Assembly: GCF_000621125.1 (NCBI RefSeq)
Contig: NZ_JHZC01000008.1
Coordinates: 248,001 to 312,000 of the forward strand
DNA length: 64,000 bases
Reading direction: 5' to 3'
Origin: Maribacter antarcticus DSM 21422
GTDB lineage: Bacteria; Bacteroidota; Bacteroidia; Flavobacteriales; Flavobacteriaceae
Shown: one piece after another, positions 1 to 64,000 of the stretch
Layout of the letters: every line of letters starts with the position of its first letter
Position numbering within the stretch: the stretch's first letter is position 1
Position numbers and translations under genes: made by a program
The notes under the pieces: generated by a model
The model's database searches: none
What the model was told of the DNA's origin: nothing
Seen by the model: the letters and a program-made list of their open reading frames with translations, nothing else

Positions 1-633
1 TATTACTATGGGTGCAATTTCGAGTGTGCAAAGGTACAAAATAAAATAGAAAAAATAATTTGCAAAGAAGTTTTGATAATTCTTCAGTACTAGTATCCAG
101 CCTATCATATTAATACCTAAGAATAAGGATATAGTTATGAAAATCACAACATTAGGGCTAATATTAACATAAGCTAGTAAGATATTTGCCAAGAAAAATA
201 GGATACCACCATAGTTTAAATATGATGTTTTCTTGAAGATTATTTCGCTAAAAATGGATTGACACCCAAAAATAAAGCCGTTTGTTAGTTGTAACGCCAT
301 CTTTGCCAACAGGAACGAAAAAGAACCTGCGAGCAGTAATGGATATAAAAAAGGGTATTGGTTATTTCCTGAATTTATTAAATTTTTGAAAACGAAGAAA
401 AGAAACAGCGCCGTATTGATTACTTGAAAAAGGGTAAACAGAACATGAAACCAGTTGAGTAAACGTTCTTTTTTGTTGTACATAAAAATATACTTGTTGT
501 TGAACGGCAACACAATATAATTTAAAAAACGAACATAATAAAGGGCCTTGGCTATCAGCACAAAAAGTAGACTGCCAAATATAATTAGGGTAATCCAATC
601 TAGCGATTCAGGAGTTCTTAAAATGGGATTCAT
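1..633 (-). CDS. DUF4271 family membrane protein (C-terminus beyond window)
   Basis: An open minus-strand frame of 211 codons starts with ATG at 633 and runs off the left edge without a stop. The protein begins MNPILRTPESLDW and is almost wholly hydrophobic, with about six predicted membrane segments. A charged stretch (MYNKKERLLNW) follows the first of them. The pattern and segment order match the Bacteroidota DUF4271 family; function is unknown. In other flavobacteria such genes often lie beside uroporphyrinogen-III synthase, which would lie beyond the left edge here (from memory, not visible). Its ATG overlaps the stop of the upstream GT39 gene (ATGA at 633-630), so the two are probably translationally coupled. 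The family call rests on recall. Confidence 0.75.
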   Translation of the reverse strand, partial: MNPILRTPESLDWITLIIFGSLLFVLIAKALYYVRFLNYIVLPFNNKYIFMYNKKERLLNWFHVLFTLFQVINTALFLFFVFKNLINSGNNQYPFLYPLLLAGSFSFLLAKMALQLTNGFIFGCQSIFSEIIFKKTSYLNYGGILFFLANILLAYVNISPNVVIFITISLFLGINMIGWILVLKNYQNFFANYFFYFILYLCTLEIAPIVI

Positions 634-2306
634 TGAGGTAAAGGTACAGGTTTGCCGTTAAGTCCAAAATACAGATTGTTCTCCGAAATAACTACTCTAA
701 AATAAGCTGGCTTTTCTATTTCGTAAGGGGTAGGAAGCGTTATTTTAAAATAAGTAGTGTCTTTGGCTTGTAATACTTCAGTATCTGCTTTAAGCGTGCT
801 CACTATTAATGGCTTAATTTCCTTTACCTTTTTGTAGTTATTTAAATAAGCTATTCCAAACTTTAATTCGGTAAGCGGAATCTGAAAATTATACGGGTTG
901 TGTACTTTTAACTCAAGACTTTCACCTAAATTAATTTCGTACTCATCTGTGTCGATGATACAATTGAGTTTCCGGTACGAATTAAAATTTGTAATGTGGT
1001 TGCCAATAAATTCAGTGCCGGACATTTTCGTAAATTGAAAAGGGCCATCCTTACTATATTTAGATATGTAAAGTATGTCTTTGTTTCGTACGGTTTCTTC
1101 CGAATCGTCAAGGGAATATTGGTTCTTTCTGTAACGAACATTATTGAGCGAAAAAGAAGTGTTTCCACTGTAAAAGCTATACATGGGTGCATTTCGGTAG
1201 GAGTTTTCAAAAACTACAGGAGTACTTCCCGCTTCGTTGGCAACTTGCTTTACCCATTCCTTATTCCCATGTGTCTCGTAATAAATATTGAACAGTAAGG
1301 GTTGATGCACTAAACCAATACGAAGGTAGAGCACTATGACAATATTAACGAGCCCTAAACGATACATCCATTTTGTGCTGGTTTTATTGTCTAACATATA
1401 TTGAAACACTAAGACTACCATTGGAATACAAATGATAATAACCCATTGCGCTTGTATTCTCCGGTTAAAGCTAGAAAGGAAAAAGAAGAGGATAACACCA
1501 TAGGTCAAAAACAAAAGTGCTTTGGTAAAAAGACCGTTTGTTTTGGTCTTAAATAGGCCTTGATATATAAATGGAAACGTTAATCCAAAAATAGCTAGCA
1601 AGTTCACAAAAAAACCTAAAGTGTATTTTTCAAAACTATAAGCACCGTTAGGGCGTTCATAAATATGATAGTTTATAGAGACAAAATCATGTTCATATAG
1701 CCAATAAAAATGGGGCGCATAGCACAATAATGCGATTACAACGGCATACCATGAAAATTTATTTTTAACGAGTTGTAAGTTGGAGAATAGCACAAAAAGG
1801 ATGACCAATACAGCGTGGTATTTGCTATACATTAAGCAAGCCATTACGATTCCTAGTGCCACCGACACCGCTAAAGAAGGCTTTTCAATAAATTTTTTAT
1901 AAACTAATAAAAAACAGGAAGTGAAAAACAGTAACGGCGTATCTGGTAAAGTTAAAAAACCGTAAGCGTTCAACAAGGTCATAGAAAAGACAAGAATAAA
2001 AAAATGAGGAATAAATCCATTCTTTTTTGGATGGTCCACAACAAGCCATAAAACCAAGATATTTGCTGTGGATAGTACGCAACTCATAAAACGGACACCC
2101 AGTTCCCCGTTAAAAAAGAAACTACTGATTTTTATGAGCAAAGCCACCATGGGTGGATGGTCAAAATAACCCCAGGCCATGTTTTGACTATAATACCAAT
2201 AATATGCCTCGTCGTAAATCAGTTCCGTAAAATAGGATTGAACTAGGTTTAGTGCCAGAATAACGGCTAAAAAACAATAAAACTGCTTGGGTATTTCCTT
2301 TAACAT
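630..2306 (-). CDS. Glycosyltransferase family 39 (PMT/ArnT-like) membrane protein
   Basis: 558 residues with an N-terminal membrane segment, then the acidic luminal loop DEAYYWYYSQNMAWGYFDHPP (about 32-52). This is the hallmark of GT39/ArnT-type glycosyltransferases, which transfer a sugar from a polyprenyl-phosphate donor to a periplasmic acceptor. Roughly ten to twelve further hydrophobic segments fill residues 70-350; the C-terminal ~200 residues are soluble and probably periplasmic. The stop overlaps the start of the DUF4271 gene. A polyprenol-phosphate mannose synthase-like GT2 lies divergently 130 bp away and could supply the donor. Acceptor and sugar cannot be read from the sequence. 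Confidence 0.85.
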   Translation of the reverse strand: MLKEIPKQFYCFLAVILALNLVQSYFTELIYDEAYYWYYSQNMAWGYFDHPPMVALLIKISSFFFNGELGVRFMSCVLSTANILVLWLVVDHPKKNGFIPHFFILVFSMTLLNAYGFLTLPDTPLLFFTSCFLLVYKKFIEKPSLAVSVALGIVMACLMYSKYHAVLVILFVLFSNLQLVKNKFSWYAVVIALLCYAPHFYWLYEHDFVSINYHIYERPNGAYSFEKYTLGFFVNLLAIFGLTFPFIYQGLFKTKTNGLFTKALLFLTYGVILFFFLSSFNRRIQAQWVIIICIPMVVLVFQYMLDNKTSTKWMYRLGLVNIVIVLYLRIGLVHQPLLFNIYYETHGNKEWVKQVANEAGSTPVVFENSYRNAPMYSFYSGNTSFSLNNVRYRKNQYSLDDSEETVRNKDILYISKYSKDGPFQFTKMSGTEFIGNHITNFNSYRKLNCIIDTDEYEINLGESLELKVHNPYNFQIPLTELKFGIAYLNNYKKVKEIKPLIVSTLKADTEVLQAKDTTYFKITLPTPYEIEKPAYFRVVISENNLYFGLNGKPVPLPQ

Positions 2307-2408
2307 AGTCGGTTTTAGTTAGGACAAAATTACAACTTCTGAACATTACGCAATTTTTAAAAAAATCATAAAGCGTACCACTGTGTTTTTCTACCGTCAT
2401 TAAAATAG

Positions 2409-2416
2409 TATTTTTG
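2409..2416 (+). promoter_or_regulatory. Bacteroidota -7 promoter element before the GT2-pyrC-DUF4296 unit
   Basis: TATTTTTG is an exact match to the Bacteroidota primary sigma -7 consensus TAnnTTTG. It lies 20 bp upstream of the ATG at 2436 and predicts a short leader. No clear -33 TTTG is seen. Confidence 0.5.
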
Positions 2417-2435
2417 TGCATATACGGTAGTATTT

Positions 2436-3164
2436 ATGGCCAACAGCATTGTAATAATTCCAACCTATAACGAAATTGAAAACATTGAACTTATAATAAG
2501 GGCTGTTTTTGAGTTGCCAAAGGATTTTCATGTGCTGATTGTAGATGACAATTCGCCTGACGGTACAGGTGAAAGCGTTAACAAGTTGCAGAAGGAATTT
2601 TCCGAGACTTTGTTTTTGGAAACCCGCATGGGAAAATCTGGTTTGGGTACAGCATATATTCACGGGTTTAAATGGTGCATTGCAAGAGAATATGATTATA
2701 TATTTGAGATGGATGCCGATTTTTCCCATAATCCAACAGATTTGTTGCGTTTGCTTAAAGCATGTGAGAGCGGAGCAGACGTAGCTGTGGGGTCTAGATA
2801 CAAGCAAGGTGTAAACGTAGTAGACTGGCCTTTGTACAGGGTGTTATTGTCTTATGGAGCATCATTCTATGTAAAGATGATTACAGGTATGCGAGTTCAT
2901 GATCCAACAGCGGGTTTTGTTTGTTACAAAAGACACGTTTTGGAAAGTATCAATTTGGATTCTGTGCGTTTTGTGGGCTATGCTTTTCAAATCGAAATGA
3001 AATTTAGGGCATATTTAAAGAATTTCAACATACAGGAAATTTCAATTATTTTCAGGGATAGGGTAAGGGGTAAATCCAAAATGAGTTCTTCGATTATTAC
3101 CGAAGCTATTTGGGGCGTCTTCTCAATGAAAATAAAAAGTCTATTTCAACGAAATAAATTTTAA
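2436..3164 (+). CDS. Polyprenol monophosphomannose synthase-like GT2 glycosyltransferase
   Basis: 242 residues of GT-A fold. The nucleotide-sugar site IIPTYNEIENI is at residues 6-16, VDDNSPDGTG follows at about 35-44, and the metal-binding motif EMDADFSHNP lies near 90-99. The 'DDNSPDGT' and 'MDADFSHNP' signatures are typical of dolichyl/polyprenyl-phosphate mannose synthases (DPM1-like). No C-terminal membrane domain is present, as in the short soluble DPM1 class, so it would act at the inner face of the cytoplasmic membrane. The stop is 2 bp before the dihydroorotase start, so they are co-transcribed. The sugar could be other than mannose. Confidence 0.85.
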   Translation: MANSIVIIPTYNEIENIELIIRAVFELPKDFHVLIVDDNSPDGTGESVNKLQKEFSETLFLETRMGKSGLGTAYIHGFKWCIAREYDYIFEMDADFSHNPTDLLRLLKACESGADVAVGSRYKQGVNVVDWPLYRVLLSYGASFYVKMITGMRVHDPTAGFVCYKRHVLESINLDSVRFVGYAFQIEMKFRAYLKNFNIQEISIIFRDRVRGKSKMSSSIITEAIWGVFSMKIKSLFQRNKF

Positions 3165-3166
3165 TT

Positions 3167-4504
3167 ATGGCTAAAACGCTTTTAAAGAACGGAAAGCTTG
3201 TTAACGAAGGCAAGATACAGGAGGTTGATATATTGTTAGACGGGGAGTTGATTGTGAAAATAGCAGCCAATATTTCGGATACAAGCGCCACAGTAATAGA
3301 TATAAACGGTAATTATATTATACCCGGAATTATAGACGATCAAGTACACTTTAGAGAGCCTGGTCTAACACATAAAGGATCTATAGCTACGGAAAGTAGA
3401 GCAGCGCTAGGCGGAGGAATTACTACGTTTATGGAGCAGCCAAATACTGTTCCGCAAGCGACTACGATTGAAAAGTTAGAGCAAAAATTTACAACGGCAC
3501 GCAACACTGCTTTTGCTAATTATTCCTTCCCTTTTGGGGGAACCAACGACAACCTGGAAGAGTTAAAGCGACTGGACAAAAATTCTTGTTCCGGTATCAA
3601 GCTGTTTTTGGGGTCCTCTACGGGAAATATGTTGGTAGATGATGAGGCCGTTTTAGAAAAAATATTCAGCAGTACTGAAATGGTTATTTCAGCGCATTGT
3701 GAGGATGAAAATACTATTCGACGGAATTTAGCGGAGTATACGGATAAGTACGGTGATGATATTCCAATGGAATACCATCCTATTATTAGAAGTGAGGAAG
3801 CTTGCTATTTATCTTCTTCACGTGCCATTGCATTAGCTAAAAAGACGGGAGCAAGACTGCATGTATTTCACTTGTCTACGGCTAAGGAAATGGATTTGTT
3901 CCGAAATGATATTCCTTTGGCTGAGAAAAAAATAACGGCAGAGGTTTGTATTCATCACCTGTGGTTTTCAGATGTCGATTACAAAGAAAAAGGAGCCTTT
4001 ATTAAATGGAATCCAGCGGTAAAAACGGCTGAAGATAGGGATGCGCTTTGGGAGGCACTTTTAGATGATAGAATAGATGTTGTTGCCACAGACCATGCAC
4101 CGCATACATTAGAAGAAAAGGATAATGTATATACAAAAGCACCAAGCGGGGGACCTTTAGTACAGCATGCGTTACCTGCGATGTTGGAAAAACATCTTGA
4201 AGGTAAAATATCTTTAGAAACAATGGTCCAAAAAATGTGTCATAACCCTGCAATACTATTTCAGGTAAAAAAGAGAGGGTATGTACGTGAAGGATTTTAT
4301 GCCGATTTAGCGGTTGTTAATCTCAATAGTCCATGGAAGGTCACTAAGGAAAATATTGCATATAAGTGCGGTTGGTCTCCTTTTGAAAATCAAACGTTCA
4401 AAGCTTCAGTTACACATACCTTTATAAATGGACATTTGGCGTACGAAAATGGTATGTTTTCCGAGAAACGAAATGCTAAAAGACTTACGTTCAATAGACC
4501 ATGA
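3167..4504 (+). CDS. pyrC: Dihydroorotase
   Basis: 445 residues of the amidohydrolase superfamily. It converts N-carbamoyl-aspartate to dihydroorotate in pyrimidine synthesis (cytosol). Visible metal-site motifs: DDQVHFREPG (about 57-66), a carboxylated-lysine candidate in GIKLFLGSS (~143), AHCEDE (~178), FHLSTAKE (~235) and the catalytic ATDHAPHT (~308). The usual DxHxH at the first strand reads D-D-Q-V-H, so the first metal-ligand histidine is glutamine. I recall this variant from other Bacteroidota dihydroorotases, so it is probably not an inactivating mutation here. The ATG lies 2 bp after the GT2 stop; the TGA overlaps the next ATG (ATGA at 4501). Confidence 0.9.
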   Translation: MAKTLLKNGKLVNEGKIQEVDILLDGELIVKIAANISDTSATVIDINGNYIIPGIIDDQVHFREPGLTHKGSIATESRAALGGGITTFMEQPNTVPQATTIEKLEQKFTTARNTAFANYSFPFGGTNDNLEELKRLDKNSCSGIKLFLGSSTGNMLVDDEAVLEKIFSSTEMVISAHCEDENTIRRNLAEYTDKYGDDIPMEYHPIIRSEEACYLSSSRAIALAKKTGARLHVFHLSTAKEMDLFRNDIPLAEKKITAEVCIHHLWFSDVDYKEKGAFIKWNPAVKTAEDRDALWEALLDDRIDVVATDHAPHTLEEKDNVYTKAPSGGPLVQHALPAMLEKHLEGKISLETMVQKMCHNPAILFQVKKRGYVREGFYADLAVVNLNSPWKVTKENIAYKCGWSPFENQTFKASVTHTFINGHLAYENGMFSEKRNAKRLTFNRP

Positions 4505-4944
4505 AAAAAATTATAATCCTACTACTTTCTTTAGGGGTAGTTTCCTGTGTAGAGAAGCTAATTGAGAAACCGGACAACCTAATCCCAAGGGATAAAATGA
4601 TAGCTATTCTCAAGGATATGGCTATTTTAAATGCTGCTAAAGCAACGAAATCTAATATTCGTATTCTAAAGGAAAATGGAATAGAACCAACACAACATCT
4701 TTTCGAAAAACATGATATTGATTCTACGGGTTTTGTTGAGAGTGACAGGTATTATGCCTCCTTGCCTCTAGAATATGTTAGTATGTACGAGGAGATAGAG
4801 GCTTTGCTAACGAAAGAAAAAAATGTTATGGATGAAGCCAAGAAAATGAAGGATAGCCTTAACGTAATTGAGCGGATGAGGTTGAGTAAAAAAAATGATA
4901 GTATAAAAGGAATTCCAGTAAAGATTTCTAGTGATCAAAAATAA
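4501..4944 (+). CDS. DUF4296 lipoprotein
   Basis: 147 residues beginning MKKIIILLLSLGVVSC, a lipoprotein signal with its lipobox cysteine at residue 16. The mature part starts with a PxxLIPRDKMIAILKDMAILNAA segment typical of the Bacteroidota family DUF4296, and the rest is a charged, mostly helical chain (lysine-rich coiled coil near 100-135). Function unknown. It is coupled to pyrC by an ATGA overlap, which says little about its role. The 3' end overlaps the convergent epimerase gene by 17 bp. Membrane side (inner or outer) cannot be told. Confidence 0.8.
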   Translation: MKKIIILLLSLGVVSCVEKLIEKPDNLIPRDKMIAILKDMAILNAAKATKSNIRILKENGIEPTQHLFEKHDIDSTGFVESDRYYASLPLEYVSMYEEIEALLTKEKNVMDEAKKMKDSLNVIERMRLSKKNDSIKGIPVKISSDQK

Positions 4945-5932
4945 AGCAATCGGCGCTTAATTTGATGGCCTCGTCCAATACTTGAAACTTAAAATTCAAA
5001 GCATTTTTTATTTTAGAGTTGTTATAAACTTCGATATTTAGAAGGGAATAGATAGTGTTTTTTGTTATTCTGCGTCCGTTTCCTGTTAGTAGATGTAATA
5101 ATATATCTAGGTATCTACCAAATTGTAACTGCCAAAGCTGTAAAACCTTAGTTGGTGGTTTTTTATTCATGGCTAGTGTAATTCTTGTAAGTATATCCTT
5201 GAAGCTAAGGTTTTTGGAAACAAGAATAAACCGTTCGCCCACAATATTTGATGTCATTAAACCAATCATTGCATTAACGACATCAGAAACGGTTACAAAA
5301 CCAGTCCCACCTGGCGGATAATAGTTGTATTCCTTGTTTGCGGTTTTAAATAGTTTTCCGCTACCGGTTCCCCAAAAACCAGGTCCCACGATAACTCCTG
5401 GATTTACGATAACGACTTCTAGATTTTCTTGTGAGCCTCTCCAGACTTCCATTTCTGCCGCATATTTGGTCCGAGCGTAAACATTGGTGTTTTGATCCGT
5501 CCACTCACTATCCTCCGTTGCTTCCTTATTAGTAAGGCTTCTGCCAATAGTGCCTATCGTACTTACGTAGCATAGTTTTCTTATTTGGTGTGCCAAACAG
5601 AGGTTTACAATATTTGCGGTACCCTCAACATTCACTTTCTTGAGGCTATCAAAATCGTTCGGGTCAAAGGAGATAAGGGCAGCCGCATGGTATACATAAT
5701 CGACACCTTCAATAGCAATTTCCAATGCGGGAATATCTAAAACATCCGCTTTAACCCATTCAATTTTATCAAAGATAGTTTGGGGATTTGGTGTGTAGTA
5801 GGAGAATATTTTTTTTACGTTATCTAGTTTAGATTCCGTTCTATAAATTGCCCTAACTTCTGTATTTGTCTGTGCCAACTTCAATAAAAGATGTGAGCCT
5901 ACCAACCCTGTGCCTCCGGTAACTAAAATCAT
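4928..5932 (-). CDS. NAD-dependent epimerase/dehydratase (extended SDR)
   Basis: 334 residues. The Rossmann NAD(P) site TGGTGLVGSHLLLKL is at residues 5-19 (TGxxGxxG). A D-V-L-D cofactor contact is near 65, YHAAA near 86, and the catalytic YxxxK (YARTKYAAE) lies near 153-161 after an STIGTIG serine region. This is the extended SDR pattern shared by NAD-dependent sugar epimerases, dihydroflavonol reductase-like and 3-beta-HSD-like enzymes; the substrate is not evident. It is a single gene, convergent with the DUF4296 gene and divergent from tyrS. The ATG at 5932 is immediately followed by the Rossmann strand, which supports this start. Confidence 0.85.
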   Translation of the reverse strand: MILVTGGTGLVGSHLLLKLAQTNTEVRAIYRTESKLDNVKKIFSYYTPNPQTIFDKIEWVKADVLDIPALEIAIEGVDYVYHAAALISFDPNDFDSLKKVNVEGTANIVNLCLAHQIRKLCYVSTIGTIGRSLTNKEATEDSEWTDQNTNVYARTKYAAEMEVWRGSQENLEVVIVNPGVIVGPGFWGTGSGKLFKTANKEYNYYPPGGTGFVTVSDVVNAMIGLMTSNIVGERFILVSKNLSFKDILTRITLAMNKKPPTKVLQLWQLQFGRYLDILLHLLTGNGRRITKNTIYSLLNIEVYNNSKIKNALNFKFQVLDEAIKLSADCFIFDH

Positions 5933-6003
5933 ATTACAAAGTTAGGCAATACGCATAAATAAATTCCCTCTAAATTCAGGTAGATGCCCTGCAGATTTCC
6001 TTT

Positions 6004-6011
6004 TATATTTG
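6004..6011 (+). promoter_or_regulatory. -7 promoter element before tyrS
   Basis: TATATTTG matches TAnnTTTG exactly. It lies downstream of the in-frame ATG at 5984 and upstream of those at 6026 and 6035, so transcription from here would exclude the longest start. Confidence 0.5.
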
Positions 6012-6025
6012 CACAATATCTAAGA

Positions 6026-7330
6026 ATGAAACGAATGACTTTAAATTTTGTTAAGGAACTGGAATGGAGAGGAATGTTGCACGATGCCATGCCTGGCACC
6101 GAGGAACATCTACTAGAAGGAATGCAAGCTGCCTATGTTGGAATAGACCCCACTGCAGATTCTTTGCATATTGGTCATTTAGTTGCTGCTATGATGTTGC
6201 GTCATTTTCAATTGGCAGGTCATAAACCGTTTGCACTTATAGGGGGTGCCACAGGAATGATTGGTGATCCCTCTGGAAAATCGACCGAAAGAAATCTTTT
6301 AGATGAAAAAACCTTACGTCACAATCAAAATGCATTAAAAGAGCAGCTTTCCCGTTTCTTGGATTTTGAAAGTGATGCCGAGAATGCCGCAGTTTTAGTG
6401 AATAACTACGATTGGATGAAGGATTTTACATTTTTAGATTTTATACGAGATGTGGGCAAGCATATCACTGTAAATTACATGATGGCCAAGGACTCGGTTA
6501 AGAAACGCTTATCCTCAGAGGCTAAAGAGGGAATGTCCTTTACTGAATTTACCTATCAGCTAGTACAGGGATATGATTTTTTACATTTATACAAAAACTA
6601 TAATTGCACCTTACAAATGGGTGGTAGCGACCAATGGGGCAATATTACCACAGGTACTGAGATGATTAGAAGAATAGGCGGCGGCAAAGGTTTTGCTCTT
6701 ACCTGTCCTTTGATTACCAAGGCCGATGGTACCAAGTTCGGTAAGACCGAAAGTGGGAACGTTTGGTTGGATGCTAATAGAACGTCGCCTTACCGATTTT
6801 ATCAGTATTGGCTCAATACTTCTGATGCCGATGCCGAGAAATATATTAAAATCTTCACGTTCCTATCTAAGGAGGAAATAGAGGAATTAACCACGGAACA
6901 TGTCGAAGCTCCTCACAAGCGGTTATTACAAAAACGTTTGGCAGATGAGATTACTGTAATGGTGCACTCTCAAGCCGATTTAGATAATGCTGTGAAGGCA
7001 AGTGCCATCCTGTTTGGGAAGTCTACCGGAACTGATTTAAAAGGCTTGGACGAAAAAACTTTTTTGGATGTTTTTGAAGGCGTACCGCAGGCTGAAATTT
7101 CTAAAAACAAACTGGGTGACGGACTAGATATGATTGCTGCGCTTGCTGCTCAAACCGGATTTTTAGATTCTAATGGGGAAGCGCGCCGTGAACTTAAACA
7201 AAATTCAATCTCCGTAAACAAAGAAAAAGTAACCGAGGAGTATAAGATTACCAAAGACGATTTGATCAACGGAAAATTTGTGCTACTGCAACGTGGTAAA
7301 AAAAATTATTACCTCTTGGTGGTTAATTAG
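6026..7330 (+). CDS. tyrS: Tyrosyl-tRNA synthetase
   Basis: Class I aminoacyl-tRNA synthetase that charges tRNA-Tyr. The first signature is [11 protein letters not shown] (HIGH-type) near residue 40; the tyrosine-binding [11 protein letters not shown] is near 200; and the KMSKS-like loop is KFGKTESG near 240. A C-terminal S4-like RNA-binding segment ([16 protein letters not shown]) ends the protein. Frame is open from 5984, but the -7 element at 6004-6011 argues for ATG 6026 ([16 protein letters not shown], 434 residues) or 6035. Monocistronic; the next gene is over 100 bp away. Confidence 0.95.
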
Positions 7331-7437
7331 CGCAATGTATCAGTCTACATTAGTGTGATTTAGTAAACTTAACATAAAGCTAACGCAACCATTATAGCTA
7401 TTTTTTATCTTAAGTATTTAAATCCTTGGTTTTTGTA

Positions 7438-7887
7438 ATGAAAAAGGTATACTTCTTATTTATATCTGTTCTCCTATTATTCTCCTGCTCCCAGCCGGAC
7501 ATCTCTCAGGCGGATGATGCTGAAGTGAAATTCGCCGACCAAAAATGGGAATTGGTACGTATGTCAGGTAAAAGGGTGAATTCTACGAAAATAGGCTCGG
7601 ATATGGAATGGCAGGAGCACTATCTCTTTAGCCTTGATGGTACTTTCCAAAAAACACGTTCGAATGGCGATATTATTTCAAAAGCAACTGGAATTTTTGA
7701 AGTGGTGGAGTACGATAACGACGAGGCCGATTATTTAGAACTTACCTATCAAGAGGGTTTTGGATTGATTGGAAACTGCTCTGGCGACCAAACGGAAATA
7801 CTAATTTATCAGTCAAATACAGAAATAGCCAATACTTGGATGGCTTGTAATGGTCCTGGGTTAGATTATATTTTGGTTCAAGATTAA
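7438..7887 (+). CDS. Small lipoprotein, lipocalin-like (unassigned)
   Basis: 149 residues from ATG 7438 (the frame is open four codons further up from a non-ATG start). The signal peptide MKKVYFLFISVLLLFSC has its lipobox cysteine at residue 17. The mature part has a WELVRMSGKRV start, the short strand YLFSLDGTFQKTR and a repeated Gly/Thr-rich strand pattern resembling small lipocalin-like or META-type beta proteins of Bacteroidota. Two cysteines (GNCSGDQ and MACNGPG) may form a disulfide. No catalytic motif is seen. The end overlaps the convergent LuxE-like gene by 4 bp. Function unknown. Confidence 0.7.
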   Translation: MKKVYFLFISVLLLFSCSQPDISQADDAEVKFADQKWELVRMSGKRVNSTKIGSDMEWQEHYLFSLDGTFQKTRSNGDIISKATGIFEVVEYDNDEADYLELTYQEGFGLIGNCSGDQTEILIYQSNTEIANTWMACNGPGLDYILVQD

Positions 7888-8873
7888 AGTGCCATCAAAT
7901 TACAACCTCTAATATCGGAATGGTCGAACCTTCCTATTATTTCAAAACTATCATCGCCGTATTTTTTACCCAAATCTTGTGTAGCAATAAAGGAACATGA
8001 GTTTTGATTCGCTAAATCGATTATATTAATTCCACCAGATTTACCATTAGCTTGATAAGAAAACGGGTCTTCGGTATCTCTCACTAATACTTTCATCCAA
8101 GGCGGACAATCAAACAGACCGTTTCCTTTAGAATATGCTTGAGAGAGTAGTTCCGTCATCCCGTATTCTGAATGTATGTAGTCAACTCCAAAACCAGTTT
8201 TAAGCAGCGCGTGAAGTTCGTCTCGTATGAGCTCTTTTCTCCGGCCTTTCATACCCCCGGTTTCCATAACCGTTGTGTTTTTTAGTGTAAATTGATATTG
8301 TTCGCAAAAATCTAAAAGTGCAAAAGATACTCCAATCAACAAGGTTTTTGTTCCTATTGCTTCTAAAGCTGTCAAATGAGTTTTTAATCGTTCAACATCA
8401 TGTAGAAAAAAGCCACTCTTTGGATGTCCTGATTTTTTTATAAGGTCATTTACCATATAAATCAGGGAAGAGCCTTCCCGTTCCATATAGGAAGGTAATA
8501 ACGCTAGAATGCAGAAAGATGAAGGTGTGCCATAGAACCTTTCAAAAGTGCTACGATAACTTTCCTCGTATAAGCTTATATCGGTAACAAAGTGTTTGCT
8601 TGTCATGCTTCCAGTGGTGCCGCTGCTAGTAAAGGTAGCTGTAACGGAATCCGTATTACTTACTATTTGCTTTTCCTTGAAAAAGTGAATGGGTAGAAAT
8701 GGTATATCGCCTATATTTTGGACGTGGTGTGGTGTTACTTTAAGATAATTACAGAACTTCTGGTATACTTTATTATGGGCGTATTGGAAACGAAATGTAT
8801 CCAAAGCGGCTATCAAGAATTCCGCCTCAGTGTTTATTTGAAACAGGACGTTGTTGCGTGATTCGTTTCCCAT
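7884..8873 (-). CDS. LuxE-like acyl-protein synthetase / acyltransferase
   Basis: 329 residues from ATG 8873. It contains FLPIHFFKEKQI near 60-75 and the AMP-binding-type loop FTSSGTTGS near 85-95. The C-terminal half has GGMKGRRKE and HSEYGMTELLSQAYS, the adenylation-superfamily A5-like pattern seen in LuxE/acyl-protein synthetases and in phenylacetate-CoA ligase relatives. It probably activates a carboxylate as acyl-AMP; the substrate is unknown. The frame stays open to 8894, but a -7 element lies at 8886-8879 and the family N-terminus (NxLFQIxTxxEF) fits the 8873 start. Confidence 0.75.
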   Translation of the reverse strand: MGNESRNNVLFQINTEAEFLIAALDTFRFQYAHNKVYQKFCNYLKVTPHHVQNIGDIPFLPIHFFKEKQIVSNTDSVTATFTSSGTTGSMTSKHFVTDISLYEESYRSTFERFYGTPSSFCILALLPSYMEREGSSLIYMVNDLIKKSGHPKSGFFLHDVERLKTHLTALEAIGTKTLLIGVSFALLDFCEQYQFTLKNTTVMETGGMKGRRKELIRDELHALLKTGFGVDYIHSEYGMTELLSQAYSKGNGLFDCPPWMKVLVRDTEDPFSYQANGKSGGINIIDLANQNSCSFIATQDLGKKYGDDSFEIIGRFDHSDIRGCNLMAL

Positions 8874-8878
8874 GAATG

Positions 8879-8886
8879 CAAAGGTA
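8879..8886 (-). promoter_or_regulatory. -7 promoter element before the LuxE-like gene
   Basis: Minus-strand TACCTTTG matches TAnnTTTG. It ends only 6 bp before ATG 8873, so the transcript would be nearly leaderless if this element is used. Confidence 0.4.
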
Positions 8887-9031
8887 GGGAACACCTATAG
8901 AAATGATATAAGCTGTAGCAAAAAGTTGATGCTGCGGTATAGGTTTAACAACGAAGTAGTGTTAGGCCTCTTAAATGATCAAAAGCTGGTATGAAAAAGA
9001 TGTATGTACTATGTCTAAAGCAATCTAAAAA

Positions 9032-9355
9032 TTAGCGTACCACTAATTTCCGATTAATTGATTTATTTTCTTCTATTACTTCAACCACATAGACTCCTGG
9101 AGAAAGCCGAGAAATATCCAAAGCCTTACTGGAAATTCTGTCTGTAAGGATTAGTTCTCCGAACACATCAAAAATATGTACTTGTTTGACCGAATTCTGT
9201 TCAGTGGTCACGTAAACAATATCTGCTGTTGCTGGATTTGGATATAATTTGAAACCTGATATTTCTGTATTTCTACTATTTGGCAGTAGTGTATCGTCTT
9301 GGCTAAACGATGCAAGGCTAAAGCCTAAAAATAGGATAAAGTAGATTTTCTTCAT
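9032..9355 (-). CDS. Mini T9SS-sorting-domain protein 1
   Basis: 107 residues from ATG 9355. A Sec signal peptide (MKKIYFILFLGFSLASFSQ) and a linker of about 18 residues are followed by GFKLYPNPATADIVYV...GVYVVEVIEENKSINRKLVVR, a complete type IX secretion type A sorting domain (the YPNP start and KLVV(R/K) end are its hallmarks). Normally this domain is the last ~75 residues of a large secreted protein; here there is almost no cargo. It has a paralogue 180 bp upstream on the same strand. It could be a stand-alone peptide that enters the T9SS, or the remains of a larger gene. The start at 9355 is chosen because it begins the signal peptide. Confidence 0.8.
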   Translation of the reverse strand: MKKIYFILFLGFSLASFSQDDTLLPNSRNTEISGFKLYPNPATADIVYVTTEQNSVKQVHIFDVFGELILTDRISSKALDISRLSPGVYVVEVIEENKSINRKLVVR

Positions 9356-9534
9356 TTTGTATTGATTTGGGATCAATACAGTAAAGGTACACCAGCAAGT
9401 AAGGGTTTGTCTAAAAATGTTGTGAAAGCTAGTTTTTTGTAGGTCAACAGAACACGTCCTGCTCTTTATCGATTATTTCTACCGATGGTCGATATAAAAC
9501 AAAAAAGGAATACGTAAAAAAGAGGCAGAAAAAT

Positions 9535-9843
9535 TTATTTAACAATCAACTTTCTAGTGGTAACTTTATTATTTTCGAATACGCGAAGAACATAAACTCC
9601 AGCATCTAGGTCGCCAACATAAAGTTCTTTTCCTAGGATTGTTGTTTTTAGAACTAGTGTCCCCAGCACATCGTAAATCAAAATTTGTTTAGCATCATTT
9701 TTAGTAGTGGAAATATAAACCTTACCTGTTGTCACAGGATTTGGGTACATATTAAAACCATCTATATCTCCATTGTTTGGAACAGATTGTCCATAACTAA
9801 AGGAGATAAAAAGAAAACAAATGATAAAATAGATTTGCTTCAT
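9535..9843 (-). CDS. Mini T9SS-sorting-domain protein 2
   Basis: 102 residues: signal peptide MKQIYFIICFLFISFSYGQ, a short linker SVPNNGDID, then a type A sorting domain (GFNMYPNPVTTGKVYI to RKLIVK). Domain order and length are the same as in the neighbour at 9032-9355, and the two align along their whole length, so they are tandem duplicates. On the minus strand TATCTTTA (about 9879-9872) resembles a -7 element (7 of 8), suggesting its own promoter. No enzymatic or binding module is present. Function unknown. Confidence 0.8.
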   Translation of the reverse strand: MKQIYFIICFLFISFSYGQSVPNNGDIDGFNMYPNPVTTGKVYISTTKNDAKQILIYDVLGTLVLKTTILGKELYVGDLDAGVYVLRVFENNKVTTRKLIVK

Positions 9844-9941
9844 ATATAGCTGGTTACATATGCTATACCATAAAGATAGGAAAACTACCGACTGATTGTA
9901 AAAGCAGGGTGTTGTTTATTCTTTTTTTTTCGATGAAATAC

Positions 9942-9970
9942 AAAAAAGCCCACTTTTTGTGGACTTTTTG
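9942..9970 (-). terminator. Intrinsic terminator after the TonB receptor gene
   Basis: On the minus strand an A-tract, GTCCAC, a five-A loop, GTGGGC (one G-U pair) and six Ts form a hairpin with a U-tail 30 bp past the receptor stop. The flanking A/T tracts make it usable from both sides. Confidence 0.7.
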
Positions 9971-9999
9971 TGATTTTGGAAATAATGATAGGGTTTGTT

Positions 10000-12837
10000 T
10001 TAAAATTGGTAGCTATAACCTAAAGATATTGCCTGACCAGGATATCTGGAGGAAAATAGTTGGTCTTCTGCACCAAAAGACTGATAAACACTTTCAATTT
10101 TATCATTTAGGATATTCTCAAATCGCAGCGAAATTTTACTGTTCTTTTCCTTTCCAAATTCCTTACTCAAATTAAATCTTAAGTTATTAAACGGAAGAGT
10201 GAATACATCTGGAATATCTCCATTACCAACAATCTCTAAAGTTTTACCTTGAACATTAAAGATAAGTCCCCCTTGCCAACCATTTTCGTTGTTGTCATAA
10301 TTAAAACCTATGTTTAACAGTAATGGAGATTGACCTTGTAATTGACGATTATCCCTAAGCGTTTCTCCTTCCCTTAAATTGTCTCTTCTCGCTTCTGCTT
10401 CATCATCGGTAAAGGTTTGTTGCGATTCGATAATAGAAACATTTGCGTTAAAAGAGAAATTCTGCCATCCAGGAATGAAATCTAGACTTCTTCTTACTTC
10501 CAATTCACCTCCAAATACCTTTGCATCTCCTAAGTTCAGTGGAATAAACTGTCCTCGTGCCTCTCTAATGAAAGATAATTCTATAGGGTCTTGAAAGGTT
10601 TTTGCAAATGCACTTACAGCAAAAAAGTTAGTTCCCGCCCCATAGGATTCAAATCGTAAATCAAAGTTATTTACGTATGTAGGTTGTATGTTGATATTAC
10701 CAATAAAAAATGTACTTGAGACAGGGTCAAAAATTTGGGCATTGGAGGCTTCTTTAAACGAAGGTCTTGCCGTGGTACTCGAGAAAGATGCTCTTACCTT
10801 TTTATTTGCCTCTTCATTTAATTCATAAATGAAATTAGCGGACGGGAAAAAGTCCATTTTATCTAGGATATTAGCGTTGTCGAAAACTTCTCCATCTTGG
10901 TTTTCTCCTGAATAAAGCAAATCAAATTTTTCTAGACGCAAACCGATAATAGCATTGAATTTATCTGAAAATTTAAATTCGTCCGACAAATAGCCTGCAG
11001 ATACGGTGATTTCTGAGTCAAAAGAATCAGAAACATTTGAATCACGTCTAACATAGGTTCCTTCCCTAGAATTGGTGCTGTAAATATTGGCAGGAGCTAA
11101 AACTTGGTCTGCATCCCCCCCAAAGCCTAAGCTAAAATTACCTTGTCTTGATTGCACAGGATGTGAAAATTGATCTACGATAAATTCTCTTTGCTTTAAG
11201 GTATGGGCTCCACCAAATTTGAATTTAGCATCTCTTCCAAATAATTTATGCTTTCTGGTCAAATCTAATTTTCCCGCGATATTTATTTCTTCAAGATTTC
11301 TCCATATTCTGCTGGGTTCACCAGATTCACTTGGCGATATTGAGAAATTTCCTGTTTCGTCATTGAACCTAAAGGGTGTGGTTCTAAAGTCTTTGTCGTA
11401 AATTTTAGATAGGGTTGGTGAAAGTTTCCAAGAAACCTTCCAAGAACCGTCTTCATTCGCATGTTCACCGTTTAATAATACATTGGTAATAGAGCGCTGT
11501 GTATATGTCAAGGCATCATTAAAAATAACGTTAGAGTTTACATTGAAGTTGTCCTGCCTAATGTAGGCAGCACTGGATTCTCCATTTTGAATATGAAGTA
11601 CATTCAGTTTGTATTTTGATTTCAATCCTTTGAAAGAAACGCCTGCAAGGCCGCTTATGAGTACATTGTTAACTCCTAAATTTCCAGATTGGGTACGATC
11701 ATCGATTAATTCAAGAACGGACCTATCCTGATCTTGTTTTCTAAATACCTGCCCGTTTACTATTCCTTCATAGAATTCTGTACTATTCCTGTAGGTAAGA
11801 GAGGCTAAATACCCTATTTTTTTACTACCATCATCATTTAAATTGTATTGATTACCTGCTGTAAACCCTATGTTGAAATCCATTGGACTTTGCTCTTGTA
11901 GTGCTTTTAAATTTGGTTGGAATAGTTGTGTTAATTGTCTTGCTCTTGCACCATTTTCAGCTGGAACTGGAGTTTCAACACTTTGAGGAAGGACTAAATC
12001 TCTTAGACCATTGTCAAAGCCCAAGGCATCTGTAGCACTACCTTCATAACTTAAATAGTCATTATTAAAATGCATAGTTGAATTATATCCAAGACCAACT
12101 GAAAGACTATATTCAGCTCTGGTAGGAAAATCCTTGGTTACAATATCTACAACACCTCCAGTAAAATCAGCTGCTTGATCGGCAGTTGCAGATTTAATCA
12201 CAATAATATTGTCCAAAATGTTTGTTGGGAAAATATCTAACTGTAGTGTATTTCTATCTGGATCTAAACCCGGCACATCAACACCATTTAATATTGATTT
12301 GGTGTAACGATCGCCCAAACCACGGACATATACGAATTTACCACCTTGAACAGAAACACCAGGGATTGATTTAATGGCACTGGCAATATCGCTTGCACCA
12401 GATTTTTTGATACTCTGGATAGAAAGTCCGTCTAACAATGCAACGGAATTTTTTTGAATATTTAATACAGATGCCTCTGTGTTTTTTGAAATAGTGGTAG
12501 TCACAACTACACCATCCAGTGCATTTGCCAGTTGATTTAAAGTTATATCAATAATTTGTTCAGCTCCAGGTTCAATTACTACCTGTGAAATTTCCATAGT
12601 TCCATAACCTAAATATGAAAAAGTAACTGTGTATATTCCAGGAGCTACTTCCAACACGTATTTACCATCAAAATCTGATGTAGTTCCCTTAGTTGTTCCT
12701 TTTATAAGAATATTTGCAAACGGCAACACATCATTGAATTCACCATCGTTTACTGTTCCTGATATAATACCGTTTTGTGAATAAATAGAGTGTAAAGAAA
12801 GTACCGTTAAACAAAATAATAATAGTTTGATTTTCAT
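10000..12837 (-). CDS. TonB-dependent outer-membrane receptor with CarboxypepD_reg domain
   Basis: 945 residues. Signal peptide 1-20 (MKIKLLLFCLTVLSLHSIYS); CarboxypepD_reg-like beta-sandwich about 24-110 (ISGTVNDGEFNDVLPFANILIKGTTKGTTSDFDGKY); plug about 130-240 (SIPGVSVQGGKFVYVRGLGDRY, GGVVDIVTK); then a 22-strand-type barrel ending SLGYSYQF with the terminal aromatic residue of outer-membrane barrels. It imports an unknown substrate using TonB energy. The lipoprotein gene 106 bp upstream on the same strand is its likely surface partner. The pair sits divergent from a PhoB/PhoR-like system, which suggests phosphate- or other two-component-controlled expression (inference). Confidence 0.92.
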   Translation of the reverse strand: MKIKLLLFCLTVLSLHSIYSQNGIISGTVNDGEFNDVLPFANILIKGTTKGTTSDFDGKYVLEVAPGIYTVTFSYLGYGTMEISQVVIEPGAEQIIDITLNQLANALDGVVVTTTISKNTEASVLNIQKNSVALLDGLSIQSIKKSGASDIASAIKSIPGVSVQGGKFVYVRGLGDRYTKSILNGVDVPGLDPDRNTLQLDIFPTNILDNIIVIKSATADQAADFTGGVVDIVTKDFPTRAEYSLSVGLGYNSTMHFNNDYLSYEGSATDALGFDNGLRDLVLPQSVETPVPAENGARARQLTQLFQPNLKALQEQSPMDFNIGFTAGNQYNLNDDGSKKIGYLASLTYRNSTEFYEGIVNGQVFRKQDQDRSVLELIDDRTQSGNLGVNNVLISGLAGVSFKGLKSKYKLNVLHIQNGESSAAYIRQDNFNVNSNVIFNDALTYTQRSITNVLLNGEHANEDGSWKVSWKLSPTLSKIYDKDFRTTPFRFNDETGNFSISPSESGEPSRIWRNLEEINIAGKLDLTRKHKLFGRDAKFKFGGAHTLKQREFIVDQFSHPVQSRQGNFSLGFGGDADQVLAPANIYSTNSREGTYVRRDSNVSDSFDSEITVSAGYLSDEFKFSDKFNAIIGLRLEKFDLLYSGENQDGEVFDNANILDKMDFFPSANFIYELNEEANKKVRASFSSTTARPSFKEASNAQIFDPVSSTFFIGNINIQPTYVNNFDLRFESYGAGTNFFAVSAFAKTFQDPIELSFIREARGQFIPLNLGDAKVFGGELEVRRSLDFIPGWQNFSFNANVSIIESQQTFTDDEAEARRDNLREGETLRDNRQLQGQSPLLLNIGFNYDNNENGWQGGLIFNVQGKTLEIVGNGDIPDVFTLPFNNLRFNLSKEFGKEKNSKISLRFENILNDKIESVYQSFGAEDQLFSSRYPGQAISLGYSYQF

Positions 12838-12876
12838 CTGAAAAATGTTGTTTAAAACAATTGTCTTTAAATATGT

Positions 12877-12914
12877 AAATTGCTCGTCTTAAAAAGTTTT
12901 AAGACGAGCAATTT
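12877..12914. repeat. Perfect 18-bp inverted repeat (tight hairpin) between lipoprotein and TonB genes
   Basis: The left arm 12877-12894 and right arm 12897-12914 are exactly complementary, with two bases between. Core is TTGCTCGTCTT/AAGACGAGCAA. It lies 30 bp past the lipoprotein stop and 40 bp before the receptor start. There is no strong T-run after it on the minus strand, so an attenuator, RNA-stability hairpin or processing site is as likely as a terminator. Confidence 0.75.
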
Positions 12915-12943
12915 AAAATGATTAATAGTTAGTTCACGCTTTT

Positions 12944-14368
12944 CTAGAAACCTAAACTAGCTTTTGTATTTGAATAGGTCCATGAGAACGCTGATGTATC
13001 TGCACCTACGTTGGCTGCATCAGCAACAACAGCACTAGAGAAGTTAGCAGCATCTGCCTCAAATGTGGAACCTATATCGGAACGGTCATCAAATATTTCG
13101 CTGGAAGTGGCAACTCCTGTGGGCAGTACAATCTCCCAATCAAGGAATGTCAAAAGACCAGCGGTATAATTGGCGGCTACACCATCATTATCTAATTCTA
13201 CATCAGATAGTTGTAAATCTGTTCCTACACCTGTAAAGCCCGTTACCAAGATATTGCTATTTGTTCCTGTAGCACCAGATCTAAAATCGGCTACTTCTCC
13301 ATTCTCAACATTATTGTCAAGACCTATAAGCGTAACATTTGTTAATGTATAAGACCCAGCAAGCGAACCTTCAGGACCATCAATTTCTAACGCGTGATCA
13401 GAAATGTTCCCTTGCACTACAATAGCATTATCAATCGTACCGGAATAAGCTTGGTCAATATCAAGACCGTCATCACCCACTGCCCATACAAATAGGTTGG
13501 TAGCATTAACGGATCCACCAAAGAACTCGATACCATCATCCACATTACCAACTACTTCAACATTGTCAATAGTAGTTCCAGAGCCAACACCACCTAGCGT
13601 AAGTCCGTTAATTTCGTTTCCTTGACCAATTAACGCACCACCATGGCGAATTGATACATATTGTATGGTACCAGAGTCATCAGCAGTATCTAAACCTCCG
13701 TATAGACCTTTGTCACCATCAGTGTCAGAAGGGATACCTTCTATCTGTGCAGATTCTGCATCACCATCAAAAGAAGAAGGAGCATTACCTAATAAAATTA
13801 ATCCTCCCCATAGCCCACGATCGTTTTGATCAAGGTTGGTTCCTACAGTTTCACCGAATGCAATATTATCTGAAGCAGAGGTGAATATTATTGGAGCAGA
13901 TGCCGTTCCTAAAGCTTCAATTTTACTACCTCTAGTTATGACCAAAACAGATGCATTAACACCTGATCCTGCATTAGCCTTGATAAGAGTGCCTGCTTCT
14001 ATCGTTAGTGTAGCACCATCTGTCACAAAAATTCTACCATCTAAATTATAAATAGAATCAGAAGACCACGTGGTGTCAGCAGAGATATCGGAATCTACTA
14101 CAACAGTTGCGCCTGTAGTAGGTGCTGCACCGTTATCTATGGGGTCACAAACATCGCCAATGCCATCACCATCCGTATCTGCTTGATCTGCATTAGCGGC
14201 ACCAGGACAGTTATCAATGTCATCATTTATATTATCATTGTCAAAATCTACATCCACTTCAAGCTCTGGTATAACTGGATCATCATCATTGCTACATGCC
14301 ATGAAGGTTAAAGAACCACAAACCATCAAGAGACTCAGCATTCTTTTAGTAAAAGTTAATTTTTTCAT
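12944..14368 (-). CDS. Thrombospondin type 3 repeat lipoprotein with beta-helix-like body
   Basis: 474 residues. The lipoprotein signal ends LTFMAC (Cys25), followed by an acidic SNDDDPVIPE spacer. Residues about 40-80 form thrombospondin type 3 calcium-binding repeats (DFDNDNINDDIDNCPG, DTDGDGIGDVCDP). The rest is rich in Gly, Asn, Thr and Ile with repeated short strands (VVVDSDISADTTW, LTIEAGTLIKAN), typical of right-handed beta-helix surface proteins of flavobacteria. First gene of a presumed two-gene unit with the TonB receptor, so probably a surface-exposed substrate-binding partner. Substrate unknown. Confidence 0.8.
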   Translation of the reverse strand: MKKLTFTKRMLSLLMVCGSLTFMACSNDDDPVIPELEVDVDFDNDNINDDIDNCPGAANADQADTDGDGIGDVCDPIDNGAAPTTGATVVVDSDISADTTWSSDSIYNLDGRIFVTDGATLTIEAGTLIKANAGSGVNASVLVITRGSKIEALGTASAPIIFTSASDNIAFGETVGTNLDQNDRGLWGGLILLGNAPSSFDGDAESAQIEGIPSDTDGDKGLYGGLDTADDSGTIQYVSIRHGGALIGQGNEINGLTLGGVGSGTTIDNVEVVGNVDDGIEFFGGSVNATNLFVWAVGDDGLDIDQAYSGTIDNAIVVQGNISDHALEIDGPEGSLAGSYTLTNVTLIGLDNNVENGEVADFRSGATGTNSNILVTGFTGVGTDLQLSDVELDNDGVAANYTAGLLTFLDWEIVLPTGVATSSEIFDDRSDIGSTFEADAANFSSAVVADAANVGADTSAFSWTYSNTKASLGF

Positions 14369-14436
14369 TTTCCTTAATTTTTAAAATTCATTTTAGGTTT
14401 CTACCACTTTTTGTTGTGGTGATATTTTTTCTCATG

Positions 14437-14444
14437 CAAAGAAA
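14437..14444 (-). promoter_or_regulatory. Candidate -7 element for the lipoprotein-TonB unit
   Basis: Minus-strand TTTCTTTG matches TAnnTTTG at 7 of 8 positions (TA is TT). It leaves a leader of about 60 nt that contains an ACCAC/GTGGT hairpin (14402-14419). No -33 TTTG is seen, as expected for an activator-dependent promoter. Confidence 0.35.
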
Positions 14445-14474
14445 ACAGCATGTTGTAAAAGTGGAGTTACGTGT

Positions 14475-14532
14475 ACGTTAAACCTTTATTTTATTAACGT
14501 TAGCTAAACGTTACTACATTAAATGAATGTTA
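14475..14532. promoter_or_regulatory. Direct repeats ACGTTA in 11-bp phase: candidate PhoB-like regulator operator
   Basis: ACGTTA occurs at 14475, 14497 and 14508 (steps of 22 and 11 bp) and ATGTTA at 14527. Eleven-bp phased direct repeats are the usual footprint of OmpR/PhoB-family regulators. The array lies between the lipoprotein-TonB unit and the response-regulator gene, about 30-70 bp upstream of the lipoprotein -7 element. Confidence 0.5.
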
Positions 14533-14560
14533 AGCCACTCTTTGGTAAGGGTATTATCTT

Positions 14561-14568
14561 TACTTTTG
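14561..14568 (+). promoter_or_regulatory. -7 promoter element before the PhoB-like regulator
   Basis: TACTTTTG matches TAnnTTTG; TTTG at 14541-14544 is a plausible -33 element (16 bp between). The ATG is at 14593. Confidence 0.5.
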
Positions 14569-14592
14569 AGAAAATAACTTCACCATATTAGT

Positions 14593-15279
14593 ATGAAAAA
14601 GAAGGACATTAAAATACTTTTAGTAGATGATGAGCCAGATATTTTAGAGATAGTAAGCTACAACCTTACTGCAGAAGGCTATGAAGTGTTCACCGCTAAA
14701 AACGGCTTGGAAGCGGTCTCAAAGGCAAAAAAGAAACAACCTCATCTTGTGATTTTAGACGTAATGATGCCAGAGATGGATGGGATAGAGGCCTGTGAAC
14801 TATTGCGAAAGACCAGCGGATTAGAAAATACCGTGATCACGTTTCTAACCGCCCGTGGAGAGGACTACTCTCAAATGGCAGGTTTTGATGCTGGAGCAGA
14901 TGATTATATTACCAAGCCTATAAAGCCAAAAGTTTTGGTAAGTAAAGTAAACGCTTTGTTGCGTAGGCATTTAAAGGATGAAAACCCTGAAGAAGATATT
15001 ACTAAGGTTGGGGATATCATTATCAATAGAGAAGAGTATAAAATTGTCAAAAAAGGCAGAGAGATTATTCTACCAAGAAAGGAATTTGAATTGTTATCCT
15101 TATTAGCTTCCAAACCTAGTAAAGTATTTAAGAGAGAGGTTATCCTAGATAAAGTTTGGGGAAACGAAGTTGTGGTTGGAGGCCGAACGATAGACGTACA
15201 TATTAGGAAACTACGTGAGAAAATTGGCGAGGAGCATTTTAAGACGGTTAAGGGAGTTGGATATAAGTTTGTACTTTAA
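14593..15279 (+). CDS. OmpR/PhoB-family response regulator
   Basis: 228 residues. The receiver domain 6-120 has the acidic pair D12-D13, phospho-acceptor D56 (LVILDVMMPEMDG) and the switch lysine in ITKP (~108). The C-terminal winged helix about 140-228 includes RKEFELLSLLASKPSKVFKREVILDKVWG and the recognition/wing sequence RTIDVHIRKLREKIG. It is a transcription factor paired with the kinase encoded next; the regulator TAA overlaps the kinase ATG by one base (TAATG). Candidate binding repeats lie just upstream. Similarity to PhoB/PhoP and the adjacent TonB system hint at phosphate control, which is unproven. Confidence 0.9.
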   Translation: MKKKDIKILLVDDEPDILEIVSYNLTAEGYEVFTAKNGLEAVSKAKKKQPHLVILDVMMPEMDGIEACELLRKTSGLENTVITFLTARGEDYSQMAGFDAGADDYITKPIKPKVLVSKVNALLRRHLKDENPEEDITKVGDIIINREEYKIVKKGREIILPRKEFELLSLLASKPSKVFKREVILDKVWGNEVVVGGRTIDVHIRKLREKIGEEHFKTVKGVGYKFVL

Positions 15280-16343
15280 TGCCTCTAAAAGCTAAGAAAT
15301 CCTATCGGTTTGCTTTTAGGACAGCATTTTACATTACGTTTTTATCTGCCTTTTGTTTGGGCTTTTTGTTTTGGCAGTTTCAGTTTTTAAATTGGTGGTT
15401 TTTCATCTGTTTGCTCCTTTTTATTCATTTAATTTCCTTTGTTACCCTACAAGTACGTATCGAAAAGTTTATTTACAAGCACATCAAAAAAATTTATGAT
15501 GATGTCGCTTTATTGGAATCCTCTACCTTGACCACAGATCCTATTACTACGGATATGCGGACTCTTATCGCAGAAATTGAAAAATTCGCTAAAGACAAAA
15601 AAATAGAAATCGATACTTTAAAGATTCGTGAAGAATATCGGAAGGATTTTTTAGGGAACGTTTCCCACGAATTAAAAACTCCCTTATTTACCGTGCAAGG
15701 CTATTTAGAGACACTTTTAGATGGTGCCATTGAGGATAAAAATATTCGTAAAAAGTATATTTCACGCGCTAATAAAGCGGTAGACAGACTTATATATATT
15801 GTTAAAGACTTGGATTTGATTACCAAACTGGAAGTTGGAGACCTGCGGTTAGAAAAGGAGGATCTCAATATTATCGAACTCATACAAAGTGTTTTTGATC
15901 TTTTAGAGATGAAGGCCGCAAAAAATAATATTGTTCTTACGTTCGATATTTCTTACGACATGCCTATTATGGTCAATGGCGACCGAGAAAAAATCCAGCA
16001 AGTACTTACCAATCTTTTAGTAAACTCCATAAAATATGGGAATGATAACGGAACTACGGAGGTAAGTGTAGAAAATTTGGTAAAGAACAAGGTTATTGTG
16101 CGGGTAACCGATAACGGTGATGGTATTCCAAAGGAACATATTCCAAGATTGTTTGAGCGGTTTTATAGGGTAGACCAAAGCGGTAGCAGAAAGGAAGGTG
16201 GGTCTGGTCTCGGGCTGGCTATTGTAAAACATGTCATAGAGGCACATGGAGAAAAAATTTATATTGAAAGTGTCGTTGATGTAGGTTCTGAATTTTCGTT
16301 TACCTTGGAGAAGAGTATACCGGAAGTTATAAATGAGCCTTAG
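15279..16343 (+). CDS. PhoR-like sensor histidine kinase
   Basis: 354 residues. Two membrane segments (about 12-33 and 36-57) are joined by a very short loop, so there is no sizable periplasmic sensor. A cytoplasmic linker helix follows, then the HisKA domain with phospho-histidine H130 (FLGNVSHELKTPL). The HATPase_c domain shows the N box (QVLTNLLVNSIKYG), G1 (VTDNGDGIP), F box (RLFERFYR) and G2 (GGSGLGLAIVKHV). Like PhoR kinases that sense via partner proteins, it may rely on another membrane protein for input. Co-transcribed with the preceding regulator. Confidence 0.9.
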   Translation: MPLKAKKSYRFAFRTAFYITFLSAFCLGFLFWQFQFLNWWFFICLLLFIHLISFVTLQVRIEKFIYKHIKKIYDDVALLESSTLTTDPITTDMRTLIAEIEKFAKDKKIEIDTLKIREEYRKDFLGNVSHELKTPLFTVQGYLETLLDGAIEDKNIRKKYISRANKAVDRLIYIVKDLDLITKLEVGDLRLEKEDLNIIELIQSVFDLLEMKAAKNNIVLTFDISYDMPIMVNGDREKIQQVLTNLLVNSIKYGNDNGTTEVSVENLVKNKVIVRVTDNGDGIPKEHIPRLFERFYRVDQSGSRKEGGSGLGLAIVKHVIEAHGEKIYIESVVDVGSEFSFTLEKSIPEVINEP

Positions 16344-16543
16344 GGTATTTTGTTTCATTATTTTTAGCGAATTCGTTATCGCGAGGATTCTTATCAATAC
16401 GAAACAGTCTGTTGAATTCGTGTCCCACAATAAAAGAGTGCTTCTCAGACGGAAGGCTAAGTGCAAAACTCAGGTTTTTTGAATGCTGCGCAAAATTCAT
16501 TCTTTCTGTCCACTTCTGCTATATACCTCTCAAATTCATTCAT
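16327..16543 (-). pseudogene. Possible small frameshifted gene (unrecognised)
   Basis: On the minus strand ATG 16543 opens MNEFERYIAEVDRKNEFC... and stops after about 28 codons. A second frame overlaps it from 16500 and continues with protein-like composition (ALSLPSEKHSFIVGHEFN, then RLFRIDKNPRDNEF) to a stop at 16327. The two join naturally by one frameshift near 16470. It may be a decayed or frameshifted small gene of ~70 residues; it overlaps the kinase 3' end by 17 bp. I recognise no family. Chance open frames are the alternative. Confidence 0.3.
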
Positions 16544-16589
16544 TTTAAATTTTTCTATAGGGATAGACTAGCAATTCTAGTGCATTTAT

Positions 16590-16597
16590 TAGCTTTG
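16590..16597 (+). promoter_or_regulatory. -7 promoter element before trmB
   Basis: TAGCTTTG matches TAnnTTTG exactly and lies 19 bp before the GTG start at 16617, supporting that non-ATG start. Confidence 0.5.
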
Positions 16598-16616
16598 TAC
16601 ACTTATATAGAAAATT

Positions 16617-17285
16617 GTGGGAAGCAAGAATAAACTTAAACGATTCAAGGAAAACGAAACCTTTAAAAATGTACTACAGCCTACCAGGGCAGAAGTTGAA
16701 CAAGGTTTTTCCCAACGGGGAACATGGAGCGAACATTTCGGGAATAATAATCCTATTGTTTTGGAACTAGGCTGCGGCAAGGGGGAGTATACCGTGGGAC
16801 TTGCAAAATTGTTCCCAGAGAAAAATTTCGTTGGGATAGATATAAAAGGAGCGCGCTTTTGGCGCGGTGCCAAGACTGCTTTGGAAGATGGTTTGGACAA
16901 TGTTGCTTTTCTACGAAGTCAGATTGAACTCCTTGACTTGCTATTTGCAGAAAACGAAGTTTCTGAAATCTGGATTACCTTTCCAGATCCTCAAATCAAG
17001 TATAAGCGCACCAAACACAGGATGACAAATCAGGTTTTTCTAGACCGGTACAAAAAGGTTCTAAAACCAAACGCATTAATGCATTTAAAGACCGACAGTG
17101 AATTTATGCACGGGTATACCTTGGGATTGTTACAAGGGATTGGACACGAAATTATTTATGCCAACCATGACGTCTATAAAAACGAGGGAAGTCCTAAAGA
17201 AGTATTAGAACTTCAAACTTTCTATGAAAATCAGTATCTTGAAAAAGGAAAACCAATCACCTACATCCAGTTTCGGATAAATTGA
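16617..17285 (+). CDS. trmB: tRNA (guanine-46-N7)-methyltransferase
   Basis: 222 residues with a GTG start (GTG GGA AGC AAG). SAM-dependent Rossmann methyltransferase: motif I LELGCGKGEYTVGLA (about 57-71), motif II acidic residue in VGID, and the TrmB-specific WITFPDPQIKYKRTKHRM loop (about 122-139) that contacts the tRNA and catalyses m7G46 formation. The lysine/arginine-rich N-terminus (KNKLKRFKENETF) also fits the family. The promoter element just upstream fixes the start. Followed 4 bp later by the LysE gene, so probably the head of a three-gene unit with it and the ATL gene. Confidence 0.92.
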   Translation: MGSKNKLKRFKENETFKNVLQPTRAEVEQGFSQRGTWSEHFGNNNPIVLELGCGKGEYTVGLAKLFPEKNFVGIDIKGARFWRGAKTALEDGLDNVAFLRSQIELLDLLFAENEVSEIWITFPDPQIKYKRTKHRMTNQVFLDRYKKVLKPNALMHLKTDSEFMHGYTLGLLQGIGHEIIYANHDVYKNEGSPKEVLELQTFYENQYLEKGKPITYIQFRIN

Positions 17286-17289
17286 TATT

Positions 17290-17919
17290 ATGCAGCACTT
17301 GTTGATTCTTTTTTTCGCTACCTTCTCTGCTGCTTTTATGGCAACGGTTCCGCCGGGGTTATTGAACGTAAACGCTGCAAAAACCAGTGTGGAGAAAAAT
17401 AAACTCAACGGTGTTGTCTTTAGTTTGGGGGTTTCTACCATGATTATGCTACAGGCCACGGTTGCTGTTTTTATTTCCAAATTTTTACATAAAAACCCAG
17501 AGGTTGTTGCCGTCCTGCTTAAAATTGCTATTGTGGTCTTTGCAGCTTTGGCCGTCTACTTTTTTATGGCAGCTAAAAGCAACAAAAAGAAGAAAATTAA
17601 GGAAATAAAAATAAGCAAGCGCAGTAGTTACTTTAAAGGAATATTCTTAGCTGGAGTTAATCTGTTAACGATTCCTTATTATAGCGGATTGAATATTATG
17701 TGGAACGCTTCTGGTTGGATAAAATTTCAGGTGTGGGATATTGTTACTTTTGTCTTAGCAGCGGGTACGGGAACCTTTTCCGTCCTTTACCTGTATGTGT
17801 TCTATTTTAACAAGCTAGAACACAAAACCCACAAATTCGCTAAGAATGCAAATTATATACTGGGGTTTTTAATGTTGCTCTTACTTATCATTACCATAGG
17901 AAGAGTATACAATACATAA
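17290..17919 (+). CDS. LysE/RhtB-family exporter
   Basis: 209 residues with six hydrophobic segments. The first carries the family's N-terminal pattern (FFATFSAAFMATVPPGLLNVNAAKTSVEK; the PPGLLN helix is typical of LysE/RhtB translocators). A basic cytoplasmic linker (KSNKKKKIKEIKISKRS) sits near 97-113 between helices 3 and 4. The family exports amino acids or similar small molecules by proton antiport across the inner membrane; the substrate is not predictable. Lies 4 bp after trmB and 1 bp before the ATL gene. Confidence 0.8.
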   Translation: MQHLLILFFATFSAAFMATVPPGLLNVNAAKTSVEKNKLNGVVFSLGVSTMIMLQATVAVFISKFLHKNPEVVAVLLKIAIVVFAALAVYFFMAAKSNKKKKIKEIKISKRSSYFKGIFLAGVNLLTIPYYSGLNIMWNASGWIKFQVWDIVTFVLAAGTGTFSVLYLYVFYFNKLEHKTHKFAKNANYILGFLMLLLLIITIGRVYNT

Positions 17920-17920
17920 T

Positions 17921-18268
17921 ATGGAGGATAGTAATAATTTTTTTTCAAAGGTGTATGTTGTCGTTAAACAGATACCTTACGGTCGTGTTACTTCTTATGG
18001 TGCCGTCGCTAAATACCTAGGTGCTGCCCGAAGCGCAAGGATGGTTGGTTGGGCCATGAACGCCTCGCACAGTATAGAAGATGTGCCAGCCCATAGAGTG
18101 GTCAATAAACAAGGACTCTTAACCGGAAAGCATCATTTTGGAGGTACTAATTTAATGCAGCAATTATTAGAGAGCGAGGGGGTCGTTGTTATAGATAATC
18201 AGATTCAGAATCTGGATATGTACTTATGGGATCCTTGGAAAGAATTGGGAACGCCACAAGATCTCTAG
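17921..18268 (+). CDS. Alkyltransferase-like (ATL) DNA-damage protein, MGMT family
   Basis: 115 residues covering only the DNA-binding domain of O6-alkylguanine-DNA alkyltransferases. The helix-turn-helix region IPYGRVTSYGAVAKYLG (about 18-34), the arginine finger in ARSARMVGWAMN (35-47) and the active-site loop are present. The loop reads VPAHRVV, so the alkyl-accepting cysteine of PCHRV is Ala57. Such ATL proteins cannot repair directly; they flag O6-alkylguanine for nucleotide excision repair. The stop overlaps the convergent histidine kinase gene by 4 bp. Confidence 0.88.
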   Translation: MEDSNNFFSKVYVVVKQIPYGRVTSYGAVAKYLGAARSARMVGWAMNASHSIEDVPAHRVVNKQGLLTGKHHFGGTNLMQQLLESEGVVVIDNQIQNLDMYLWDPWKELGTPQDL

Positions 18269-19611
18269 TCAAACGTAAGTGTAAATTGTGTTGTTTCCCG
18301 TGAAGTTACATTAATGCTGCCACCATGTAGCCGCATTATTTGTTTGGAAAGGCTAAGTCCAATACCTGTTCCTGTATTTTTAGTAGTAAAGAAGGGAACA
18401 AAAACCTCATCAATTAAATTTTCAGGAATTCCGGCACCATTATCTTTTACCTGAATAAACTTTTTATTTATCGAGTTAATGCCTGCAGTAAATAGAATCA
18501 TACCGTCATCTATACCTTCCAGGGATTGTTTCGCATTTTTACCTAGGTTCAATAAGACCTGTGTCAATTGTTTTTGGTCTATATAAAATTCTAAATCTAC
18601 GGGTTCTATTATAGTTTCTATTTTAATATGTATTTCTTCTTTTTGCTCGTTCAATAATAATGTAATCTTCTCTAATAGTGCTTTTGCTGGCACTAGTTCT
18701 TTGTCAGGTTCTGGAATACTTAAAAAGGTTCTGTAGGATTGTACAAAACTCATTAAGTCTAATCCCTGTTCTTTAATCACTTCCAGACCTTTCGTTGTGT
18801 TTTTAATTTGTTGTTCGGAAAAATGGGTAGGAATGTCGGGATTGTTACCCTTTTTAAAATAGTTAAGAATAGATTCTGAAATGGACGTTATGGGTGTAAT
18901 CGTATTCATAATCTCATGGGTGAGTACGCGGATTAGCTTAACCCAAGAATCGGTTTCTTTTTCATCCAGTTCTTTATGTATATCGTGCACAACTACTAAA
19001 AGCACTTGTTTGCCCTCTATGGTAATAGGGGTGCATTTTAAACTTAGTTCCTTTTTGCCTCGCTCGTTCCCTAGTTTAAAGATGGTGTTTTCGAACGGTT
19101 GTAGGTCTTCAAACAACTTATATAAATCATCATCAACTTGTTTCAGTTGCTTCACATGATTCAAAGGTCTATAGTTCAATAGTTCTTGCACTGTAGGATT
19201 AGCGTATAGGATATGTCCTTTAGAATTTATGGTAAACATACCAATATCCGCCTGTCGTAGTATTTCTTGATAGTACTGTTCCTGTGCTTGTTTTTTTAGA
19301 TGGATATCCTGAATCATTGAGTTAAGCATATTCAAGCTATGGTTAAGCTCTTCCAAGGATTTAACACTTAATTTTTCGGGAAATCGTAAGGTGAAATCCT
19401 CGTTTTTTATGGCATCAAAAAAATAGGCGATTTTACGGTTGGTCTGGTTTACGTAATTGATGAGTCCCGCTGTTTGAAAAATCATAACTATTGCTCCAAT
19501 ACTACTTGCGATGTATTGTTTGTTGAAAAAAAAATATGTGGCAAGAACCACTGTAATCGACATAAAAACAACTCGGAATACCAATTGTATATATAAGTTT
19601 CTACTTACCAT
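18265..19611 (-). CDS. NtrB-like sensor histidine kinase of the sigma-54 system
   Basis: 448 residues. Two adjacent N-terminal membrane helices (about 8-29, 32-50) have almost no periplasmic loop. A HAMP-like linker follows (FDAIKNEDFTLRFPEKL), then a PAS domain about 120-220 (ADIGMFTINSKGHILYANPTVQELL). The HisKA H-box is LIRVLTHEIMNTITPITS, and HATPase_c shows LLNLGKNAKQSL, VKDNGAGIP and FFTTKNTGTGIGLSLSKQIM. The HEIMNTITPI H-box marks the NtrB-type group that pairs with sigma-54 activators. It lies 204 bp downstream of the NtrC-like gene on the same strand, so the two are a cognate pair. Signal unknown; the missing sensor loop suggests membrane or cytosolic input. Confidence 0.9.
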   Translation of the reverse strand: MVSRNLYIQLVFRVVFMSITVVLATYFFFNKQYIASSIGAIVMIFQTAGLINYVNQTNRKIAYFFDAIKNEDFTLRFPEKLSVKSLEELNHSLNMLNSMIQDIHLKKQAQEQYYQEILRQADIGMFTINSKGHILYANPTVQELLNYRPLNHVKQLKQVDDDLYKLFEDLQPFENTIFKLGNERGKKELSLKCTPITIEGKQVLLVVVHDIHKELDEKETDSWVKLIRVLTHEIMNTITPITSISESILNYFKKGNNPDIPTHFSEQQIKNTTKGLEVIKEQGLDLMSFVQSYRTFLSIPEPDKELVPAKALLEKITLLLNEQKEEIHIKIETIIEPVDLEFYIDQKQLTQVLLNLGKNAKQSLEGIDDGMILFTAGINSINKKFIQVKDNGAGIPENLIDEVFVPFFTTKNTGTGIGLSLSKQIMRLHGGSINVTSRETTQFTLTFD

Positions 19612-19815
19612 TTTTCATGTTCAAGATTTAAATATAGAATGAAACACAAACACGAGTGTTCATTAAAGCTTTATTATGTTGTCTGCTTCATTTTAATTTC
19701 CTTACTGAGACGACTTTGCTAGGTGTCCAACGTTTCAACAATTTGCTTCGAAGCGGTAGCCTTACTTCATCTTTCATTGCGCTCCTCGCTTAGTTTTTTT
19801 ATTACGAACTAGCCC

Positions 19816-21180
19816 CTAACCATTCTTTTTCTTCAACTTATTATAGAGCGTCTGCCTAGAAATTCCTAGTTGCTCCGCAGCAGCGCTGTAATTGCCGTCA
19901 TTCTGGTTCAAGGCCTTCGTAATCATAAGTAATTCCATTTCCTCTAAGGTGCTTGGCCCGTTCTCCATAGATATGGCATTCCCAACTTCTAAAAGGAAAT
20001 CTGTAGGTTTTAGTACATTACCTTCAGAAAGGATTACTGCACGTTCCATAGTATGCAACAGTTCCCTAATATTTCCTGGCCAATGATAGGCCATTAGTTT
20101 CTCCTGTGCAGCTTGATTTATTTTAAGACCTGGTTTTCCATATTTGTTCACGAATTTATTAAGATAAAAATCAGCTAGAACAAGGATATCCCCTTCCCGC
20201 TCCCTAAGAGGAGGTACCTCTACGCGTATGGTGTTAATTCTATACAATAAATCTTCCCTAAAAAGTCCATCGGCTACCATTTGGTCTAGATTGCAATTGG
20301 TAGCGCATATCAATCGGATATCTACGCTGACGGGTTTGTTGGAACCTACTCTTACCACAACACGATTTTGTATAGCAGATAGTAATTTGGCCTGTGTTTG
20401 TAGGGAGAGGTTGCCTATTTCATCTAAAAATAAGGTGCCTCCATTCGCAGCTTCGAACTTCCCTGCTCGGTCTTCCTTGGCATCTGTAAAGGAACCTTTT
20501 ACATGCCCGAACAATTCGCTTTCAAATAGGTTTTCTGAAATGGAACCCATATCTACCGAAATAAAGACTTCATTGTTTCTCGCAGAGCGCTTGTGTAATT
20601 CTCTAGCAATAAGCTCCTTTCCAGTTCCGTTCTCTCCGGTAACAAGAACATTCACATCTGTTTTAGCTACTTTTTGAACAAGGTTTAGTACTGAATTTAA
20701 CGCTTTAGAGGTGCCAACGATATAATTTTTGTTCTGATTGATAAGCTGTTTTAGGTTGCTTTCCTGTTGTTTTAGTTGGGTAATTTCCTTTTTGCTTTTT
20801 CGAAGTTCGTAGGCCGATTTTACCGTAGTCAACAACCGTTCGTTGTTCCAAGGTTTAAGGATAAAGTCGGATGCGCCTTCCTTTAAAGCTTCTACGGCAA
20901 GGTCAATAGCACCATAAGCTGTCATCATAATGACCGATATATGGGGTGCTTTTTTCTTTATTTCCCGTAACCAGTATAGTCCTTCGTTTCCCGTATTTAC
21001 CCCTGCCGAAAAATTCATGTCCAATAAAATTATATCTATGCCCTTAAGGTTGGGGAATGAGGAAATCTGATTGGGATTGGAAATAGTCTGCACACTTTTA
21101 TGCTCAAACTGTAGCAGTATCTCCAAAGCACTTAACACACTTTTATTATCGTCTATTACAAGGATGTTTGCATCGGTCAT
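19816..21180 (-). CDS. Sigma-54-dependent NtrC-family response regulator (likely master of the permease array)
   Basis: 454 residues. Receiver domain with acidic pair D10-D11 and phospho-acceptor D54 (IILLDMNF). The AAA+ domain (~150-385) has Walker A GENGTGKE (182-189), a sigma-54-contact loop GSFTDA (229-234) in place of consensus GAFTGA, Walker B GGTLFLDEIG and the R-finger region LREREGDI. The C-terminal Fis-type HTH is NYSAAAEQLGISRQTLYNKLKKK. It activates RpoN promoters from distant dyad sites by ATP hydrolysis. The gene is divergent from tolC across a 309-bp region that holds one of six matching dyad-pair/sigma-54 modules, so these are its predicted targets. The rpoN gene itself is not in the window. 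Confidence 0.93.
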   Translation of the reverse strand: MTDANILVIDDNKSVLSALEILLQFEHKSVQTISNPNQISSFPNLKGIDIILLDMNFSAGVNTGNEGLYWLREIKKKAPHISVIMMTAYGAIDLAVEALKEGASDFILKPWNNERLLTTVKSAYELRKSKKEITQLKQQESNLKQLINQNKNYIVGTSKALNSVLNLVQKVAKTDVNVLVTGENGTGKELIARELHKRSARNNEVFISVDMGSISENLFESELFGHVKGSFTDAKEDRAGKFEAANGGTLFLDEIGNLSLQTQAKLLSAIQNRVVVRVGSNKPVSVDIRLICATNCNLDQMVADGLFREDLLYRINTIRVEVPPLREREGDILVLADFYLNKFVNKYGKPGLKINQAAQEKLMAYHWPGNIRELLHTMERAVILSEGNVLKPTDFLLEVGNAISMENGPSTLEEMELLMITKALNQNDGNYSAAAEQLGISRQTLYNKLKKKNG

Positions 21181-21346
21181 GCTATAGTTCTATTTTTTGA
21201 TTTCAAAATTTGGAGTACGAATCTTCCCGTTGCGTTCATCTTCTCTGCTATCGTTAAAAAGTATTCAGGCTTCAGTCCCAGTTGATTAGTGTACTTCTTT
21301 AAACACACCCTAAAATTACAAATGAAAACTAATATATAGCAAACAC

Positions 21347-21386
21347 TGTCAAAATTTTGGACAATATATGTATATTTATTTTACAC
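21347..21386 (+). promoter_or_regulatory. Activator dyad pair (UAS) upstream of tolC
   Basis: The left site TGTCAAAATTTTGGACA (21347-21363) is a near-perfect palindrome. The right site TGTATATTTATTTTACAC starts at 21369, 22 bp from the left start. The left start is 102 bp before the TGGCAC element. It is the first of six such modules and also the only one next to the regulator gene, so autoregulation is possible. Confidence 0.7.
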
Positions 21387-21448
21387 TTCATTTTAGGTAA
21401 ACACTTGCGAATCAATTTAAAAATTTGAAAATCAAATACTTAAGTTTA

Positions 21449-21464
21449 TGGCACGCATCTAGTA
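21449..21464 (+). promoter_or_regulatory. Sigma-54-like promoter of the tolC unit
   Basis: TGGCACGCATCTAGTA: the -24 half TGGCACG is perfect and the -12 half TAGTA keeps only T and the invariant G at correct spacing. It predicts transcription from about 21475, 15 bp before ATG 21490. Confidence 0.65.
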
Positions 21465-21489
21465 TAGTGTTTAGAACAGTAATAAACAT

Positions 21490-22836
21490 ATGAATTTAAA
21501 AATTAGAATAGCGTTCCTTTTTTTCATTACTCTTAGCGTTAAGACTATTGCGCAACAGCAATGGACTTTAGATGATTGTGTTGCTTACGCTTTGGAGCAT
21601 AATCTACTATTAAAGGACTTTCAGTATACCAATGATTCCAACAGAGAAGACTACAGACAATCTATTCGTAATCTTTTACCAGAAGTAAATGCGAATTCGA
21701 ATTATCAAGTGAATTCTGGTAGGGCAGAGGATCCTAATACAGGAACCTTTGTGGTTCAAGACTTTTTCTCTAACAATTATTCGATACAGTCTAACATTGA
21801 TTTGTTTCAAGGCTTTCAAAAAATCAATTCCATCAAGGCTTCTAAATTTTTATACCAAGCGGCCAAAGAAGAGAGCTTACAGCAAAAATATCTTTTGGCG
21901 TTTAGAGTCATGCAAGCATTTAATAATATTCGGTTTTTTGAAGGATTGGTTGCCATTGCTACGGAACAGGTACGTGTTTCAAAAACCAATTTTCAATTGG
22001 TCCAAAAGCAAATTGAACTAGGACTTATGGCTGGTGCCGACAGGTATGAGGCAAAATCCGCCCTGCTGTCCGATGAATTAAACCTAACCCAAAGTAGGAA
22101 CCAATTGGCTGCCGCAGAATTGGCCTTGATTCAAGAAATGAATTTAGAGGATACCTCAGAGATTGAAATTATAGCCAACTTAAAGGCAGTAGCCGAAGTA
22201 GAAATCGCACCAAAGATGCAATCGGATTCTGTATATGCTACAGCACGTGAGTTTTTACCATTGATAAAGGCGCAAGAACTAAGGGCGCAAGCCGCAAAAA
22301 AACAAGTGGGCGTTGCGAGAGGTAGGCTTTATCCTTCCTTATCCCTTTTTGCAGGTATGGGTACGGGTTATTTTGAAACGTTTAGAGATAGTTTGGGCAG
22401 CACCCTTCCTTTTCAAGAACAATTTAGTGATAATTTTTCTCGATTTTTTGGTCTGAACCTGAATGTTCCCATCAGCAACGGGTGGTCTGGGCGGTCACGT
22501 GTTAAACAGGCAAAAATCGAAAGACTTCGGCAAGAGAATAACCTTCAGGTTCAAGAACAGGTACTTTTTCAAACCATTCAAGAATTGGTGCAACAGTACA
22601 ATGCGCTGCAAATAGAGCGGGGTCAGAGTGATCAAAATGTAGCTGCACAACGAATGGCATTTACTATTGCCCAAAAACGCTATGAAAAAGGGATGATTAA
22701 TGGGATAGAGTTGTTTACGGCAAAAAACCTTTTTGCAAGTGCGCAAAACGAAAATTTACAAGTGCGGCTCCGTTCAGAAATCAATAAGAATACGTTGAAT
22801 TTTTATAATGGATTGCCAGTGTTTGCTATAAAATAA
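21490..22836 (+). CDS. TolC-family outer-membrane efflux protein
   Basis: 448 residues. Signal peptide MNLKIRIAFLFFITLSVKTIAQ, then the TolC start WTLDDCVAYALEHN. Two long alpha-helical hairpins (about 150-230, 330-440) carry heptad-like Gln/Glu/Ala-rich stretches, typical of the periplasmic tunnel. Trimers form the outer-membrane exit duct of tripartite pumps. It is the first gene after the sigma-54 module and is followed by the adaptor and ATPase genes, so it supplies the outer-membrane part of the permease array. No second TolC is seen in the window, so all twelve permeases would have to share it if they use a channel at all. Confidence 0.92.
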   Translation: MNLKIRIAFLFFITLSVKTIAQQQWTLDDCVAYALEHNLLLKDFQYTNDSNREDYRQSIRNLLPEVNANSNYQVNSGRAEDPNTGTFVVQDFFSNNYSIQSNIDLFQGFQKINSIKASKFLYQAAKEESLQQKYLLAFRVMQAFNNIRFFEGLVAIATEQVRVSKTNFQLVQKQIELGLMAGADRYEAKSALLSDELNLTQSRNQLAAAELALIQEMNLEDTSEIEIIANLKAVAEVEIAPKMQSDSVYATAREFLPLIKAQELRAQAAKKQVGVARGRLYPSLSLFAGMGTGYFETFRDSLGSTLPFQEQFSDNFSRFFGLNLNVPISNGWSGRSRVKQAKIERLRQENNLQVQEQVLFQTIQELVQQYNALQIERGQSDQNVAAQRMAFTIAQKRYEKGMINGIELFTAKNLFASAQNENLQVRLRSEINKNTLNFYNGLPVFAIK

Positions 22837-22888
22837 TAAAAAGAAAGAGACCTAAGTAAAGGACAGTATAGAGTATTGAAATATAAAG

Positions 22889-22908
22889 ATTCCCACCTTC
22901 GTGGGAAT
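22889..22908. repeat. REP-like hairpin between tolC and adaptor genes
   Basis: ATTCCCAC-CTTC-GTGGGAAT, a perfect 8-bp stem with a four-base loop. Part of it (GTGGGAATGA) recurs at 45489-45498, and a similar TTTC-loop hairpin occurs at 58624-58641. Probably a dispersed palindromic element within the operon. Confidence 0.65.
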
Positions 22909-22931
22909 GAAACAAAAGAAGTTTAATTACC

Positions 22932-24182
22932 ATGGATATACAATTAGAAAAGAAAAAAGGATTACGACCAAAACATTACGGGTATATCGCGTTGGGAATA
23001 TTACTCCTCTTTGTGGGGTACCAGCTCATTTTTGCTACCTCGGTCTCTACGTTTAGAACAGAGAAAGACAAACTCTCCATTGCCGAAGTTACGCAGGGCA
23101 AGTTCGATGATTATATTACCATTAACGGGAACGTTGCTCCGATCACTACTATATATATGGATGCTTATGAAGGTGGGCGAGTGAACGAGAAACTGATAGA
23201 GGAGGGTGCCATGGTCAAAAAGGGAGATATCATACTAAAGCTCGAAAACATGAATCTATACGAGCAGATTTTGGCCAGTGAAAGTAATTTGGCACTAAAG
23301 CAAAACGATTTAAGGTCTACGAAACTAACCTTCGATTCGCGTCAGGTAGAGGGCAGAAGATCGCTTGCAACGGCCAGTACAGATTTGCAACGTCTCAAAA
23401 GAAATTTTCAGCAAAATAAGGCGCTTATGGAAGATGAGCTTATTTCTCAAGAGGTATTTCAATTGTCTAAAGAAAATTATGAGCTCTCCCAAAAACAATA
23501 TGATATTGTTAAAATGCAAACGGTAAATGATGATGAGCTACGTATAACGTCCTTGTCAGGGTTGGATACGGATTTAGCCAGAATGCAAAAAACCTTAGGT
23601 ATGGTGTATCAGCGTTTAGATCATCTCAATGTCCGCGCTCCTGCTGATGGCCAATTGGGCTTTTTAGATGCCGAAATAGGACAGAATATTGCCCAAGGGC
23701 AACGTATAGGTCAGCTCAATGTGCTGACAGATTTTAAAATAGAGGCAGATATAGATGAACATTATATAGATCGTGTAAAAAGAGACTTGAGTGCCATATT
23801 GGAACGTAACGGAAAGGATTACAAACTTAGGGTTAGAAAAGTATATCCAGAAGTTCGAAACGGTAGGTTCAGGGTAGATCTAGTTTTTACCGAAGATAGA
23901 CCAGAAACCATCCGTGCCGGACAGAGTTATAACATCAAATTACAATTGGGCGAGTCTAGTGATGCACTGTTATTGCCCAAAGGAAGTTTCTTTCAAAGTA
24001 CAGGAGGGCAATGGATTTTTGTTGTAACGCCTGGAACAGATGAAGCTATAAAAAGAAACATAAGAGTAGGGAAACAGAACGCGAGGCACTATGAGGTATT
24101 GGAAGGACTACAGGCCGGAGAAGAAGTTATTACGAGTAATTATGATTCCTTTGGAGAGGCAGAGCGTATCGTGTTGAAATAA
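22932..24182 (+). CDS. MacA/HlyD-like periplasmic adaptor
   Basis: 416 residues. A single N-terminal membrane anchor (about 16-36, YIALGILLLFVGYQLIF) is followed by a beta-barrel/lipoyl segment (VAPITTIYMDAYEGGRVNEKLIEEGAMVKKGDIILKLEN). A long helical hairpin spans about 105-215, then the second lipoyl half (HLNVRAPADGQLGFLDAEIGQNIAQGQRIGQL), a beta-barrel domain and a membrane-proximal domain ending near 416. It bridges an inner-membrane ABC permease and TolC in MacA-type tripartite systems. It lies between tolC and ATPase1 and is the only adaptor gene of the region. Confidence 0.9.
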   Translation: MDIQLEKKKGLRPKHYGYIALGILLLFVGYQLIFATSVSTFRTEKDKLSIAEVTQGKFDDYITINGNVAPITTIYMDAYEGGRVNEKLIEEGAMVKKGDIILKLENMNLYEQILASESNLALKQNDLRSTKLTFDSRQVEGRRSLATASTDLQRLKRNFQQNKALMEDELISQEVFQLSKENYELSQKQYDIVKMQTVNDDELRITSLSGLDTDLARMQKTLGMVYQRLDHLNVRAPADGQLGFLDAEIGQNIAQGQRIGQLNVLTDFKIEADIDEHYIDRVKRDLSAILERNGKDYKLRVRKVYPEVRNGRFRVDLVFTEDRPETIRAGQSYNIKLQLGESSDALLLPKGSFFQSTGGQWIFVVTPGTDEAIKRNIRVGKQNARHYEVLEGLQAGEEVITSNYDSFGEAERIVLK

Positions 24183-24244
24183 ATTTGAAAAAATCACAAA
24201 CAGTAGTATAAAAACAATCCTAATAATAGTAAAAGCGTAACAAA

Positions 24245-24940
24245 ATGATAACAATTAAAGATTTAAAAAAGAGCTTTAAAACAGAGGAGGTAGAAACGCT
24301 TGCTTTGAATAACGTAAACCTGAAAGTAGAAGATGGCGAATTTGTGGCCATTATGGGACCATCGGGCTGTGGAAAATCTACTTTGTTGAATATTATAGGG
24401 ATGCTTGATAACCCCACGGAAGGCAGTTATAACTTTGCTAGTCATGAAGTAGCTGGGTTGAAGGAAAGTCAACGGACGCAATTACGAAAAGGGAATTTGG
24501 GCTTTGTGTTTCAGAGTTTTAATCTAATCGATGAACTTACCGTTTATGAGAATGTAGAGTTGCCACTTATCTATCTAAAAATGGGAAAAGTGGAGCGTAA
24601 GGAAAAAGTAATGAAAGTATTGGAACGGATGAAAATCGCGCATAGGGAAAAACACTTTCCACAGCAATTATCTGGGGGACAGCAACAACGTGTCGCTATT
24701 TCTAGAGCCGTAGTGACCAATCCTAAACTAATTCTTGCGGATGAGCCAACCGGTAACTTGGATTCCAAAAATGGTATAGAGGTTATGAACCTACTTACGG
24801 AACTGAATCAAGAAGGTACAACCATAGTGATGGTTACGCACTCTGATAGGGATTCACATTATGCCCATAGGATAGTTAATTTATTTGATGGTCAAGTAGT
24901 AACAGAGAGTCAAAATAGAGCGATTGGAGCCATGATGTAA
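24245..24940 (+). CDS. MacB/LolD-type ABC transporter ATPase 1
   Basis: 231 residues. Walker A GPSGCGKST (38-46), Q-loop FVFQSFNLIDELTVYENV, signature LSGGQQQRVAISRA, Walker B LILADEP, D-loop TGNLDSKNG and H-loop MVTHSDR are all canonical. It belongs to the o228/LolD-MacB group that powers FtsX-type permeases working by mechanotransmission rather than classical transport. It follows the adaptor gene by 62 bp and is separated from permease P1 by 396 bp without a recognisable promoter. It is the presumed energy source for most of the permeases. Confidence 0.93.
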   Translation: MITIKDLKKSFKTEEVETLALNNVNLKVEDGEFVAIMGPSGCGKSTLLNIIGMLDNPTEGSYNFASHEVAGLKESQRTQLRKGNLGFVFQSFNLIDELTVYENVELPLIYLKMGKVERKEKVMKVLERMKIAHREKHFPQQLSGGQQQRVAISRAVVTNPKLILADEPTGNLDSKNGIEVMNLLTELNQEGTTIVMVTHSDRDSHYAHRIVNLFDGQVVTESQNRAIGAMM

Positions 24941-25336
24941 AATCCATCTAGCCATTCATCGCCGGAGAATTACATGCTAGGAATTGGCTGGAATGAGTAA
25001 AAAGTGCTCCCTGTCTTCCCGAGCAATGTTGAAGGGTAAGCCGGCTGGGTCACTTTAGTTTAGCCAGAGGAATTTTTAATCAAGTTTAGAGATTAATCTG
25101 CTTTTTCTTTTGTAAAAGCTATCCATTCAAGCTTGCTTAAAACTAGGATAGCATAATAAAATAACACTAGGAGTTTATTCATCAATCTATGTTGAACTAG
25201 GTTCAGCATAAAAATCAAAGTGTATTACAATCGGCCATTAATCACGGTCATTTGGAGCAGTTGAAGTGCGTTGAAAGTATGGTTGATTTATCAATCAGAA
25301 ATACGGAAACCAATACAGTAAGTGAAGCTGAACATC
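24941..25336. other. 396-bp gene-free gap between ATPase 1 and P1
   Basis: I see no TGGCA-type sigma-54 element, no activator dyad and no exact TAnnTTTG promoter placed for P1. A frame open from about 25205 to 25357 (VQHKNQSVLQSAINHGHLEQ...) has no start and no family I recognise. P1 and P2 are therefore assumed to be read through from the tolC promoter. Confidence 0.5.
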
Positions 25337-27724
25337 ATGATAAAAAACTATTTTAAAATTGCATGGCGGAACATCGTAAAGAATCCAGGATATTCCATAA
25401 TTAACATTGGCGGTCTAGCCATAGGAATGGCTTGTTTTCTGCTAATAGCTCTGTTTATTAGAAACGAACTTTCCTATGACAGCTACCACGAAAAAGGGGA
25501 TAATATTTACCGGATTGTCCATCATGACAATGAGGGTAAACAGATTTGGGGAAATGCTCCTGTCGGCCCTGCGTTAAAAAAGGATTTTTCTGAGGTGGTA
25601 GAAATAGTTCAATTTTCTGGTAGGTCGGATATTTTGTTGGAATACAACGAACGTTCTTTTCAAGAAGGCAATTCATTTTATGTGGATGAGACCGCTTTTG
25701 ATATTTTTAGTTGGCCCTTGCGCTCTGGCAATCCCAAAACTGCGTTAAAAGACCCATATACTATAGTACTTACGGAAAGTACAGCTAAAAAGTATTTTGG
25801 AAACGAGAATCCTATTGGTAAAACTATGGATGGTGTTGGAGGGAGAGCAAATGATGGTATTTATACAGTCACTGGTGTTATGAAGGACGTACCTGCTAAC
25901 TCACATTTTTCTTTTGATGTGCTTATGTCCATGAGCTCTTTTTATCAGTCGCGATCAGAAATTTTTGAGTCGTGGGGCTATGTAGATTTTTATACCTATT
26001 TTTTGGTAAGCGATAATTTTAATCAACAAGCTTTCCAAGGGAAAATGCCTGAATTTTTAAAACGAAATCGTCCCGAAGAGAATGCAGATTATTTTTATGA
26101 CCTTTCTTTTGAACCCTTAAAAGACACCTATTTAAAATCGGCTGCTGCACGCCAGCCTGGTGTTACAAGTAGCCTCGCCAATATTTATATTTTCGCGCTC
26201 ATAGGTCTGTTTATCCTGATTATTGCCTGTATCAACTTTATGAATTTGGCCACTGCGCGGTCTTTGGAAAGGGCCAAGGAAGTAGGGGTGAGAAAAGTAA
26301 TTGGGGCGGATAAAAAAGGCTTGCGTTATCAGTTTTTGGGGGAGTCCCTACTTATGGTGCTGCTTGCTTCCATTTTAGGTTTAGTATTGGTAATGATATG
26401 TCTTCCCACTATGCGGAATATTACCGGTAAAGCGTTTCTTTCTTCTGAAATTTTTAATGTTTTTAGTCTTTCATTATATTTTGGCATTGCTTTGTTGACA
26501 GGTTTGCTAGCAGGCTTGTATCCCGCTTTTGTACTGTCCAATTTTAAACCGTCCAGTGTACTTAAAGGAGTTTTTAAAAGCTCAAAACAGGGCACCAACC
26601 TAAGAAAGGGTTTGGTTATTTTTCAATTTTCACTCTCCATTGCTCTGATCGCCAGCACGGTTATTGTTTATTTTCAGTTGGGATTTATGTTGAATAAAAA
26701 TTTAGGCTTTGATCAGGAGCAACAACTGGTCATCGATTTTAATTGGGATGGTCAAGTACTTGATAATATGGAAACCATTAAAAGTGAGTTTATGAACCTT
26801 CAAGAAGTAGTTTCGGTCGCAGGTTCCCGTACCGTGCCTGGAAGTCACTTTCCTGGCGCAGGAACAGATATTGAAACTTTTGAGGGCAGTATGGAAAATT
26901 TTAGTCCTTTTTTGTACGAGATAGACTTTGACTTTATTCCACATTACAACATAGAAGTAGTGGCCGGAAGAGCATATTCAAGGGAGTTCGTGACAGATTC
27001 TGTTTCCTCTTTATTGGTCAACGAAGCGGCCGCCAGAAGTTTTGGTTATGCCAACCCTGCGGATATTATTGGGAAACGTTTTCAACAATGGGGCCGAGAA
27101 GGAACTATTATTGGTGTGGTAAAGGACTTTAATTACATGTCTTTACATCAAGCTGTGGCACCGTTGACCTTGCGTTATTCTCAATTTGGCAAGTACCTAT
27201 CAATGAAAGTCAAATCCAGCAACATGCAACAGGGCATTTCCAATATTGAGCAAAAATGGGCAGAACTGGCTCCGCACCGTCCGTTTCTTTATACTTTTTT
27301 GGATGAATCCTTTAATACGCAATACGAGGCCGACATCAAGTTTAGAAAATTATTTACTTTATTTTCCTTCTTGGCTATTTTTATTGCCTGTTTGGGTCTG
27401 TTGGGGTTAGCCACGTATAGCGCCGTGCAACGCACCAAGGAAATAGGAGTCCGTAAAGTTTTAGGTGCTGAGGTGTCCAGTATCGTAAAGCTATTATCTA
27501 TCGATTTTATTAAGCTGGTTTTGATAGCCATCGTTGTAGCCACTCCCTTCTCATGGTATGTCATGGATAAATGGCTTCATGTATATGCCTACCAAATAGA
27601 TATTAGTTGGTGGATTTTCGCTTTGGCTGGAGGCATAGCATTGTCTATCGCATTAGCAACAGTAAGTTTTAACGCGATAAAAGCAGCGAGGGCTAATCCA
27701 GTTAAAAGTTTGAGGACAGAATAG
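25337..27724 (+). CDS. FtsX/MacB-type ABC permease P1
   Basis: 795 residues from ATG 25337 (the frame is open five codons further up, but the family N-terminus MIKNYFKIAWRN begins here). Architecture shared by P1-P12: TM1 about 20-42; a periplasmic MacB core domain; three TMs (about 285-400) forming the first FtsX domain; then TM5 (~425-445), a second periplasmic domain and a second three-TM FtsX domain (~680-785). This is eight TMs, a fused version of the four-TM MacB subunit, so one chain can act as the dimer. ATPase-coupling segments RAKEVGVRKVIGA (~311) and RTKEIGVRKVLGA (~698) are intact. C-terminus NPVKSLRTE. Confidence 0.93.
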   Translation: MIKNYFKIAWRNIVKNPGYSIINIGGLAIGMACFLLIALFIRNELSYDSYHEKGDNIYRIVHHDNEGKQIWGNAPVGPALKKDFSEVVEIVQFSGRSDILLEYNERSFQEGNSFYVDETAFDIFSWPLRSGNPKTALKDPYTIVLTESTAKKYFGNENPIGKTMDGVGGRANDGIYTVTGVMKDVPANSHFSFDVLMSMSSFYQSRSEIFESWGYVDFYTYFLVSDNFNQQAFQGKMPEFLKRNRPEENADYFYDLSFEPLKDTYLKSAAARQPGVTSSLANIYIFALIGLFILIIACINFMNLATARSLERAKEVGVRKVIGADKKGLRYQFLGESLLMVLLASILGLVLVMICLPTMRNITGKAFLSSEIFNVFSLSLYFGIALLTGLLAGLYPAFVLSNFKPSSVLKGVFKSSKQGTNLRKGLVIFQFSLSIALIASTVIVYFQLGFMLNKNLGFDQEQQLVIDFNWDGQVLDNMETIKSEFMNLQEVVSVAGSRTVPGSHFPGAGTDIETFEGSMENFSPFLYEIDFDFIPHYNIEVVAGRAYSREFVTDSVSSLLVNEAAARSFGYANPADIIGKRFQQWGREGTIIGVVKDFNYMSLHQAVAPLTLRYSQFGKYLSMKVKSSNMQQGISNIEQKWAELAPHRPFLYTFLDESFNTQYEADIKFRKLFTLFSFLAIFIACLGLLGLATYSAVQRTKEIGVRKVLGAEVSSIVKLLSIDFIKLVLIAIVVATPFSWYVMDKWLHVYAYQIDISWWIFALAGGIALSIALATVSFNAIKAARANPVKSLRTE

Positions 27725-27773
27725 GTTTCTAAGCTTAAAAGTAGCGCTTAAAAAAGCAAGAAAAACGAGAACT

Positions 27774-30125
27774 ATGTTCAAAAACTATGTAAAAATCGCT
27801 TGGCGAAATCTTTGGAAGAATAAAGGCTATAGTGCCTTAAATATTTTTGGTTTGGCCATCGGTATTACCTGTGCAAGTCTCATACTTCTTTGGGTAGCCG
27901 ATGAGCTAAGTTTTGATACCGTTTTCCCAAAACAGGAAACGGTTTATTACCTACCCACCAACCAGAAATATGAAGGAGAATGGAATACCTATTATTCCAC
28001 GCCAATGTTATTAGCTCGTGATTTAAAACAGGAAATACCGGAAATAAAGAAGGCGGCTGCCACCTCCTCGGAAAATTTACTTTTTACAGAAGGCAAAAAT
28101 GGAATTAATAGAAACGGGAGGTACGCGGATACGGATATTTTCGACATCTTCAACCTTCAATTCGTAGAAGGAAGTAAGGATAACGCATTCACTAGGCCCG
28201 ACGCGATTGTATTAACACAAAAGACAGCTGCTGACTTATTTGGAGAAAACGTTCAGGTGATGAATAAGACTTTAAGAGTCAATAACACCGATAATTACCA
28301 TATTACGGGGGTTGTAAAGGATTTACCGGTAAACGTTAGTTTTGGTTTTAATTGGTTGGCCCCTTTTGAGCGCTACTCCGCTGGTGTAGCATGGATGCAG
28401 GAATACGGAAGTAATTTTACAGATACTTTTGTAGCATTAGCGCCCGGTGCGGATTTAATAGAGGTAAACGAAAAGGTCAAAAAGATGCTACCTTCTAAAA
28501 CAGGAAACTTAGATACCTATGCGTTTCTGCATTCTATTAAGAATTGGCATTTAAGGTCTCATTTTGAAGGTGGGGAAATTGTAGGGGGTCAAATCGTTTA
28601 TGTGCGCATGTTTCTGCTGATTGCGCTTATTATACTGTTCATTGCCTGTATCAACTTTATGAATCTATCCACAGCTAGAAGCGAAAAGAGAGCTAAGGAA
28701 GTGGGTGTGCGAAAGGTACTTGGTTCCACTAAAAAAAGATTGATTATACAATTTATGACCGAGGCATTACTTACTGCGATGCTTGCAGCGGTTATCAGTA
28801 TTATTTTGCTGCTATTAATACTACCTCAATTCAATATCATGGTGGGTAAAGAACTGGCCTTCCGACTTTGGGAACCGGCACATATAGGAACTGTGCTAGG
28901 GATTACGCTTACATGTGGTCTTCTGGCTGGATGGTATCCTGCCTTTTTTCTATCGGCCTTTAAGCCAGTAGAGGTCATAAATGGTATGAAATCCAAAAAA
29001 AGTGGTGCGGTGGTTTTACGAAAGGGACTGGTGGTAGCTCAATTTGTTGTTTCCAATATCTTCATCGTAAGCACTATTGTCGTCTACCAACAAATACAAC
29101 ATGTAAAAGGTCGGGATATAGGATATGATAAAGAAAACCTTATAAAAATGCCAGTTAATGGGGATGTGGTGATGAACTTTGACCCCATCCGAAACGACAT
29201 GATTGCTACTGGTCTTGTTGAGAATGTGGCACTTAATAATTCCAATATTCTTTCCGATGGCAATAACGGATCTGGTTTTGACTGGAAAGGAGTTACGGAT
29301 GCGGAAGACGTGCTGATTTCATTTAGACACGTTACTCCTAATTTTTTTGAAACTACAGGTATGCAAATTATCGAAGGAAGAGGTTTTGGAAAAGATGTAG
29401 CAAAAGACAGTTCCAATATATTGATTTCAGAAACCTTTGCGCGTTTGATGGGAACGGAAAGTCCCGTGGGAAAAGTAGTGACCCGCGGACAATCGCTTAA
29501 GGTTATTGGGGTCGTAAAGGATTATTTATATGGTGATATGTATAATACTAGTGGTCCAGTGATGTATTTTCACAATCCTAATTATGCTAATTTCATGTAT
29601 GTAAAAACAAAATCTGATGCGTCGGGTACTACTGCATTGGCAGCTATGGAAAGAGTTATGAAACAACACAACCCTGCATTCCCTTTTGAATATGAGTTCG
29701 TTAACGACGCCTTCAACGCGAAGTTTAAAAGTGAAAAATTATTGAGTGACCTCTCTAAGATATTCGCTTTTCTGACCATTATGATTTCATGCTTAGGATT
29801 ATTTGGGTTAGCCGCCTACACAGCAGAACAGCGCAAAAAGGAAATTGGCGTGCGAAAAGTGTTAGGATCCACTGTTTCTAGTATCGTAACGTTGTTGTCA
29901 AAAGATTTTATGCGGCTAGTGCTCATTGCCCTTTTGATAGCTGGCCCCTTGGCTTGGTGGGCTATGAATACGTGGCTGGAAGGTTTTGCTTATCGTATAT
30001 GGATTAATATATGGGTGTTTGTAATTGCCGGAGTTGTGGCTATTCTCATCGCTCTTTTAACCGTTAGTTTCCAAGCGATTAAAGCGGCTATTGCAAACCC
30101 TGTAAAGAGTTTGAGGGCGGAATAA
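27774..30125 (+). CDS. FtsX/MacB-type ABC permease P2
   Basis: 783 residues, eight-TM fused MacB-like permease. N-terminus MFKNYVKIAWRNLWKNKGYSALNIFGLAIG; both coupling segments are intact (RAKEVGVRKVLGS near 304, RKKEIGVRKVLGS near 686); C-terminus NPVKSLRAE. Its N-terminal 30 residues are closest to P6 (KIAWRNLWxNKGYS), while the periplasmic domain is distinct (FDTVFPKQETVYYLPTNQKYEGEWNTYY). It starts 49 bp after P1 and ends before the P3 regulatory region, so it is probably last in the tolC unit. Confidence 0.93.
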   Translation: MFKNYVKIAWRNLWKNKGYSALNIFGLAIGITCASLILLWVADELSFDTVFPKQETVYYLPTNQKYEGEWNTYYSTPMLLARDLKQEIPEIKKAAATSSENLLFTEGKNGINRNGRYADTDIFDIFNLQFVEGSKDNAFTRPDAIVLTQKTAADLFGENVQVMNKTLRVNNTDNYHITGVVKDLPVNVSFGFNWLAPFERYSAGVAWMQEYGSNFTDTFVALAPGADLIEVNEKVKKMLPSKTGNLDTYAFLHSIKNWHLRSHFEGGEIVGGQIVYVRMFLLIALIILFIACINFMNLSTARSEKRAKEVGVRKVLGSTKKRLIIQFMTEALLTAMLAAVISIILLLLILPQFNIMVGKELAFRLWEPAHIGTVLGITLTCGLLAGWYPAFFLSAFKPVEVINGMKSKKSGAVVLRKGLVVAQFVVSNIFIVSTIVVYQQIQHVKGRDIGYDKENLIKMPVNGDVVMNFDPIRNDMIATGLVENVALNNSNILSDGNNGSGFDWKGVTDAEDVLISFRHVTPNFFETTGMQIIEGRGFGKDVAKDSSNILISETFARLMGTESPVGKVVTRGQSLKVIGVVKDYLYGDMYNTSGPVMYFHNPNYANFMYVKTKSDASGTTALAAMERVMKQHNPAFPFEYEFVNDAFNAKFKSEKLLSDLSKIFAFLTIMISCLGLFGLAAYTAEQRKKEIGVRKVLGSTVSSIVTLLSKDFMRLVLIALLIAGPLAWWAMNTWLEGFAYRIWINIWVFVIAGVVAILIALLTVSFQAIKAAIANPVKSLRAE

Positions 30126-30304
30126 ATCTTCACTTTTAAGAGGTGCCGCTGATATAGTAGGAGGCGCGATGGTTTAGTCGCAATGGAGTTGTGAAAGCGC
30201 GAAACATGGATAGGGAATTAACTCAGTAACAAATACTGAAATAAGTTCTTCAAAAGAACAACACGAGGCATCAATAAAAAGCAGCTAGTTTTTATGGCTA
30301 ATCT

Positions 30305-30344
30305 TGTAAATATTTTGTACATATTATGTCAAAATATTTTACAG
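30305..30344 (+). promoter_or_regulatory. Activator dyad pair upstream of P3
   Basis: The left site TGTAAATATTTTGTACA (30305-30321) is followed by right site TGTCAAAATATTTTACAG (30327-30344); starts are 22 bp apart and 92 bp before TGGCAT. The right site is the reverse complement of the right site before P11. Confidence 0.7.
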
Positions 30345-30396
30345 TGGAGTATTCATATTACAACGCAACTATACGATATTAAAGGAATTGAGTATA

Positions 30397-30412
30397 TGGC
30401 ATGAAAATCGAC
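30397..30412 (+). promoter_or_regulatory. Sigma-54-like promoter of P3
   Basis: TGGCATGAAAATCGAC: -24 TGGCATG, -12 TCGAC with the conserved G. ATG 30453 is 41 bp past the element. Confidence 0.65.
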
Positions 30413-30452
30413 TTGTATATAATTCATTATAGCAATCAAAAATCAAACAGTC

Positions 30453-32870
30453 ATGTTTAAAAATAACCTTAAAATTGCCTGGAGAAGCATTAAAAAGGAC
30501 AAATTCTTTACTACAATCAAAATTGGAGGGTTTGCCGTAGGTATTGCTGCATGTCTATTAATTGCCTTGTTCATTCGAGATGAGGTAAGCTACGATCAAC
30601 ATTATACCAACAAAAATAAAATCTACAGGGTGGTGATGCAGGGAGAGTTTCAAGGCGAGCTTTTTAAAAGCACCCATTTTCAATTACCTTTTGCGGATGC
30701 ACTACAGGCTGATTTTCCAGAAATCGAAAAAGCGGGTAAAGTCAATACTATTGAGATTTTTGGTGCTGGAAAACGTGGTATGCGTTTGCAAGGAGAATCA
30801 CAGAATAATTTTGAGGAAAGCTTTATTCTTGCGGACCAAGAAGCCTTTGAGATTTTGGAGCTTTCGTTGGAGCAAGGTAATCCAGATGCTGCTTTGACCG
30901 ATCCCAGAAGTATGATATTATCCAAGGCTAAGGCAGAGAAGTACTTTCCAAACGGAAACGCCCTAGGCCAGACCGTTATTCTAGATAATGATGATGCCAA
31001 ACCGTACAGAATTACGGGGGTGATGAAAGAAGTGCCTGAAAATTCGCATTTGAAATTTGATTTTGTACTTCCGATTGTGGATACTAACGGTGGTTGGACC
31101 AACCAGAACTACTTTACTTACGTATTGGTAGATCAGAAAGCAAGTATTCCAGAACTGGAGCAGAAAATGAAATCTATTGTAGAGAATTATATCATTCCTG
31201 CACAAATGGAACGAGGTCGTGCGCCAGATTTTATCGAAGTACTTCGCGGGATAGAATACAAATTGCAACCTGTAACCAATATCCATTTGTATTCAGATAT
31301 TAAAATGGGAGATGGCCTAAAGCATGGGGATATCCGCTTTGTTTGGTTGTTCGCTGCCATTGCCGGTTTTGTATTACTCTTGGCGATTATAAATTTCATC
31401 AATTTATCAACCGCCAAATCAGCCAATAGGGCGAAGGAAGTAGGACTTCGGAAAACAGTAGGCGCTTTCAAACATAATCTTGTGGCCCAATTTCTGACCG
31501 AATCCGTTCTATTTAGTTTTATCTCTTTTGTACTTGGTGTTCTTATGGCTTGGGTGTTACTTCCATCGTTTAACACCCTTGCTGCCAAGACGATATTAAT
31601 GCCATGGATGGTATGGGGGTTCTTGCCAACGCTACTGATTTCTGCGCTGTTGGTCGGAGCTATTGCAGGGTTGTATCCGGCGTTCTACCTATCAGCTTTT
31701 AGACCGGTAGACGTTTTAAAAGGTAGTCTTAGTGTGGGTAGTAAAAGCGGACGACTACGCAGTGGTTTGGTGGTTTTTCAATTTACTACATCGGTTGTTT
31801 TGATTATCGGTACTTTAATCATTTATAAGCAAATGGATTATATTCTAAAGAAAGAATTGGGATATGATAAAGAACAGGTAGTGATTTTGGAAGGAACAGG
31901 TGTTCTGGGTGATCGTTCCGATTCCTTTAAAGAACAGCTATTGCAATTGCCCCAAGTAAAAGAAGCAACGACTACAAATTATTTACCTATAGCTGGGGGC
32001 AATAGAAATGGGAATACGTTTAGAAGGGCCAATGAAGGTAATGTGGGAGCTAGTACTCCTGCTCAAATTTGGCGGGTAGATTATGATTATTTAAAAACGC
32101 TGGGCATACAACTAAAAGAAGGCCGCGACTTTTCAAAGGAATTCGCTTCCGATTCTATAAACTCTATTATCATTAATTCAAAAATGGTTGCAGAGATGGG
32201 ACTGACTGACCCCTTAGGCAAGCAGATAAATAATAACGACAGGGATTGGACTATCATCGGAGTCCTGGAGGATTTTCATTTTAAGTCTTTAAAGGAAGAT
32301 ATCGCTTCCTTGTCTTTGGTTATCGGTAAGGACAATGGTACAGTTTCTATAAAACTCGAAAAAGGGAATGTCAACGAGGCTTTGGTCGCAATAGCGGCGA
32401 TATGGAGTAGGAACGTACCCAACCAAACCATCAAGTATAGTTTTTTAGACCAAGAGTTTAGCCAGATGCATGCAGATGTGCAACGCATGGGTAACATCTT
32501 CAACAGCTTTGCGCTTTTCGCCATTTTTGTAGCCTGTTTGGGACTCTTTGCCCTCTCCGCTTTTATGGTAGAACAACGAAAAAAAGAAATCAGTATCCGC
32601 TTGGTATTGGGCGCACCTTTCAAAAGCATTTACCAGTTATTGACTTTGGATTTTATGAAGCTGATTTTGATATCTATAGCTATTGCGATACCCTTGGGTT
32701 GGTTTTTGATGGGCAGATGGTTGGAAGATTTTGCATACCGCATCAGTATAGGTTGGGAAGTATTTTTGGTGGCAGGTTGTATCGCTCTAATTATTGCTTT
32801 TTCTACCATTAGTTATCAATCTGTTGCAGCGGCATTGATAAAACCTTTAAAAAGCTTACGAGCGGAGTAA
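30453..32870 (+). CDS. FtsX/MacB-type ABC permease P3
   Basis: 805 residues of the eight-TM fused type, N-terminus MFKNNLKIAWRSIKKDKFFTTIKIGGFAVG. The first coupling segment RAKEVGLRKTVGA is intact. The second reads RKKEISIRLVLGA: the usual Gly is Ser and the usual Lys is Leu717, so contact with the ATPase may differ in this half. C-terminus KPLKSLRAE replaces NPVKSLR. It has its own dyad-pair/sigma-54 module and is followed by the permease relic, so it is probably a single-gene unit. Confidence 0.93.
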   Translation: MFKNNLKIAWRSIKKDKFFTTIKIGGFAVGIAACLLIALFIRDEVSYDQHYTNKNKIYRVVMQGEFQGELFKSTHFQLPFADALQADFPEIEKAGKVNTIEIFGAGKRGMRLQGESQNNFEESFILADQEAFEILELSLEQGNPDAALTDPRSMILSKAKAEKYFPNGNALGQTVILDNDDAKPYRITGVMKEVPENSHLKFDFVLPIVDTNGGWTNQNYFTYVLVDQKASIPELEQKMKSIVENYIIPAQMERGRAPDFIEVLRGIEYKLQPVTNIHLYSDIKMGDGLKHGDIRFVWLFAAIAGFVLLLAIINFINLSTAKSANRAKEVGLRKTVGAFKHNLVAQFLTESVLFSFISFVLGVLMAWVLLPSFNTLAAKTILMPWMVWGFLPTLLISALLVGAIAGLYPAFYLSAFRPVDVLKGSLSVGSKSGRLRSGLVVFQFTTSVVLIIGTLIIYKQMDYILKKELGYDKEQVVILEGTGVLGDRSDSFKEQLLQLPQVKEATTTNYLPIAGGNRNGNTFRRANEGNVGASTPAQIWRVDYDYLKTLGIQLKEGRDFSKEFASDSINSIIINSKMVAEMGLTDPLGKQINNNDRDWTIIGVLEDFHFKSLKEDIASLSLVIGKDNGTVSIKLEKGNVNEALVAIAAIWSRNVPNQTIKYSFLDQEFSQMHADVQRMGNIFNSFALFAIFVACLGLFALSAFMVEQRKKEISIRLVLGAPFKSIYQLLTLDFMKLILISIAIAIPLGWFLMGRWLEDFAYRISIGWEVFLVAGCIALIIAFSTISYQSVAAALIKPLKSLRAE

Positions 32871-32959
32871 ACGGCCTCACAATTGCCAAAAGGGAAGCTT
32901 TTAAAAAATCAATCAAAAATGTACTAAAACAAGTTTAGCACAAGAAAAACGAACGCATC

Positions 32960-33097
32960 ATGATAAAGCAGTATACAAAAATAGCTTGGAGGAATCTAAC
33001 CAAAAATAAACAGCAGACCATTATAAATGTATTATGACTTACCATAGGAACAGTTAGCTGCCTTGCCATTTTATTATTTGTTTTTGCTCAACTTTAA
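32960..33097 (+). pseudogene. N-terminal relic of a thirteenth permease
   Basis: ATG 32960 opens MIKQYTKIAWRNLTKNKQQT (family consensus MxKNYxKIAWRNLxKN), reaches VL and meets TGA at 33035-33037. The same frame continues LTIGTVSCLAILLFVFAQL (family TM1, consensus GLAIGxAxxLLI) to TAA at 33095-33097. The match then ends where the duplicated sequence upstream of P4 begins. So this is the first 46 codons of a permease gene with a nonsense mutation, cut off at a duplication boundary. It lies 89 bp after P3, in the same orientation. Confidence 0.85.
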
Positions 33098-33146
33098 ATT
33101 TTCACCAAAAGGGAGAAGTATAACAGGTTGGTTATCAATCTATTTC

Positions 33147-33186
33147 TGTAAATATATTATACAAGGTATGTCCAATTATTTTACAG
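33147..33186 (+). promoter_or_regulatory. Activator dyad pair upstream of P4
   Basis: Left TGTAAATATATTATACA (33147-33163), right TGTCCAATTATTTTACAG (33169-33186); starts 22 bp apart, left start 91 bp before TGGCAC. Confidence 0.7.
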
Positions 33187-33237
33187 TTAAAATAGTTTAT
33201 TTTATTTAATTATCTGATAATTAGCTAGTTATTTATT

Positions 33238-33253
33238 TGGCACGAAAATAGAC
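33238..33253 (+). promoter_or_regulatory. Sigma-54-like promoter of P4
   Basis: TGGCACGAAAATAGAC: perfect -24 half, -12 half TAGAC with the conserved G. ATG 33303 is 50 bp past the element. Confidence 0.65.
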
Positions 33254-33302
33254 TTTATAAAAATGTAATACATAAGAGCATCAATCAAAACAATCATCAA
33301 TC

Positions 33303-35738
33303 ATGTTCAAAAATCATATTAAAATAGCTCTAAGAAGTATAAAAAGGCAACCTTTTTTTACCTTCCTAAATACTTTCGGACTTGCTATTGGTATGGCCGG
33401 AGGTTTACTTATTTCATTATATATTTATGATGAATTAAGGTATGACAAGATGTTTATTGACGCGGATCGTATCCATAGAATTGATGCTGACATTAAATTT
33501 GGTGGAAACGCTAGAGAATTCGCAGTAACGCCTGCTCCTATGGCAGAGGCATTACTAAATGATTTTTCGGAAATAGAGTTAGTTACTCGTTTTAGAACAC
33601 GGGGTAGCGCACTAGTGCGTAAAGCAAATGACCAAACTAATGTAAAAGAAGAGCAGACTACTTATGTGGATCCAACATTTTTTGAAATGTTTGGTGTAGC
33701 ATTATTGGAAGGGGATGTAAAAACGGCATTACAGGACCCAAATACAATCATACTTACCAAAACTGCTGCAGAAAAGCATTTTGCCGTACGTAGTGCAATA
33801 GGACAAAACTTGCTACTTGATAATGAAGAACTCTATACCGTAGTAGGAGTCATAAATGATTTTCCACAAAATTCATTTTTAAGAGACTATTCCATTTTTG
33901 AATCAATGGAAGGATACGATGATGCTAAAGTGGTGAATTGGGGTAGTAATAATTATCAAACCTTCATTAAATTAATACCAAGTGTTGATGCCGCAGATAT
34001 ACAGCAGCAACTGCGTGGGTTCTTGGGAAAATATGTGGTACCTGGGGTACAAAAAGTTATGCCTGGTATTACTGAAAAACAATTTAAAGAGGCTGGCAAT
34101 CATTTAGTTTACAGCACTATACCTTTAACTGATATTCATTTGAATTCTAGTCGAATTGCAGAAATGAGTGCTAATAATGATATGCAAAGTATCTATATTC
34201 TTTCATTTATAGCAATTTTTCTTATTGTTTTGGCAAGTGTTAATTTTATGAATTTGTCGACCGCCCACTCTCTTAAAAGGGCTAAGGAAGTAGGTGTTCG
34301 TAAAACCCTAGGGTCCAATAAAATAGAATTAATACGTCAGTTTTTGGTAGAATCAGGATTAGTATCTTTCCTATCCTTAGCATTGGCTCTTGTTCTTAGC
34401 TTGATAGCATTACCATTTTTTAATACCTTGGCCAATAAGGATATTTCCATTCCGTTTACAAGCCCTATTTTTTGGTTGATTTTACTAGGTTCAGTAGCGG
34501 TATTGGGAGTGTTCTCAGGAAGTTATCCAGCTTTTTTTATGTCGCGTTTCAAACCCGTTAAGGTCCTGAAAGGAGGAGGGCAAAGTAGCGTGGGTGGCGG
34601 AAAAATAAGAAATTCCCTCGTCGTTTTTCAGTTTGCCATTTCAGTCTTCCTAATTGTGAGTACCCTGGTGGTTTACCAACAGTTAACCTATATACAGGGT
34701 AAGGATTTGGGTTTTTCAAAAGATCAGGTCTTAATCATTAATGATATATACACAGCAGGTGATAAGGGTACTACCTTTAAAGAACAGGTAAAACAATTAG
34801 GTTTTGTTAAGAATGCTACCTTAAGTAGTTTTTTTCCAACTCCATCATCCCGTAGTGATACTACTTTTAGCCCTGAAACTGGCGAAACTACCCAAGAAAA
34901 TGCGGTGAGTATGCAGACGTGGAGTGTTGATTATGATTACGTTACTACCATGGGTTTTGAACTAGTAGCAGGTCGTGATTTTGATAAAAATTTCGGAAAT
35001 GATTCTACTTCCATTATTATAAACGAAACAGCGGTAAGGGTAATGAAAATGAGTCCACAAGAAGCTTTGGGCAAGCGATACACATCAGGCATTAGTTCAG
35101 AAAACCCAACCTATTTTACCATTATAGGGGTTATGAAAAATTTTCACATAGCCTCATTGAAGGAAGATATTGATGCAGTAAGTTTACATTTAGGAGATGG
35201 AGCCTATGCTATGGCGGTAAAAATAGAGGCAGGTGATTTTCCAAATGCGATTACACAAATAGAAGGTATTTGGAATAGCATAGTGCCTGGGGAACCATTT
35301 GATTACTATTTTATGGAGGATGCCTTTGATAACACCTATCAAAGTGAGCGAAGGTTGGGTAATATTTTCATCATTTTCACAGTTCTGTCTCTATTAATTG
35401 CTTGCTTGGGTTTGTTTGGTTTAGCCGCTTTTAATGCTGAAAAACGAACTAAGGAAATTGGGGTGCGCAAAGTATTGGGTGCAAGTGTAGGCCAAATATC
35501 TATGAAGCTTACTTTAGATTTCTTAAAGCTGGTAGGGATTGCTATTTTAATTTCTCTACCCTTAGGTTGGTTTGCTATGGACAAGTGGTTAGAGGATTTC
35601 TCCTACCGCATAAATATACCATGGTGGATATTTGTACTTGCGGCTTTCTTGGCAGTTCTAATTTCTGTCGTAACGGTAAGCTACCAAAGTATAAAAGCAG
35701 CGATTGCGAACCCCGTTAAAAGTTTGCGCACGGAATAA
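33303..35738 (+). CDS. FtsX/MacB-type ABC permease P4
   Basis: 811 residues, eight-TM fused type. N-terminus MFKNHIKIALRSIKRQPFFTFLNTFGLAIG. Coupling segments RAKEVGVRKTLGS and RTKEIGVRKVLGA are intact; C-terminus NPVKSLRTE. It is the closest paralogue of P5 in the window: shared stretches include LLISLYIYDEL, FMNLSTAHSLKRAKE and FQFAISVFLIVSTLVV. Most other differences lie in the periplasmic domains. Single-gene unit between two copies of the same promoter segment, so it could be lost by recombination between them. Confidence 0.93.
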   Translation: MFKNHIKIALRSIKRQPFFTFLNTFGLAIGMAGGLLISLYIYDELRYDKMFIDADRIHRIDADIKFGGNAREFAVTPAPMAEALLNDFSEIELVTRFRTRGSALVRKANDQTNVKEEQTTYVDPTFFEMFGVALLEGDVKTALQDPNTIILTKTAAEKHFAVRSAIGQNLLLDNEELYTVVGVINDFPQNSFLRDYSIFESMEGYDDAKVVNWGSNNYQTFIKLIPSVDAADIQQQLRGFLGKYVVPGVQKVMPGITEKQFKEAGNHLVYSTIPLTDIHLNSSRIAEMSANNDMQSIYILSFIAIFLIVLASVNFMNLSTAHSLKRAKEVGVRKTLGSNKIELIRQFLVESGLVSFLSLALALVLSLIALPFFNTLANKDISIPFTSPIFWLILLGSVAVLGVFSGSYPAFFMSRFKPVKVLKGGGQSSVGGGKIRNSLVVFQFAISVFLIVSTLVVYQQLTYIQGKDLGFSKDQVLIINDIYTAGDKGTTFKEQVKQLGFVKNATLSSFFPTPSSRSDTTFSPETGETTQENAVSMQTWSVDYDYVTTMGFELVAGRDFDKNFGNDSTSIIINETAVRVMKMSPQEALGKRYTSGISSENPTYFTIIGVMKNFHIASLKEDIDAVSLHLGDGAYAMAVKIEAGDFPNAITQIEGIWNSIVPGEPFDYYFMEDAFDNTYQSERRLGNIFIIFTVLSLLIACLGLFGLAAFNAEKRTKEIGVRKVLGASVGQISMKLTLDFLKLVGIAILISLPLGWFAMDKWLEDFSYRINIPWWIFVLAAFLAVLISVVTVSYQSIKAAIANPVKSLRTE

Positions 35739-35799
35739 ATACAGTTTTAAATTTTCACCTAAAAAAAGAAGTAGAACAGGTTGGTTATCAATCTATTTC

Positions 35800-35839
35800 T
35801 GTAACTATAGTATACAAGGTATGTCCAGTTATTTTACAG
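35800..35839 (+). promoter_or_regulatory. Activator dyad pair upstream of P5
   Basis: Left TGTAACTATAGTATACA (35800-35816), right TGTCCAGTTATTTTACAG (35822-35839); starts 22 bp apart, left start 86 bp before TGGCAT. Where the left site differs from its P4 copy, dyad symmetry is kept (TGTAACTATAGTATACA). Confidence 0.7.
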
Positions 35840-35885
35840 TTAAAATTATTTATTTTATTATCTAATAATTAGCTAGTTATTCATT

Positions 35886-35901
35886 TGGCATGAAAATGGA
35901 C
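35886..35901 (+). promoter_or_regulatory. Sigma-54-like promoter of the P5-P6-P7 unit
   Basis: TGGCATGAAAATGGAC: -24 TGGCATG, -12 TGGAC with the conserved G; ATG 35944 is 43 bp past the element. Confidence 0.65.
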
Positions 35902-35943
35902 TTTATAGGTATGTAATACATATGAACATCAATCAAAACAATC

Positions 35944-38373
35944 ATGCTTAAAAACCATATTAAAATCGCTTGGAGAAGCTTAAAAAAGCAATCTTTTTTT
36001 ACGCTGCTCAATATTTTTGGTTTGGCTATTGGAATTACCGGTGCCCTTTTGATTTCGCTCTATATCTATGACGAACTCAGTTATGATAAAATGTTCGCTG
36101 ATGTCAATCGCATCTACCGTATAGATACGGACATCAAGTTTGGGGGTGCAGAAATGAAAGCCTCTGAAGCTGCCGCTCCAATGGCAGCAGCAATGCAAAA
36201 GGATTTTCCTCAAGTGGAGCAAACCGTAAGGCTAAGGAGCAGAGGCAGTGCGCTGGTAAGGCCTGTGGGGGAAGATGCTAATGCCAAGGAGACAGATGTT
36301 GCTTTCGCCGACGCCTCTTTTATTGAATTCTTTGGAATCGATATAATTTCCGGTGACGCCAATACAGCTTTGGCCAAACCTTATACCTTGGTACTGACCC
36401 AAACAGCGGCAACCAAACATTTTGGCAAGGAAAGCGCTTTGGGAAAACGTTTGCTACTTAATAATACCGATACCTTTACGGTTAGTGGGGTCATAGAAGA
36501 CCTGCCAAAAAATTCGTTTCTACGGGACTATTCTATTTTCATGGCTATGGAAGGTCACCCTGCTTCTAAAGAGGATAATTGGGGTGGTAATAATTTTTAC
36601 ACGTTTATAAAATTAATACCCGGCGCCAATATAAAAGAATTTCAGAAGCCATTACTGGGTATGCTAGAGGATTATATGCTGCCTTGGGCACAAGAGTTTT
36701 TTCCAGGTATGACGGCAGAAACCTTTGCTGCCTCCGGAAATTATATACGTTATCACACGATGCCCTTAACCGACATTCATCTGTATTCCCAACGAGATTT
36801 CGAACTTAGTGCTAATGGCAGTATCCAAAACGTATATATTTTGTCCTTTATCGGACTATTTTTGATGATTTTGGCAAGTGTGAACTTTATGAACCTTTCC
36901 ACCGCACATTCCCTAAAAAGGGCTAAAGAAATCGGAGTTCGAAAAACATTGGGGTCCAATAAGGGCGATTTGGTTTGGCAGTTCCTAACGGAATCAGTTT
37001 TGATTTCGCTGTTGTCGCTCCTAGCAGGTATTCTGTTGAGTACGCTATTGCTTCCGTTTTTCAATGAACTTTCAGGGAAAGATATCTCCATCCCCTTTAC
37101 AAGTCCCTTATTTTGGGCTAGTGTTGTAATGGCCACCGTTGTGTTAGGATCATTCTCTGGTAGTTATCCTGCATTTTTTATGTCCCGCTTTATGCCGGTA
37201 AAAACACTGAAAGGAGGACAAAGTAGTGTTGGAGGTGGTAAAGTGAGAAATGCCCTAGTTGTCTTTCAATTTGCTATTTCTGTATTCCTCATTGTTAGTA
37301 CTTTGGTGGTTTTTCAGCAATTGAATTTTATCCAGGGAAAAGACCTTGGTTTTACCAAAAATCAAGTTTTGATTTTAGACGACACCAATAGTTTGGGAAG
37401 TCAAATCAGGGCCTTTAAAAATGAAATTACAGCTTTGGGGCAAGTTGAAAATGCTACTATAAGTGGATTTTTGCCAACACCATCATGGCGTTCCAATAGT
37501 TCTTTTTTTAAGGAAGGTTATAGAGATCAGGAGAATGCTATACACATGCAGGATTGGGAGGTAGATGCTGATTATTTGGCTACTTTGGATATAGAATTGA
37601 TTGCTGGACGCGATTTTAATAAAAAATTAGTGGGTGACTCCCTGTCTGTTATCATTAACGAAGCTACACTGCCGATTCTTGGCGTCAGTGCTCAAGATGC
37701 CTTGGGTATTAAGATTTCGGATGATGTAGATATGGACGTACCTCCTTTTTATACCATCATTGGCGTGGTAAAGAATTTTCACTACGAATCCCTACGGGAA
37801 AATATTCAACCCTTAGGCATGTCTCTTAATAAATCAACTGGAAACTTGGCGATACGGTTGAAGGCAGGCGATTTTTCGGGGGCAATTACCAATATCGAAA
37901 GTATTTGGAACAAGATGGCACCAGGCCAACCCTTTAATTATCGATTTATGGATGAATCTTTCAATGCTACCTATGATGCAGAACAGCGTTTAGGTAAAAT
38001 ATTTACGGTGTTTACATTCTTATCGATTTTAATTGCCTGCTTGGGGTTATTTGGATTGGCTGCTTTCAATGCCCAAAAGCGTACCAAGGAAATAGGTATC
38101 CGAAAAGTATTGGGTGCCACCGTGGGCCAGATTAGTTATCGACTTACAACAGATTTCCTAAAAATGGTAGGTATTTCCATTCTCATCGCACTGCCCTTAG
38201 GGTGGTACGTAATGAACAAATGGTTGGAAGATTTTTCATATCGTATAGAGATAGGGTGGTGGGTATTTGCATTGGCCGCTTTATTGGCAGTTGGTGTTGC
38301 TGTTTTAACCGTAAGCTACCAAAGTATCAAAGCTGCAATTACCAACCCTGTAAAATGTTTACGAACAGAGTGA
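35944..38373 (+). CDS. FtsX/MacB-type ABC permease P5
   Basis: 809 residues, duplicate of P4 with N-terminus MLKNHIKIAWRSLKKQSFFTLLNIFGLAIG. Coupling segments RAKEIGVRKTLGS and RTKEIGIRKVLGA are intact; C-terminus NPVKCLRTE. The first periplasmic domain shares IYRIDTDIKFGG and RSRGSALVR with P4 but diverges around them, which suggests that the duplicates were retained for different ligands or partners (inference). First gene of a probable three-gene unit with P6 (59 bp) and P7 (159 bp). Confidence 0.93.
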   Translation: MLKNHIKIAWRSLKKQSFFTLLNIFGLAIGITGALLISLYIYDELSYDKMFADVNRIYRIDTDIKFGGAEMKASEAAAPMAAAMQKDFPQVEQTVRLRSRGSALVRPVGEDANAKETDVAFADASFIEFFGIDIISGDANTALAKPYTLVLTQTAATKHFGKESALGKRLLLNNTDTFTVSGVIEDLPKNSFLRDYSIFMAMEGHPASKEDNWGGNNFYTFIKLIPGANIKEFQKPLLGMLEDYMLPWAQEFFPGMTAETFAASGNYIRYHTMPLTDIHLYSQRDFELSANGSIQNVYILSFIGLFLMILASVNFMNLSTAHSLKRAKEIGVRKTLGSNKGDLVWQFLTESVLISLLSLLAGILLSTLLLPFFNELSGKDISIPFTSPLFWASVVMATVVLGSFSGSYPAFFMSRFMPVKTLKGGQSSVGGGKVRNALVVFQFAISVFLIVSTLVVFQQLNFIQGKDLGFTKNQVLILDDTNSLGSQIRAFKNEITALGQVENATISGFLPTPSWRSNSSFFKEGYRDQENAIHMQDWEVDADYLATLDIELIAGRDFNKKLVGDSLSVIINEATLPILGVSAQDALGIKISDDVDMDVPPFYTIIGVVKNFHYESLRENIQPLGMSLNKSTGNLAIRLKAGDFSGAITNIESIWNKMAPGQPFNYRFMDESFNATYDAEQRLGKIFTVFTFLSILIACLGLFGLAAFNAQKRTKEIGIRKVLGATVGQISYRLTTDFLKMVGISILIALPLGWYVMNKWLEDFSYRIEIGWWVFALAALLAVGVAVLTVSYQSIKAAITNPVKCLRTE

Positions 38374-38432
38374 AACATTTAGCAGCAATTTGACTCTTTT
38401 GATAAGAACAACAGCAATCAAAATCATCAATC

Positions 38433-40832
38433 ATGTTTAAGAACTATTTAAAAATCGCCTGGCGGAACCTTTGGAACAATAAGGGCTACTCGGTCATCAA
38501 TATTGGCGGACTCGCATTAGGAATGGCCGTTACGCTGATTATTGGGCTTTGGGTACAGGACGAGCTTTCCTATAACAATTACTTTCCCAACAAGGAAAAA
38601 ATCGCACAAATCTTCCAGTCACAAACTTTTAATGGAAATACGGGAACAGGCCCCGCCATTCCTAGACCGTTGGAAAAGGCATTAAGGGACGGTTACAAGG
38701 ATAATTTTAAGCACCTTATTATGGCTTCATGGACCAATGATAGTTATTTGAAGTATGGTGATAAAAGCTTGTCTAGACCAGGGAACTATATGCAGCGCGA
38801 AGCACCTGAACTTTTCAATCTCAAAATTATAAAAGGAGAAAAAGACGGGCTTAGGGAACTTAATTCCATAATGCTATCAGCATCTACGGCTACTGCTCTT
38901 TTTGGTAATGAGGACCCTATTGGGAAAGTAGTGAAGGTGAGTAATGAATTTGACCTGGCCGTAAGTGCTGTCTACACCGATATTCCGTTTAACAATGCTT
39001 TTAGTGATACTGAATTTATCATTCCGTGGGAGAAATATTTGGCTACGCGGGAATGGGTACGAAATTCCGAGGATAGCTGGGGCAATAATTCCTTTCAGAT
39101 GTTCGCACAGATAGCGGACAATAATACTATAGCTAATGTTACGGCTACTATAAAAGATGTTAAAAAGAATTTAGCGGAAGATGCGGCGGAATTTAATCCG
39201 CAATTATTTCTATTTCCAATGAAGGATTGGCATCTGAGAAGTCAGTTTGAGAATGGAAAACAGGTAGGAGGTCGAATCAAATACGTATGGCTATTTGGTA
39301 TTATCGGTGCTTTTGTTTTGTTATTGGCTTGTATCAATTTCATGAATTTAAGTACGGCAAGGTCAGAGAAAAGAGCAAAAGAAGTAGGCATCCGAAAATC
39401 TATTGGGTCGCAGAAAGGGCAGTTGATCTATCAGTTCTTGAGCGAGTCTTTTTTGGTAGTTGTTTTGGCATACGTCATAGCCTTAGTCATTGTGTTGTTA
39501 TGTATTGGAGGGTTTAATGAACTAGCCCGAAAGGAAATTGTATTCCCATGGGGAAGTGGTTCTTTTTGGGGTATATCCGTTGGGTTTATCATTTTTACGG
39601 CATTATTGGCGGGGAGTTATCCGGCCTTGTATCTTTCTTCTTTTAAACCTGTTGATGTATTAAAAGGAACGTTTAAAGTGGGGCGATATGCCGGGCTACC
39701 AAGAAAAATTTTAGTAGTGATACAGTTTACGGTATCCGTAGCTTTTATCATTGGAACGGTTATCGTAATGCAACAAATTAATTATGCTAAGAACCGACCT
39801 ATTGGCTATGATAAGGAAGGATTGATTCAAATACCAACCTTTAGTCAAGATTTTTCAGGGAAGACAGAATTGATGCGGACTGAATTTCTAGGCTCTGGCG
39901 CAGTGCTAGAAATGTCCACCTCCAGTAGCCCCACTACACAAATATGGTCCAATAGAAGCGGATTTACTTGGGAAGGAAAACCAGAAGGGTTTCAAGAAGA
40001 TCTTGCATGGACCGAAGTTTCTCCCGAGTATGCCAAGTCCTTAGGTTTGGAAATAGTGGAAGGAAGGGATTTTTCTAGGGATTTCGCTACAGATTCCTTG
40101 GGTGTTTTAATTAATGAAACCGCTAAAAAATATCTAGGTATGGAAAATCCGATAGGACAATTATTGAAGGATGATAGCGAAGAAGATCCAAACCCACCTT
40201 TAAAGATTATTGGCGTAGTAGCGGATATGATTGCACAGTCCCCATACGAACCTGTAAAACAGGCTATGTATGTGTATGACCGCTCCGATAATGGGAGCTA
40301 TTATAATTTACGGTTAAATCCAAAGCAGAGCGCCAGTAAGAATTTGGTTATTGTGGAGCGGGTATTTAAGGAACATTTTGCAGATGTACCGTTTGAATAT
40401 CAATTTGTAGACGATCAATATGGAGAGAAATTTGCATCAGAAGAACGGATAGGAACCTTATCTGGAATCTTTACGGCCTTAGCGATTCTAATCAGTTGCT
40501 TGGGACTTTTTGGATTGACCTCTTTTGTAGCTGAACAGCGCACAAAGGAAATTGGTGTACGTAAAGTATTAGGTGCAACTGTATTCAATGTATGGAATAT
40601 GCTTTCCAAAGACTTTTTAAAATTGGTAATCATCTCCTGTTGCATTGCCATACCTATTGCGTATTATGTTATGAATGGATGGCTACAGGAATACCCATAT
40701 AGAGTAATTCTAAAATGGTGGATTTTTGCATTGGCTATGTTCGGTGCCATGGGAGTAACCGTACTTACGGTGAGTTTCCAAGCAATTAAGGCGGCGAAAC
40801 AGAATCCAATAAAAAGTTTAAGGATGGAATAG
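38433..40832 (+). CDS. FtsX/MacB-type ABC permease P6
   Basis: 799 residues, eight-TM fused type. N-terminus MFKNYLKIAWRNLWNNKGYSVINIGGLALG resembles P2, as does the WHLRSQFENGKQVGG segment before TM2. Coupling segments RAKEVGIRKSIGS and RTKEIGVRKVLGA are intact; C-terminus NPIKSLRME. The leader AGCAATCAAAATCATCAATC is the same A/C-rich type found before several other permeases. No separate promoter is seen in the 59-bp gap after P5. Confidence 0.93.
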   Translation: MFKNYLKIAWRNLWNNKGYSVINIGGLALGMAVTLIIGLWVQDELSYNNYFPNKEKIAQIFQSQTFNGNTGTGPAIPRPLEKALRDGYKDNFKHLIMASWTNDSYLKYGDKSLSRPGNYMQREAPELFNLKIIKGEKDGLRELNSIMLSASTATALFGNEDPIGKVVKVSNEFDLAVSAVYTDIPFNNAFSDTEFIIPWEKYLATREWVRNSEDSWGNNSFQMFAQIADNNTIANVTATIKDVKKNLAEDAAEFNPQLFLFPMKDWHLRSQFENGKQVGGRIKYVWLFGIIGAFVLLLACINFMNLSTARSEKRAKEVGIRKSIGSQKGQLIYQFLSESFLVVVLAYVIALVIVLLCIGGFNELARKEIVFPWGSGSFWGISVGFIIFTALLAGSYPALYLSSFKPVDVLKGTFKVGRYAGLPRKILVVIQFTVSVAFIIGTVIVMQQINYAKNRPIGYDKEGLIQIPTFSQDFSGKTELMRTEFLGSGAVLEMSTSSSPTTQIWSNRSGFTWEGKPEGFQEDLAWTEVSPEYAKSLGLEIVEGRDFSRDFATDSLGVLINETAKKYLGMENPIGQLLKDDSEEDPNPPLKIIGVVADMIAQSPYEPVKQAMYVYDRSDNGSYYNLRLNPKQSASKNLVIVERVFKEHFADVPFEYQFVDDQYGEKFASEERIGTLSGIFTALAILISCLGLFGLTSFVAEQRTKEIGVRKVLGATVFNVWNMLSKDFLKLVIISCCIAIPIAYYVMNGWLQEYPYRVILKWWIFALAMFGAMGVTVLTVSFQAIKAAKQNPIKSLRME

Positions 40833-40991
40833 AAAAACCGCTAAATCCATGCACAGTAGTCCTAGGATATAGGGTTACACTATGGCATAGCACGTTGTGC
40901 ACAGTCGAAGCACAATGGTGTATCTAGGGTCTAAAAACCAACATATCAAGCAGCTAAGAAAGCCTAAATTTAAAATATTAAAAAGAGAACT

Positions 40992-43373
40992 ATGCTTTTA
41001 AAATATGCACTTAGGAATATACGGAAGCGACCTATTTTAAATGGAATTAAACTAGTAGGCTTATCCTTAGGCTTATGTGGAGTGTTGTTTATTGCCCTTT
41101 TTCTAAAGAACGAATTCAGCTATGATAAGGCCCATACGAATGCTGATAAAATATATAGGCTAACCATTACGCATCCTGATATTTTTGAGGGGAATGAGTT
41201 TGCACGTGTCTCCGATTCAAAAATAATTCCGGAACTCGCCAAGCAAATTCCTGAAATTGAAACTGCGGTGCGATTGATGCCCTTGCGCGATAAACTTATT
41301 CTAAAAGGAGAACAACACTACGCCATAGCCCAAGCCTTTGCTGTAGACGATACGTTTTTACAAGTTTTTGATGTTCGTTTTATAGACGGAGATGCTAATG
41401 TTGCTCTAGCTGAACCTGGTTCTGTAGTACTATCAAGTTCCTTGGCACAAAAGGTTTTTGGAGATAAAAATCCCATGGGTCAGATTATTTCGTTGCCACC
41501 AGGGCATTATAATTCACTGGAAACGGATTTTACGGTAACGGGTGTCATGGAAGATTTTGCTCAGCAAAGTCACTTACATCCAGATTTACTAATTATGCCA
41601 GGCAACGATGCTATTGCGGGTTGGGCGTATGTTTACCTGCTATTAAAAGAAAAGGTAAAGGCTACGGGTCTTGCCGATAAGATTTCCACAAGTTTAAATG
41701 AATTGCAGGGAATTGAAATCGATAAGGAGGCAAAAATGCAGGGGCATTTAATGAATATAAAAAAGATTCATTTAAACTCAAATCTGCTGCGTGAGATAGA
41801 ACCGAATGGAAGCATGGCCAATCTATACCTTCTTGGGATTTCTGCATTCATTTTGCTTTTTATCTCGCTGAGTAATTTCACCAGCTTAAATTTGGGTATG
41901 GCGGGGTATCTCAGCAAGTTTTTGGCTTTAAATCAAATACTAGGCTCTTCTAAACGTATCATGATTCGTTATTTTCTTTTGGAGAGTGGAATTATGGTTT
42001 TTGCCTCTTTGGTTTTGGTGCTATTTGGTGCTGTAAAACTGAATCAGTTTATTTTCGACCGCTACCAATTGAATCTATCGGAAGGAAATGGATGGTTTGC
42101 AGCTGGCGTTATTTTATTTTTTTCCTTTTTGAGTTTATTCGCAGGAATACAACCCGTTTTCAAAAGCCATTTTCAGCACTTCTCATTGGATAAAAAGATG
42201 AAGGGAAAAGGAACCGTAAAGACACATAAAATACTTTTGGTCTCTCAATTTGCCTTAGCGATTGTATTGCTGGTGGGTGTTATTGTTATTTCGCGCCAGA
42301 CGGATTATGCGCTTGGTAATTCTATGGGAGCCAAAGAAGATAATGTGCTATGTATCCCTTTTGTTCATGCTGAGGTGCAGAAGAAGTTTGATATTTTTAA
42401 GTCAGAATTGGTAACACAAAACAGCATCGGTTCGGTTTCCGCAATGATGGCTCCACCTGGGGGTGAGACAAATGACATGTTTGCGTTTACCATGCAAGGT
42501 ATTCCAAACACAGATACTAAATACATTGGTGTGTTTTCTTGTGATTACTCTTTTACAGATGTATTTGCCCTACCGTTTTTGGGGGGACAAAATTTCACCA
42601 AGAGTAATACAGATGAAGATGGGAATGGGGAATATATTATCAATGAAACGGCTTTAGGTTATTTAGGTTTTCAGGAAGCCAGTGCTGTAATCGGTAAAGA
42701 TTTTGCTCTAATTTCTCCTGTGGAAGGCGTGGCTATTCCAAAAGGGAAAATAGTTGGGGTAGTCGAAGATTTTCATCTCTCCGGGTTACAGACTAAAGTG
42801 GAACCCTTGGTGCTTTTTAAAAGGGATAATAGTTGGTTGGAAAACATTGCGATTTCCTACACACCGTTTTCCAAAACGGAGGCTGTAGCCGCTATTGAAA
42901 AAGCATGGAAAGAAATGTTTCCAAAATATCCCATGGAATATTTTGAGGTTAGTACCCTGTATCAAAACGAGTATAAAACAGAGTTGCTACAGAAAAATTT
43001 GATCTTAATTTTTGCCCTTATTGCCGTGTTTGTTTGTGCTATGGGCGTCTTGGGGCTCTCTTTAATGATGTCTCAAAGCAGGTTCAAGGAAATAGGCATA
43101 CGAAAGGTAAATGGGGCGAGTATTTCAGAAATACTAGTTATGCTCAATACTGATTTTTTAAAATGGGTATTGGTTGCTTTTGTAGTGTCCATGCCCATCG
43201 CATATGTTGCTGCCAACAAATGGTTGGAAGCCTTTGCTTATAAAATTGATATAGGTCTATGGATGTTTTTCATGGCAGGAAGTATTGTTATTTTAATCAC
43301 GATGTTAACGGTAAGCTGGCATAGTTTTAAAGCTGCCAAACAGAATCCGGTAAAGAGTTTACGAACTGAATAA
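40992..43373 (+). CDS. FtsX/MacB-type ABC permease P7 (divergent first half)
   Basis: 793 residues, same overall plan but the most divergent N-terminal half. The start MLLKYALRNIRKRPILNGIKLVGLSLG lacks the KIAWRN pattern. After TM2 the consensus FMNLSTAxSxKRAKEVGVRKxLG is replaced by FTSLNLGMAGYLSKFLALNQILG, so the first ATPase-coupling segment is degenerate. The second (RFKEIGIRKVNGA) is intact; C-terminus NPVKSLRTE. It may work as an asymmetric half-active permease or pair with another chain. The 159-bp gap before it has a TTGTGC/GCACAA hairpin near 40903-40917. Confidence 0.9.
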   Translation: MLLKYALRNIRKRPILNGIKLVGLSLGLCGVLFIALFLKNEFSYDKAHTNADKIYRLTITHPDIFEGNEFARVSDSKIIPELAKQIPEIETAVRLMPLRDKLILKGEQHYAIAQAFAVDDTFLQVFDVRFIDGDANVALAEPGSVVLSSSLAQKVFGDKNPMGQIISLPPGHYNSLETDFTVTGVMEDFAQQSHLHPDLLIMPGNDAIAGWAYVYLLLKEKVKATGLADKISTSLNELQGIEIDKEAKMQGHLMNIKKIHLNSNLLREIEPNGSMANLYLLGISAFILLFISLSNFTSLNLGMAGYLSKFLALNQILGSSKRIMIRYFLLESGIMVFASLVLVLFGAVKLNQFIFDRYQLNLSEGNGWFAAGVILFFSFLSLFAGIQPVFKSHFQHFSLDKKMKGKGTVKTHKILLVSQFALAIVLLVGVIVISRQTDYALGNSMGAKEDNVLCIPFVHAEVQKKFDIFKSELVTQNSIGSVSAMMAPPGGETNDMFAFTMQGIPNTDTKYIGVFSCDYSFTDVFALPFLGGQNFTKSNTDEDGNGEYIINETALGYLGFQEASAVIGKDFALISPVEGVAIPKGKIVGVVEDFHLSGLQTKVEPLVLFKRDNSWLENIAISYTPFSKTEAVAAIEKAWKEMFPKYPMEYFEVSTLYQNEYKTELLQKNLILIFALIAVFVCAMGVLGLSLMMSQSRFKEIGIRKVNGASISEILVMLNTDFLKWVLVAFVVSMPIAYVAANKWLEAFAYKIDIGLWMFFMAGSIVILITMLTVSWHSFKAAKQNPVKSLRTE

Positions 43374-43483
43374 ACTTTTATTATCCCGTTTAAACTGAAA
43401 CTAATGATAGTTTTGGAAGGTTAAATGAATAAGTCAGACACGTTGTATAAATGCTATCTTCGCCATGTAGATTGAATTTTAGG

Positions 43484-43820
43484 ATGGAAAAAATAGAATT
43501 GATTTTAAGGGCATCATTAAAGCGTATAGTCCATAAAGTATTACATACTGTAAAATCAATGATATTGTAAAAGAGGCCAATGTTGGTATCGGTACGATTT
43601 ATAAGTATTTTAAGGATAAGGGAGATACCGTTCAAAGGCTTTGGATTTTTCATAAACAGGAAGAATTTGATTTATTCGTAGAAACTTCAGGGCCGATGGA
43701 GACCTTAGGGAGCGATGCTGGTTTTTATAGGAAAGGGTCATCAGATATTTTGTATCCCATAAGGACGAATTTGGTTTGATGTTGTATCAAAAACAAAAAT
43801 TTTATATTTACCGCATCTAG
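43484..43820 (+). pseudogene. Decayed TetR-family regulator
   Basis: ATG 43484 opens MEKIELILRASLKR, a typical TetR helix 1. A frameshift follows, then NDIVKEANVGIGTIYKYFKDKGDTVQRLWIFHKQEEFDLFVE, the TetR HTH (VGIGTIYKYFKDK recognition helix) and the start of the ligand domain. A further frameshift leads to YFVSHKDEFGLMLYQKQKFYIYRI and TAG at 43820. The protein can be read only by joining about three frames, and two thirds of the usual ~190 residues are missing. It lies directly upstream of the phosphatase gene and may once have controlled P7, P8 or that gene. Confidence 0.8.
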
Positions 43821-43888
43821 TATTGAGAATCAACCGATTTGGAAACGTCAGGGTACATCTGCTGGAGTAGCTAATTAGAATTAAACAT

Positions 43889-45127
43889 ATGTCGATAAAA
43901 CACGCCTTTTCTTTAATAGTTGTAATTTTTATAGGTGTTTTTGTCTTTTCACAAGAGTCGAAAACAAAAGTAATTTTTGTGCTTGTTGACGGTATTTCTT
44001 CTGATGCCATCGAAAAAGTAGAAACCCCAAACCTTGATGCCTTGGCAAAGGAAGGAGGGTACACCCGTGCCTATGTTGGTGGCCAAAAAGACGGATACTC
44101 TGAAAGCCCGACCATTTCATCTGTGGGCTACAATAGCTTACTTACGGGTACTTGGGCTAATAAACATAATGTTTGGGGAAATAGCATCAAAGCTCCAAAT
44201 TATAACTATTGGACCATTTTTAGGTTTGCAAAAGAACATAGGCCAGAATTAAAAACAGCTATTTTTTCTACTTGGTTAGACAACCGCACCAAATTGGTAG
44301 GAGAAGAACTGCCAGCTAACGGAAACATCAAACTGGACTATCATTTTGACGGATTTGAACTAGACACCATTGCATTTCCCCATGATGATGATACGTTATA
44401 CATTCACAAGATAGACGAACATGTCACAAACGAAACAGCCCGATATGTTAAAATGGAGGGCCCGGACCTTTCCTGGGTATATTTAGAATACACGGATGAT
44501 ATGGGGCATAAATATGGAGATAGCCAACAGTTTTATGACGCGATAAAAATAATGGACAGTCAAATTGGTCGCATCTGGGAAGCGACCCAATACAGAACAA
44601 AAAACTTCAACGAAGATTGGCAGCTATGGATTACCACCGATCATGGGCGAGTTGCAAAAGATGGAAAAGGACATGGGGGTCAGTCAGATCGGGAGCGTGA
44701 CACGTGGATTGTGACCAATGCCAAGGAACTAAATGACTATTTCAGGCAGCAACGACCCGGTATTGTCGCTATTATGCCTTCGATACTGCGGACTTTGAAT
44801 ATCAAACCCGAAAAGGAACAGCTTTGGGAAATAGATGGCGTACCGCTAACCGGTAAAATTTCCGTTTCTAGCGTCGAAGCTGTTTTTAAGGATGATGTTT
44901 TAAATTTGACATGGGACGCATATGACCAAAGAGGAAAACTTAAAGTCTGGATGAGTCCAACTAATTCCTTTAAAAAAGGGGGTGTGGATGAATACATACG
45001 TATCGCCGAGGTCAAAATCAAGGACGAAAAAGCAAGTATAAATATGTCTCATTTACCATCAAATTTCTACAAAATTGTCCTTGAAGGTGAACATAACTCC
45101 ATTACGCGCTGGTTAAAGAAGAAATAG
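43889..45127 (+). CDS. Alkaline-phosphatase-superfamily phosphodiesterase (NPP-like)
   Basis: 412 residues. Sec signal peptide (about 1-21, ending FVFSQ), so periplasmic or exported. Metal-site motifs of the nucleotide pyrophosphatase/phosphodiesterase group: FVLVDGISSDAIE (first Asp), a Ser/Thr nucleophile region ESPTISSVGYNSLLTG (~70-85), LEYTDDMGHKYGD (Asp/His), TTDHGR (Asp-His) and a GHGG histidine. The C-terminal ~80 residues form a beta-rich domain (DVLNLTWDAYDQRGKLKVWMSP). It hydrolyses phosphate mono- or diesters; the substrate is unknown. It is the only non-transport gene inside the permease array. TATATTTA (43803-43810) with TTG at 43782 is a weak candidate promoter. Confidence 0.88.
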   Translation: MSIKHAFSLIVVIFIGVFVFSQESKTKVIFVLVDGISSDAIEKVETPNLDALAKEGGYTRAYVGGQKDGYSESPTISSVGYNSLLTGTWANKHNVWGNSIKAPNYNYWTIFRFAKEHRPELKTAIFSTWLDNRTKLVGEELPANGNIKLDYHFDGFELDTIAFPHDDDTLYIHKIDEHVTNETARYVKMEGPDLSWVYLEYTDDMGHKYGDSQQFYDAIKIMDSQIGRIWEATQYRTKNFNEDWQLWITTDHGRVAKDGKGHGGQSDRERDTWIVTNAKELNDYFRQQRPGIVAIMPSILRTLNIKPEKEQLWEIDGVPLTGKISVSSVEAVFKDDVLNLTWDAYDQRGKLKVWMSPTNSFKKGGVDEYIRIAEVKIKDEKASINMSHLPSNFYKIVLEGEHNSITRWLKKK

Positions 45128-45257
45128 GCAAAAGGTGTTTATTGCTTTATTCAAGATCGGTTATCGTCGTAGTAAGATTGGTACGTTCAACTGCTTTTCC
45201 ATGTTAGCCTTTTTTTATAATTACCTTTAATCAAATAGAGCGAATAGGATAATTCAC

Positions 45258-45297
45258 TGTAAAATTCTTATACAAAAACTGTCCAAAAATTTTACAT
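45258..45297 (+). promoter_or_regulatory. Activator dyad pair upstream of P8
   Basis: Left TGTAAAATTCTTATACA (45258-45274), right TGTCCAAAAATTTTACAT (45280-45297); starts 22 bp apart, left start 102 bp before TGGCAT. Confidence 0.7.
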
Positions 45298-45359
45298 AAA
45301 AAAAGCCTATTTTATTTATAATATCAGGTAAGTATCACATTTTCAGTATATTAAAAATA

Positions 45360-45375
45360 TGGCATGAAAATCGAT
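45360..45375 (+). promoter_or_regulatory. Sigma-54-like promoter of the P8-P9-P10 unit
   Basis: TGGCATGAAAATCGAT, nearly identical to the P3 element. The start codon is 138 bp further on, longer than in the other units, because a palindromic repeat region lies between. Confidence 0.65.
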
Positions 45376-45439
45376 TTCATGTACAAGTGAACAAGAGGAC
45401 AACTTTTGAAGACCGTAGATTTTTTTTGATATAAATATA

Positions 45440-45500
45440 CAGATTTCCTTCTTTACTGAATCTCCCGAAGTCTCGGGACGGCACAAGGGTGGGAATGACA
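45440..45500. repeat. REP-like palindromic element in the P8 leader
   Basis: AGATTTCC, then TCCCGA-AGTC-TCGGGA (45463-45478), then GGGTGGGAATGACA. Parts recur in the tolC-adaptor hairpin (22889-22908). It looks like a mobile palindromic repeat inserted between promoter and gene, lengthening the leader. Confidence 0.6.
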
Positions 45501-45512
45501 AAGAACATACTG

Positions 45513-47897
45513 ATGCTACTTAACCACTTAAGATTATCGTTTCGAAACCTATGGAAGAACAGAATGCTCTCCTTTTTAAATCTTCTGGGGCTGAGCATTG
45601 GAATAGGAAGTGTGTTAACGCTAATGTTTTCCACATACGCTTATTACATTGCCGATGATAATATTGTCGAACAAGAGCAAATTTACTATGTAAAAACTCA
45701 TCTAAATGACGGAAACGACTATAATGAGGCCGTTTATCCGTTACTAGATAAAATAATTAGTACCTCTCCCGAGGTAGAGGCGGGCACCCATTTGCATGGC
45801 TGGGGAAATATTTGGTTGGAAGTAGGGGATACCGAATTTCAGAAAGAGCCGAACTATGCCGAGCCCGATTTTTTTGAAGTTTTTGGACTACCATTAAAAC
45901 ACGGAAATCAAAGTACGGCCTTAACCGAAAAGTATTCTATAGTCTTGACCGATAAGGTAAGTCAGCAAATTTATGGGGCCACAAATCCAGTGGGAAAGAC
46001 GTTACTAGCTGCCGATACCCTAAACCTGACCGTAACAGGAGTTCTAGAGCCCATTAGTCCCTATTCTTCTTTCAGGATGGGGGTTTTACTGCCGAATACC
46101 TTGTTAAAAGACAATCCTATTTTTAAAAGGCAGACAAATTGGGGCAATAGTTTTTCGCCCCTATTTCTAAAGTTACGTCCTGATGCTGATATTCCGCAAT
46201 TAGAAAGCAGAATTAATCAATTGGTACAGGATAATTATTCGGACCCTACCGTTATTTCAAGAATGGAACTGATGCCGCATAAAGAACTGCGAATTGACAA
46301 TATTCCTGTAGTAGGTATTATTATTGGCGGCAATATGGCTACTTCATTTTTTGTGCTGCTATTGGTGCTGGTAAACCTATTGAATTTGAATACTTCTACC
46401 ATGTTCAGGAGAACTAAGGATATTGCGGTCAGGAAAATATTGGGCGGAAGTAAAAAAGGTGTAATCACCCAGTTTTGTTTGGAAAATGGTATTTTAGTTT
46501 TGTTGTCTATATTAATTTCTGGCGGACTCTTCCTCGGCGTTTTGTTGCCTCAGTTGAATGGTGTCTTTGGTGCCGATTTTGGTACTATAAACTTTAGTTT
46601 TACAGATGACTACCCCGTGGTGTTAGGGGCTGTAGCATTAGGGCTGGCAGTAACTTTGGTGGTAGGTATTTCACCCACGCTGCGTTTTGTTTCTTTGCCA
46701 GTTTCCCAAGGGATTAAAGGAAAAATAGATAGTGCAAAAGGAAATTTCTTCTTTAAAAACACTTTTATCATTCTTCAATTTTCTATTGCCATACTTTTTA
46801 TCTGTGTCGCCATTATTTTGAATAGTCAGATTGGATTTATGAAAAAGGCCGATTTAGGCTTTGAGCGCGAAAATATTATCGTAGGCAACATCGACCTTGA
46901 TTATAAAAATATTGATGCCGCAAGCTCTAATTTTAATGTCCTTTTGGATGATTTAGAGGCCAATCCCTATGTCACTAATGTGAGCACGAGTCAGGCTATT
47001 CCATCTGATTATTACTTTAATTACACTAGCTTTTACGATGCCAATACAGATACCGATGTGCGCATTCGTCGCTCCTATACGGATGACGGTTACTTGGAAA
47101 CCCTTAAAATTCCGATAGTGGAAGGTAGGGATTTTGATAGTGTAAGGGACAATGGAGCCGAGCGCGCTGTAATCATCAATCGCAGCGCCATGGAAGCTTT
47201 TGGGTGGCTATCCATTGAAGGAAAACGTCTAAAGTGGAAGAATGATGATTCTAACGGTCACCGAATTGTAGGTGTAATGGAAGATTTTCATTATCAGGAC
47301 TTACAGAATGTAGTAGAACCTTTGGTACATTATTACAATGACGAAAAAGATTTGGCAGCACATCGCTATCTCAGCGTCCGCGTCGTGGAAGGACATGAAA
47401 AAGCAGTACAAGATATCATGGCAGCTGCCTTTGCCAAAATAGATTCTAGAAAAACCTTTGCCCAAAGCTTCCTGACTGAAAAAGTAAGTGGTCAATACCG
47501 CTTGATAGAAGGTATGCTGAAAACAGTCAATATAGTAGCCTTGCTGACCATTTTTATTTCCTGCTTGGGCATGTTCGGACTTATTTCCTTCATGGCAAAA
47601 AGAAGGATAAAAGAAATAGGCATCCGTAAGGTATTGGGCGCAGGTGTTTTGAAAATAGTGGTATTACTGTCTAAAGACTATATCCTACTCGTAGGTATTG
47701 GAGCACTGATTGCCTTTCCTATTGCTTGGTATATGATGAACGCTTGGCTGGGCAGTTTCGCCTATAGTATTTCCATACAATGGTGGATGTTTGCTTTGGC
47801 AGGACTCATCGCTTTTGTAATCACATCGGTAACCTTGGGGATACAGGCAGTAAAATCAGCCACCGTTAATCCTGTGCAGAGTTTACGGTCTGAATAA
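45513..47897 (+). CDS. FtsX/MacB-type ABC permease P8
   Basis: 794 residues from ATG 45513 (MLLNHLRLSFRNLWKNRMLSFLNLLGLSIG). Starts at 45489 (GTG) and 45495 lie inside the REP-like sequence and add residues that do not fit the family. Coupling segments RTKDIAVRKILGG and RIKEIGIRKVLGA are present, the first with Asp for Glu and Ala for Gly. C-terminus NPVQSLRSE. The first periplasmic domain is distinct (YYVKTHLNDGNDYNEAVYPLLDKI). Followed 29 bp later by P9. Confidence 0.92.
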   Translation: MLLNHLRLSFRNLWKNRMLSFLNLLGLSIGIGSVLTLMFSTYAYYIADDNIVEQEQIYYVKTHLNDGNDYNEAVYPLLDKIISTSPEVEAGTHLHGWGNIWLEVGDTEFQKEPNYAEPDFFEVFGLPLKHGNQSTALTEKYSIVLTDKVSQQIYGATNPVGKTLLAADTLNLTVTGVLEPISPYSSFRMGVLLPNTLLKDNPIFKRQTNWGNSFSPLFLKLRPDADIPQLESRINQLVQDNYSDPTVISRMELMPHKELRIDNIPVVGIIIGGNMATSFFVLLLVLVNLLNLNTSTMFRRTKDIAVRKILGGSKKGVITQFCLENGILVLLSILISGGLFLGVLLPQLNGVFGADFGTINFSFTDDYPVVLGAVALGLAVTLVVGISPTLRFVSLPVSQGIKGKIDSAKGNFFFKNTFIILQFSIAILFICVAIILNSQIGFMKKADLGFERENIIVGNIDLDYKNIDAASSNFNVLLDDLEANPYVTNVSTSQAIPSDYYFNYTSFYDANTDTDVRIRRSYTDDGYLETLKIPIVEGRDFDSVRDNGAERAVIINRSAMEAFGWLSIEGKRLKWKNDDSNGHRIVGVMEDFHYQDLQNVVEPLVHYYNDEKDLAAHRYLSVRVVEGHEKAVQDIMAAAFAKIDSRKTFAQSFLTEKVSGQYRLIEGMLKTVNIVALLTIFISCLGMFGLISFMAKRRIKEIGIRKVLGAGVLKIVVLLSKDYILLVGIGALIAFPIAWYMMNAWLGSFAYSISIQWWMFALAGLIAFVITSVTLGIQAVKSATVNPVQSLRSE

Positions 47898-47926
47898 ATT
47901 ATTCATCAATCAAAAAACGAAATAGT

Positions 47927-50308
47927 ATGTTTAAAAATCATATTAAAATCGCCTTGCGGAACTTGAAGAGCAATCGGTTGTTTTCCGCTATAAACATTAT
48001 TGGACTATCTATTGGTTTGGCGATAGTGATATTATTATTCCTTCATATTTCGCATGAGCGAAGCTTTGATACGATGTTCTCTAAAAAGGACCGCATACAT
48101 AGAGTTTTGGTAGAGACTGATGGCGATTTTGGTTTTGACATATGGGCAACTGCGCCACCAGTAACCGCTACCGCACTAAAAGAGGAGGTGACCAATATTG
48201 AAACTGCCGCAAGGGTGTTTAAGCATGACTTTGGGGGAACTACCTCCGTCAGGGTAAATGATGAGAATTTCACAGAGGACCTATTTTATTGGGTTGATAA
48301 GGAGCTGCTATCCATGTTCGATGTAGAATTAGTAGAGAAGAATGGTACAAACCCATTGGAAAGACCTAATACGGTGCTTTTGTCACAAACTGCTGCTGCA
48401 CTTTATTTTAAGGGAGAGAACCCTATGGGGAAGACTATAAAAATAGATAATAGCAAGGAACTGGAGGTTACCGGTATATATAAGGATTTCCCTAAAAATA
48501 GCAGTATAGACGCAAAGGTATTGGCATCGAGCAACGGCTATTGGTTTTACGATAGAAAAACATGGTCCAATGCTAGTTTTGAAACCTATGTGTTACTAAA
48601 GGACAAGGTAACATTGGAAGCCACCAAGAAGCAAATGGGAATAATGTTGGATGCCAATGTAGAAAAAGAGGAACAGTGGTATCAGTTTTCGTTACAGCCC
48701 TTAAATGAAATACATCTGTATTCTGCGACGTACGGTAATTCATACGTATCACGGATAGGAGACATCAATGAGGTGCTCAACCTTAGTTATCTAGCGGTTC
48801 TCATTCTTTTGATTGCCTGTATGAACTATATGAACCTTACCACGGCACAGTCACAGAAACGGTCTAAAGAAGTGGGTATGAGCAAAACTTTGGGCGCATC
48901 TTCGCAATCTCTTGTAGCACGTTTTTATATAGAAACGGGACTAATCACGGCAATTTCTATTGTTTTGGGGTTTGTTTTGGCCGTTTTAGTATTGCCTGGT
49001 TTCAATAATATCACCAATCAAGAATTAGAGATAGGTGTATTGTTCAATAGTTCGTTTTTAATGATCATCATTGGGATTTGGTTAGTCACGACCTTAGTTT
49101 CTGGATTGTACCCCTCTTTATATCTATCTCGGTTTATGCCTAAGGAGATTCTTTCTCCTTCCTTAAAACAGGGGAAAGGTAATACACTGGTAAGAAAAGG
49201 TCTTGTGGTGCTTCAGTTTGCAGCATCTGCCGCCTTAATCGTTGGGGTATTGGTCATTTACCAACAATCCCAATTTATTCAGAATAAAAACCTAGGTTTT
49301 AAGCCAGATAACGTTGTGGCAATTTCTGTAAAGGGACTGCGAGGTGCGGAAAACAAAAATGCCTTAGTAACAGAATTTAATAGTTTGGTAGATGTATCAT
49401 CTGTTGCCTTTGCTCAAGGCTATCCTGGAATTGATGTAAGTGGACGTGTTTTGCGTAAAACTGTTACCCAAAAACAATCCTTAAACATACAAACGAATGT
49501 GGCCGATGCAGCGGTTTTAGACGTGCTTAGATTAAAACTATTGGCAGGAACTACATTGCCGAAAAATAAAAACGAAAAAGATACCTTAGTGGAAGTCGTA
49601 TTGAATAAAAAAGCAGTTCAGTATTTGGGTTTTTCACCTGAAGAAGCCATCGGGAAAGAGGTTTACATTGGGGTACCTAATACGATAGTTGGCGTGGTAG
49701 ATGATTTTAATTACGAATCTTTGCATCAACCTATTGGTGCGTATGCCTTTCATAATAATACAGATGAAGGTAAATCGTATATGCTAGTCCGTTTTAAAAC
49801 GGGTAATCTAAGTAATACGATGGAACAGTTAAAGGGAGCTTTTACAAAGGTCTTGCCAACGCTAGATTTTAGCTATTCCTTTCTAGATCAGCAACTAGAA
49901 AAATTATACGAGCGTGAAAAGCGTGCCGGTCAAATAAGCATCATTTTCTGTCTATTGGCCATTTTTGTTGCCGCAATGGGACTTTTTGGTCTAACTGCTT
50001 TTATGGCGGAACAAAGAAGAAAGGAAATTGGGATACGAAAAGTACTAGGTGCCTCCATAGTAACGATCACTCGATTGCTAACCATCGACTTTACTAAATT
50101 AGTACTTATCTCCATCGCGCTTGCTTTTCCATTAGCTTATATATTGATGAATAACTGGTTGGAAGGTTTTGCCTATCACATAGATATCCCTTGGTGGATT
50201 TTCGTGCTGGCCGGTTTTGTCGCGATAGGGATTGCACTTTTCACGGTGAGTTTTCAAGCCATAAAAGCAGCCCTAGCGAATCCGGTTAAGAGTTTAAGGA
50301 CGGAGTAA
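47927..50308 (+). CDS. FtsX/MacB-type ABC permease P9
   Basis: 793 residues, N-terminus MFKNHIKIALRNLKSNRLFSAINIIGLSIG. The first coupling segment reads RSKEVGMSKTLGA: the normally invariant Arg is Ser319 (codon AGC at 48881-48883). The second, RRKEIGIRKVLGA, is intact; C-terminus NPVKSLRTE. Its leader ATCAATCAAAAAACGAAA resembles those of P3-P6. Second gene of the P8-P9-P10 unit. Confidence 0.93.
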   Translation: MFKNHIKIALRNLKSNRLFSAINIIGLSIGLAIVILLFLHISHERSFDTMFSKKDRIHRVLVETDGDFGFDIWATAPPVTATALKEEVTNIETAARVFKHDFGGTTSVRVNDENFTEDLFYWVDKELLSMFDVELVEKNGTNPLERPNTVLLSQTAAALYFKGENPMGKTIKIDNSKELEVTGIYKDFPKNSSIDAKVLASSNGYWFYDRKTWSNASFETYVLLKDKVTLEATKKQMGIMLDANVEKEEQWYQFSLQPLNEIHLYSATYGNSYVSRIGDINEVLNLSYLAVLILLIACMNYMNLTTAQSQKRSKEVGMSKTLGASSQSLVARFYIETGLITAISIVLGFVLAVLVLPGFNNITNQELEIGVLFNSSFLMIIIGIWLVTTLVSGLYPSLYLSRFMPKEILSPSLKQGKGNTLVRKGLVVLQFAASAALIVGVLVIYQQSQFIQNKNLGFKPDNVVAISVKGLRGAENKNALVTEFNSLVDVSSVAFAQGYPGIDVSGRVLRKTVTQKQSLNIQTNVADAAVLDVLRLKLLAGTTLPKNKNEKDTLVEVVLNKKAVQYLGFSPEEAIGKEVYIGVPNTIVGVVDDFNYESLHQPIGAYAFHNNTDEGKSYMLVRFKTGNLSNTMEQLKGAFTKVLPTLDFSYSFLDQQLEKLYEREKRAGQISIIFCLLAIFVAAMGLFGLTAFMAEQRRKEIGIRKVLGASIVTITRLLTIDFTKLVLISIALAFPLAYILMNNWLEGFAYHIDIPWWIFVLAGFVAIGIALFTVSFQAIKAALANPVKSLRTE

Positions 50309-50360
50309 GTCAATAATCAAATCCGAAAGGGATAGATGCATCTTAAAAAAATAGAAACCT

Positions 50361-52811
50361 ATGTTTAAAAATAATCTAAAAATAGCTTTGAGAAACATCT
50401 TAAAAAATAAGGTGTTTTCTTTAATCAATATTATTGGTCTGTCCATTGGTTTAAGTGCGGCTTTTGTCATTGGAGCGATTATTTATTACGACATGACCTT
50501 TGACAAGTTCCATTCGGATAGCAAACGTATCTACAGAATCACGACAGCATTCTTGAGTCCAGAAGGTGATTTTTATAATGCAGGGGTAACGGTTCCTTTG
50601 GCAGGAGCCCTTAGCGATTTGAATATGCCCGAACTGGAAACAGTAGCACCATTTTTTACTGCATACCCATTACGTGTAGAGAACAAGAAGCTGGATTTTA
50701 GCTTTAAAAATCCTGAGTTTGTTATCTATGCAGATGACGACTATTTTAGGACCTTGGACTATATCTGGTTGGCCGGCACTCAAAAAGAGGCATTGAGTGC
50801 ACCCAATACGGTTGTACTTTCCGAAGCTCGGGCTCAAATATATTTTCCAGATCAAGAACTTACCTCACTTATCGGTAAAACTTTAATTTATAACGATACC
50901 ATTCCTGCCCTAGTAACCGGTATAGTCGCCAACTTTACCCAGAGAACCGATTTGGTCTTTGAGGAATTCCTCTCCTTAAAAACGGCAGATGTACAGGATA
51001 TGACCAGTGCCGTCGTAGATGCGCATTGGCATAATACCAACTCTGCTTCTCAATTGTTTGTAAAACTTACCCCAAACGCCAGTAAAATCGAAGTTCAAAA
51101 AGTGTTGGATGGCATATCCAAAGAACATGAAGCAAAGGAACGCGTAGCAATAGGCCGGTCTAATTCCTTTTATATGCAACCCTTGTCCGACTTACATTTT
51201 GATAGTAACTATAATACCTTTGATTTTGATGATCAGAGGGCAAGTCTTCTGGTGCTTAGAAATTTAGGGCTCGTCGCGTTATTTTTACTTCTCTTAGGCT
51301 GTATTAATTTTATCAATCTTAATACTGCGCAGGCTTCACAGCGTGCCAAAGAAATTGGGATTCGTAAAACCTTAGGTTCGTCTAAAAAACAATTGATTTT
51401 CCAGTTTTTGGGCGAGACGCTATTATTAACAATGGCGGCAGGGGCGCTGTCCTTAGTTTTAGCAAATGGACTGCTCGGTATTTTTAGTGATTATATTCCG
51501 GCTGGTATCGATCTTAGTTTGTATTATGATGCCTTGCCTATCTTAGGTATTGTGACCTTATTGCTTATAGTTACCTTACTTTCGGGTTTTTATCCCGCAT
51601 TAATCTTATCGGGCTACAAACCTATTTCCGTCTTAAAAAATGAGGGGGTAAAAGCAAATCAGCGTGCTGGGCTTCGGAAGTACTTGACGGTATTCCAGTT
51701 TTCTATTGCACAGATTTTTATTATCGCGACACTTTTGGTAGGGAAACAGCTGCACTATATAATGAAAAAGGACATGGGTTTCAAGACTGATGCCATTGCT
51801 TATTTCTATACGCCTTGGAGCGACCCTGCACCAGAGAAGAAAGAACGCTTTATTGCCAAATTGGAAGCCTTGCCTATGATTACCGAGGTAACCTTAGGAG
51901 GGAATCCACCGGCATCTTTTAGTACCCATTCTATGGGTGTATTATTTCAACAGGGCGATCAGGAAGTCAACTCAGATTTACAGCTCATTTATGGCGATGC
52001 CGATTATTTCAATATCTACGGCCTTCAATTACTTGCAGGTCGGTTACCGCTCAATGATACCATACGAGAATATGTAGTGAATCAAACCTATTTAAAGCAA
52101 TTAGGTATTGAAAATCCGGAAAGTATCATTGGAAAGACATTTAAGGCAGATGATGAGAACCACCCCATTGTAGGGGTAATGCAAGATTTTCATCAGCGTT
52201 CTTTAAAGACAAAAATAGAACCCATGGCATTTACGGGCGATACAAATGGGAGTAGACGTTCTCAATTTAGGGTCGTAAGTTTTAAATTGGCTACAGAACA
52301 CAGTTCTCAGTGGCCGGAAACCATCGCCCAAATTGAAAGTATTTGGAAGGGTATTTATCCAGCTTCCGATTTTGAGCATCGTTTTATGGACGATACCATT
52401 GAGCGGTTTTATGCCCAAGAACGCAAAGTTTCTGTGCTCTTGAGATGGGCTACTGGCCTGGTGATTTTAATTAGTTGTTTAGGGCTTTTGGGATTGGTGA
52501 TGTACACCACGCAAAGGCGTATCAAGGAAATTGGAATCCGAAAAGTAGTAGGGGCTTCTTTGCTACAACTGAATATGTTGTTGTGTAAAGAGTTTTTGAT
52601 GGTGGTAGGCGTTGCGTTCTTAATTGCAATACCAATAGCATGGTGGGGCATGTACAATTGGTTACAGGGTTTTGCTTTTAAGACCAATATGAGTTGGTGG
52701 GTATTTGTGGGTAGCGGACTTGCCATGCTTGTAATCGCTTTGATTATTATAAGTATTAGAACCATTGCAGCTGCTAGGGTAAATCCTGTAAAAAGCCTTC
52801 GGTCCGAATAA
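50361..52811 (+). CDS. FtsX/MacB-type ABC permease P10
   Basis: 816 residues, the longest of the set. N-terminus MFKNNLKIALRNILKNKVFSLINIIGLSIG; coupling segments RAKEIGIRKTLGS and RIKEIGIRKVVGA are intact; C-terminus NPVKSLRSE. The first periplasmic domain carries insertions (TAFLSPEGDFYNAGVTVPLA, DQELTSLIGKTL) relative to P1-P6. Last gene of the P8 unit; the P11 control module starts 6 bp after its stop. Confidence 0.93.
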   Translation: MFKNNLKIALRNILKNKVFSLINIIGLSIGLSAAFVIGAIIYYDMTFDKFHSDSKRIYRITTAFLSPEGDFYNAGVTVPLAGALSDLNMPELETVAPFFTAYPLRVENKKLDFSFKNPEFVIYADDDYFRTLDYIWLAGTQKEALSAPNTVVLSEARAQIYFPDQELTSLIGKTLIYNDTIPALVTGIVANFTQRTDLVFEEFLSLKTADVQDMTSAVVDAHWHNTNSASQLFVKLTPNASKIEVQKVLDGISKEHEAKERVAIGRSNSFYMQPLSDLHFDSNYNTFDFDDQRASLLVLRNLGLVALFLLLLGCINFINLNTAQASQRAKEIGIRKTLGSSKKQLIFQFLGETLLLTMAAGALSLVLANGLLGIFSDYIPAGIDLSLYYDALPILGIVTLLLIVTLLSGFYPALILSGYKPISVLKNEGVKANQRAGLRKYLTVFQFSIAQIFIIATLLVGKQLHYIMKKDMGFKTDAIAYFYTPWSDPAPEKKERFIAKLEALPMITEVTLGGNPPASFSTHSMGVLFQQGDQEVNSDLQLIYGDADYFNIYGLQLLAGRLPLNDTIREYVVNQTYLKQLGIENPESIIGKTFKADDENHPIVGVMQDFHQRSLKTKIEPMAFTGDTNGSRRSQFRVVSFKLATEHSSQWPETIAQIESIWKGIYPASDFEHRFMDDTIERFYAQERKVSVLLRWATGLVILISCLGLLGLVMYTTQRRIKEIGIRKVVGASLLQLNMLLCKEFLMVVGVAFLIAIPIAWWGMYNWLQGFAFKTNMSWWVFVGSGLAMLVIALIIISIRTIAAARVNPVKSLRSE

Positions 52812-52816
52812 TGGTC

Positions 52817-52856
52817 TGTAAAAATAATGTACAAATACTGTAAAATATTTTGACAG
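52817..52856 (+). promoter_or_regulatory. Activator dyad pair upstream of P11
   Basis: Left TGTAAAAATAATGTACA (52817-52833), right TGTAAAATATTTTGACAG (52839-52856, reverse orientation of the P3 right site); starts 22 bp apart, left start 90 bp before TGGCAT. It begins 6 bp after the P10 stop. Confidence 0.7.
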
Positions 52857-52906
52857 TATTTGAATTATATGATATTCAAAATATTGAATATCAGTAGGTT
52901 GTATTA

Positions 52907-52922
52907 TGGCATAATAATAGGG
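52907..52922 (+). promoter_or_regulatory. Sigma-54-like promoter of the P11-GIN-P12-ATPase2 unit
   Basis: TGGCATAATAATAGGG: -24 TGGCATA, -12 TAGGG with the conserved G; the weakest of the six but in the same position. ATG 52954 is 32 bp past it. Confidence 0.55.
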
Positions 52923-52953
52923 TACGTTTTATAAGAACCACTAAAATCAATTG

Positions 52954-55380
52954 ATGTATAAACTGTTCCTAAAAATCGCAACACGATATTTACTTAAGAA
53001 TAAGCTCTATTCTTTCATTAATATTTTTGGACTGGCTATCGGCATCGCTTCTTTCGTGCTCATTATGCTCTATGTGAATTACGAACAGAGTTATGATAAA
53101 TTTGAAGGATCTGAGAACGTTTATCGAGCCTACATGGATTACCTAGAAGGCGATACTTTTGTAGCAGGAGATGCCCAAACTTATAATTCGACAGGACCTT
53201 CTCTAAAGGAGGAATTCCCGGAAGTGTTGGACTACGTTAGATTGTTCTATTTTGAAAAAATGACCTTTCAACTAGGAGAGCGCATATTAGAAGAGCCGCT
53301 AGGTTCATTGGCAGACCCTTCCTACTTTGATATTTTCAACTACCCACTGCTAAAAGGAGAAAAAGAAAAGGTGCTATCTCAGCCTTATTCTATTGTACTG
53401 TCCCAATCTTTTGCACAGAAATTATTTGGAACCGAAGATCCAATGCAAAAAACAATTTCTGCATTTAGAGATGGGGAAAAAGCAATACTCACCGTAACGG
53501 GAGTAATGGTCGATATGCCAAAAACCGCGCATTATAGAAACTCCTTTTTAATATCATATGAAACTGAGAAAACGTGGACCTATTATGGCACTGAGATACA
53601 CGAACTTAATTGGAATGCGAACAATTATTATACGTTTCTAAAACTAGATCCAAATGCCAACGTATCTCTTTTACGCCAAAAAATAATGGATAGTGATCTA
53701 GAGCAAGATACAGAGGAACAACACAATATTGAACCTCTTGAAGATATTCATTTGTATTCGGATAAGCCCTATGAGGTTTCCGCGAACGGCAGCGTTACCA
53801 GAATCAAATTTTTGACGGCCATTGCATTTATTATTCTTATTCTCTCGTGGTTAAATTACGTAAACCTTTCCGCTACAAAATCTATGGAGCGTGCAAAGGA
53901 AGCGGGTATTCGTAAAGTTTCTGGAGCCCAAAAATCACAACTGATACTTCAATCTTTAATTGAATCTATATTGCTAAACATTATTGCTATTTCAATATCC
54001 TTAGTGCTGGTGGCTATAACACTGCCCTTGTATAATGCCGTTACTGGTAAGGAGCTCAGCTCAGGTTTATCAAATATTAGCAGCTTTTTGCCTTACTTCC
54101 TTTTTATTTTATTGGGTATGATTCTAGCAGGCCTATATCCTGCACTTTTACTGAGCAGCTATTCTCCCGCCAAAGCGTTAAAAGGAAAAATACAGACTTC
54201 TACACAAGGTTTAGCCATTAGGAAAGGGCTCCTCGTTACCCAGTTTTTAGCTACGATTGTTTTATTGATAGGCACTATTGTAGTGACCAAACAAATTAAT
54301 TTTTTGGAAAGTCAGCCCATTGGCACCAACGTCAATCAAGTTATCGCATTAAAGGGTGAAGTAATAACTGCAAAGGCAGATTCTTTGTTAATTAATGATT
54401 ACAAGGTTTTGGAGGCAGAGTTGAAAAGACTGCCGTTTGTGGAAAAAGTGGCTATTGCACAAACCTATCCTGGCGATAGTTTTGATAATCTATCCTCTAC
54501 CCGTGGGATTTCATTACCAAATGGGAAACGCGAAGAGGACAAGTTATTCTATACCTATCACGTACAGCCCGATTATTTTGATTTAATGGATATTGAATTC
54601 TTGGCCGGCGGAACCTTTCTTGCCTCATCGGAAGGGAAGGGACGACAGGTTATAGTCAACGAAACCTTTCTTAAGAATATGGGTATCTCATCTGCCGATG
54701 ATGTGCTGAATAAAACACTTGGGTTTTGGGGCTATGATGAATGGAGGGTAGCCGGTGTAATTAAGGATTACTATCATTTTGGACTCAAAAGCCCCGTGTT
54801 GCCTATGATTATTCGTTATCAGAGTGATGTAAGTAATCTGTTAGTAAAACTAGACCCTTCTGCGGCATCACTCTCAGGTATCGAATCTTCTATGTCACAA
54901 ATAAAATTAGTATGGACCCGAATCTTCCCAAAAAGTACGTTCAACTATACTTTTTTAGATCAAAAATTTGAAGCACAATACAAAGAAGATAAAGCCTTTG
55001 GGTCTGCCTTTCAGGTTTTCACTGTTATAGCAATTCTTATCGCTGCCATGGGCTTGTTTGGACTTACATCCTACACTGTGGTGCAACGTAAAAAGGAAAT
55101 AGGCATACGTAAGGTAAATGGGGCGACCATACCACAAGTGCTTGCACTTTTAAATAAGGATTTTGTTAAATGGGTAGGTGTGGCTTTTGTTATTGCAGTG
55201 CCTGTTTCTTGGTATACCATGAATCAATGGTTAGAAGGCTTTGCATACCGCACAACACTTAGTTGGTGGGTGTTTGCTTTGGCGGGAATTTCAGCACTTT
55301 TAATCGCCTTGTTAACTGTAAGTTGGCAGAGTTTTCAAGCAGCGGTCACCAATCCAGTAGATTCACTTAGAGATGAATAA
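52954..55380 (+). CDS. FtsX/MacB-type ABC permease P11
   Basis: 808 residues from ATG 52954 (a TTG lies one codon upstream). N-terminus MYKLFLKIATRYLLKNKLYSFINIFGLAIG. The first coupling segment RAKEAGIRKVSGA has Ala for Val/Ile; the second, RKKEIGIRKVNGA, is shared in style with P7. C-terminus NPVDSLRDE is acidic, as in P12 (NPVNSLRDE), and unlike the NPVKSLR of the others. This pairs P11 and P12 as a subtype located with ATPase 2. Confidence 0.93.
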   Translation: MYKLFLKIATRYLLKNKLYSFINIFGLAIGIASFVLIMLYVNYEQSYDKFEGSENVYRAYMDYLEGDTFVAGDAQTYNSTGPSLKEEFPEVLDYVRLFYFEKMTFQLGERILEEPLGSLADPSYFDIFNYPLLKGEKEKVLSQPYSIVLSQSFAQKLFGTEDPMQKTISAFRDGEKAILTVTGVMVDMPKTAHYRNSFLISYETEKTWTYYGTEIHELNWNANNYYTFLKLDPNANVSLLRQKIMDSDLEQDTEEQHNIEPLEDIHLYSDKPYEVSANGSVTRIKFLTAIAFIILILSWLNYVNLSATKSMERAKEAGIRKVSGAQKSQLILQSLIESILLNIIAISISLVLVAITLPLYNAVTGKELSSGLSNISSFLPYFLFILLGMILAGLYPALLLSSYSPAKALKGKIQTSTQGLAIRKGLLVTQFLATIVLLIGTIVVTKQINFLESQPIGTNVNQVIALKGEVITAKADSLLINDYKVLEAELKRLPFVEKVAIAQTYPGDSFDNLSSTRGISLPNGKREEDKLFYTYHVQPDYFDLMDIEFLAGGTFLASSEGKGRQVIVNETFLKNMGISSADDVLNKTLGFWGYDEWRVAGVIKDYYHFGLKSPVLPMIIRYQSDVSNLLVKLDPSAASLSGIESSMSQIKLVWTRIFPKSTFNYTFLDQKFEAQYKEDKAFGSAFQVFTVIAILIAAMGLFGLTSYTVVQRKKEIGIRKVNGATIPQVLALLNKDFVKWVGVAFVIAVPVSWYTMNQWLEGFAYRTTLSWWVFALAGISALLIALLTVSWQSFQAAVTNPVDSLRDE

Positions 55381-55405
55381 TAACCAATCAAAAAACAAAT
55401 AAATC

Positions 55406-56128
55406 ATGAAAGCTATACTACCATTTTTCGCACTAATTATATGTGCCTCATGGACTCATGCCCAACGTTGTAAAAAAACAAAAGGGAATGGAAACGTGGT
55501 TACTGCAGAAAGAAAAGTGGGAAACTATGAGGGTATTACTGAGGGTGTATTTTACGAAGTAACCTTGGTGGAAGGGAAAGAAGGCAGCATTACCATGACT
55601 ACTGAAGATAATATGTTAGAATACACAGACCCGGAGCTAGGAGTCAGTACCTTAACCATAAAATCTAAGGATCATACGCAATTGAAGCGATTTCTAGTAG
55701 AGAAGGTTTCTATTGCCATTCCCGTGGATAAGATAAATGCAATTAGATTACCTGGTTCGGGGAAAGTAAGCTCTTCCTTAACGCTGGAGGCGTCAAATTT
55801 TAAAGTGCATACATCAAGGTCTAGAAATGCAGAACTGAAGTTGAAGGCGAAACGAATTGGGGTAATTTCTTCTGGTTCCAGTACTATTACTTTGGATGGT
55901 AGCGCTGAAAGTTTGGATATCACGGCTTCAGGCTCATCTAATCTAAGGGCTTTGGAATTAATATTGAATACCGCCGAGATTAGACCTTCTGGCTCCTCTA
56001 ATATTCGAATTGCAGTTAACAGCCTAATTGATTCAAGATGTCTGGGATAGAGTAGCATTAAGTATCACGGAAACCCAGAAAAAATGCATAGTAAATCTTC
56101 TGGTTCCAGTAAGGTGTCTAAGGAGTAA
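55406..56128 (+). pseudogene. GIN-domain (DUF2807) exported protein with an internal stop
   Basis: Signal peptide MKAILPFFALIICASWTHAQ, then a DUF2807/GIN beta-helical domain rich in Ser/Gly turns (YEGITEGVFYEVTLVEG, IRLPGSGKVSSS, TASGSSNLRALEL, RPSGSSNIRI). TAG at 56048-56050 ends the frame after 214 residues. The same frame then continues for 25 more codons in family style (SSIKYHGNPEKMHSKSSGSS, KVSKE) to TAA at 56126. So the C-terminal strands are cut off by a nonsense change, with local scrambling near RCLG. It may still give a shortened product (55406-56050). Lies 25 bp after P11 in the same unit. GIN proteins are common beside Bacteroidota stress and permease genes; function unknown. 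Confidence 0.8.
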
Positions 56129-56197
56129 TTGAAAAGTAGACAACAAATTTATCTAATTTTAGGTTAATGCCTTAAGAGCGGAATATAGACAAGAATT

Positions 56198-58612
56198 ATG
56201 TTTAAGAACTATTTAAAAATTGCGTTTCGCAACCTATCGAAGGATAAGGCCTTCACGTCCATTAATGTCATAGGACTCTCGGTTGCTTTTGGGGTGGCTA
56301 TTCTTTTGGCAATGGCTGGGTTTTTTGATTTGTCCTATGATAAATTCCACGAGAACGGAGATCGTATTTATAAGGTATACGCTATTGAGCAAACCACTAA
56401 AGGTCCCCAAGCAAGTGTAAGTCATCCGGCCCCATTGATAACTTCTTTAAAAGAGGGTGTTCCCGGAATTGAAATGGCCTCTCGGTATGTACAGGATGAG
56501 GCTATTGTTTCTTTTGGAGACAAGGAGATTAACATGGATATCAGTTGGGTAGATACTGATTTTTTTAACATATTTACATTTCCTTCTGTAAAAGGAAAAA
56601 GGCAAAGTCCACTCAACGAGTTGTCTTCTGTTGTAATTACGGAGAACACCGCAAAAACTCTTTTTGGAGATGAAGAAGCAGTGGGGAAAACGGTACAGAT
56701 ATTGATTAATGGAGAAGATCAATCCTTTACAGTTGCCTCGGTAGTGGCAAACCATGTGCCGCAAAGTACAATAGGGTTTGAACTAGCGGTTAGGTTTGAA
56801 AAACATGAGGATTATCTAGAAAACCAAGACGCTTGGAACGCTAAATATCATGATGTATATGTGCAAATGACCGCAGGAGTTTCTCCTGTTCAATTTGAGA
56901 AGGCGACCCGCTCTTTAATCGATATAAATTTTAAAGAGCAAATAGAAAATGCCCAACGCGATGGGGCACTGGCGAACGCTGAGGGTCGCTTTATTAGTTA
57001 TGAATTATTGCCTCTTAATGATGTTAATTTTGTAAAATTCAGAAACGGATACGCAGAGGTTAGTAGAAGTACTCCGTATCTTGTTTTGAGTATTGCTTTT
57101 TTAATTCTTTTCATTGCTTGTGTAAATTTCATAAATATGAGTGTTGCGAAAAGTGGGCAGCGGCTTCGAGAAATCGGAATGCGAAAAACACTTGGTGCTA
57201 AGAGGGAACAGTTATTTTTTCAATTTTGGAGCGAAAGCCTGTTTGTGTTCTTGGTGTCTATTTTATGTGGTGTGGTTTTGAGCATGCTATTTATAGATCA
57301 GTTTAAAACTGTTTTTAGAACTAAAGTCACTTTTGATTTGCTACTATCACCCACACTAATTCTATCCTTTTTAGCAGGTGTATTACTTATTACCTTATTA
57401 GTTGGAGGCTATCCTGCGGTATTGTTAAGCAAGTTAGGAACCCTACAATCTTTAAAGGGTAAATTGAGTGCGTCTAGCAAAAACAGGGTGCGTGATGTTT
57501 TAATGATTGCCCAATTTGGTATTGCTATTTTATTGATAACTGGGACTTTAGTTCTGCGTAGTCAGTTGGATTTTATGCGGAATAAGGATTTAGGTTTTAA
57601 CAAGGAACATGTACTTTCCTTTCCTTTGGATGGAAAAAGAGAGAGCTATAAAGCCATTGAGTTATTACGAAACGAGCTAGCCGGAAATCCTGATATTTTA
57701 GAAATAACGGGGGCCGATAATAACTTGGGCTATGGTAAGGATGGGAGTGTATCCAAAAGTGTTTTTGGATTTGAATATAAAAATAGGGTTGTTAAGACCA
57801 ATATGTTGGTCGTAGATTATGATTATGTAGCTGCGCTGGATTTGGAAATAGTAGCTGGTAGAAATTTTAATAGGGGGTTTGCTAACGATAGTTTAAGTGT
57901 GGTCATTAATGAGACTATGGCTAAGGAGTTTGGAGAAGAAGATCCATTAACAGCGTATGTAAGCGTTAGAGATTCCTTAAATTATCCTGTAATTGGTGTA
58001 GTAAAGGACTATAATTTTGAAAATTTAGACAAGACGGTCGAACCGATTACTATGTTTATGAATAAGCAATGGGGTTTGTACTACGCCTATGTCAAGGTGG
58101 CTCCTGGGAATTTAGCTAAATCTTACGCAGTAGTAGAGCAGGCTTGGGTAAAGATTGAACCTAACGCTAAGTTTTTAGGTTCTTTTTTGGATGAGAATAT
58201 AAATAGAACCTTTAGAAAAGAAGAACGTATGACCACTATGATTACAAGCGGTTCTATTTTAGCTATTGCCTTGAGTTGTATCGGTCTTTTTGCGATTTCT
58301 TTATTGATAGTAAATCAACGTACAAAAGAAATAGGGGTAAGAAAGGTAATTGGGGCAAGCGTAGCCAATATTACATTTTTGTTGACTAAGGATTTTCTCA
58401 AACTTGTTGGAATCTCATTTCTAATAGCGTCGCCGATTGCTTGGTGGTTTATGAAGGAATGGTTACAGAATTATCCTTTTAAGATAGAATTGAATATGGG
58501 ATTTTTTCTAGCAGCAGGATTTTTGGCTACATGCATAGCACTACTCACGGTGGGCGGTAGAACTATAAACGCTGCCATGCAGAACCCTGTAAATAGCTTA
58601 CGAGACGAGTAA
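56198..58612 (+). CDS. FtsX/MacB-type ABC permease P12
   Basis: 804 residues, N-terminus MFKNYLKIAFRNLSKDKAFTSINVIGLSVA. The first coupling segment is RLREIGMRKTLGA (Arg for Lys), the second RTKEIGVRKVIGA. C-terminus NPVNSLRDE, matching the acidic end of P11. TM1 ends FGVAILLAMAGFF instead of the usual LLI/LFI pattern. It is followed after a GATTTCC/GGAAATC hairpin by ATPase 2, the only permease directly adjacent to that ATPase. Confidence 0.93.
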   Translation: MFKNYLKIAFRNLSKDKAFTSINVIGLSVAFGVAILLAMAGFFDLSYDKFHENGDRIYKVYAIEQTTKGPQASVSHPAPLITSLKEGVPGIEMASRYVQDEAIVSFGDKEINMDISWVDTDFFNIFTFPSVKGKRQSPLNELSSVVITENTAKTLFGDEEAVGKTVQILINGEDQSFTVASVVANHVPQSTIGFELAVRFEKHEDYLENQDAWNAKYHDVYVQMTAGVSPVQFEKATRSLIDINFKEQIENAQRDGALANAEGRFISYELLPLNDVNFVKFRNGYAEVSRSTPYLVLSIAFLILFIACVNFINMSVAKSGQRLREIGMRKTLGAKREQLFFQFWSESLFVFLVSILCGVVLSMLFIDQFKTVFRTKVTFDLLLSPTLILSFLAGVLLITLLVGGYPAVLLSKLGTLQSLKGKLSASSKNRVRDVLMIAQFGIAILLITGTLVLRSQLDFMRNKDLGFNKEHVLSFPLDGKRESYKAIELLRNELAGNPDILEITGADNNLGYGKDGSVSKSVFGFEYKNRVVKTNMLVVDYDYVAALDLEIVAGRNFNRGFANDSLSVVINETMAKEFGEEDPLTAYVSVRDSLNYPVIGVVKDYNFENLDKTVEPITMFMNKQWGLYYAYVKVAPGNLAKSYAVVEQAWVKIEPNAKFLGSFLDENINRTFRKEERMTTMITSGSILAIALSCIGLFAISLLIVNQRTKEIGVRKVIGASVANITFLLTKDFLKLVGISFLIASPIAWWFMKEWLQNYPFKIELNMGFFLAAGFLATCIALLTVGGRTINAAMQNPVNSLRDE

Positions 58613-58623
58613 AGATATTAATA

Positions 58624-58641
58624 GATTTCCTTTCGGAAATC
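58624..58641. repeat. Short hairpin between P12 and ATPase 2
   Basis: GATTTCC-TTTC-GGAAATC, a perfect 7-bp stem with four-base loop in a 48-bp gap and no T-run. Similar in form to the hairpin after tolC; perhaps an RNA-processing or REP-like element. Confidence 0.6.
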
Positions 58642-58660
58642 GGAGTAAAAACAATTCATT

Positions 58661-59326
58661 ATGTTATTAGAATTAAACAATATTTTTAAATGGGTCAATT
58701 CAGGAGGCCAACGTATTTTTCTGTTAAAGGATATCAATCTTCAGGTAGAAGAAGGGGAGTTTATTTCAATAATGGGGCCTTCTGGTTCTGGAAAATCTAC
58801 ACTTTTGAACGTCATTGGAATGCTGGATGGTTTTGATGAAGGGGAGTATAACTTTTTGGATGAATCCGTTCATACCTTAAAAGAAAAGCACAGAGCAAAC
58901 TTGTATAAAGAATATATAGGTTTTGTTTTTCAATCCTATCATTTGTTAGATGAGTTGACTGTTCAAGAGAACTTAGAAATGCCTTTACTGTATAAAAAAT
59001 ATAAAGGTGCGGAGCGTAAAGCTATGGTAGCAGATATGCTAGACAGATTTAATATTGTGGGGAAAAAAGACTTGTTTCCAGCGCAATTGAGCGGTGGACA
59101 ACAACAGTTAGTTGGCGTTGCCCGCGCTTTAATTGCTAGTCCAAAACTAATATTAGCAGATGAACCCACCGGAAACCTCAATTCACAGCAAAGTGCAGAA
59201 ATTATGGAGCTATTCAAAAAATTGAATCAAGAAGATGGTGTCACCATAATACAAGTTACCCATTCGGAAAAGAATGCTGCCTATGGTTCAAGAATACTTA
59301 AACTATTGGATGGGCGGAAGGTATAA
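58661..59326 (+). CDS. MacB/LolD-type ABC transporter ATPase 2 (divergent)
   Basis: 221 residues. Walker A GPSGSGKS (39-46), Q-loop FVFQSYHLLDELTV, signature LSGGQ (143-147), Walker B LILADE (163-168) and H-loop QVTHSEK are present. Two deviations from ATPase 1 and the family: after the signature QQR is QQL (Leu150), and the D-loop GNLDS is GNLNS (Asn174, codon AAT 59180-59182). The D-loop Asp normally helps couple the two nucleotide sites, so hydrolysis kinetics may differ. Last gene of the array, next to P12; convergent with the amidase (12-bp gap). Confidence 0.92.
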   Translation: MLLELNNIFKWVNSGGQRIFLLKDINLQVEEGEFISIMGPSGSGKSTLLNVIGMLDGFDEGEYNFLDESVHTLKEKHRANLYKEYIGFVFQSYHLLDELTVQENLEMPLLYKKYKGAERKAMVADMLDRFNIVGKKDLFPAQLSGGQQQLVGVARALIASPKLILADEPTGNLNSQQSAEIMELFKKLNQEDGVTIIQVTHSEKNAAYGSRILKLLDGRKV

Positions 59327-59338
59327 GATAAGGGGTAT

Positions 59339-61012
59339 TTAATCTGTATACCCTGCTGGATGCATTTCGTCAAACTGGGTATTTTTTTGAAAAGCTTTAG
59401 CCAATAAAAGGATGCTTGCCTCATCATATAAATTACCAACAAGTGTAATGCTGGTAGGATGTTTTTCTTTATCAAGACCGGTGGGAATTGAAATTACAGG
59501 GTGTCCCGTAAGATTAGTGACAACTAATTGCCGGTTACCAAAAGTTGGAGATATAAGTACGTCATATTCCTTCATGATGGTGTTCATTTTTTCGATAAGA
59601 ACTTGACGATGTCTATTGGCTTGTAAGTATTCCACCGCAGGGATTAGGCGTGCTTGCCGTAATGAATTTGCTCTAGATTTTTGATTCTGTTCCATCATTT
59701 GGTCCACATCACCTGAGCGTACTAAATCGTCAAAAAATGCTCCAGCTTCAGCCCTTAGTATGATATCAAAGCTTTTGTAAGGGATATCTTCCGGTAATTC
59801 TACTTCGTTTAGGGTTAGGCCTAATTTTTTAAAAGTTTTAATAGCCCTTTCTGAGTTATGCTTACTTAAAGTGGTATCTTTTTCTATGTCTTTTTTTAGA
59901 TAACCTATCCGTAGGGTCGAGATATCTTTTTGAGGTTCAAAACCGTCAGGATACGCTGTTGTTGTTTGGTCTCTCGGATCTTTTCCAGTAATAAAACTGT
60001 AAACGATTGCGCAATCTTCGGCACTTCTGGTCATTGGTCCAACCTTGTCCATAGACCAACTAAGACTCATTACTCCGTGCCTACTTACCCTGCCGTAAGT
60101 AGGTCTTAAACCAGTAATACCATTTTTTGTACTTGGTGATGTAATGGAGCCTAAGGTTTCCGTTCCAAGGGCAAAAGGAACTAAGCCTGCAGAAGTAGCG
60201 GATCCAGAACCTGCAGATGAACCACTGGCACCTTCTTTGGTATCCCATGGGTTTTTTGTTTTACCACCAAACCAAACATCCCCGCGAGCTAAGGAACCCG
60301 AGACCAATTTGGCAATAAGAACCGCACCTGCATTTTGGAGTCGTTCAACGACGGTTGCCGTCATATCTATTTCTTGATTTTTGTAGGGTTCAGCGCCCCA
60401 GGTAGTTTTGTAGCCTTTTACAGACATTAAATCCTTAACGCCATAAGGTATGCCATGAAGTATGCCACGGTATTTGCCTTCTGCTAACTCTTTATCCATT
60501 TTTTTTGCCTGTTCAAGAGCCATTTCTTCGGTAATGGTGATGGTGCATTCTAGAATCGGATTATACCTTTTATGACGTTCTATAAAAAATTCGGACAGCG
60601 CTACTGCGGTTATTTTTTTATGTTTAATCAGCGAGGCTAGTTGGGGAATAGAATAAAAAGCAAGATTGTTTTTGTCTCTCGGTAATTCAACTCCAACGGG
60701 TATGTTCCAATCTGGAAAACCGGCTTGTGGTCTGGCGGAAAAGTCTTTAGGCAAGGGGTCAAAGCGTATCGCAGGAAAGACGTCATTGTCCAATGTGTAT
60801 TTTCGTAAAGAATCAAAACCTTCTTTATTTTGCTCTAAATAAGGATAAAGGGTGTCTATGTATTTCTTATTGAATTCTATACCAATGATTTTTAGACTTT
60901 TAGCCACATCGTCTTTTGAAAATTCAGTTTTAGATTGTTTACAGTCAGTTAGGAGCAATACCAGAAAGCACAATAAAATAAATCCACGTAGTTTCTTATA
61001 AAATAATGACAT
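59339..61012 (-). CDS. Amidase-signature lipoprotein
   Basis: 557 residues. Lipoprotein signal ending LLLTDC (Cys25). The amidase signature domain has the catalytic lysine in GIPYGVKDLMSVKG (~193), the Gly/Ser-rich GASGSSAGSGSATSAG with cis-Ser (~267-282) and the nucleophile region GTETLGSITSPS (~290-301). Enzymes of this group cleave carboxamide bonds; the C-terminal EYDVLISPTFG is also typical. An N-terminal ~115-residue extension precedes the domain. Lipid anchoring puts it in the periplasm or at the surface; substrate unknown. A weak -7-like TACTTTAG lies at 61046-61039. Confidence 0.9.
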   Translation of the reverse strand: MSLFYKKLRGFILLCFLVLLLTDCKQSKTEFSKDDVAKSLKIIGIEFNKKYIDTLYPYLEQNKEGFDSLRKYTLDNDVFPAIRFDPLPKDFSARPQAGFPDWNIPVGVELPRDKNNLAFYSIPQLASLIKHKKITAVALSEFFIERHKRYNPILECTITITEEMALEQAKKMDKELAEGKYRGILHGIPYGVKDLMSVKGYKTTWGAEPYKNQEIDMTATVVERLQNAGAVLIAKLVSGSLARGDVWFGGKTKNPWDTKEGASGSSAGSGSATSAGLVPFALGTETLGSITSPSTKNGITGLRPTYGRVSRHGVMSLSWSMDKVGPMTRSAEDCAIVYSFITGKDPRDQTTTAYPDGFEPQKDISTLRIGYLKKDIEKDTTLSKHNSERAIKTFKKLGLTLNEVELPEDIPYKSFDIILRAEAGAFFDDLVRSGDVDQMMEQNQKSRANSLRQARLIPAVEYLQANRHRQVLIEKMNTIMKEYDVLISPTFGNRQLVVTNLTGHPVISIPTGLDKEKHPTSITLVGNLYDEASILLLAKAFQKNTQFDEMHPAGYTD

Positions 61013-61179
61013 ATACTTTTGAATTTTAATTACTAATTCTAAAGTACGCTTTTTGCATTGTATTGTTGCTTTACCCGCTGCTAAATGAAATAAAATTTTA
61101 TTTCTAATAGCAGTAGATATTGTTTATACTGACATGTTCATTTTCAATCCAGTAACTTCATAATCTCAGCCCTAAGAAC

Positions 61180-61187
61180 TATCTTTG
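61180..61187 (+). promoter_or_regulatory. -7 promoter element before mrp
   Basis: TATCTTTG matches TAnnTTTG exactly, 22 bp before ATG 61210. This supports that start over the in-frame TTG at 61198. Confidence 0.5.
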
Positions 61188-61209
61188 TGGCATAGAATTG
61201 ATATGTATA

Positions 61210-62349
61210 ATGAAGCTAGATAAAAAGGATATATTAAGGGCGTTGGAACTTATTACTGTGCCTGGGGAAGGCCAGAATATGGTGGAAAGTGGCGCCGTTA
61301 AAAACATAATGATTTTTGGCGATGAGGTAGAGGTAGATATTGTCATTTCAAACCCAAGCTTGCAGGCGCGAAAAAAGACCGAAGTAGAGATTTTAAAGAT
61401 CATCCACAAAGAGGTTTACGAAAAGGCTAAAATCAAGATAAATATAAAGGTAGATGCTCCGGTAAAACCCAAAACAAATGAGATAAAAGGAAAACCTATT
61501 CCTGGTATTCAAAATATTATCGCAGTAGCATCGGGTAAAGGTGGTGTTGGTAAGTCTACGGTAACGGCAAATTTGGCAGTAACCTTGGCTAAAATGGGAT
61601 TTAAAGTAGGAGTGTTGGATGCTGATATTTATGGTCCCTCAATGCCCATTATGTTTGATGTTGCCCAAGAGAAACCTCTAGCGGTAAACATTAACGGTAA
61701 ATCTAAGATGAAACCTGTAGAAAGCTATGGTGTAAAATTACTTTCCATTGGGTTTTTTACACAACGAGACCAAGCCGTAATCTGGAGAGGTCCTATGGCT
61801 TCTAAAGCTCTGAATCAGATGATTTTTGATGCGCACTGGGGCGAGATAGATTTTATGTTATTAGATTTACCTCCAGGGACTGGAGATATTCACTTGAGCA
61901 TTATGCAGGCTATGCCGGTGACTGGCGCTGTAGTTGTAAGTACACCGCAAGAAGTGGCACTAGCAGATGCTAGAAAAGGGGTGGCTATGTTTCAACAAGA
62001 CTCCATAAATGTACCTGTGTTGGGCATTATAGAGAATATGGCGTATTTTACTCCTGAAGAACTTCCTGATAATAAATACTATATCTTTGGTAAGGAAGGT
62101 GCCAAAAACTTAGCTCAAGACTTAAAAGTTCCTTTTTTAGGAGATATTCCTTTGGTACAGAGTATACGTGAAGCAGGAGATATAGGCAGACCGGCAGCAC
62201 TACAAGATGATACCGTAGTGCAGCTAGCTTTTGAGGAGATAACGAAGAATGTGGTTCAAGAAACAGTGAATAGAAATACGAATATACCGCCTACAGAGGC
62301 AATAAAAATAACAACAATGGCAGGGTGTTCCGCCGTTAAAAAGAAGTAG
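61210..62349 (+). CDS. mrp: Mrp/NBP35-family Fe-S cluster carrier ATPase
   Basis: 379 residues. The N-terminal MIP18/DUF59 domain is about 1-85; the P-loop deviant Walker A ASGKGGVGKST is near 105-115; and DADIYGPSMP, WRGPMASKA and LDLPPGTGDIHLS are typical of Mrp/ApbC. The usual CxxC after ENMxYF (cluster ligand) is absent (ENMAYFTPEELPDNKYY); the only cysteine is in the C-terminal AGCSAVKKK. Loss of CxxC is, from memory, common in this Bacteroidota group. It carries or helps assemble Fe-S clusters in the cytosol. Two bp upstream of the NifU gene. Confidence 0.92.
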   Translation: MKLDKKDILRALELITVPGEGQNMVESGAVKNIMIFGDEVEVDIVISNPSLQARKKTEVEILKIIHKEVYEKAKIKINIKVDAPVKPKTNEIKGKPIPGIQNIIAVASGKGGVGKSTVTANLAVTLAKMGFKVGVLDADIYGPSMPIMFDVAQEKPLAVNINGKSKMKPVESYGVKLLSIGFFTQRDQAVIWRGPMASKALNQMIFDAHWGEIDFMLLDLPPGTGDIHLSIMQAMPVTGAVVVSTPQEVALADARKGVAMFQQDSINVPVLGIIENMAYFTPEELPDNKYYIFGKEGAKNLAQDLKVPFLGDIPLVQSIREAGDIGRPAALQDDTVVQLAFEEITKNVVQETVNRNTNIPPTEAIKITTMAGCSAVKKK

Positions 62350-62351
62350 TT

Positions 62352-62600
62352 ATGGTTACAATGACCTCAGATGAGCTGAAAAGTAATGTAGAGAAAGCCC
62401 TTGCTGAAATACGTCCTTTTTTACAGAGTGACGGTGGGGATATCACCCTTTTGTCTATAGATAATGAAAACTCTGTAAAAGTGCGTTTGGAAGGGAACTG
62501 CGTTGACTGTTCCGTAAACCAAATGACTTTAAAGAGTGGGGTTGAAATGACCATTAAAAAGTACGCTCCACAAATAGAAGAGGTCGTTAATGTTGTATAG
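62352..62600 (+). CDS. NifU C-terminal-domain Fe-S protein
   Basis: 82 residues, only the NifU C-terminal (Nfu) domain: IRPFLQSDGGDITLLSID and the cluster-binding CVDCSVNQMTLKSGVE (CxxC near 52-55). Such Nfu proteins carry 4Fe-4S clusters to apo-enzymes. Starts 2 bp after mrp, so it is translated with it; a second in-frame ATG is at 62361. Confidence 0.92.
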   Translation: MVTMTSDELKSNVEKALAEIRPFLQSDGGDITLLSIDNENSVKVRLEGNCVDCSVNQMTLKSGVEMTIKKYAPQIEEVVNVV

Positions 62601-62644
62601 TTTAAAACTGATGAATATCATACTTTAATACCTTTCAAGTACGA

Positions 62645-62652
62645 TATCTTTG
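62645..62652 (+). promoter_or_regulatory. -7 promoter element before the FNR gene
   Basis: TATCTTTG, an exact TAnnTTTG match, 24 bp before ATG 62677. It suggests that the reductase-ferredoxin pair has its own promoter apart from mrp-nfu. Confidence 0.45.
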
Positions 62653-62676
62653 CTGTGTTTTCAAAAGAAATTTTAG

Positions 62677-63738
62677 ATGATTCAAACCGATATATTGATA
62701 ATTGGAGCCGGGCCTACGGGTCTTTTTGCCGTTTTTGAGGCCGGACTTTTAAAGTTAAAATGCCATTTAATTGACGCCCTGCCGCAACCTGGTGGACAAT
62801 GTACTGAGCTGTATCCAAAAAAACCCATTTATGATATCCCTGGTTTTCCAGAGGTACTTGCCGGAAGTTTGGTAGATAATCTGATGGAACAGATAAAGCC
62901 TTTTCAGCCTGGGTTTACGTTAGGAGAAAGAGCGGAAACAATTGAAAAATTAGAAGATGGTACTTTTGTTGTGACCACTTCAAAAGGAACCAAGCATCAG
63001 GCGCCTATTGTTGCCATTGCAGGTGGATTGGGTAGCTTTGAACCGCGCAAACCACAATTAGAGAACATAGCTGCTTATGAAGATAACGGAGTGGCATACA
63101 TGATAAAGGACCCTGAGGTATATCGAGATAAAAAGGTAGTCATTGCCGGTGGTGGTGATTCTGCTTTGGATTGGAGTATTTTTCTTTCTGATGTGGCATC
63201 TGAAGTAACGTTAGTACATAGACGTAACGAGTTCAGGGGTGCTCTGGATTCTGTCGAAAAAGTACAGCATTTAAAGGATTTAGGTAAAATTAAACTAATT
63301 ACTCCAGGCGAGATTGTAGGGTTACAAGGTATCGATACCTTGGAATCAGTTATTATTAGAAAATCTACCGATGCTGCTGAAAACATCATGTTGGAGACCG
63401 ACTATTTTATACCCTTATTCGGCCTGTCTCCGAAATTGGGACCTATTGGTGATTGGGGATTAGAAATCGAAAAAAATGCTATTAAGGTGGATAATACATT
63501 AGATTATCAGACCAATATCCCTGGTATCTATGCTATTGGGGATGTCAATACCTATCCCGGGAAGTTAAAATTGATTCTTTGTGGTTTCCACGAAGCTACG
63601 TTAATGTGCCAAAGTGCCTACCAGCGTATTTTTCCAGATAAAAAATATGTAATGAAATATACGACTGTAGGTGGTGTTACAGGATTTGATGGCACTAAGA
63701 AAGAAGCACCCAAAGCAGTGGTAAAAGCTATTAACTAA
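62677..63738 (+). CDS. Ferredoxin-NADP reductase, thioredoxin-reductase-like
   Basis: 353 residues. FAD site IIGAGPTGLFAVFEAGL (8-24), GGQCTELYPKKPIYDIPGFP (about 39-58) and NADP site VIAGGGDSALDWSI (~152-165). The terminal flavin motif is GIYAIGDVNTYPGKLKLILCGFHEA (~282-306). There is no redox-active CxxC in the NADP domain, which separates this TrxR-like FNR class from thioredoxin reductases. It passes electrons between NADPH and ferredoxin; the ferredoxin gene follows 75 bp later. Confidence 0.92.
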   Translation: MIQTDILIIGAGPTGLFAVFEAGLLKLKCHLIDALPQPGGQCTELYPKKPIYDIPGFPEVLAGSLVDNLMEQIKPFQPGFTLGERAETIEKLEDGTFVVTTSKGTKHQAPIVAIAGGLGSFEPRKPQLENIAAYEDNGVAYMIKDPEVYRDKKVVIAGGGDSALDWSIFLSDVASEVTLVHRRNEFRGALDSVEKVQHLKDLGKIKLITPGEIVGLQGIDTLESVIIRKSTDAAENIMLETDYFIPLFGLSPKLGPIGDWGLEIEKNAIKVDNTLDYQTNIPGIYAIGDVNTYPGKLKLILCGFHEATLMCQSAYQRIFPDKKYVMKYTTVGGVTGFDGTKKEAPKAVVKAIN

Positions 63739-63813
63739 GGCTAGGAAATAAGAATATTTTCTACTTCTTAGTCTAAGGGCTAGAAAGGGGATTGTTTGAA
63801 TATGTAACCTCAC

Positions 63814-64000
63814 ATGAGTGATATCAAAATAAAAATTACCGATAGAGAAGGAATTTCTCACGAAGTAGATGCTCCCACCGACATGAATATGAACCTCATG
63901 GAGGTAGTGCGGGCCTATGAATTAGCTCCAGAAGGAACCATTGGGATTTGTGGTGGTATGGCCATGTGTGCTTCTTGCCAGTGCTATGTGCAATCAAATC
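63814..64000 (+). CDS. 2Fe-2S ferredoxin (C-terminus beyond window)
   Basis: ATG 63814 opens MSDIKIKITDREGISHEVDA and the frame is open to the window edge (62 codons). The cluster motif CGGMAMCASCQC gives C-x5-C-x2-C of the adrenodoxin/Isc-type 2Fe-2S ferredoxins; the fourth cysteine would lie beyond the edge. Placed right after the TrxR-like reductase, it is the likely electron partner. Confidence 0.9.
   Translation, partial: MSDIKIKITDREGISHEVDAPTDMNMNLMEVVRAYELAPEGTIGICGGMAMCASCQCYVQSN

Follow-up and report, generated by a model that had tools for sequence, protein, structure and literature searches.

We uncovered, in the genome of Maribacter antarcticus DSM 21422, an array of ABC permease genes punctuated by identically spaced double-dyad sites, through which a single two-component switch seems to govern a set of export-pump genes in marine flavobacteria. 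A preliminary description of the locus had considered a dedicated sigma-54 regulon very likely, and the comparative evidence strongly supports such a regulon: a genome-wide search placed the predicted operator at this array alone, its conservation is linked to the regulator, its targets are of a preferred kind, it co-occurs with the regulator, and its letters differ between regulator clades. The window, i.e., the whole stretch of 64,000 nt that was analysed, corresponds to positions 248,001–312,000 of the forward strand of contig NZ_JHZC01000008.1 (assembly GCF_000621125.1; 4,850,576 bases in 32 contigs scanned). Its relevant features, in window coordinates, are as follows:

18265..19611, minus strand: sensor histidine kinase (PAS + HATPase_c) with two N-terminal membrane helices and hardly any periplasmic loop (Pfam, hydropathy, ortholog comparison)
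19816..21180, minus strand: NtrC-type response regulator with receiver, sigma-54 AAA+ and Fis HTH domains and a GSFTDA loop motif (Pfam, translation)
21347..21385, unstranded: dyad pair, module 1 (tolC) (pattern search)
21449..21462, plus strand: TGGCAC-N5-TAG promoter-like element, module 1, 102 bp from pair start (pattern search)
21490..22836, plus strand: TolC-type outer membrane efflux protein (Pfam OEP)
22932..24182, plus strand: HlyD-type periplasmic adaptor (Pfam HlyD_3)
24245..24940, plus strand: ABC ATPase 1 (Pfam ABC_tran)
25322..27724, plus strand: permease P1; 381-bp upstream gap without dyad pair (Pfam)
27774..30125, plus strand: permease P2 (Pfam)
30305..30343, unstranded: dyad pair, module 2 (P3) (pattern search)
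30397..30410, plus strand: TGGCAT-N5-TCG, module 2, 92 bp from pair start (pattern search)
30453..32870, plus strand: permease P3 (Pfam)
33147..33185, unstranded: dyad pair, module 3 (P4) (pattern search)
33238..33251, plus strand: TGGCAC-N5-TAG, module 3, 91 bp from pair start (pattern search)
33303..35738, plus strand: permease P4 (Pfam)
35800..35838, unstranded: dyad pair, module 4 (P5), duplicate of module 3 (pattern search, sequence comparison)
35886..35899, plus strand: TGGCAT-N5-TGG, module 4, 86 bp from pair start (5 bp deleted versus P4) (pattern search)
35944..38373, plus strand: permease P5 (Pfam)
38433..40832, plus strand: permease P6 (Pfam)
40992..43373, plus strand: permease P7; 159-bp gap without pair (Pfam)
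45258..45296, unstranded: dyad pair, module 5 (P8) (pattern search)
45360..45373, plus strand: TGGCAT-N5-TCG, module 5, 102 bp from pair start (pattern search)
45489..47897, plus strand: permease P8 (Pfam)
47927..50308, plus strand: permease P9 (Pfam)
50361..52811, plus strand: permease P10 (Pfam)
52817..52855, unstranded: dyad pair, module 6 (P11) (pattern search)
52907..52920, plus strand: TGGCAT-N5-TAG, module 6, 90 bp from pair start (pattern search)
52951..55380, plus strand: permease P11 (Pfam)
55406..56050, plus strand: DUF2807 (head GIN domain) protein, 3′ of P11 (Pfam)
56198..58612, plus strand: permease P12; 147-bp gap without pair (Pfam)
58661..59326, plus strand: ABC ATPase 2 (Pfam ABC_tran)

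The array indeed holds the twelve permeases first described, all 12 with MacB_PCD and FtsX domains by Pfam. The initial picture of six modules controlling all of them needs refinement: the six operators are present, but only five of the 12 permeases (P3, P4, P5, P8 and P11) have one of their own. P2, P6, P9 and P10 each lie at most 60 bp behind another permease, and the pair is absent from the gaps 5′ of P1, P7 and P12 (381, 159 and 147 bp). Since a terminator scan of the array returned no terminator-like match in these three gaps, read-through into P1, P7 and P12 is possible. Matches to sigma-70-type promoters in the array were near chance (66 versus 57, and 53 versus 52).

The pattern TGT-N11-ACA-N5-TGT-N11-ACA, in which the dyad starts are 22 bp apart, matches six times in the window, before tolC, P3, P4, P5, P8 and P11, just as proposed, and genome-wide it matches at exactly these six places, all 5′ of array modules, with no random sites elsewhere. 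The individual dyads are of the TGT...ACA kind initially reported, but their real form is TGT-N11-ACA with an AT-rich core rather than strictly TGTC/GACA. A reversed control pattern has no match in the genome, and the pair arose neither in 100 dinucleotide-preserving shuffles of the window nor in 2000 Markov resamples of 18 intergenic regions, which together rule out a chance origin of the pairs. With one mismatch allowed, there are 18 places in the genome, of which the 12 beyond the six, set against 15 for the control, amount to no excess of weaker sites elsewhere. Single TGT-N11-ACA dyads number 24 in the window, 12 of them used by the six pairs, and among pair spacings from 17 to 60 bp, 22 alone was observed there.

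Comparison with related systems revealed three regulator clades (classes I, II and III) with three dyad sequences, such that the dyad sequence varies with the HTH clade of the adjacent regulator. The dyads are 17 bp wide in classes I and II and 16 bp in class III; all three classes share the 22-bp repeat, adaptor-ATPase-permease operons and a TGGCAY element, which lies at 91/92 or 101/102 bp. The constancy of the repeat across clades with differing dyad letters is the unexpected part.

An element of the form TGGCAY-N5-TNG follows the pair start by 102, 92, 91, 86, 102 and 90 bp (tolC, P3, P4, P5, P8 and P11, respectively), bearing out in all six modules the TGGCA(C/T)-type element that had been placed 86–102 bp from the left dyad start. 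This form matches nine times in the window, where 3.2 matches are expected; beyond the six module elements, the three left over are at chance level. The −24 element TGGCAY is present in 6/6 window modules and in 68 of the 70 tolC promoters of relatives that carry the exact pair, at 101–103 bp. At the −12 element, G is found in 64/64 distinct class I tolC promoters and C in 17/64; in other class I promoters the figures are 39/43 and 7/43, and in class II promoters (n = 17) neither G nor C is fixed. As a reference, a study of Flavobacterium psychrophilum lists groES/groEL among the promoters bearing SM4, a sigma-54-type motif (PMC9723704). The groES promoters have the −12 G in 25/25 cases and the C in 19/25. 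The predicted promoter is one with a canonical −24 half and a −12 half that keeps the G but mostly lacks the C; the original assignment as sigma-54 promoters holds for the former half, but the latter is not canonical. An unlikely alternative is that the regulator binds the dyads, while TGGCAY is not a sigma-54 promoter but, for example, a further operator, with another holoenzyme carrying out transcription. It would be in keeping with the unlike −12 regions of classes I and II, with the finding of the canonical TTGGCAY-N5-TTGCW at only two places in the genome, no more than its reversed control, and with a second TTTGGCAYA that follows the first by 23 bp in most relatives' tolC promoters and has no clear −12 partner. 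Against it, the regulator has a sigma-54 interaction domain, rpoN is present (the single PF04552 match in the genome, 172.5 bits versus a cut-off of 22.8), TGGCAY stands at fixed dyad distances in three classes, and the spacing between TGGCA and the invariant class I G is matched in 25/25 groES promoters.

The regulator gene is divergent from tolC and is followed by the histidine kinase gene. Pfam recovers PF00072, PF00158, PF25601 and PF02954 in the regulator, all above gathering score, in agreement with the NtrB/NtrC-like pair with an AAA+ sigma-54 activator recognized beside the first module at the outset. Like NtrC, NtrX, AtoC, ZraR and GlrR, it combines receiver, sigma-54 AAA+ and Fis HTH domains in one protein with a partner kinase gene adjacent, and, like NtrC-type enhancer-binding proteins in general, it is associated with upstream inverted repeats and a TGGCAY element. 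Unlike the GAFTGA of those proteins, its loop motif is GSFTDA in the window and 68/80 orthologs and GAFTDA in the other 12/80; class II regulators have GAFTDA (12/17) or GAFTGA (5/17). The fixed tandem dyad pair and duplicated ABC permeases as targets further set it apart from NtrC-type systems. It stays below the NCBIfam equivalog cut-offs for GlrR (283 of 763 bits), ZraR (328/760), NtrC (352/559), AtoC and NtrX and, more generally, reaches the curated cut-off of none of the 25 families listed of the 96 matched.

In 70 of 80 relatives, the regulator ortholog has the exact pair next to it; the remaining ten loci comprise three contig ends and seven pairs with one base changed. Away from the regulator in other genomes, 36 of 40 sites examined precede a gene for an FtsX/MacB permease, TolC or ABC ATPase, four precede other kinds of genes, and five lack TGGCAY. 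Bare-pair matches in other genomes include chance ones, as control patterns match some genomes too; hence, TGGCAY was required in counting co-occurrence. The genomes compared are related by descent, so that none of these counts represents independent events. Among 199 genomes of the host family, class I letters with TGGCAY are found in 20/26 genomes with the regulator and 0/173 without it. Before the split by letters, which was made by eye after the matches were known, 11 of those 173 also matched, with different letters and with a sister regulator present. Class II letters, likewise, are found in 11/23 genomes with a class II regulator and 0/176 others. When the class I pattern plus TGGCAY-N5-TNG was searched for across the phylum (247 genomes), two genomes matched, the host genome and one other of its family; the class II and III letters were searched within the family. 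One could conceive of another regulator binding the dyads, with the adjacent two-component pair being a neighbor with different targets, and four further loci of this genome do encode related AAA+ activators; we regard this as very improbable given the placement of the operator beside the adjacent regulator, its tracking of that regulator across the 199 genomes, and the correspondence between dyad letters and HTH clade.

P4 and P5 form a duplicated unit (proteins 60% identical, upstream DNA nearly identical), with the loss of 5 bp putting the P5 promoter out of phase with that of P4 by half a turn; thus, the six exactly spaced places first counted are confirmed as sites, but the genome offers five independent module instances. 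To extend this origin to all six sites, as by-products of recent tandem duplication of permeases with their upstream DNA and devoid of regulatory meaning, has a negligible chance of being right, as all other permease pairs are only 27–40% identical and dispersed permease genes in other genomes have the same upstream architecture.

We therefore propose a model, which we hold to be highly probable as a whole, running from kinase and regulator via the dyads and sigma-54 promoters to shared exporter parts and a panel of permeases. It joins what was computed, namely the sites, their geometry, the domains, conservation, target choice and the way operator letters go with regulator clade, to what is predicted: operator binding, formation of the ring, dependence on sigma-54, assembly and export function of the pumps, and the signal. 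Counting against the model are the −12 half, with its scarce C in class I and no fixed base in class II, the orthologous loci without the exact pair, the sites elsewhere that lack TGGCAY or precede other kinds of genes, the 11 matches seen before the split by letters, and the shifted phase of P5. The membrane histidine kinase would phosphorylate the divergently encoded regulator, whose dimers would occupy both dyads, two helical turns apart on one face of the DNA, and there assemble the AAA+ ring. A DNA loop would then bring the ring to sigma-54 RNA polymerase at the TGGCAY promoter, 47–63 bp past the second dyad, and remodeling of the polymerase would start transcription. In this way, one common outer-membrane channel, adaptor and ATPase might be induced together with a range of duplicated FtsX/MacB permeases that would be interchangeable and probably combine with these common parts into MacAB-TolC-like exporters of differing specificity.

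Comparable biology is provided by MacAB-TolC, the darobactin exporter DarB and the ADOP duplicated permeases, which likewise feature an adaptor, an ATPase and a MacB_PCD/FtsX permease, duplicated and of about 800 aa. The eight permeases scanned of the 12 all match TIGR03434 (ADOP) and NF038008 (DarB), all below both cut-offs (best among the eight: 334 of 622 bits for ADOP, 187 of 700 for DarB). Unlike in those systems, twelve permeases share the array with two ATPases and a single adaptor and TolC, and permease and ATPase are separate proteins. As for the operator, the enterobacterial GlrR regulon similarly has TGT...ACA dyads (TGTC-N10-GACA upstream of glmY/glmZ) assigned to a two-component enhancer-binding protein acting with sigma-54 (PMC4987338); however, its dyads are 18 bp wide, its targets are small RNAs, and the present regulator misses the GlrR cut-off. 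Closest in subject is a 2025 prediction that sigma-54 promoters are statistically enriched 5′ of COG0577 FtsX-like permeases in the class Bacteroidia (PMC12316311), i.e., the same kind of target gene and the same sigma factor. In the parts consulted, it is a promoter-matrix enrichment over genomes that assigns these permeases neither a regulator nor an operator, and the words “UAS” and “operator” are absent from its main text. Hence, the earlier statement that no description of the regulon was known stands for the regulator, operator and spacing, but sigma-54 control of COG0577 permeases had already been predicted. A search of open-access journal articles found no account of the present regulator, its operator or the 22-bp spacing.

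To our knowledge, the regulation and substrates of duplicated FtsX/MacB permeases in arrays with few ATPases are largely without description in the phylum. The double dyad would supply a precise DNA address that predicts, across many genera, the two-component system to which a given permease gene responds, giving many uncharacterized pumps a testable on-switch and a cheap route to the conditions that induce this exporter family. The clades with changed letters and fixed 22-bp spacing also present a natural experiment on the co-evolution of enhancer-binding proteins and operators, and bear on why two dimers exactly two turns apart should build an AAA+ activator.

Hydropathy profiles for the window kinase and for a sample of its 97 orthologs point to two N-terminal helices joined by a loop of few residues, and a NRKI.YFF motif is found at residue 58 in 73 of all 98 sequences. 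Bce-type systems link an intramembrane-sensing kinase with an FtsX-type ABC transporter and an OmpR-type regulator; at the level of genes, the present system resembles them in its almost loopless two-helix kinase encoded beside FtsX-type permeases, but its output is a sigma-54 activator instead. By analogy, it is conceivable, if doubtful, that we are dealing with a self-sensing palette of pumps, in which the kinase reads the state of the FtsX/MacB permeases in the membrane, the output passes through sigma-54 to induce the common channel, adaptor and ATPase along with a repertoire of permeases, the permeases compete, and sister regulons are insulated by their dyad letters. Such a palette would pair a Bce-like kinase lacking a periplasmic sensor with a single activator geometry diversified on a rigid 22-bp double-dyad frame.

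The six intergenic regions before tolC and the permease genes P3, P4, P5, P8 and P11 (modules 1–6) each hold an exact dyad pair of the form TGT-N11-ACA-N5-TGT-N11-ACA, with dyad starts 22 bp apart. The preliminary description had noted these pairs by reading, and the observation is real: there are six matches in the window against none in 100 shuffles, and a genome-wide search recovered the window's six and no other exact pair. When pair spacings of 17–60 bp were scanned in the window, 22 bp was the sole spacing present, and 11 was the sole inner width among the widths of 7–15 tried at that spacing. The TGGCA(C/T) element expected 86–102 bp on is likewise there, as TGGCAY-N5-TNG at 102, 92, 91, 86, 102 and 90 bp from the pair start in modules 1–6, most of these distances being about one helical turn apart. 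The P5 distance is 5 bp less than that of its duplicate P4 by one 5-bp deletion and thus furnishes a phase prediction open to test.

The window lies on contig C6 of a 4.85-Mb flavobacterial genome, and its array runs in the order: tolC, adaptor, ABC ATPase, the duplicated permeases P1–P12, interrupted after P7 by a phosphodiesterase gene, and then another ABC ATPase. Domain searches bore out the claim of a sigma-54-type activator with its kinase, divergent from the first module; the regulator is 80–89% identical to regulators from Maribacter records in sequence comparison. The features concerned, with two remnants judged by eye, are:

18265–19611, minus strand: histidine kinase with two helices and a loop of few residues
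19816–21180, minus strand: NtrC-type response regulator (sigma-54 AAA+ and Fis HTH domains)
32950–33110: remnant of a thirteenth permease directly upstream of the P4 operator, an N-terminal stretch like the other permeases, interrupted by stops
43450–43800: remnant like the N-terminus of a TetR-type regulator, with no intact ORF, upstream of the phosphodiesterase gene
55406–56050: DUF2807 (head GIN domain) gene behind P11, from domain search

We then compared 80 loci carrying the closest regulator relatives among the matches listed. In 70 of these best-listed loci, the intergenic region between the divergent genes contains an exact pair; for three of the other ten, the contig leaves fewer than 75 bp upstream, and seven, judged by eye, retain the region apart from a single altered base. 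Measured from the pair start, TGGCAY begins at 102 bp in 61 of the 70, at 101 bp in five and at 103 bp in two, the remaining two (Zobellia) having CGGCAY at 102 bp. Nine further pairs lie elsewhere in the 80 loci; for each of the nine, TGGCAY is found 91/92 or 101/102 bp on.

The bare pair, chance matches included, was matched in 127 of 397 family genomes. From 13 genomes, most with at least three matches, 39 of 54 sites were fetched, and one site from the 397-genome scan brought the sample to 40. The downstream gene is a permease in 29, TolC in six, the second ABC ATPase in one and something else in four; three of these four, when scanned for domains, encode a DUF2807 protein, a Zn-protease-like lipoprotein and a small Cro-type HTH protein. 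TGGCAY follows 91–104 bp downstream in 35 of the 40. Two genomes (G018 and G377) have nine sites each, dispersed over several contigs; hence, the regulon is not tied to one gene cluster, and it is wider than the preliminary description had it. DUF2807 genes were seen in two genomes, either behind a regulon permease (window 55406–56050) or directly after a site (locus L153, 2993–3598).

The pair plus TGGCAY matched in 31 of 199 family genomes. The dyad letters of the window's regulator clade (class I) occur in 20 of these 31, and all 20 fall among the 26 genomes encoding a class I regulator (E <= 1e-150), against 0 of 173 genomes lacking it (Fisher p 1.6e-22, computed after the letter split and uncorrected for shared ancestry). 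The six genomes that encode the regulator but did not match comprise one CGGCA variant, one contig end and four with one or two altered bases or shifted spacing. A dedicated regulon is thus strongly supported by conservation beside the regulator (70/80), permease, TolC or ATPase targets (36/40) and co-occurrence (20/26 versus 0/173).

The other 11 matched genomes have no class I regulator and different letters: their pairs end in TGTATC / CG.ACA, with TGGCAY at 92 bp, and all fall within the 23 genomes encoding a class II regulator (E <= 1e-150), about 50% identical to class I. Eighteen loci of this type were fetched, 17 with the class II regulator and one a permease site; TGGCAY stands at 92 bp in 15 and 91 bp in two, and is unreadable in one because of an N. 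Sixteen of the 17 show the order kinase, regulator, site, adaptor, ATPase, permease, with one extra gene in the 17th. The HTH end is ITRTALYRRLNK-like in class II versus ISRQTLYNKLKK in class I, with ALYRR in 17/17 class II and SRQTLYNK in 78/80 class I HTHs. A class III clade (17 loci) has 16-bp dyads, TGTTCG-N4-CGAACA: among nine width/spacing models, width 16 with a start spacing of 22 was best in 16 of 17 loci (13 without mismatch, three with one), a fit of at most one mismatch being reached by 2 of 100 single-base shuffles. In 13 loci the TGGCAY distance is 101/102 bp and in one it is 100 bp, and three lack the element; all eight loci read at greater length encode kinase, regulator, adaptor, ATPase and permease. 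The regulator tree supports class I at 0.97 and class III at 0.998, and joins class II weakly (0.275). Some genomes, e.g., G044, G077 and G082, hold two systems. Thus, the dyad letters vary with the regulator, and the 22-bp frame is constant.

The preliminary description knew of no account of this regulon, which holds in part: we found no description of the operators of this regulator family or of the 22-bp rule in the open-access literature searched, but a 2025 in silico study (PMC12316311) had presented, as first evidence, an enrichment of sigma-54 promoters ahead of COG0577 permeases in the class Bacteroidia. GlrR is assigned TGTC-N10-GACA (PMC4987338). The architecture, conservation, target choice and the association between regulator clade and operator letters are observed; established enhancer-binding-protein biology suggests that the regulator would be phosphorylated, that two dimers would bind on one DNA face, and that ring assembly would be followed by looping and opening of the sigma-54 polymerase. 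The domain content points to export via the adaptor and TolC with interchangeable permeases. The least certain step is the signal: since the two helices of the kinase are joined by a loop of few residues, it probably either comes from the membrane or is passed on by the permeases.

As to the promoter, we gathered class I promoters by TGGCAY and numbered positions with the T of TGGCA set to 0. All 64 distinct tolC promoters have both a T at +11 and a G at +13; the other class I promoters (n=43) have them in 40 and 39, respectively. A C follows this G in 17/64 and 7/43, versus 19/25 of the TGGCAY groES promoters of the same genus and order, in which G at +13 is found in 25/25; CTG occupies that place in all 15 same-genus groES promoters. 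Hence, what stays constant in the putative -12 element here is the G, and the C is more relaxed in class I than in groES. For F. psychrophilum, PMC9723704 lists groES/groEL under the sigma-54-type motif SM4. Class II promoters have T at +11 in 17/17, with G at +13 not kept. The canonical TTGGCAY-N5-TTGCW occurs at only two places genome-wide, equal to the reversed control, in a genome that encodes rpoN and several activators.

Most of the 64 tolC promoters (L038–L117) have a second conserved element, TTTGGCAYA, 23 bp further downstream than the first TGGCAY and near the expected transcription start; no clear -12 partner accompanies it. The 43 other class I promoters do not conserve this element, and its window copy (about 21470–21480, TTTAGAACA) looks decayed. 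At groES, a CTGGCATTTTT block 37–39 bp further upstream of the TGGCAT promoter precedes 15/15 same-genus genes and two others (L216, L218–L223, L225–L227, L229–L232, L234, L236, L239) and is possibly the site of another activator. In the window's genome, a second AAA+ activator match (G000:C7:46577–47854) lies ~2 kb from groES; it is split into two pieces, the first of which contains one stop.
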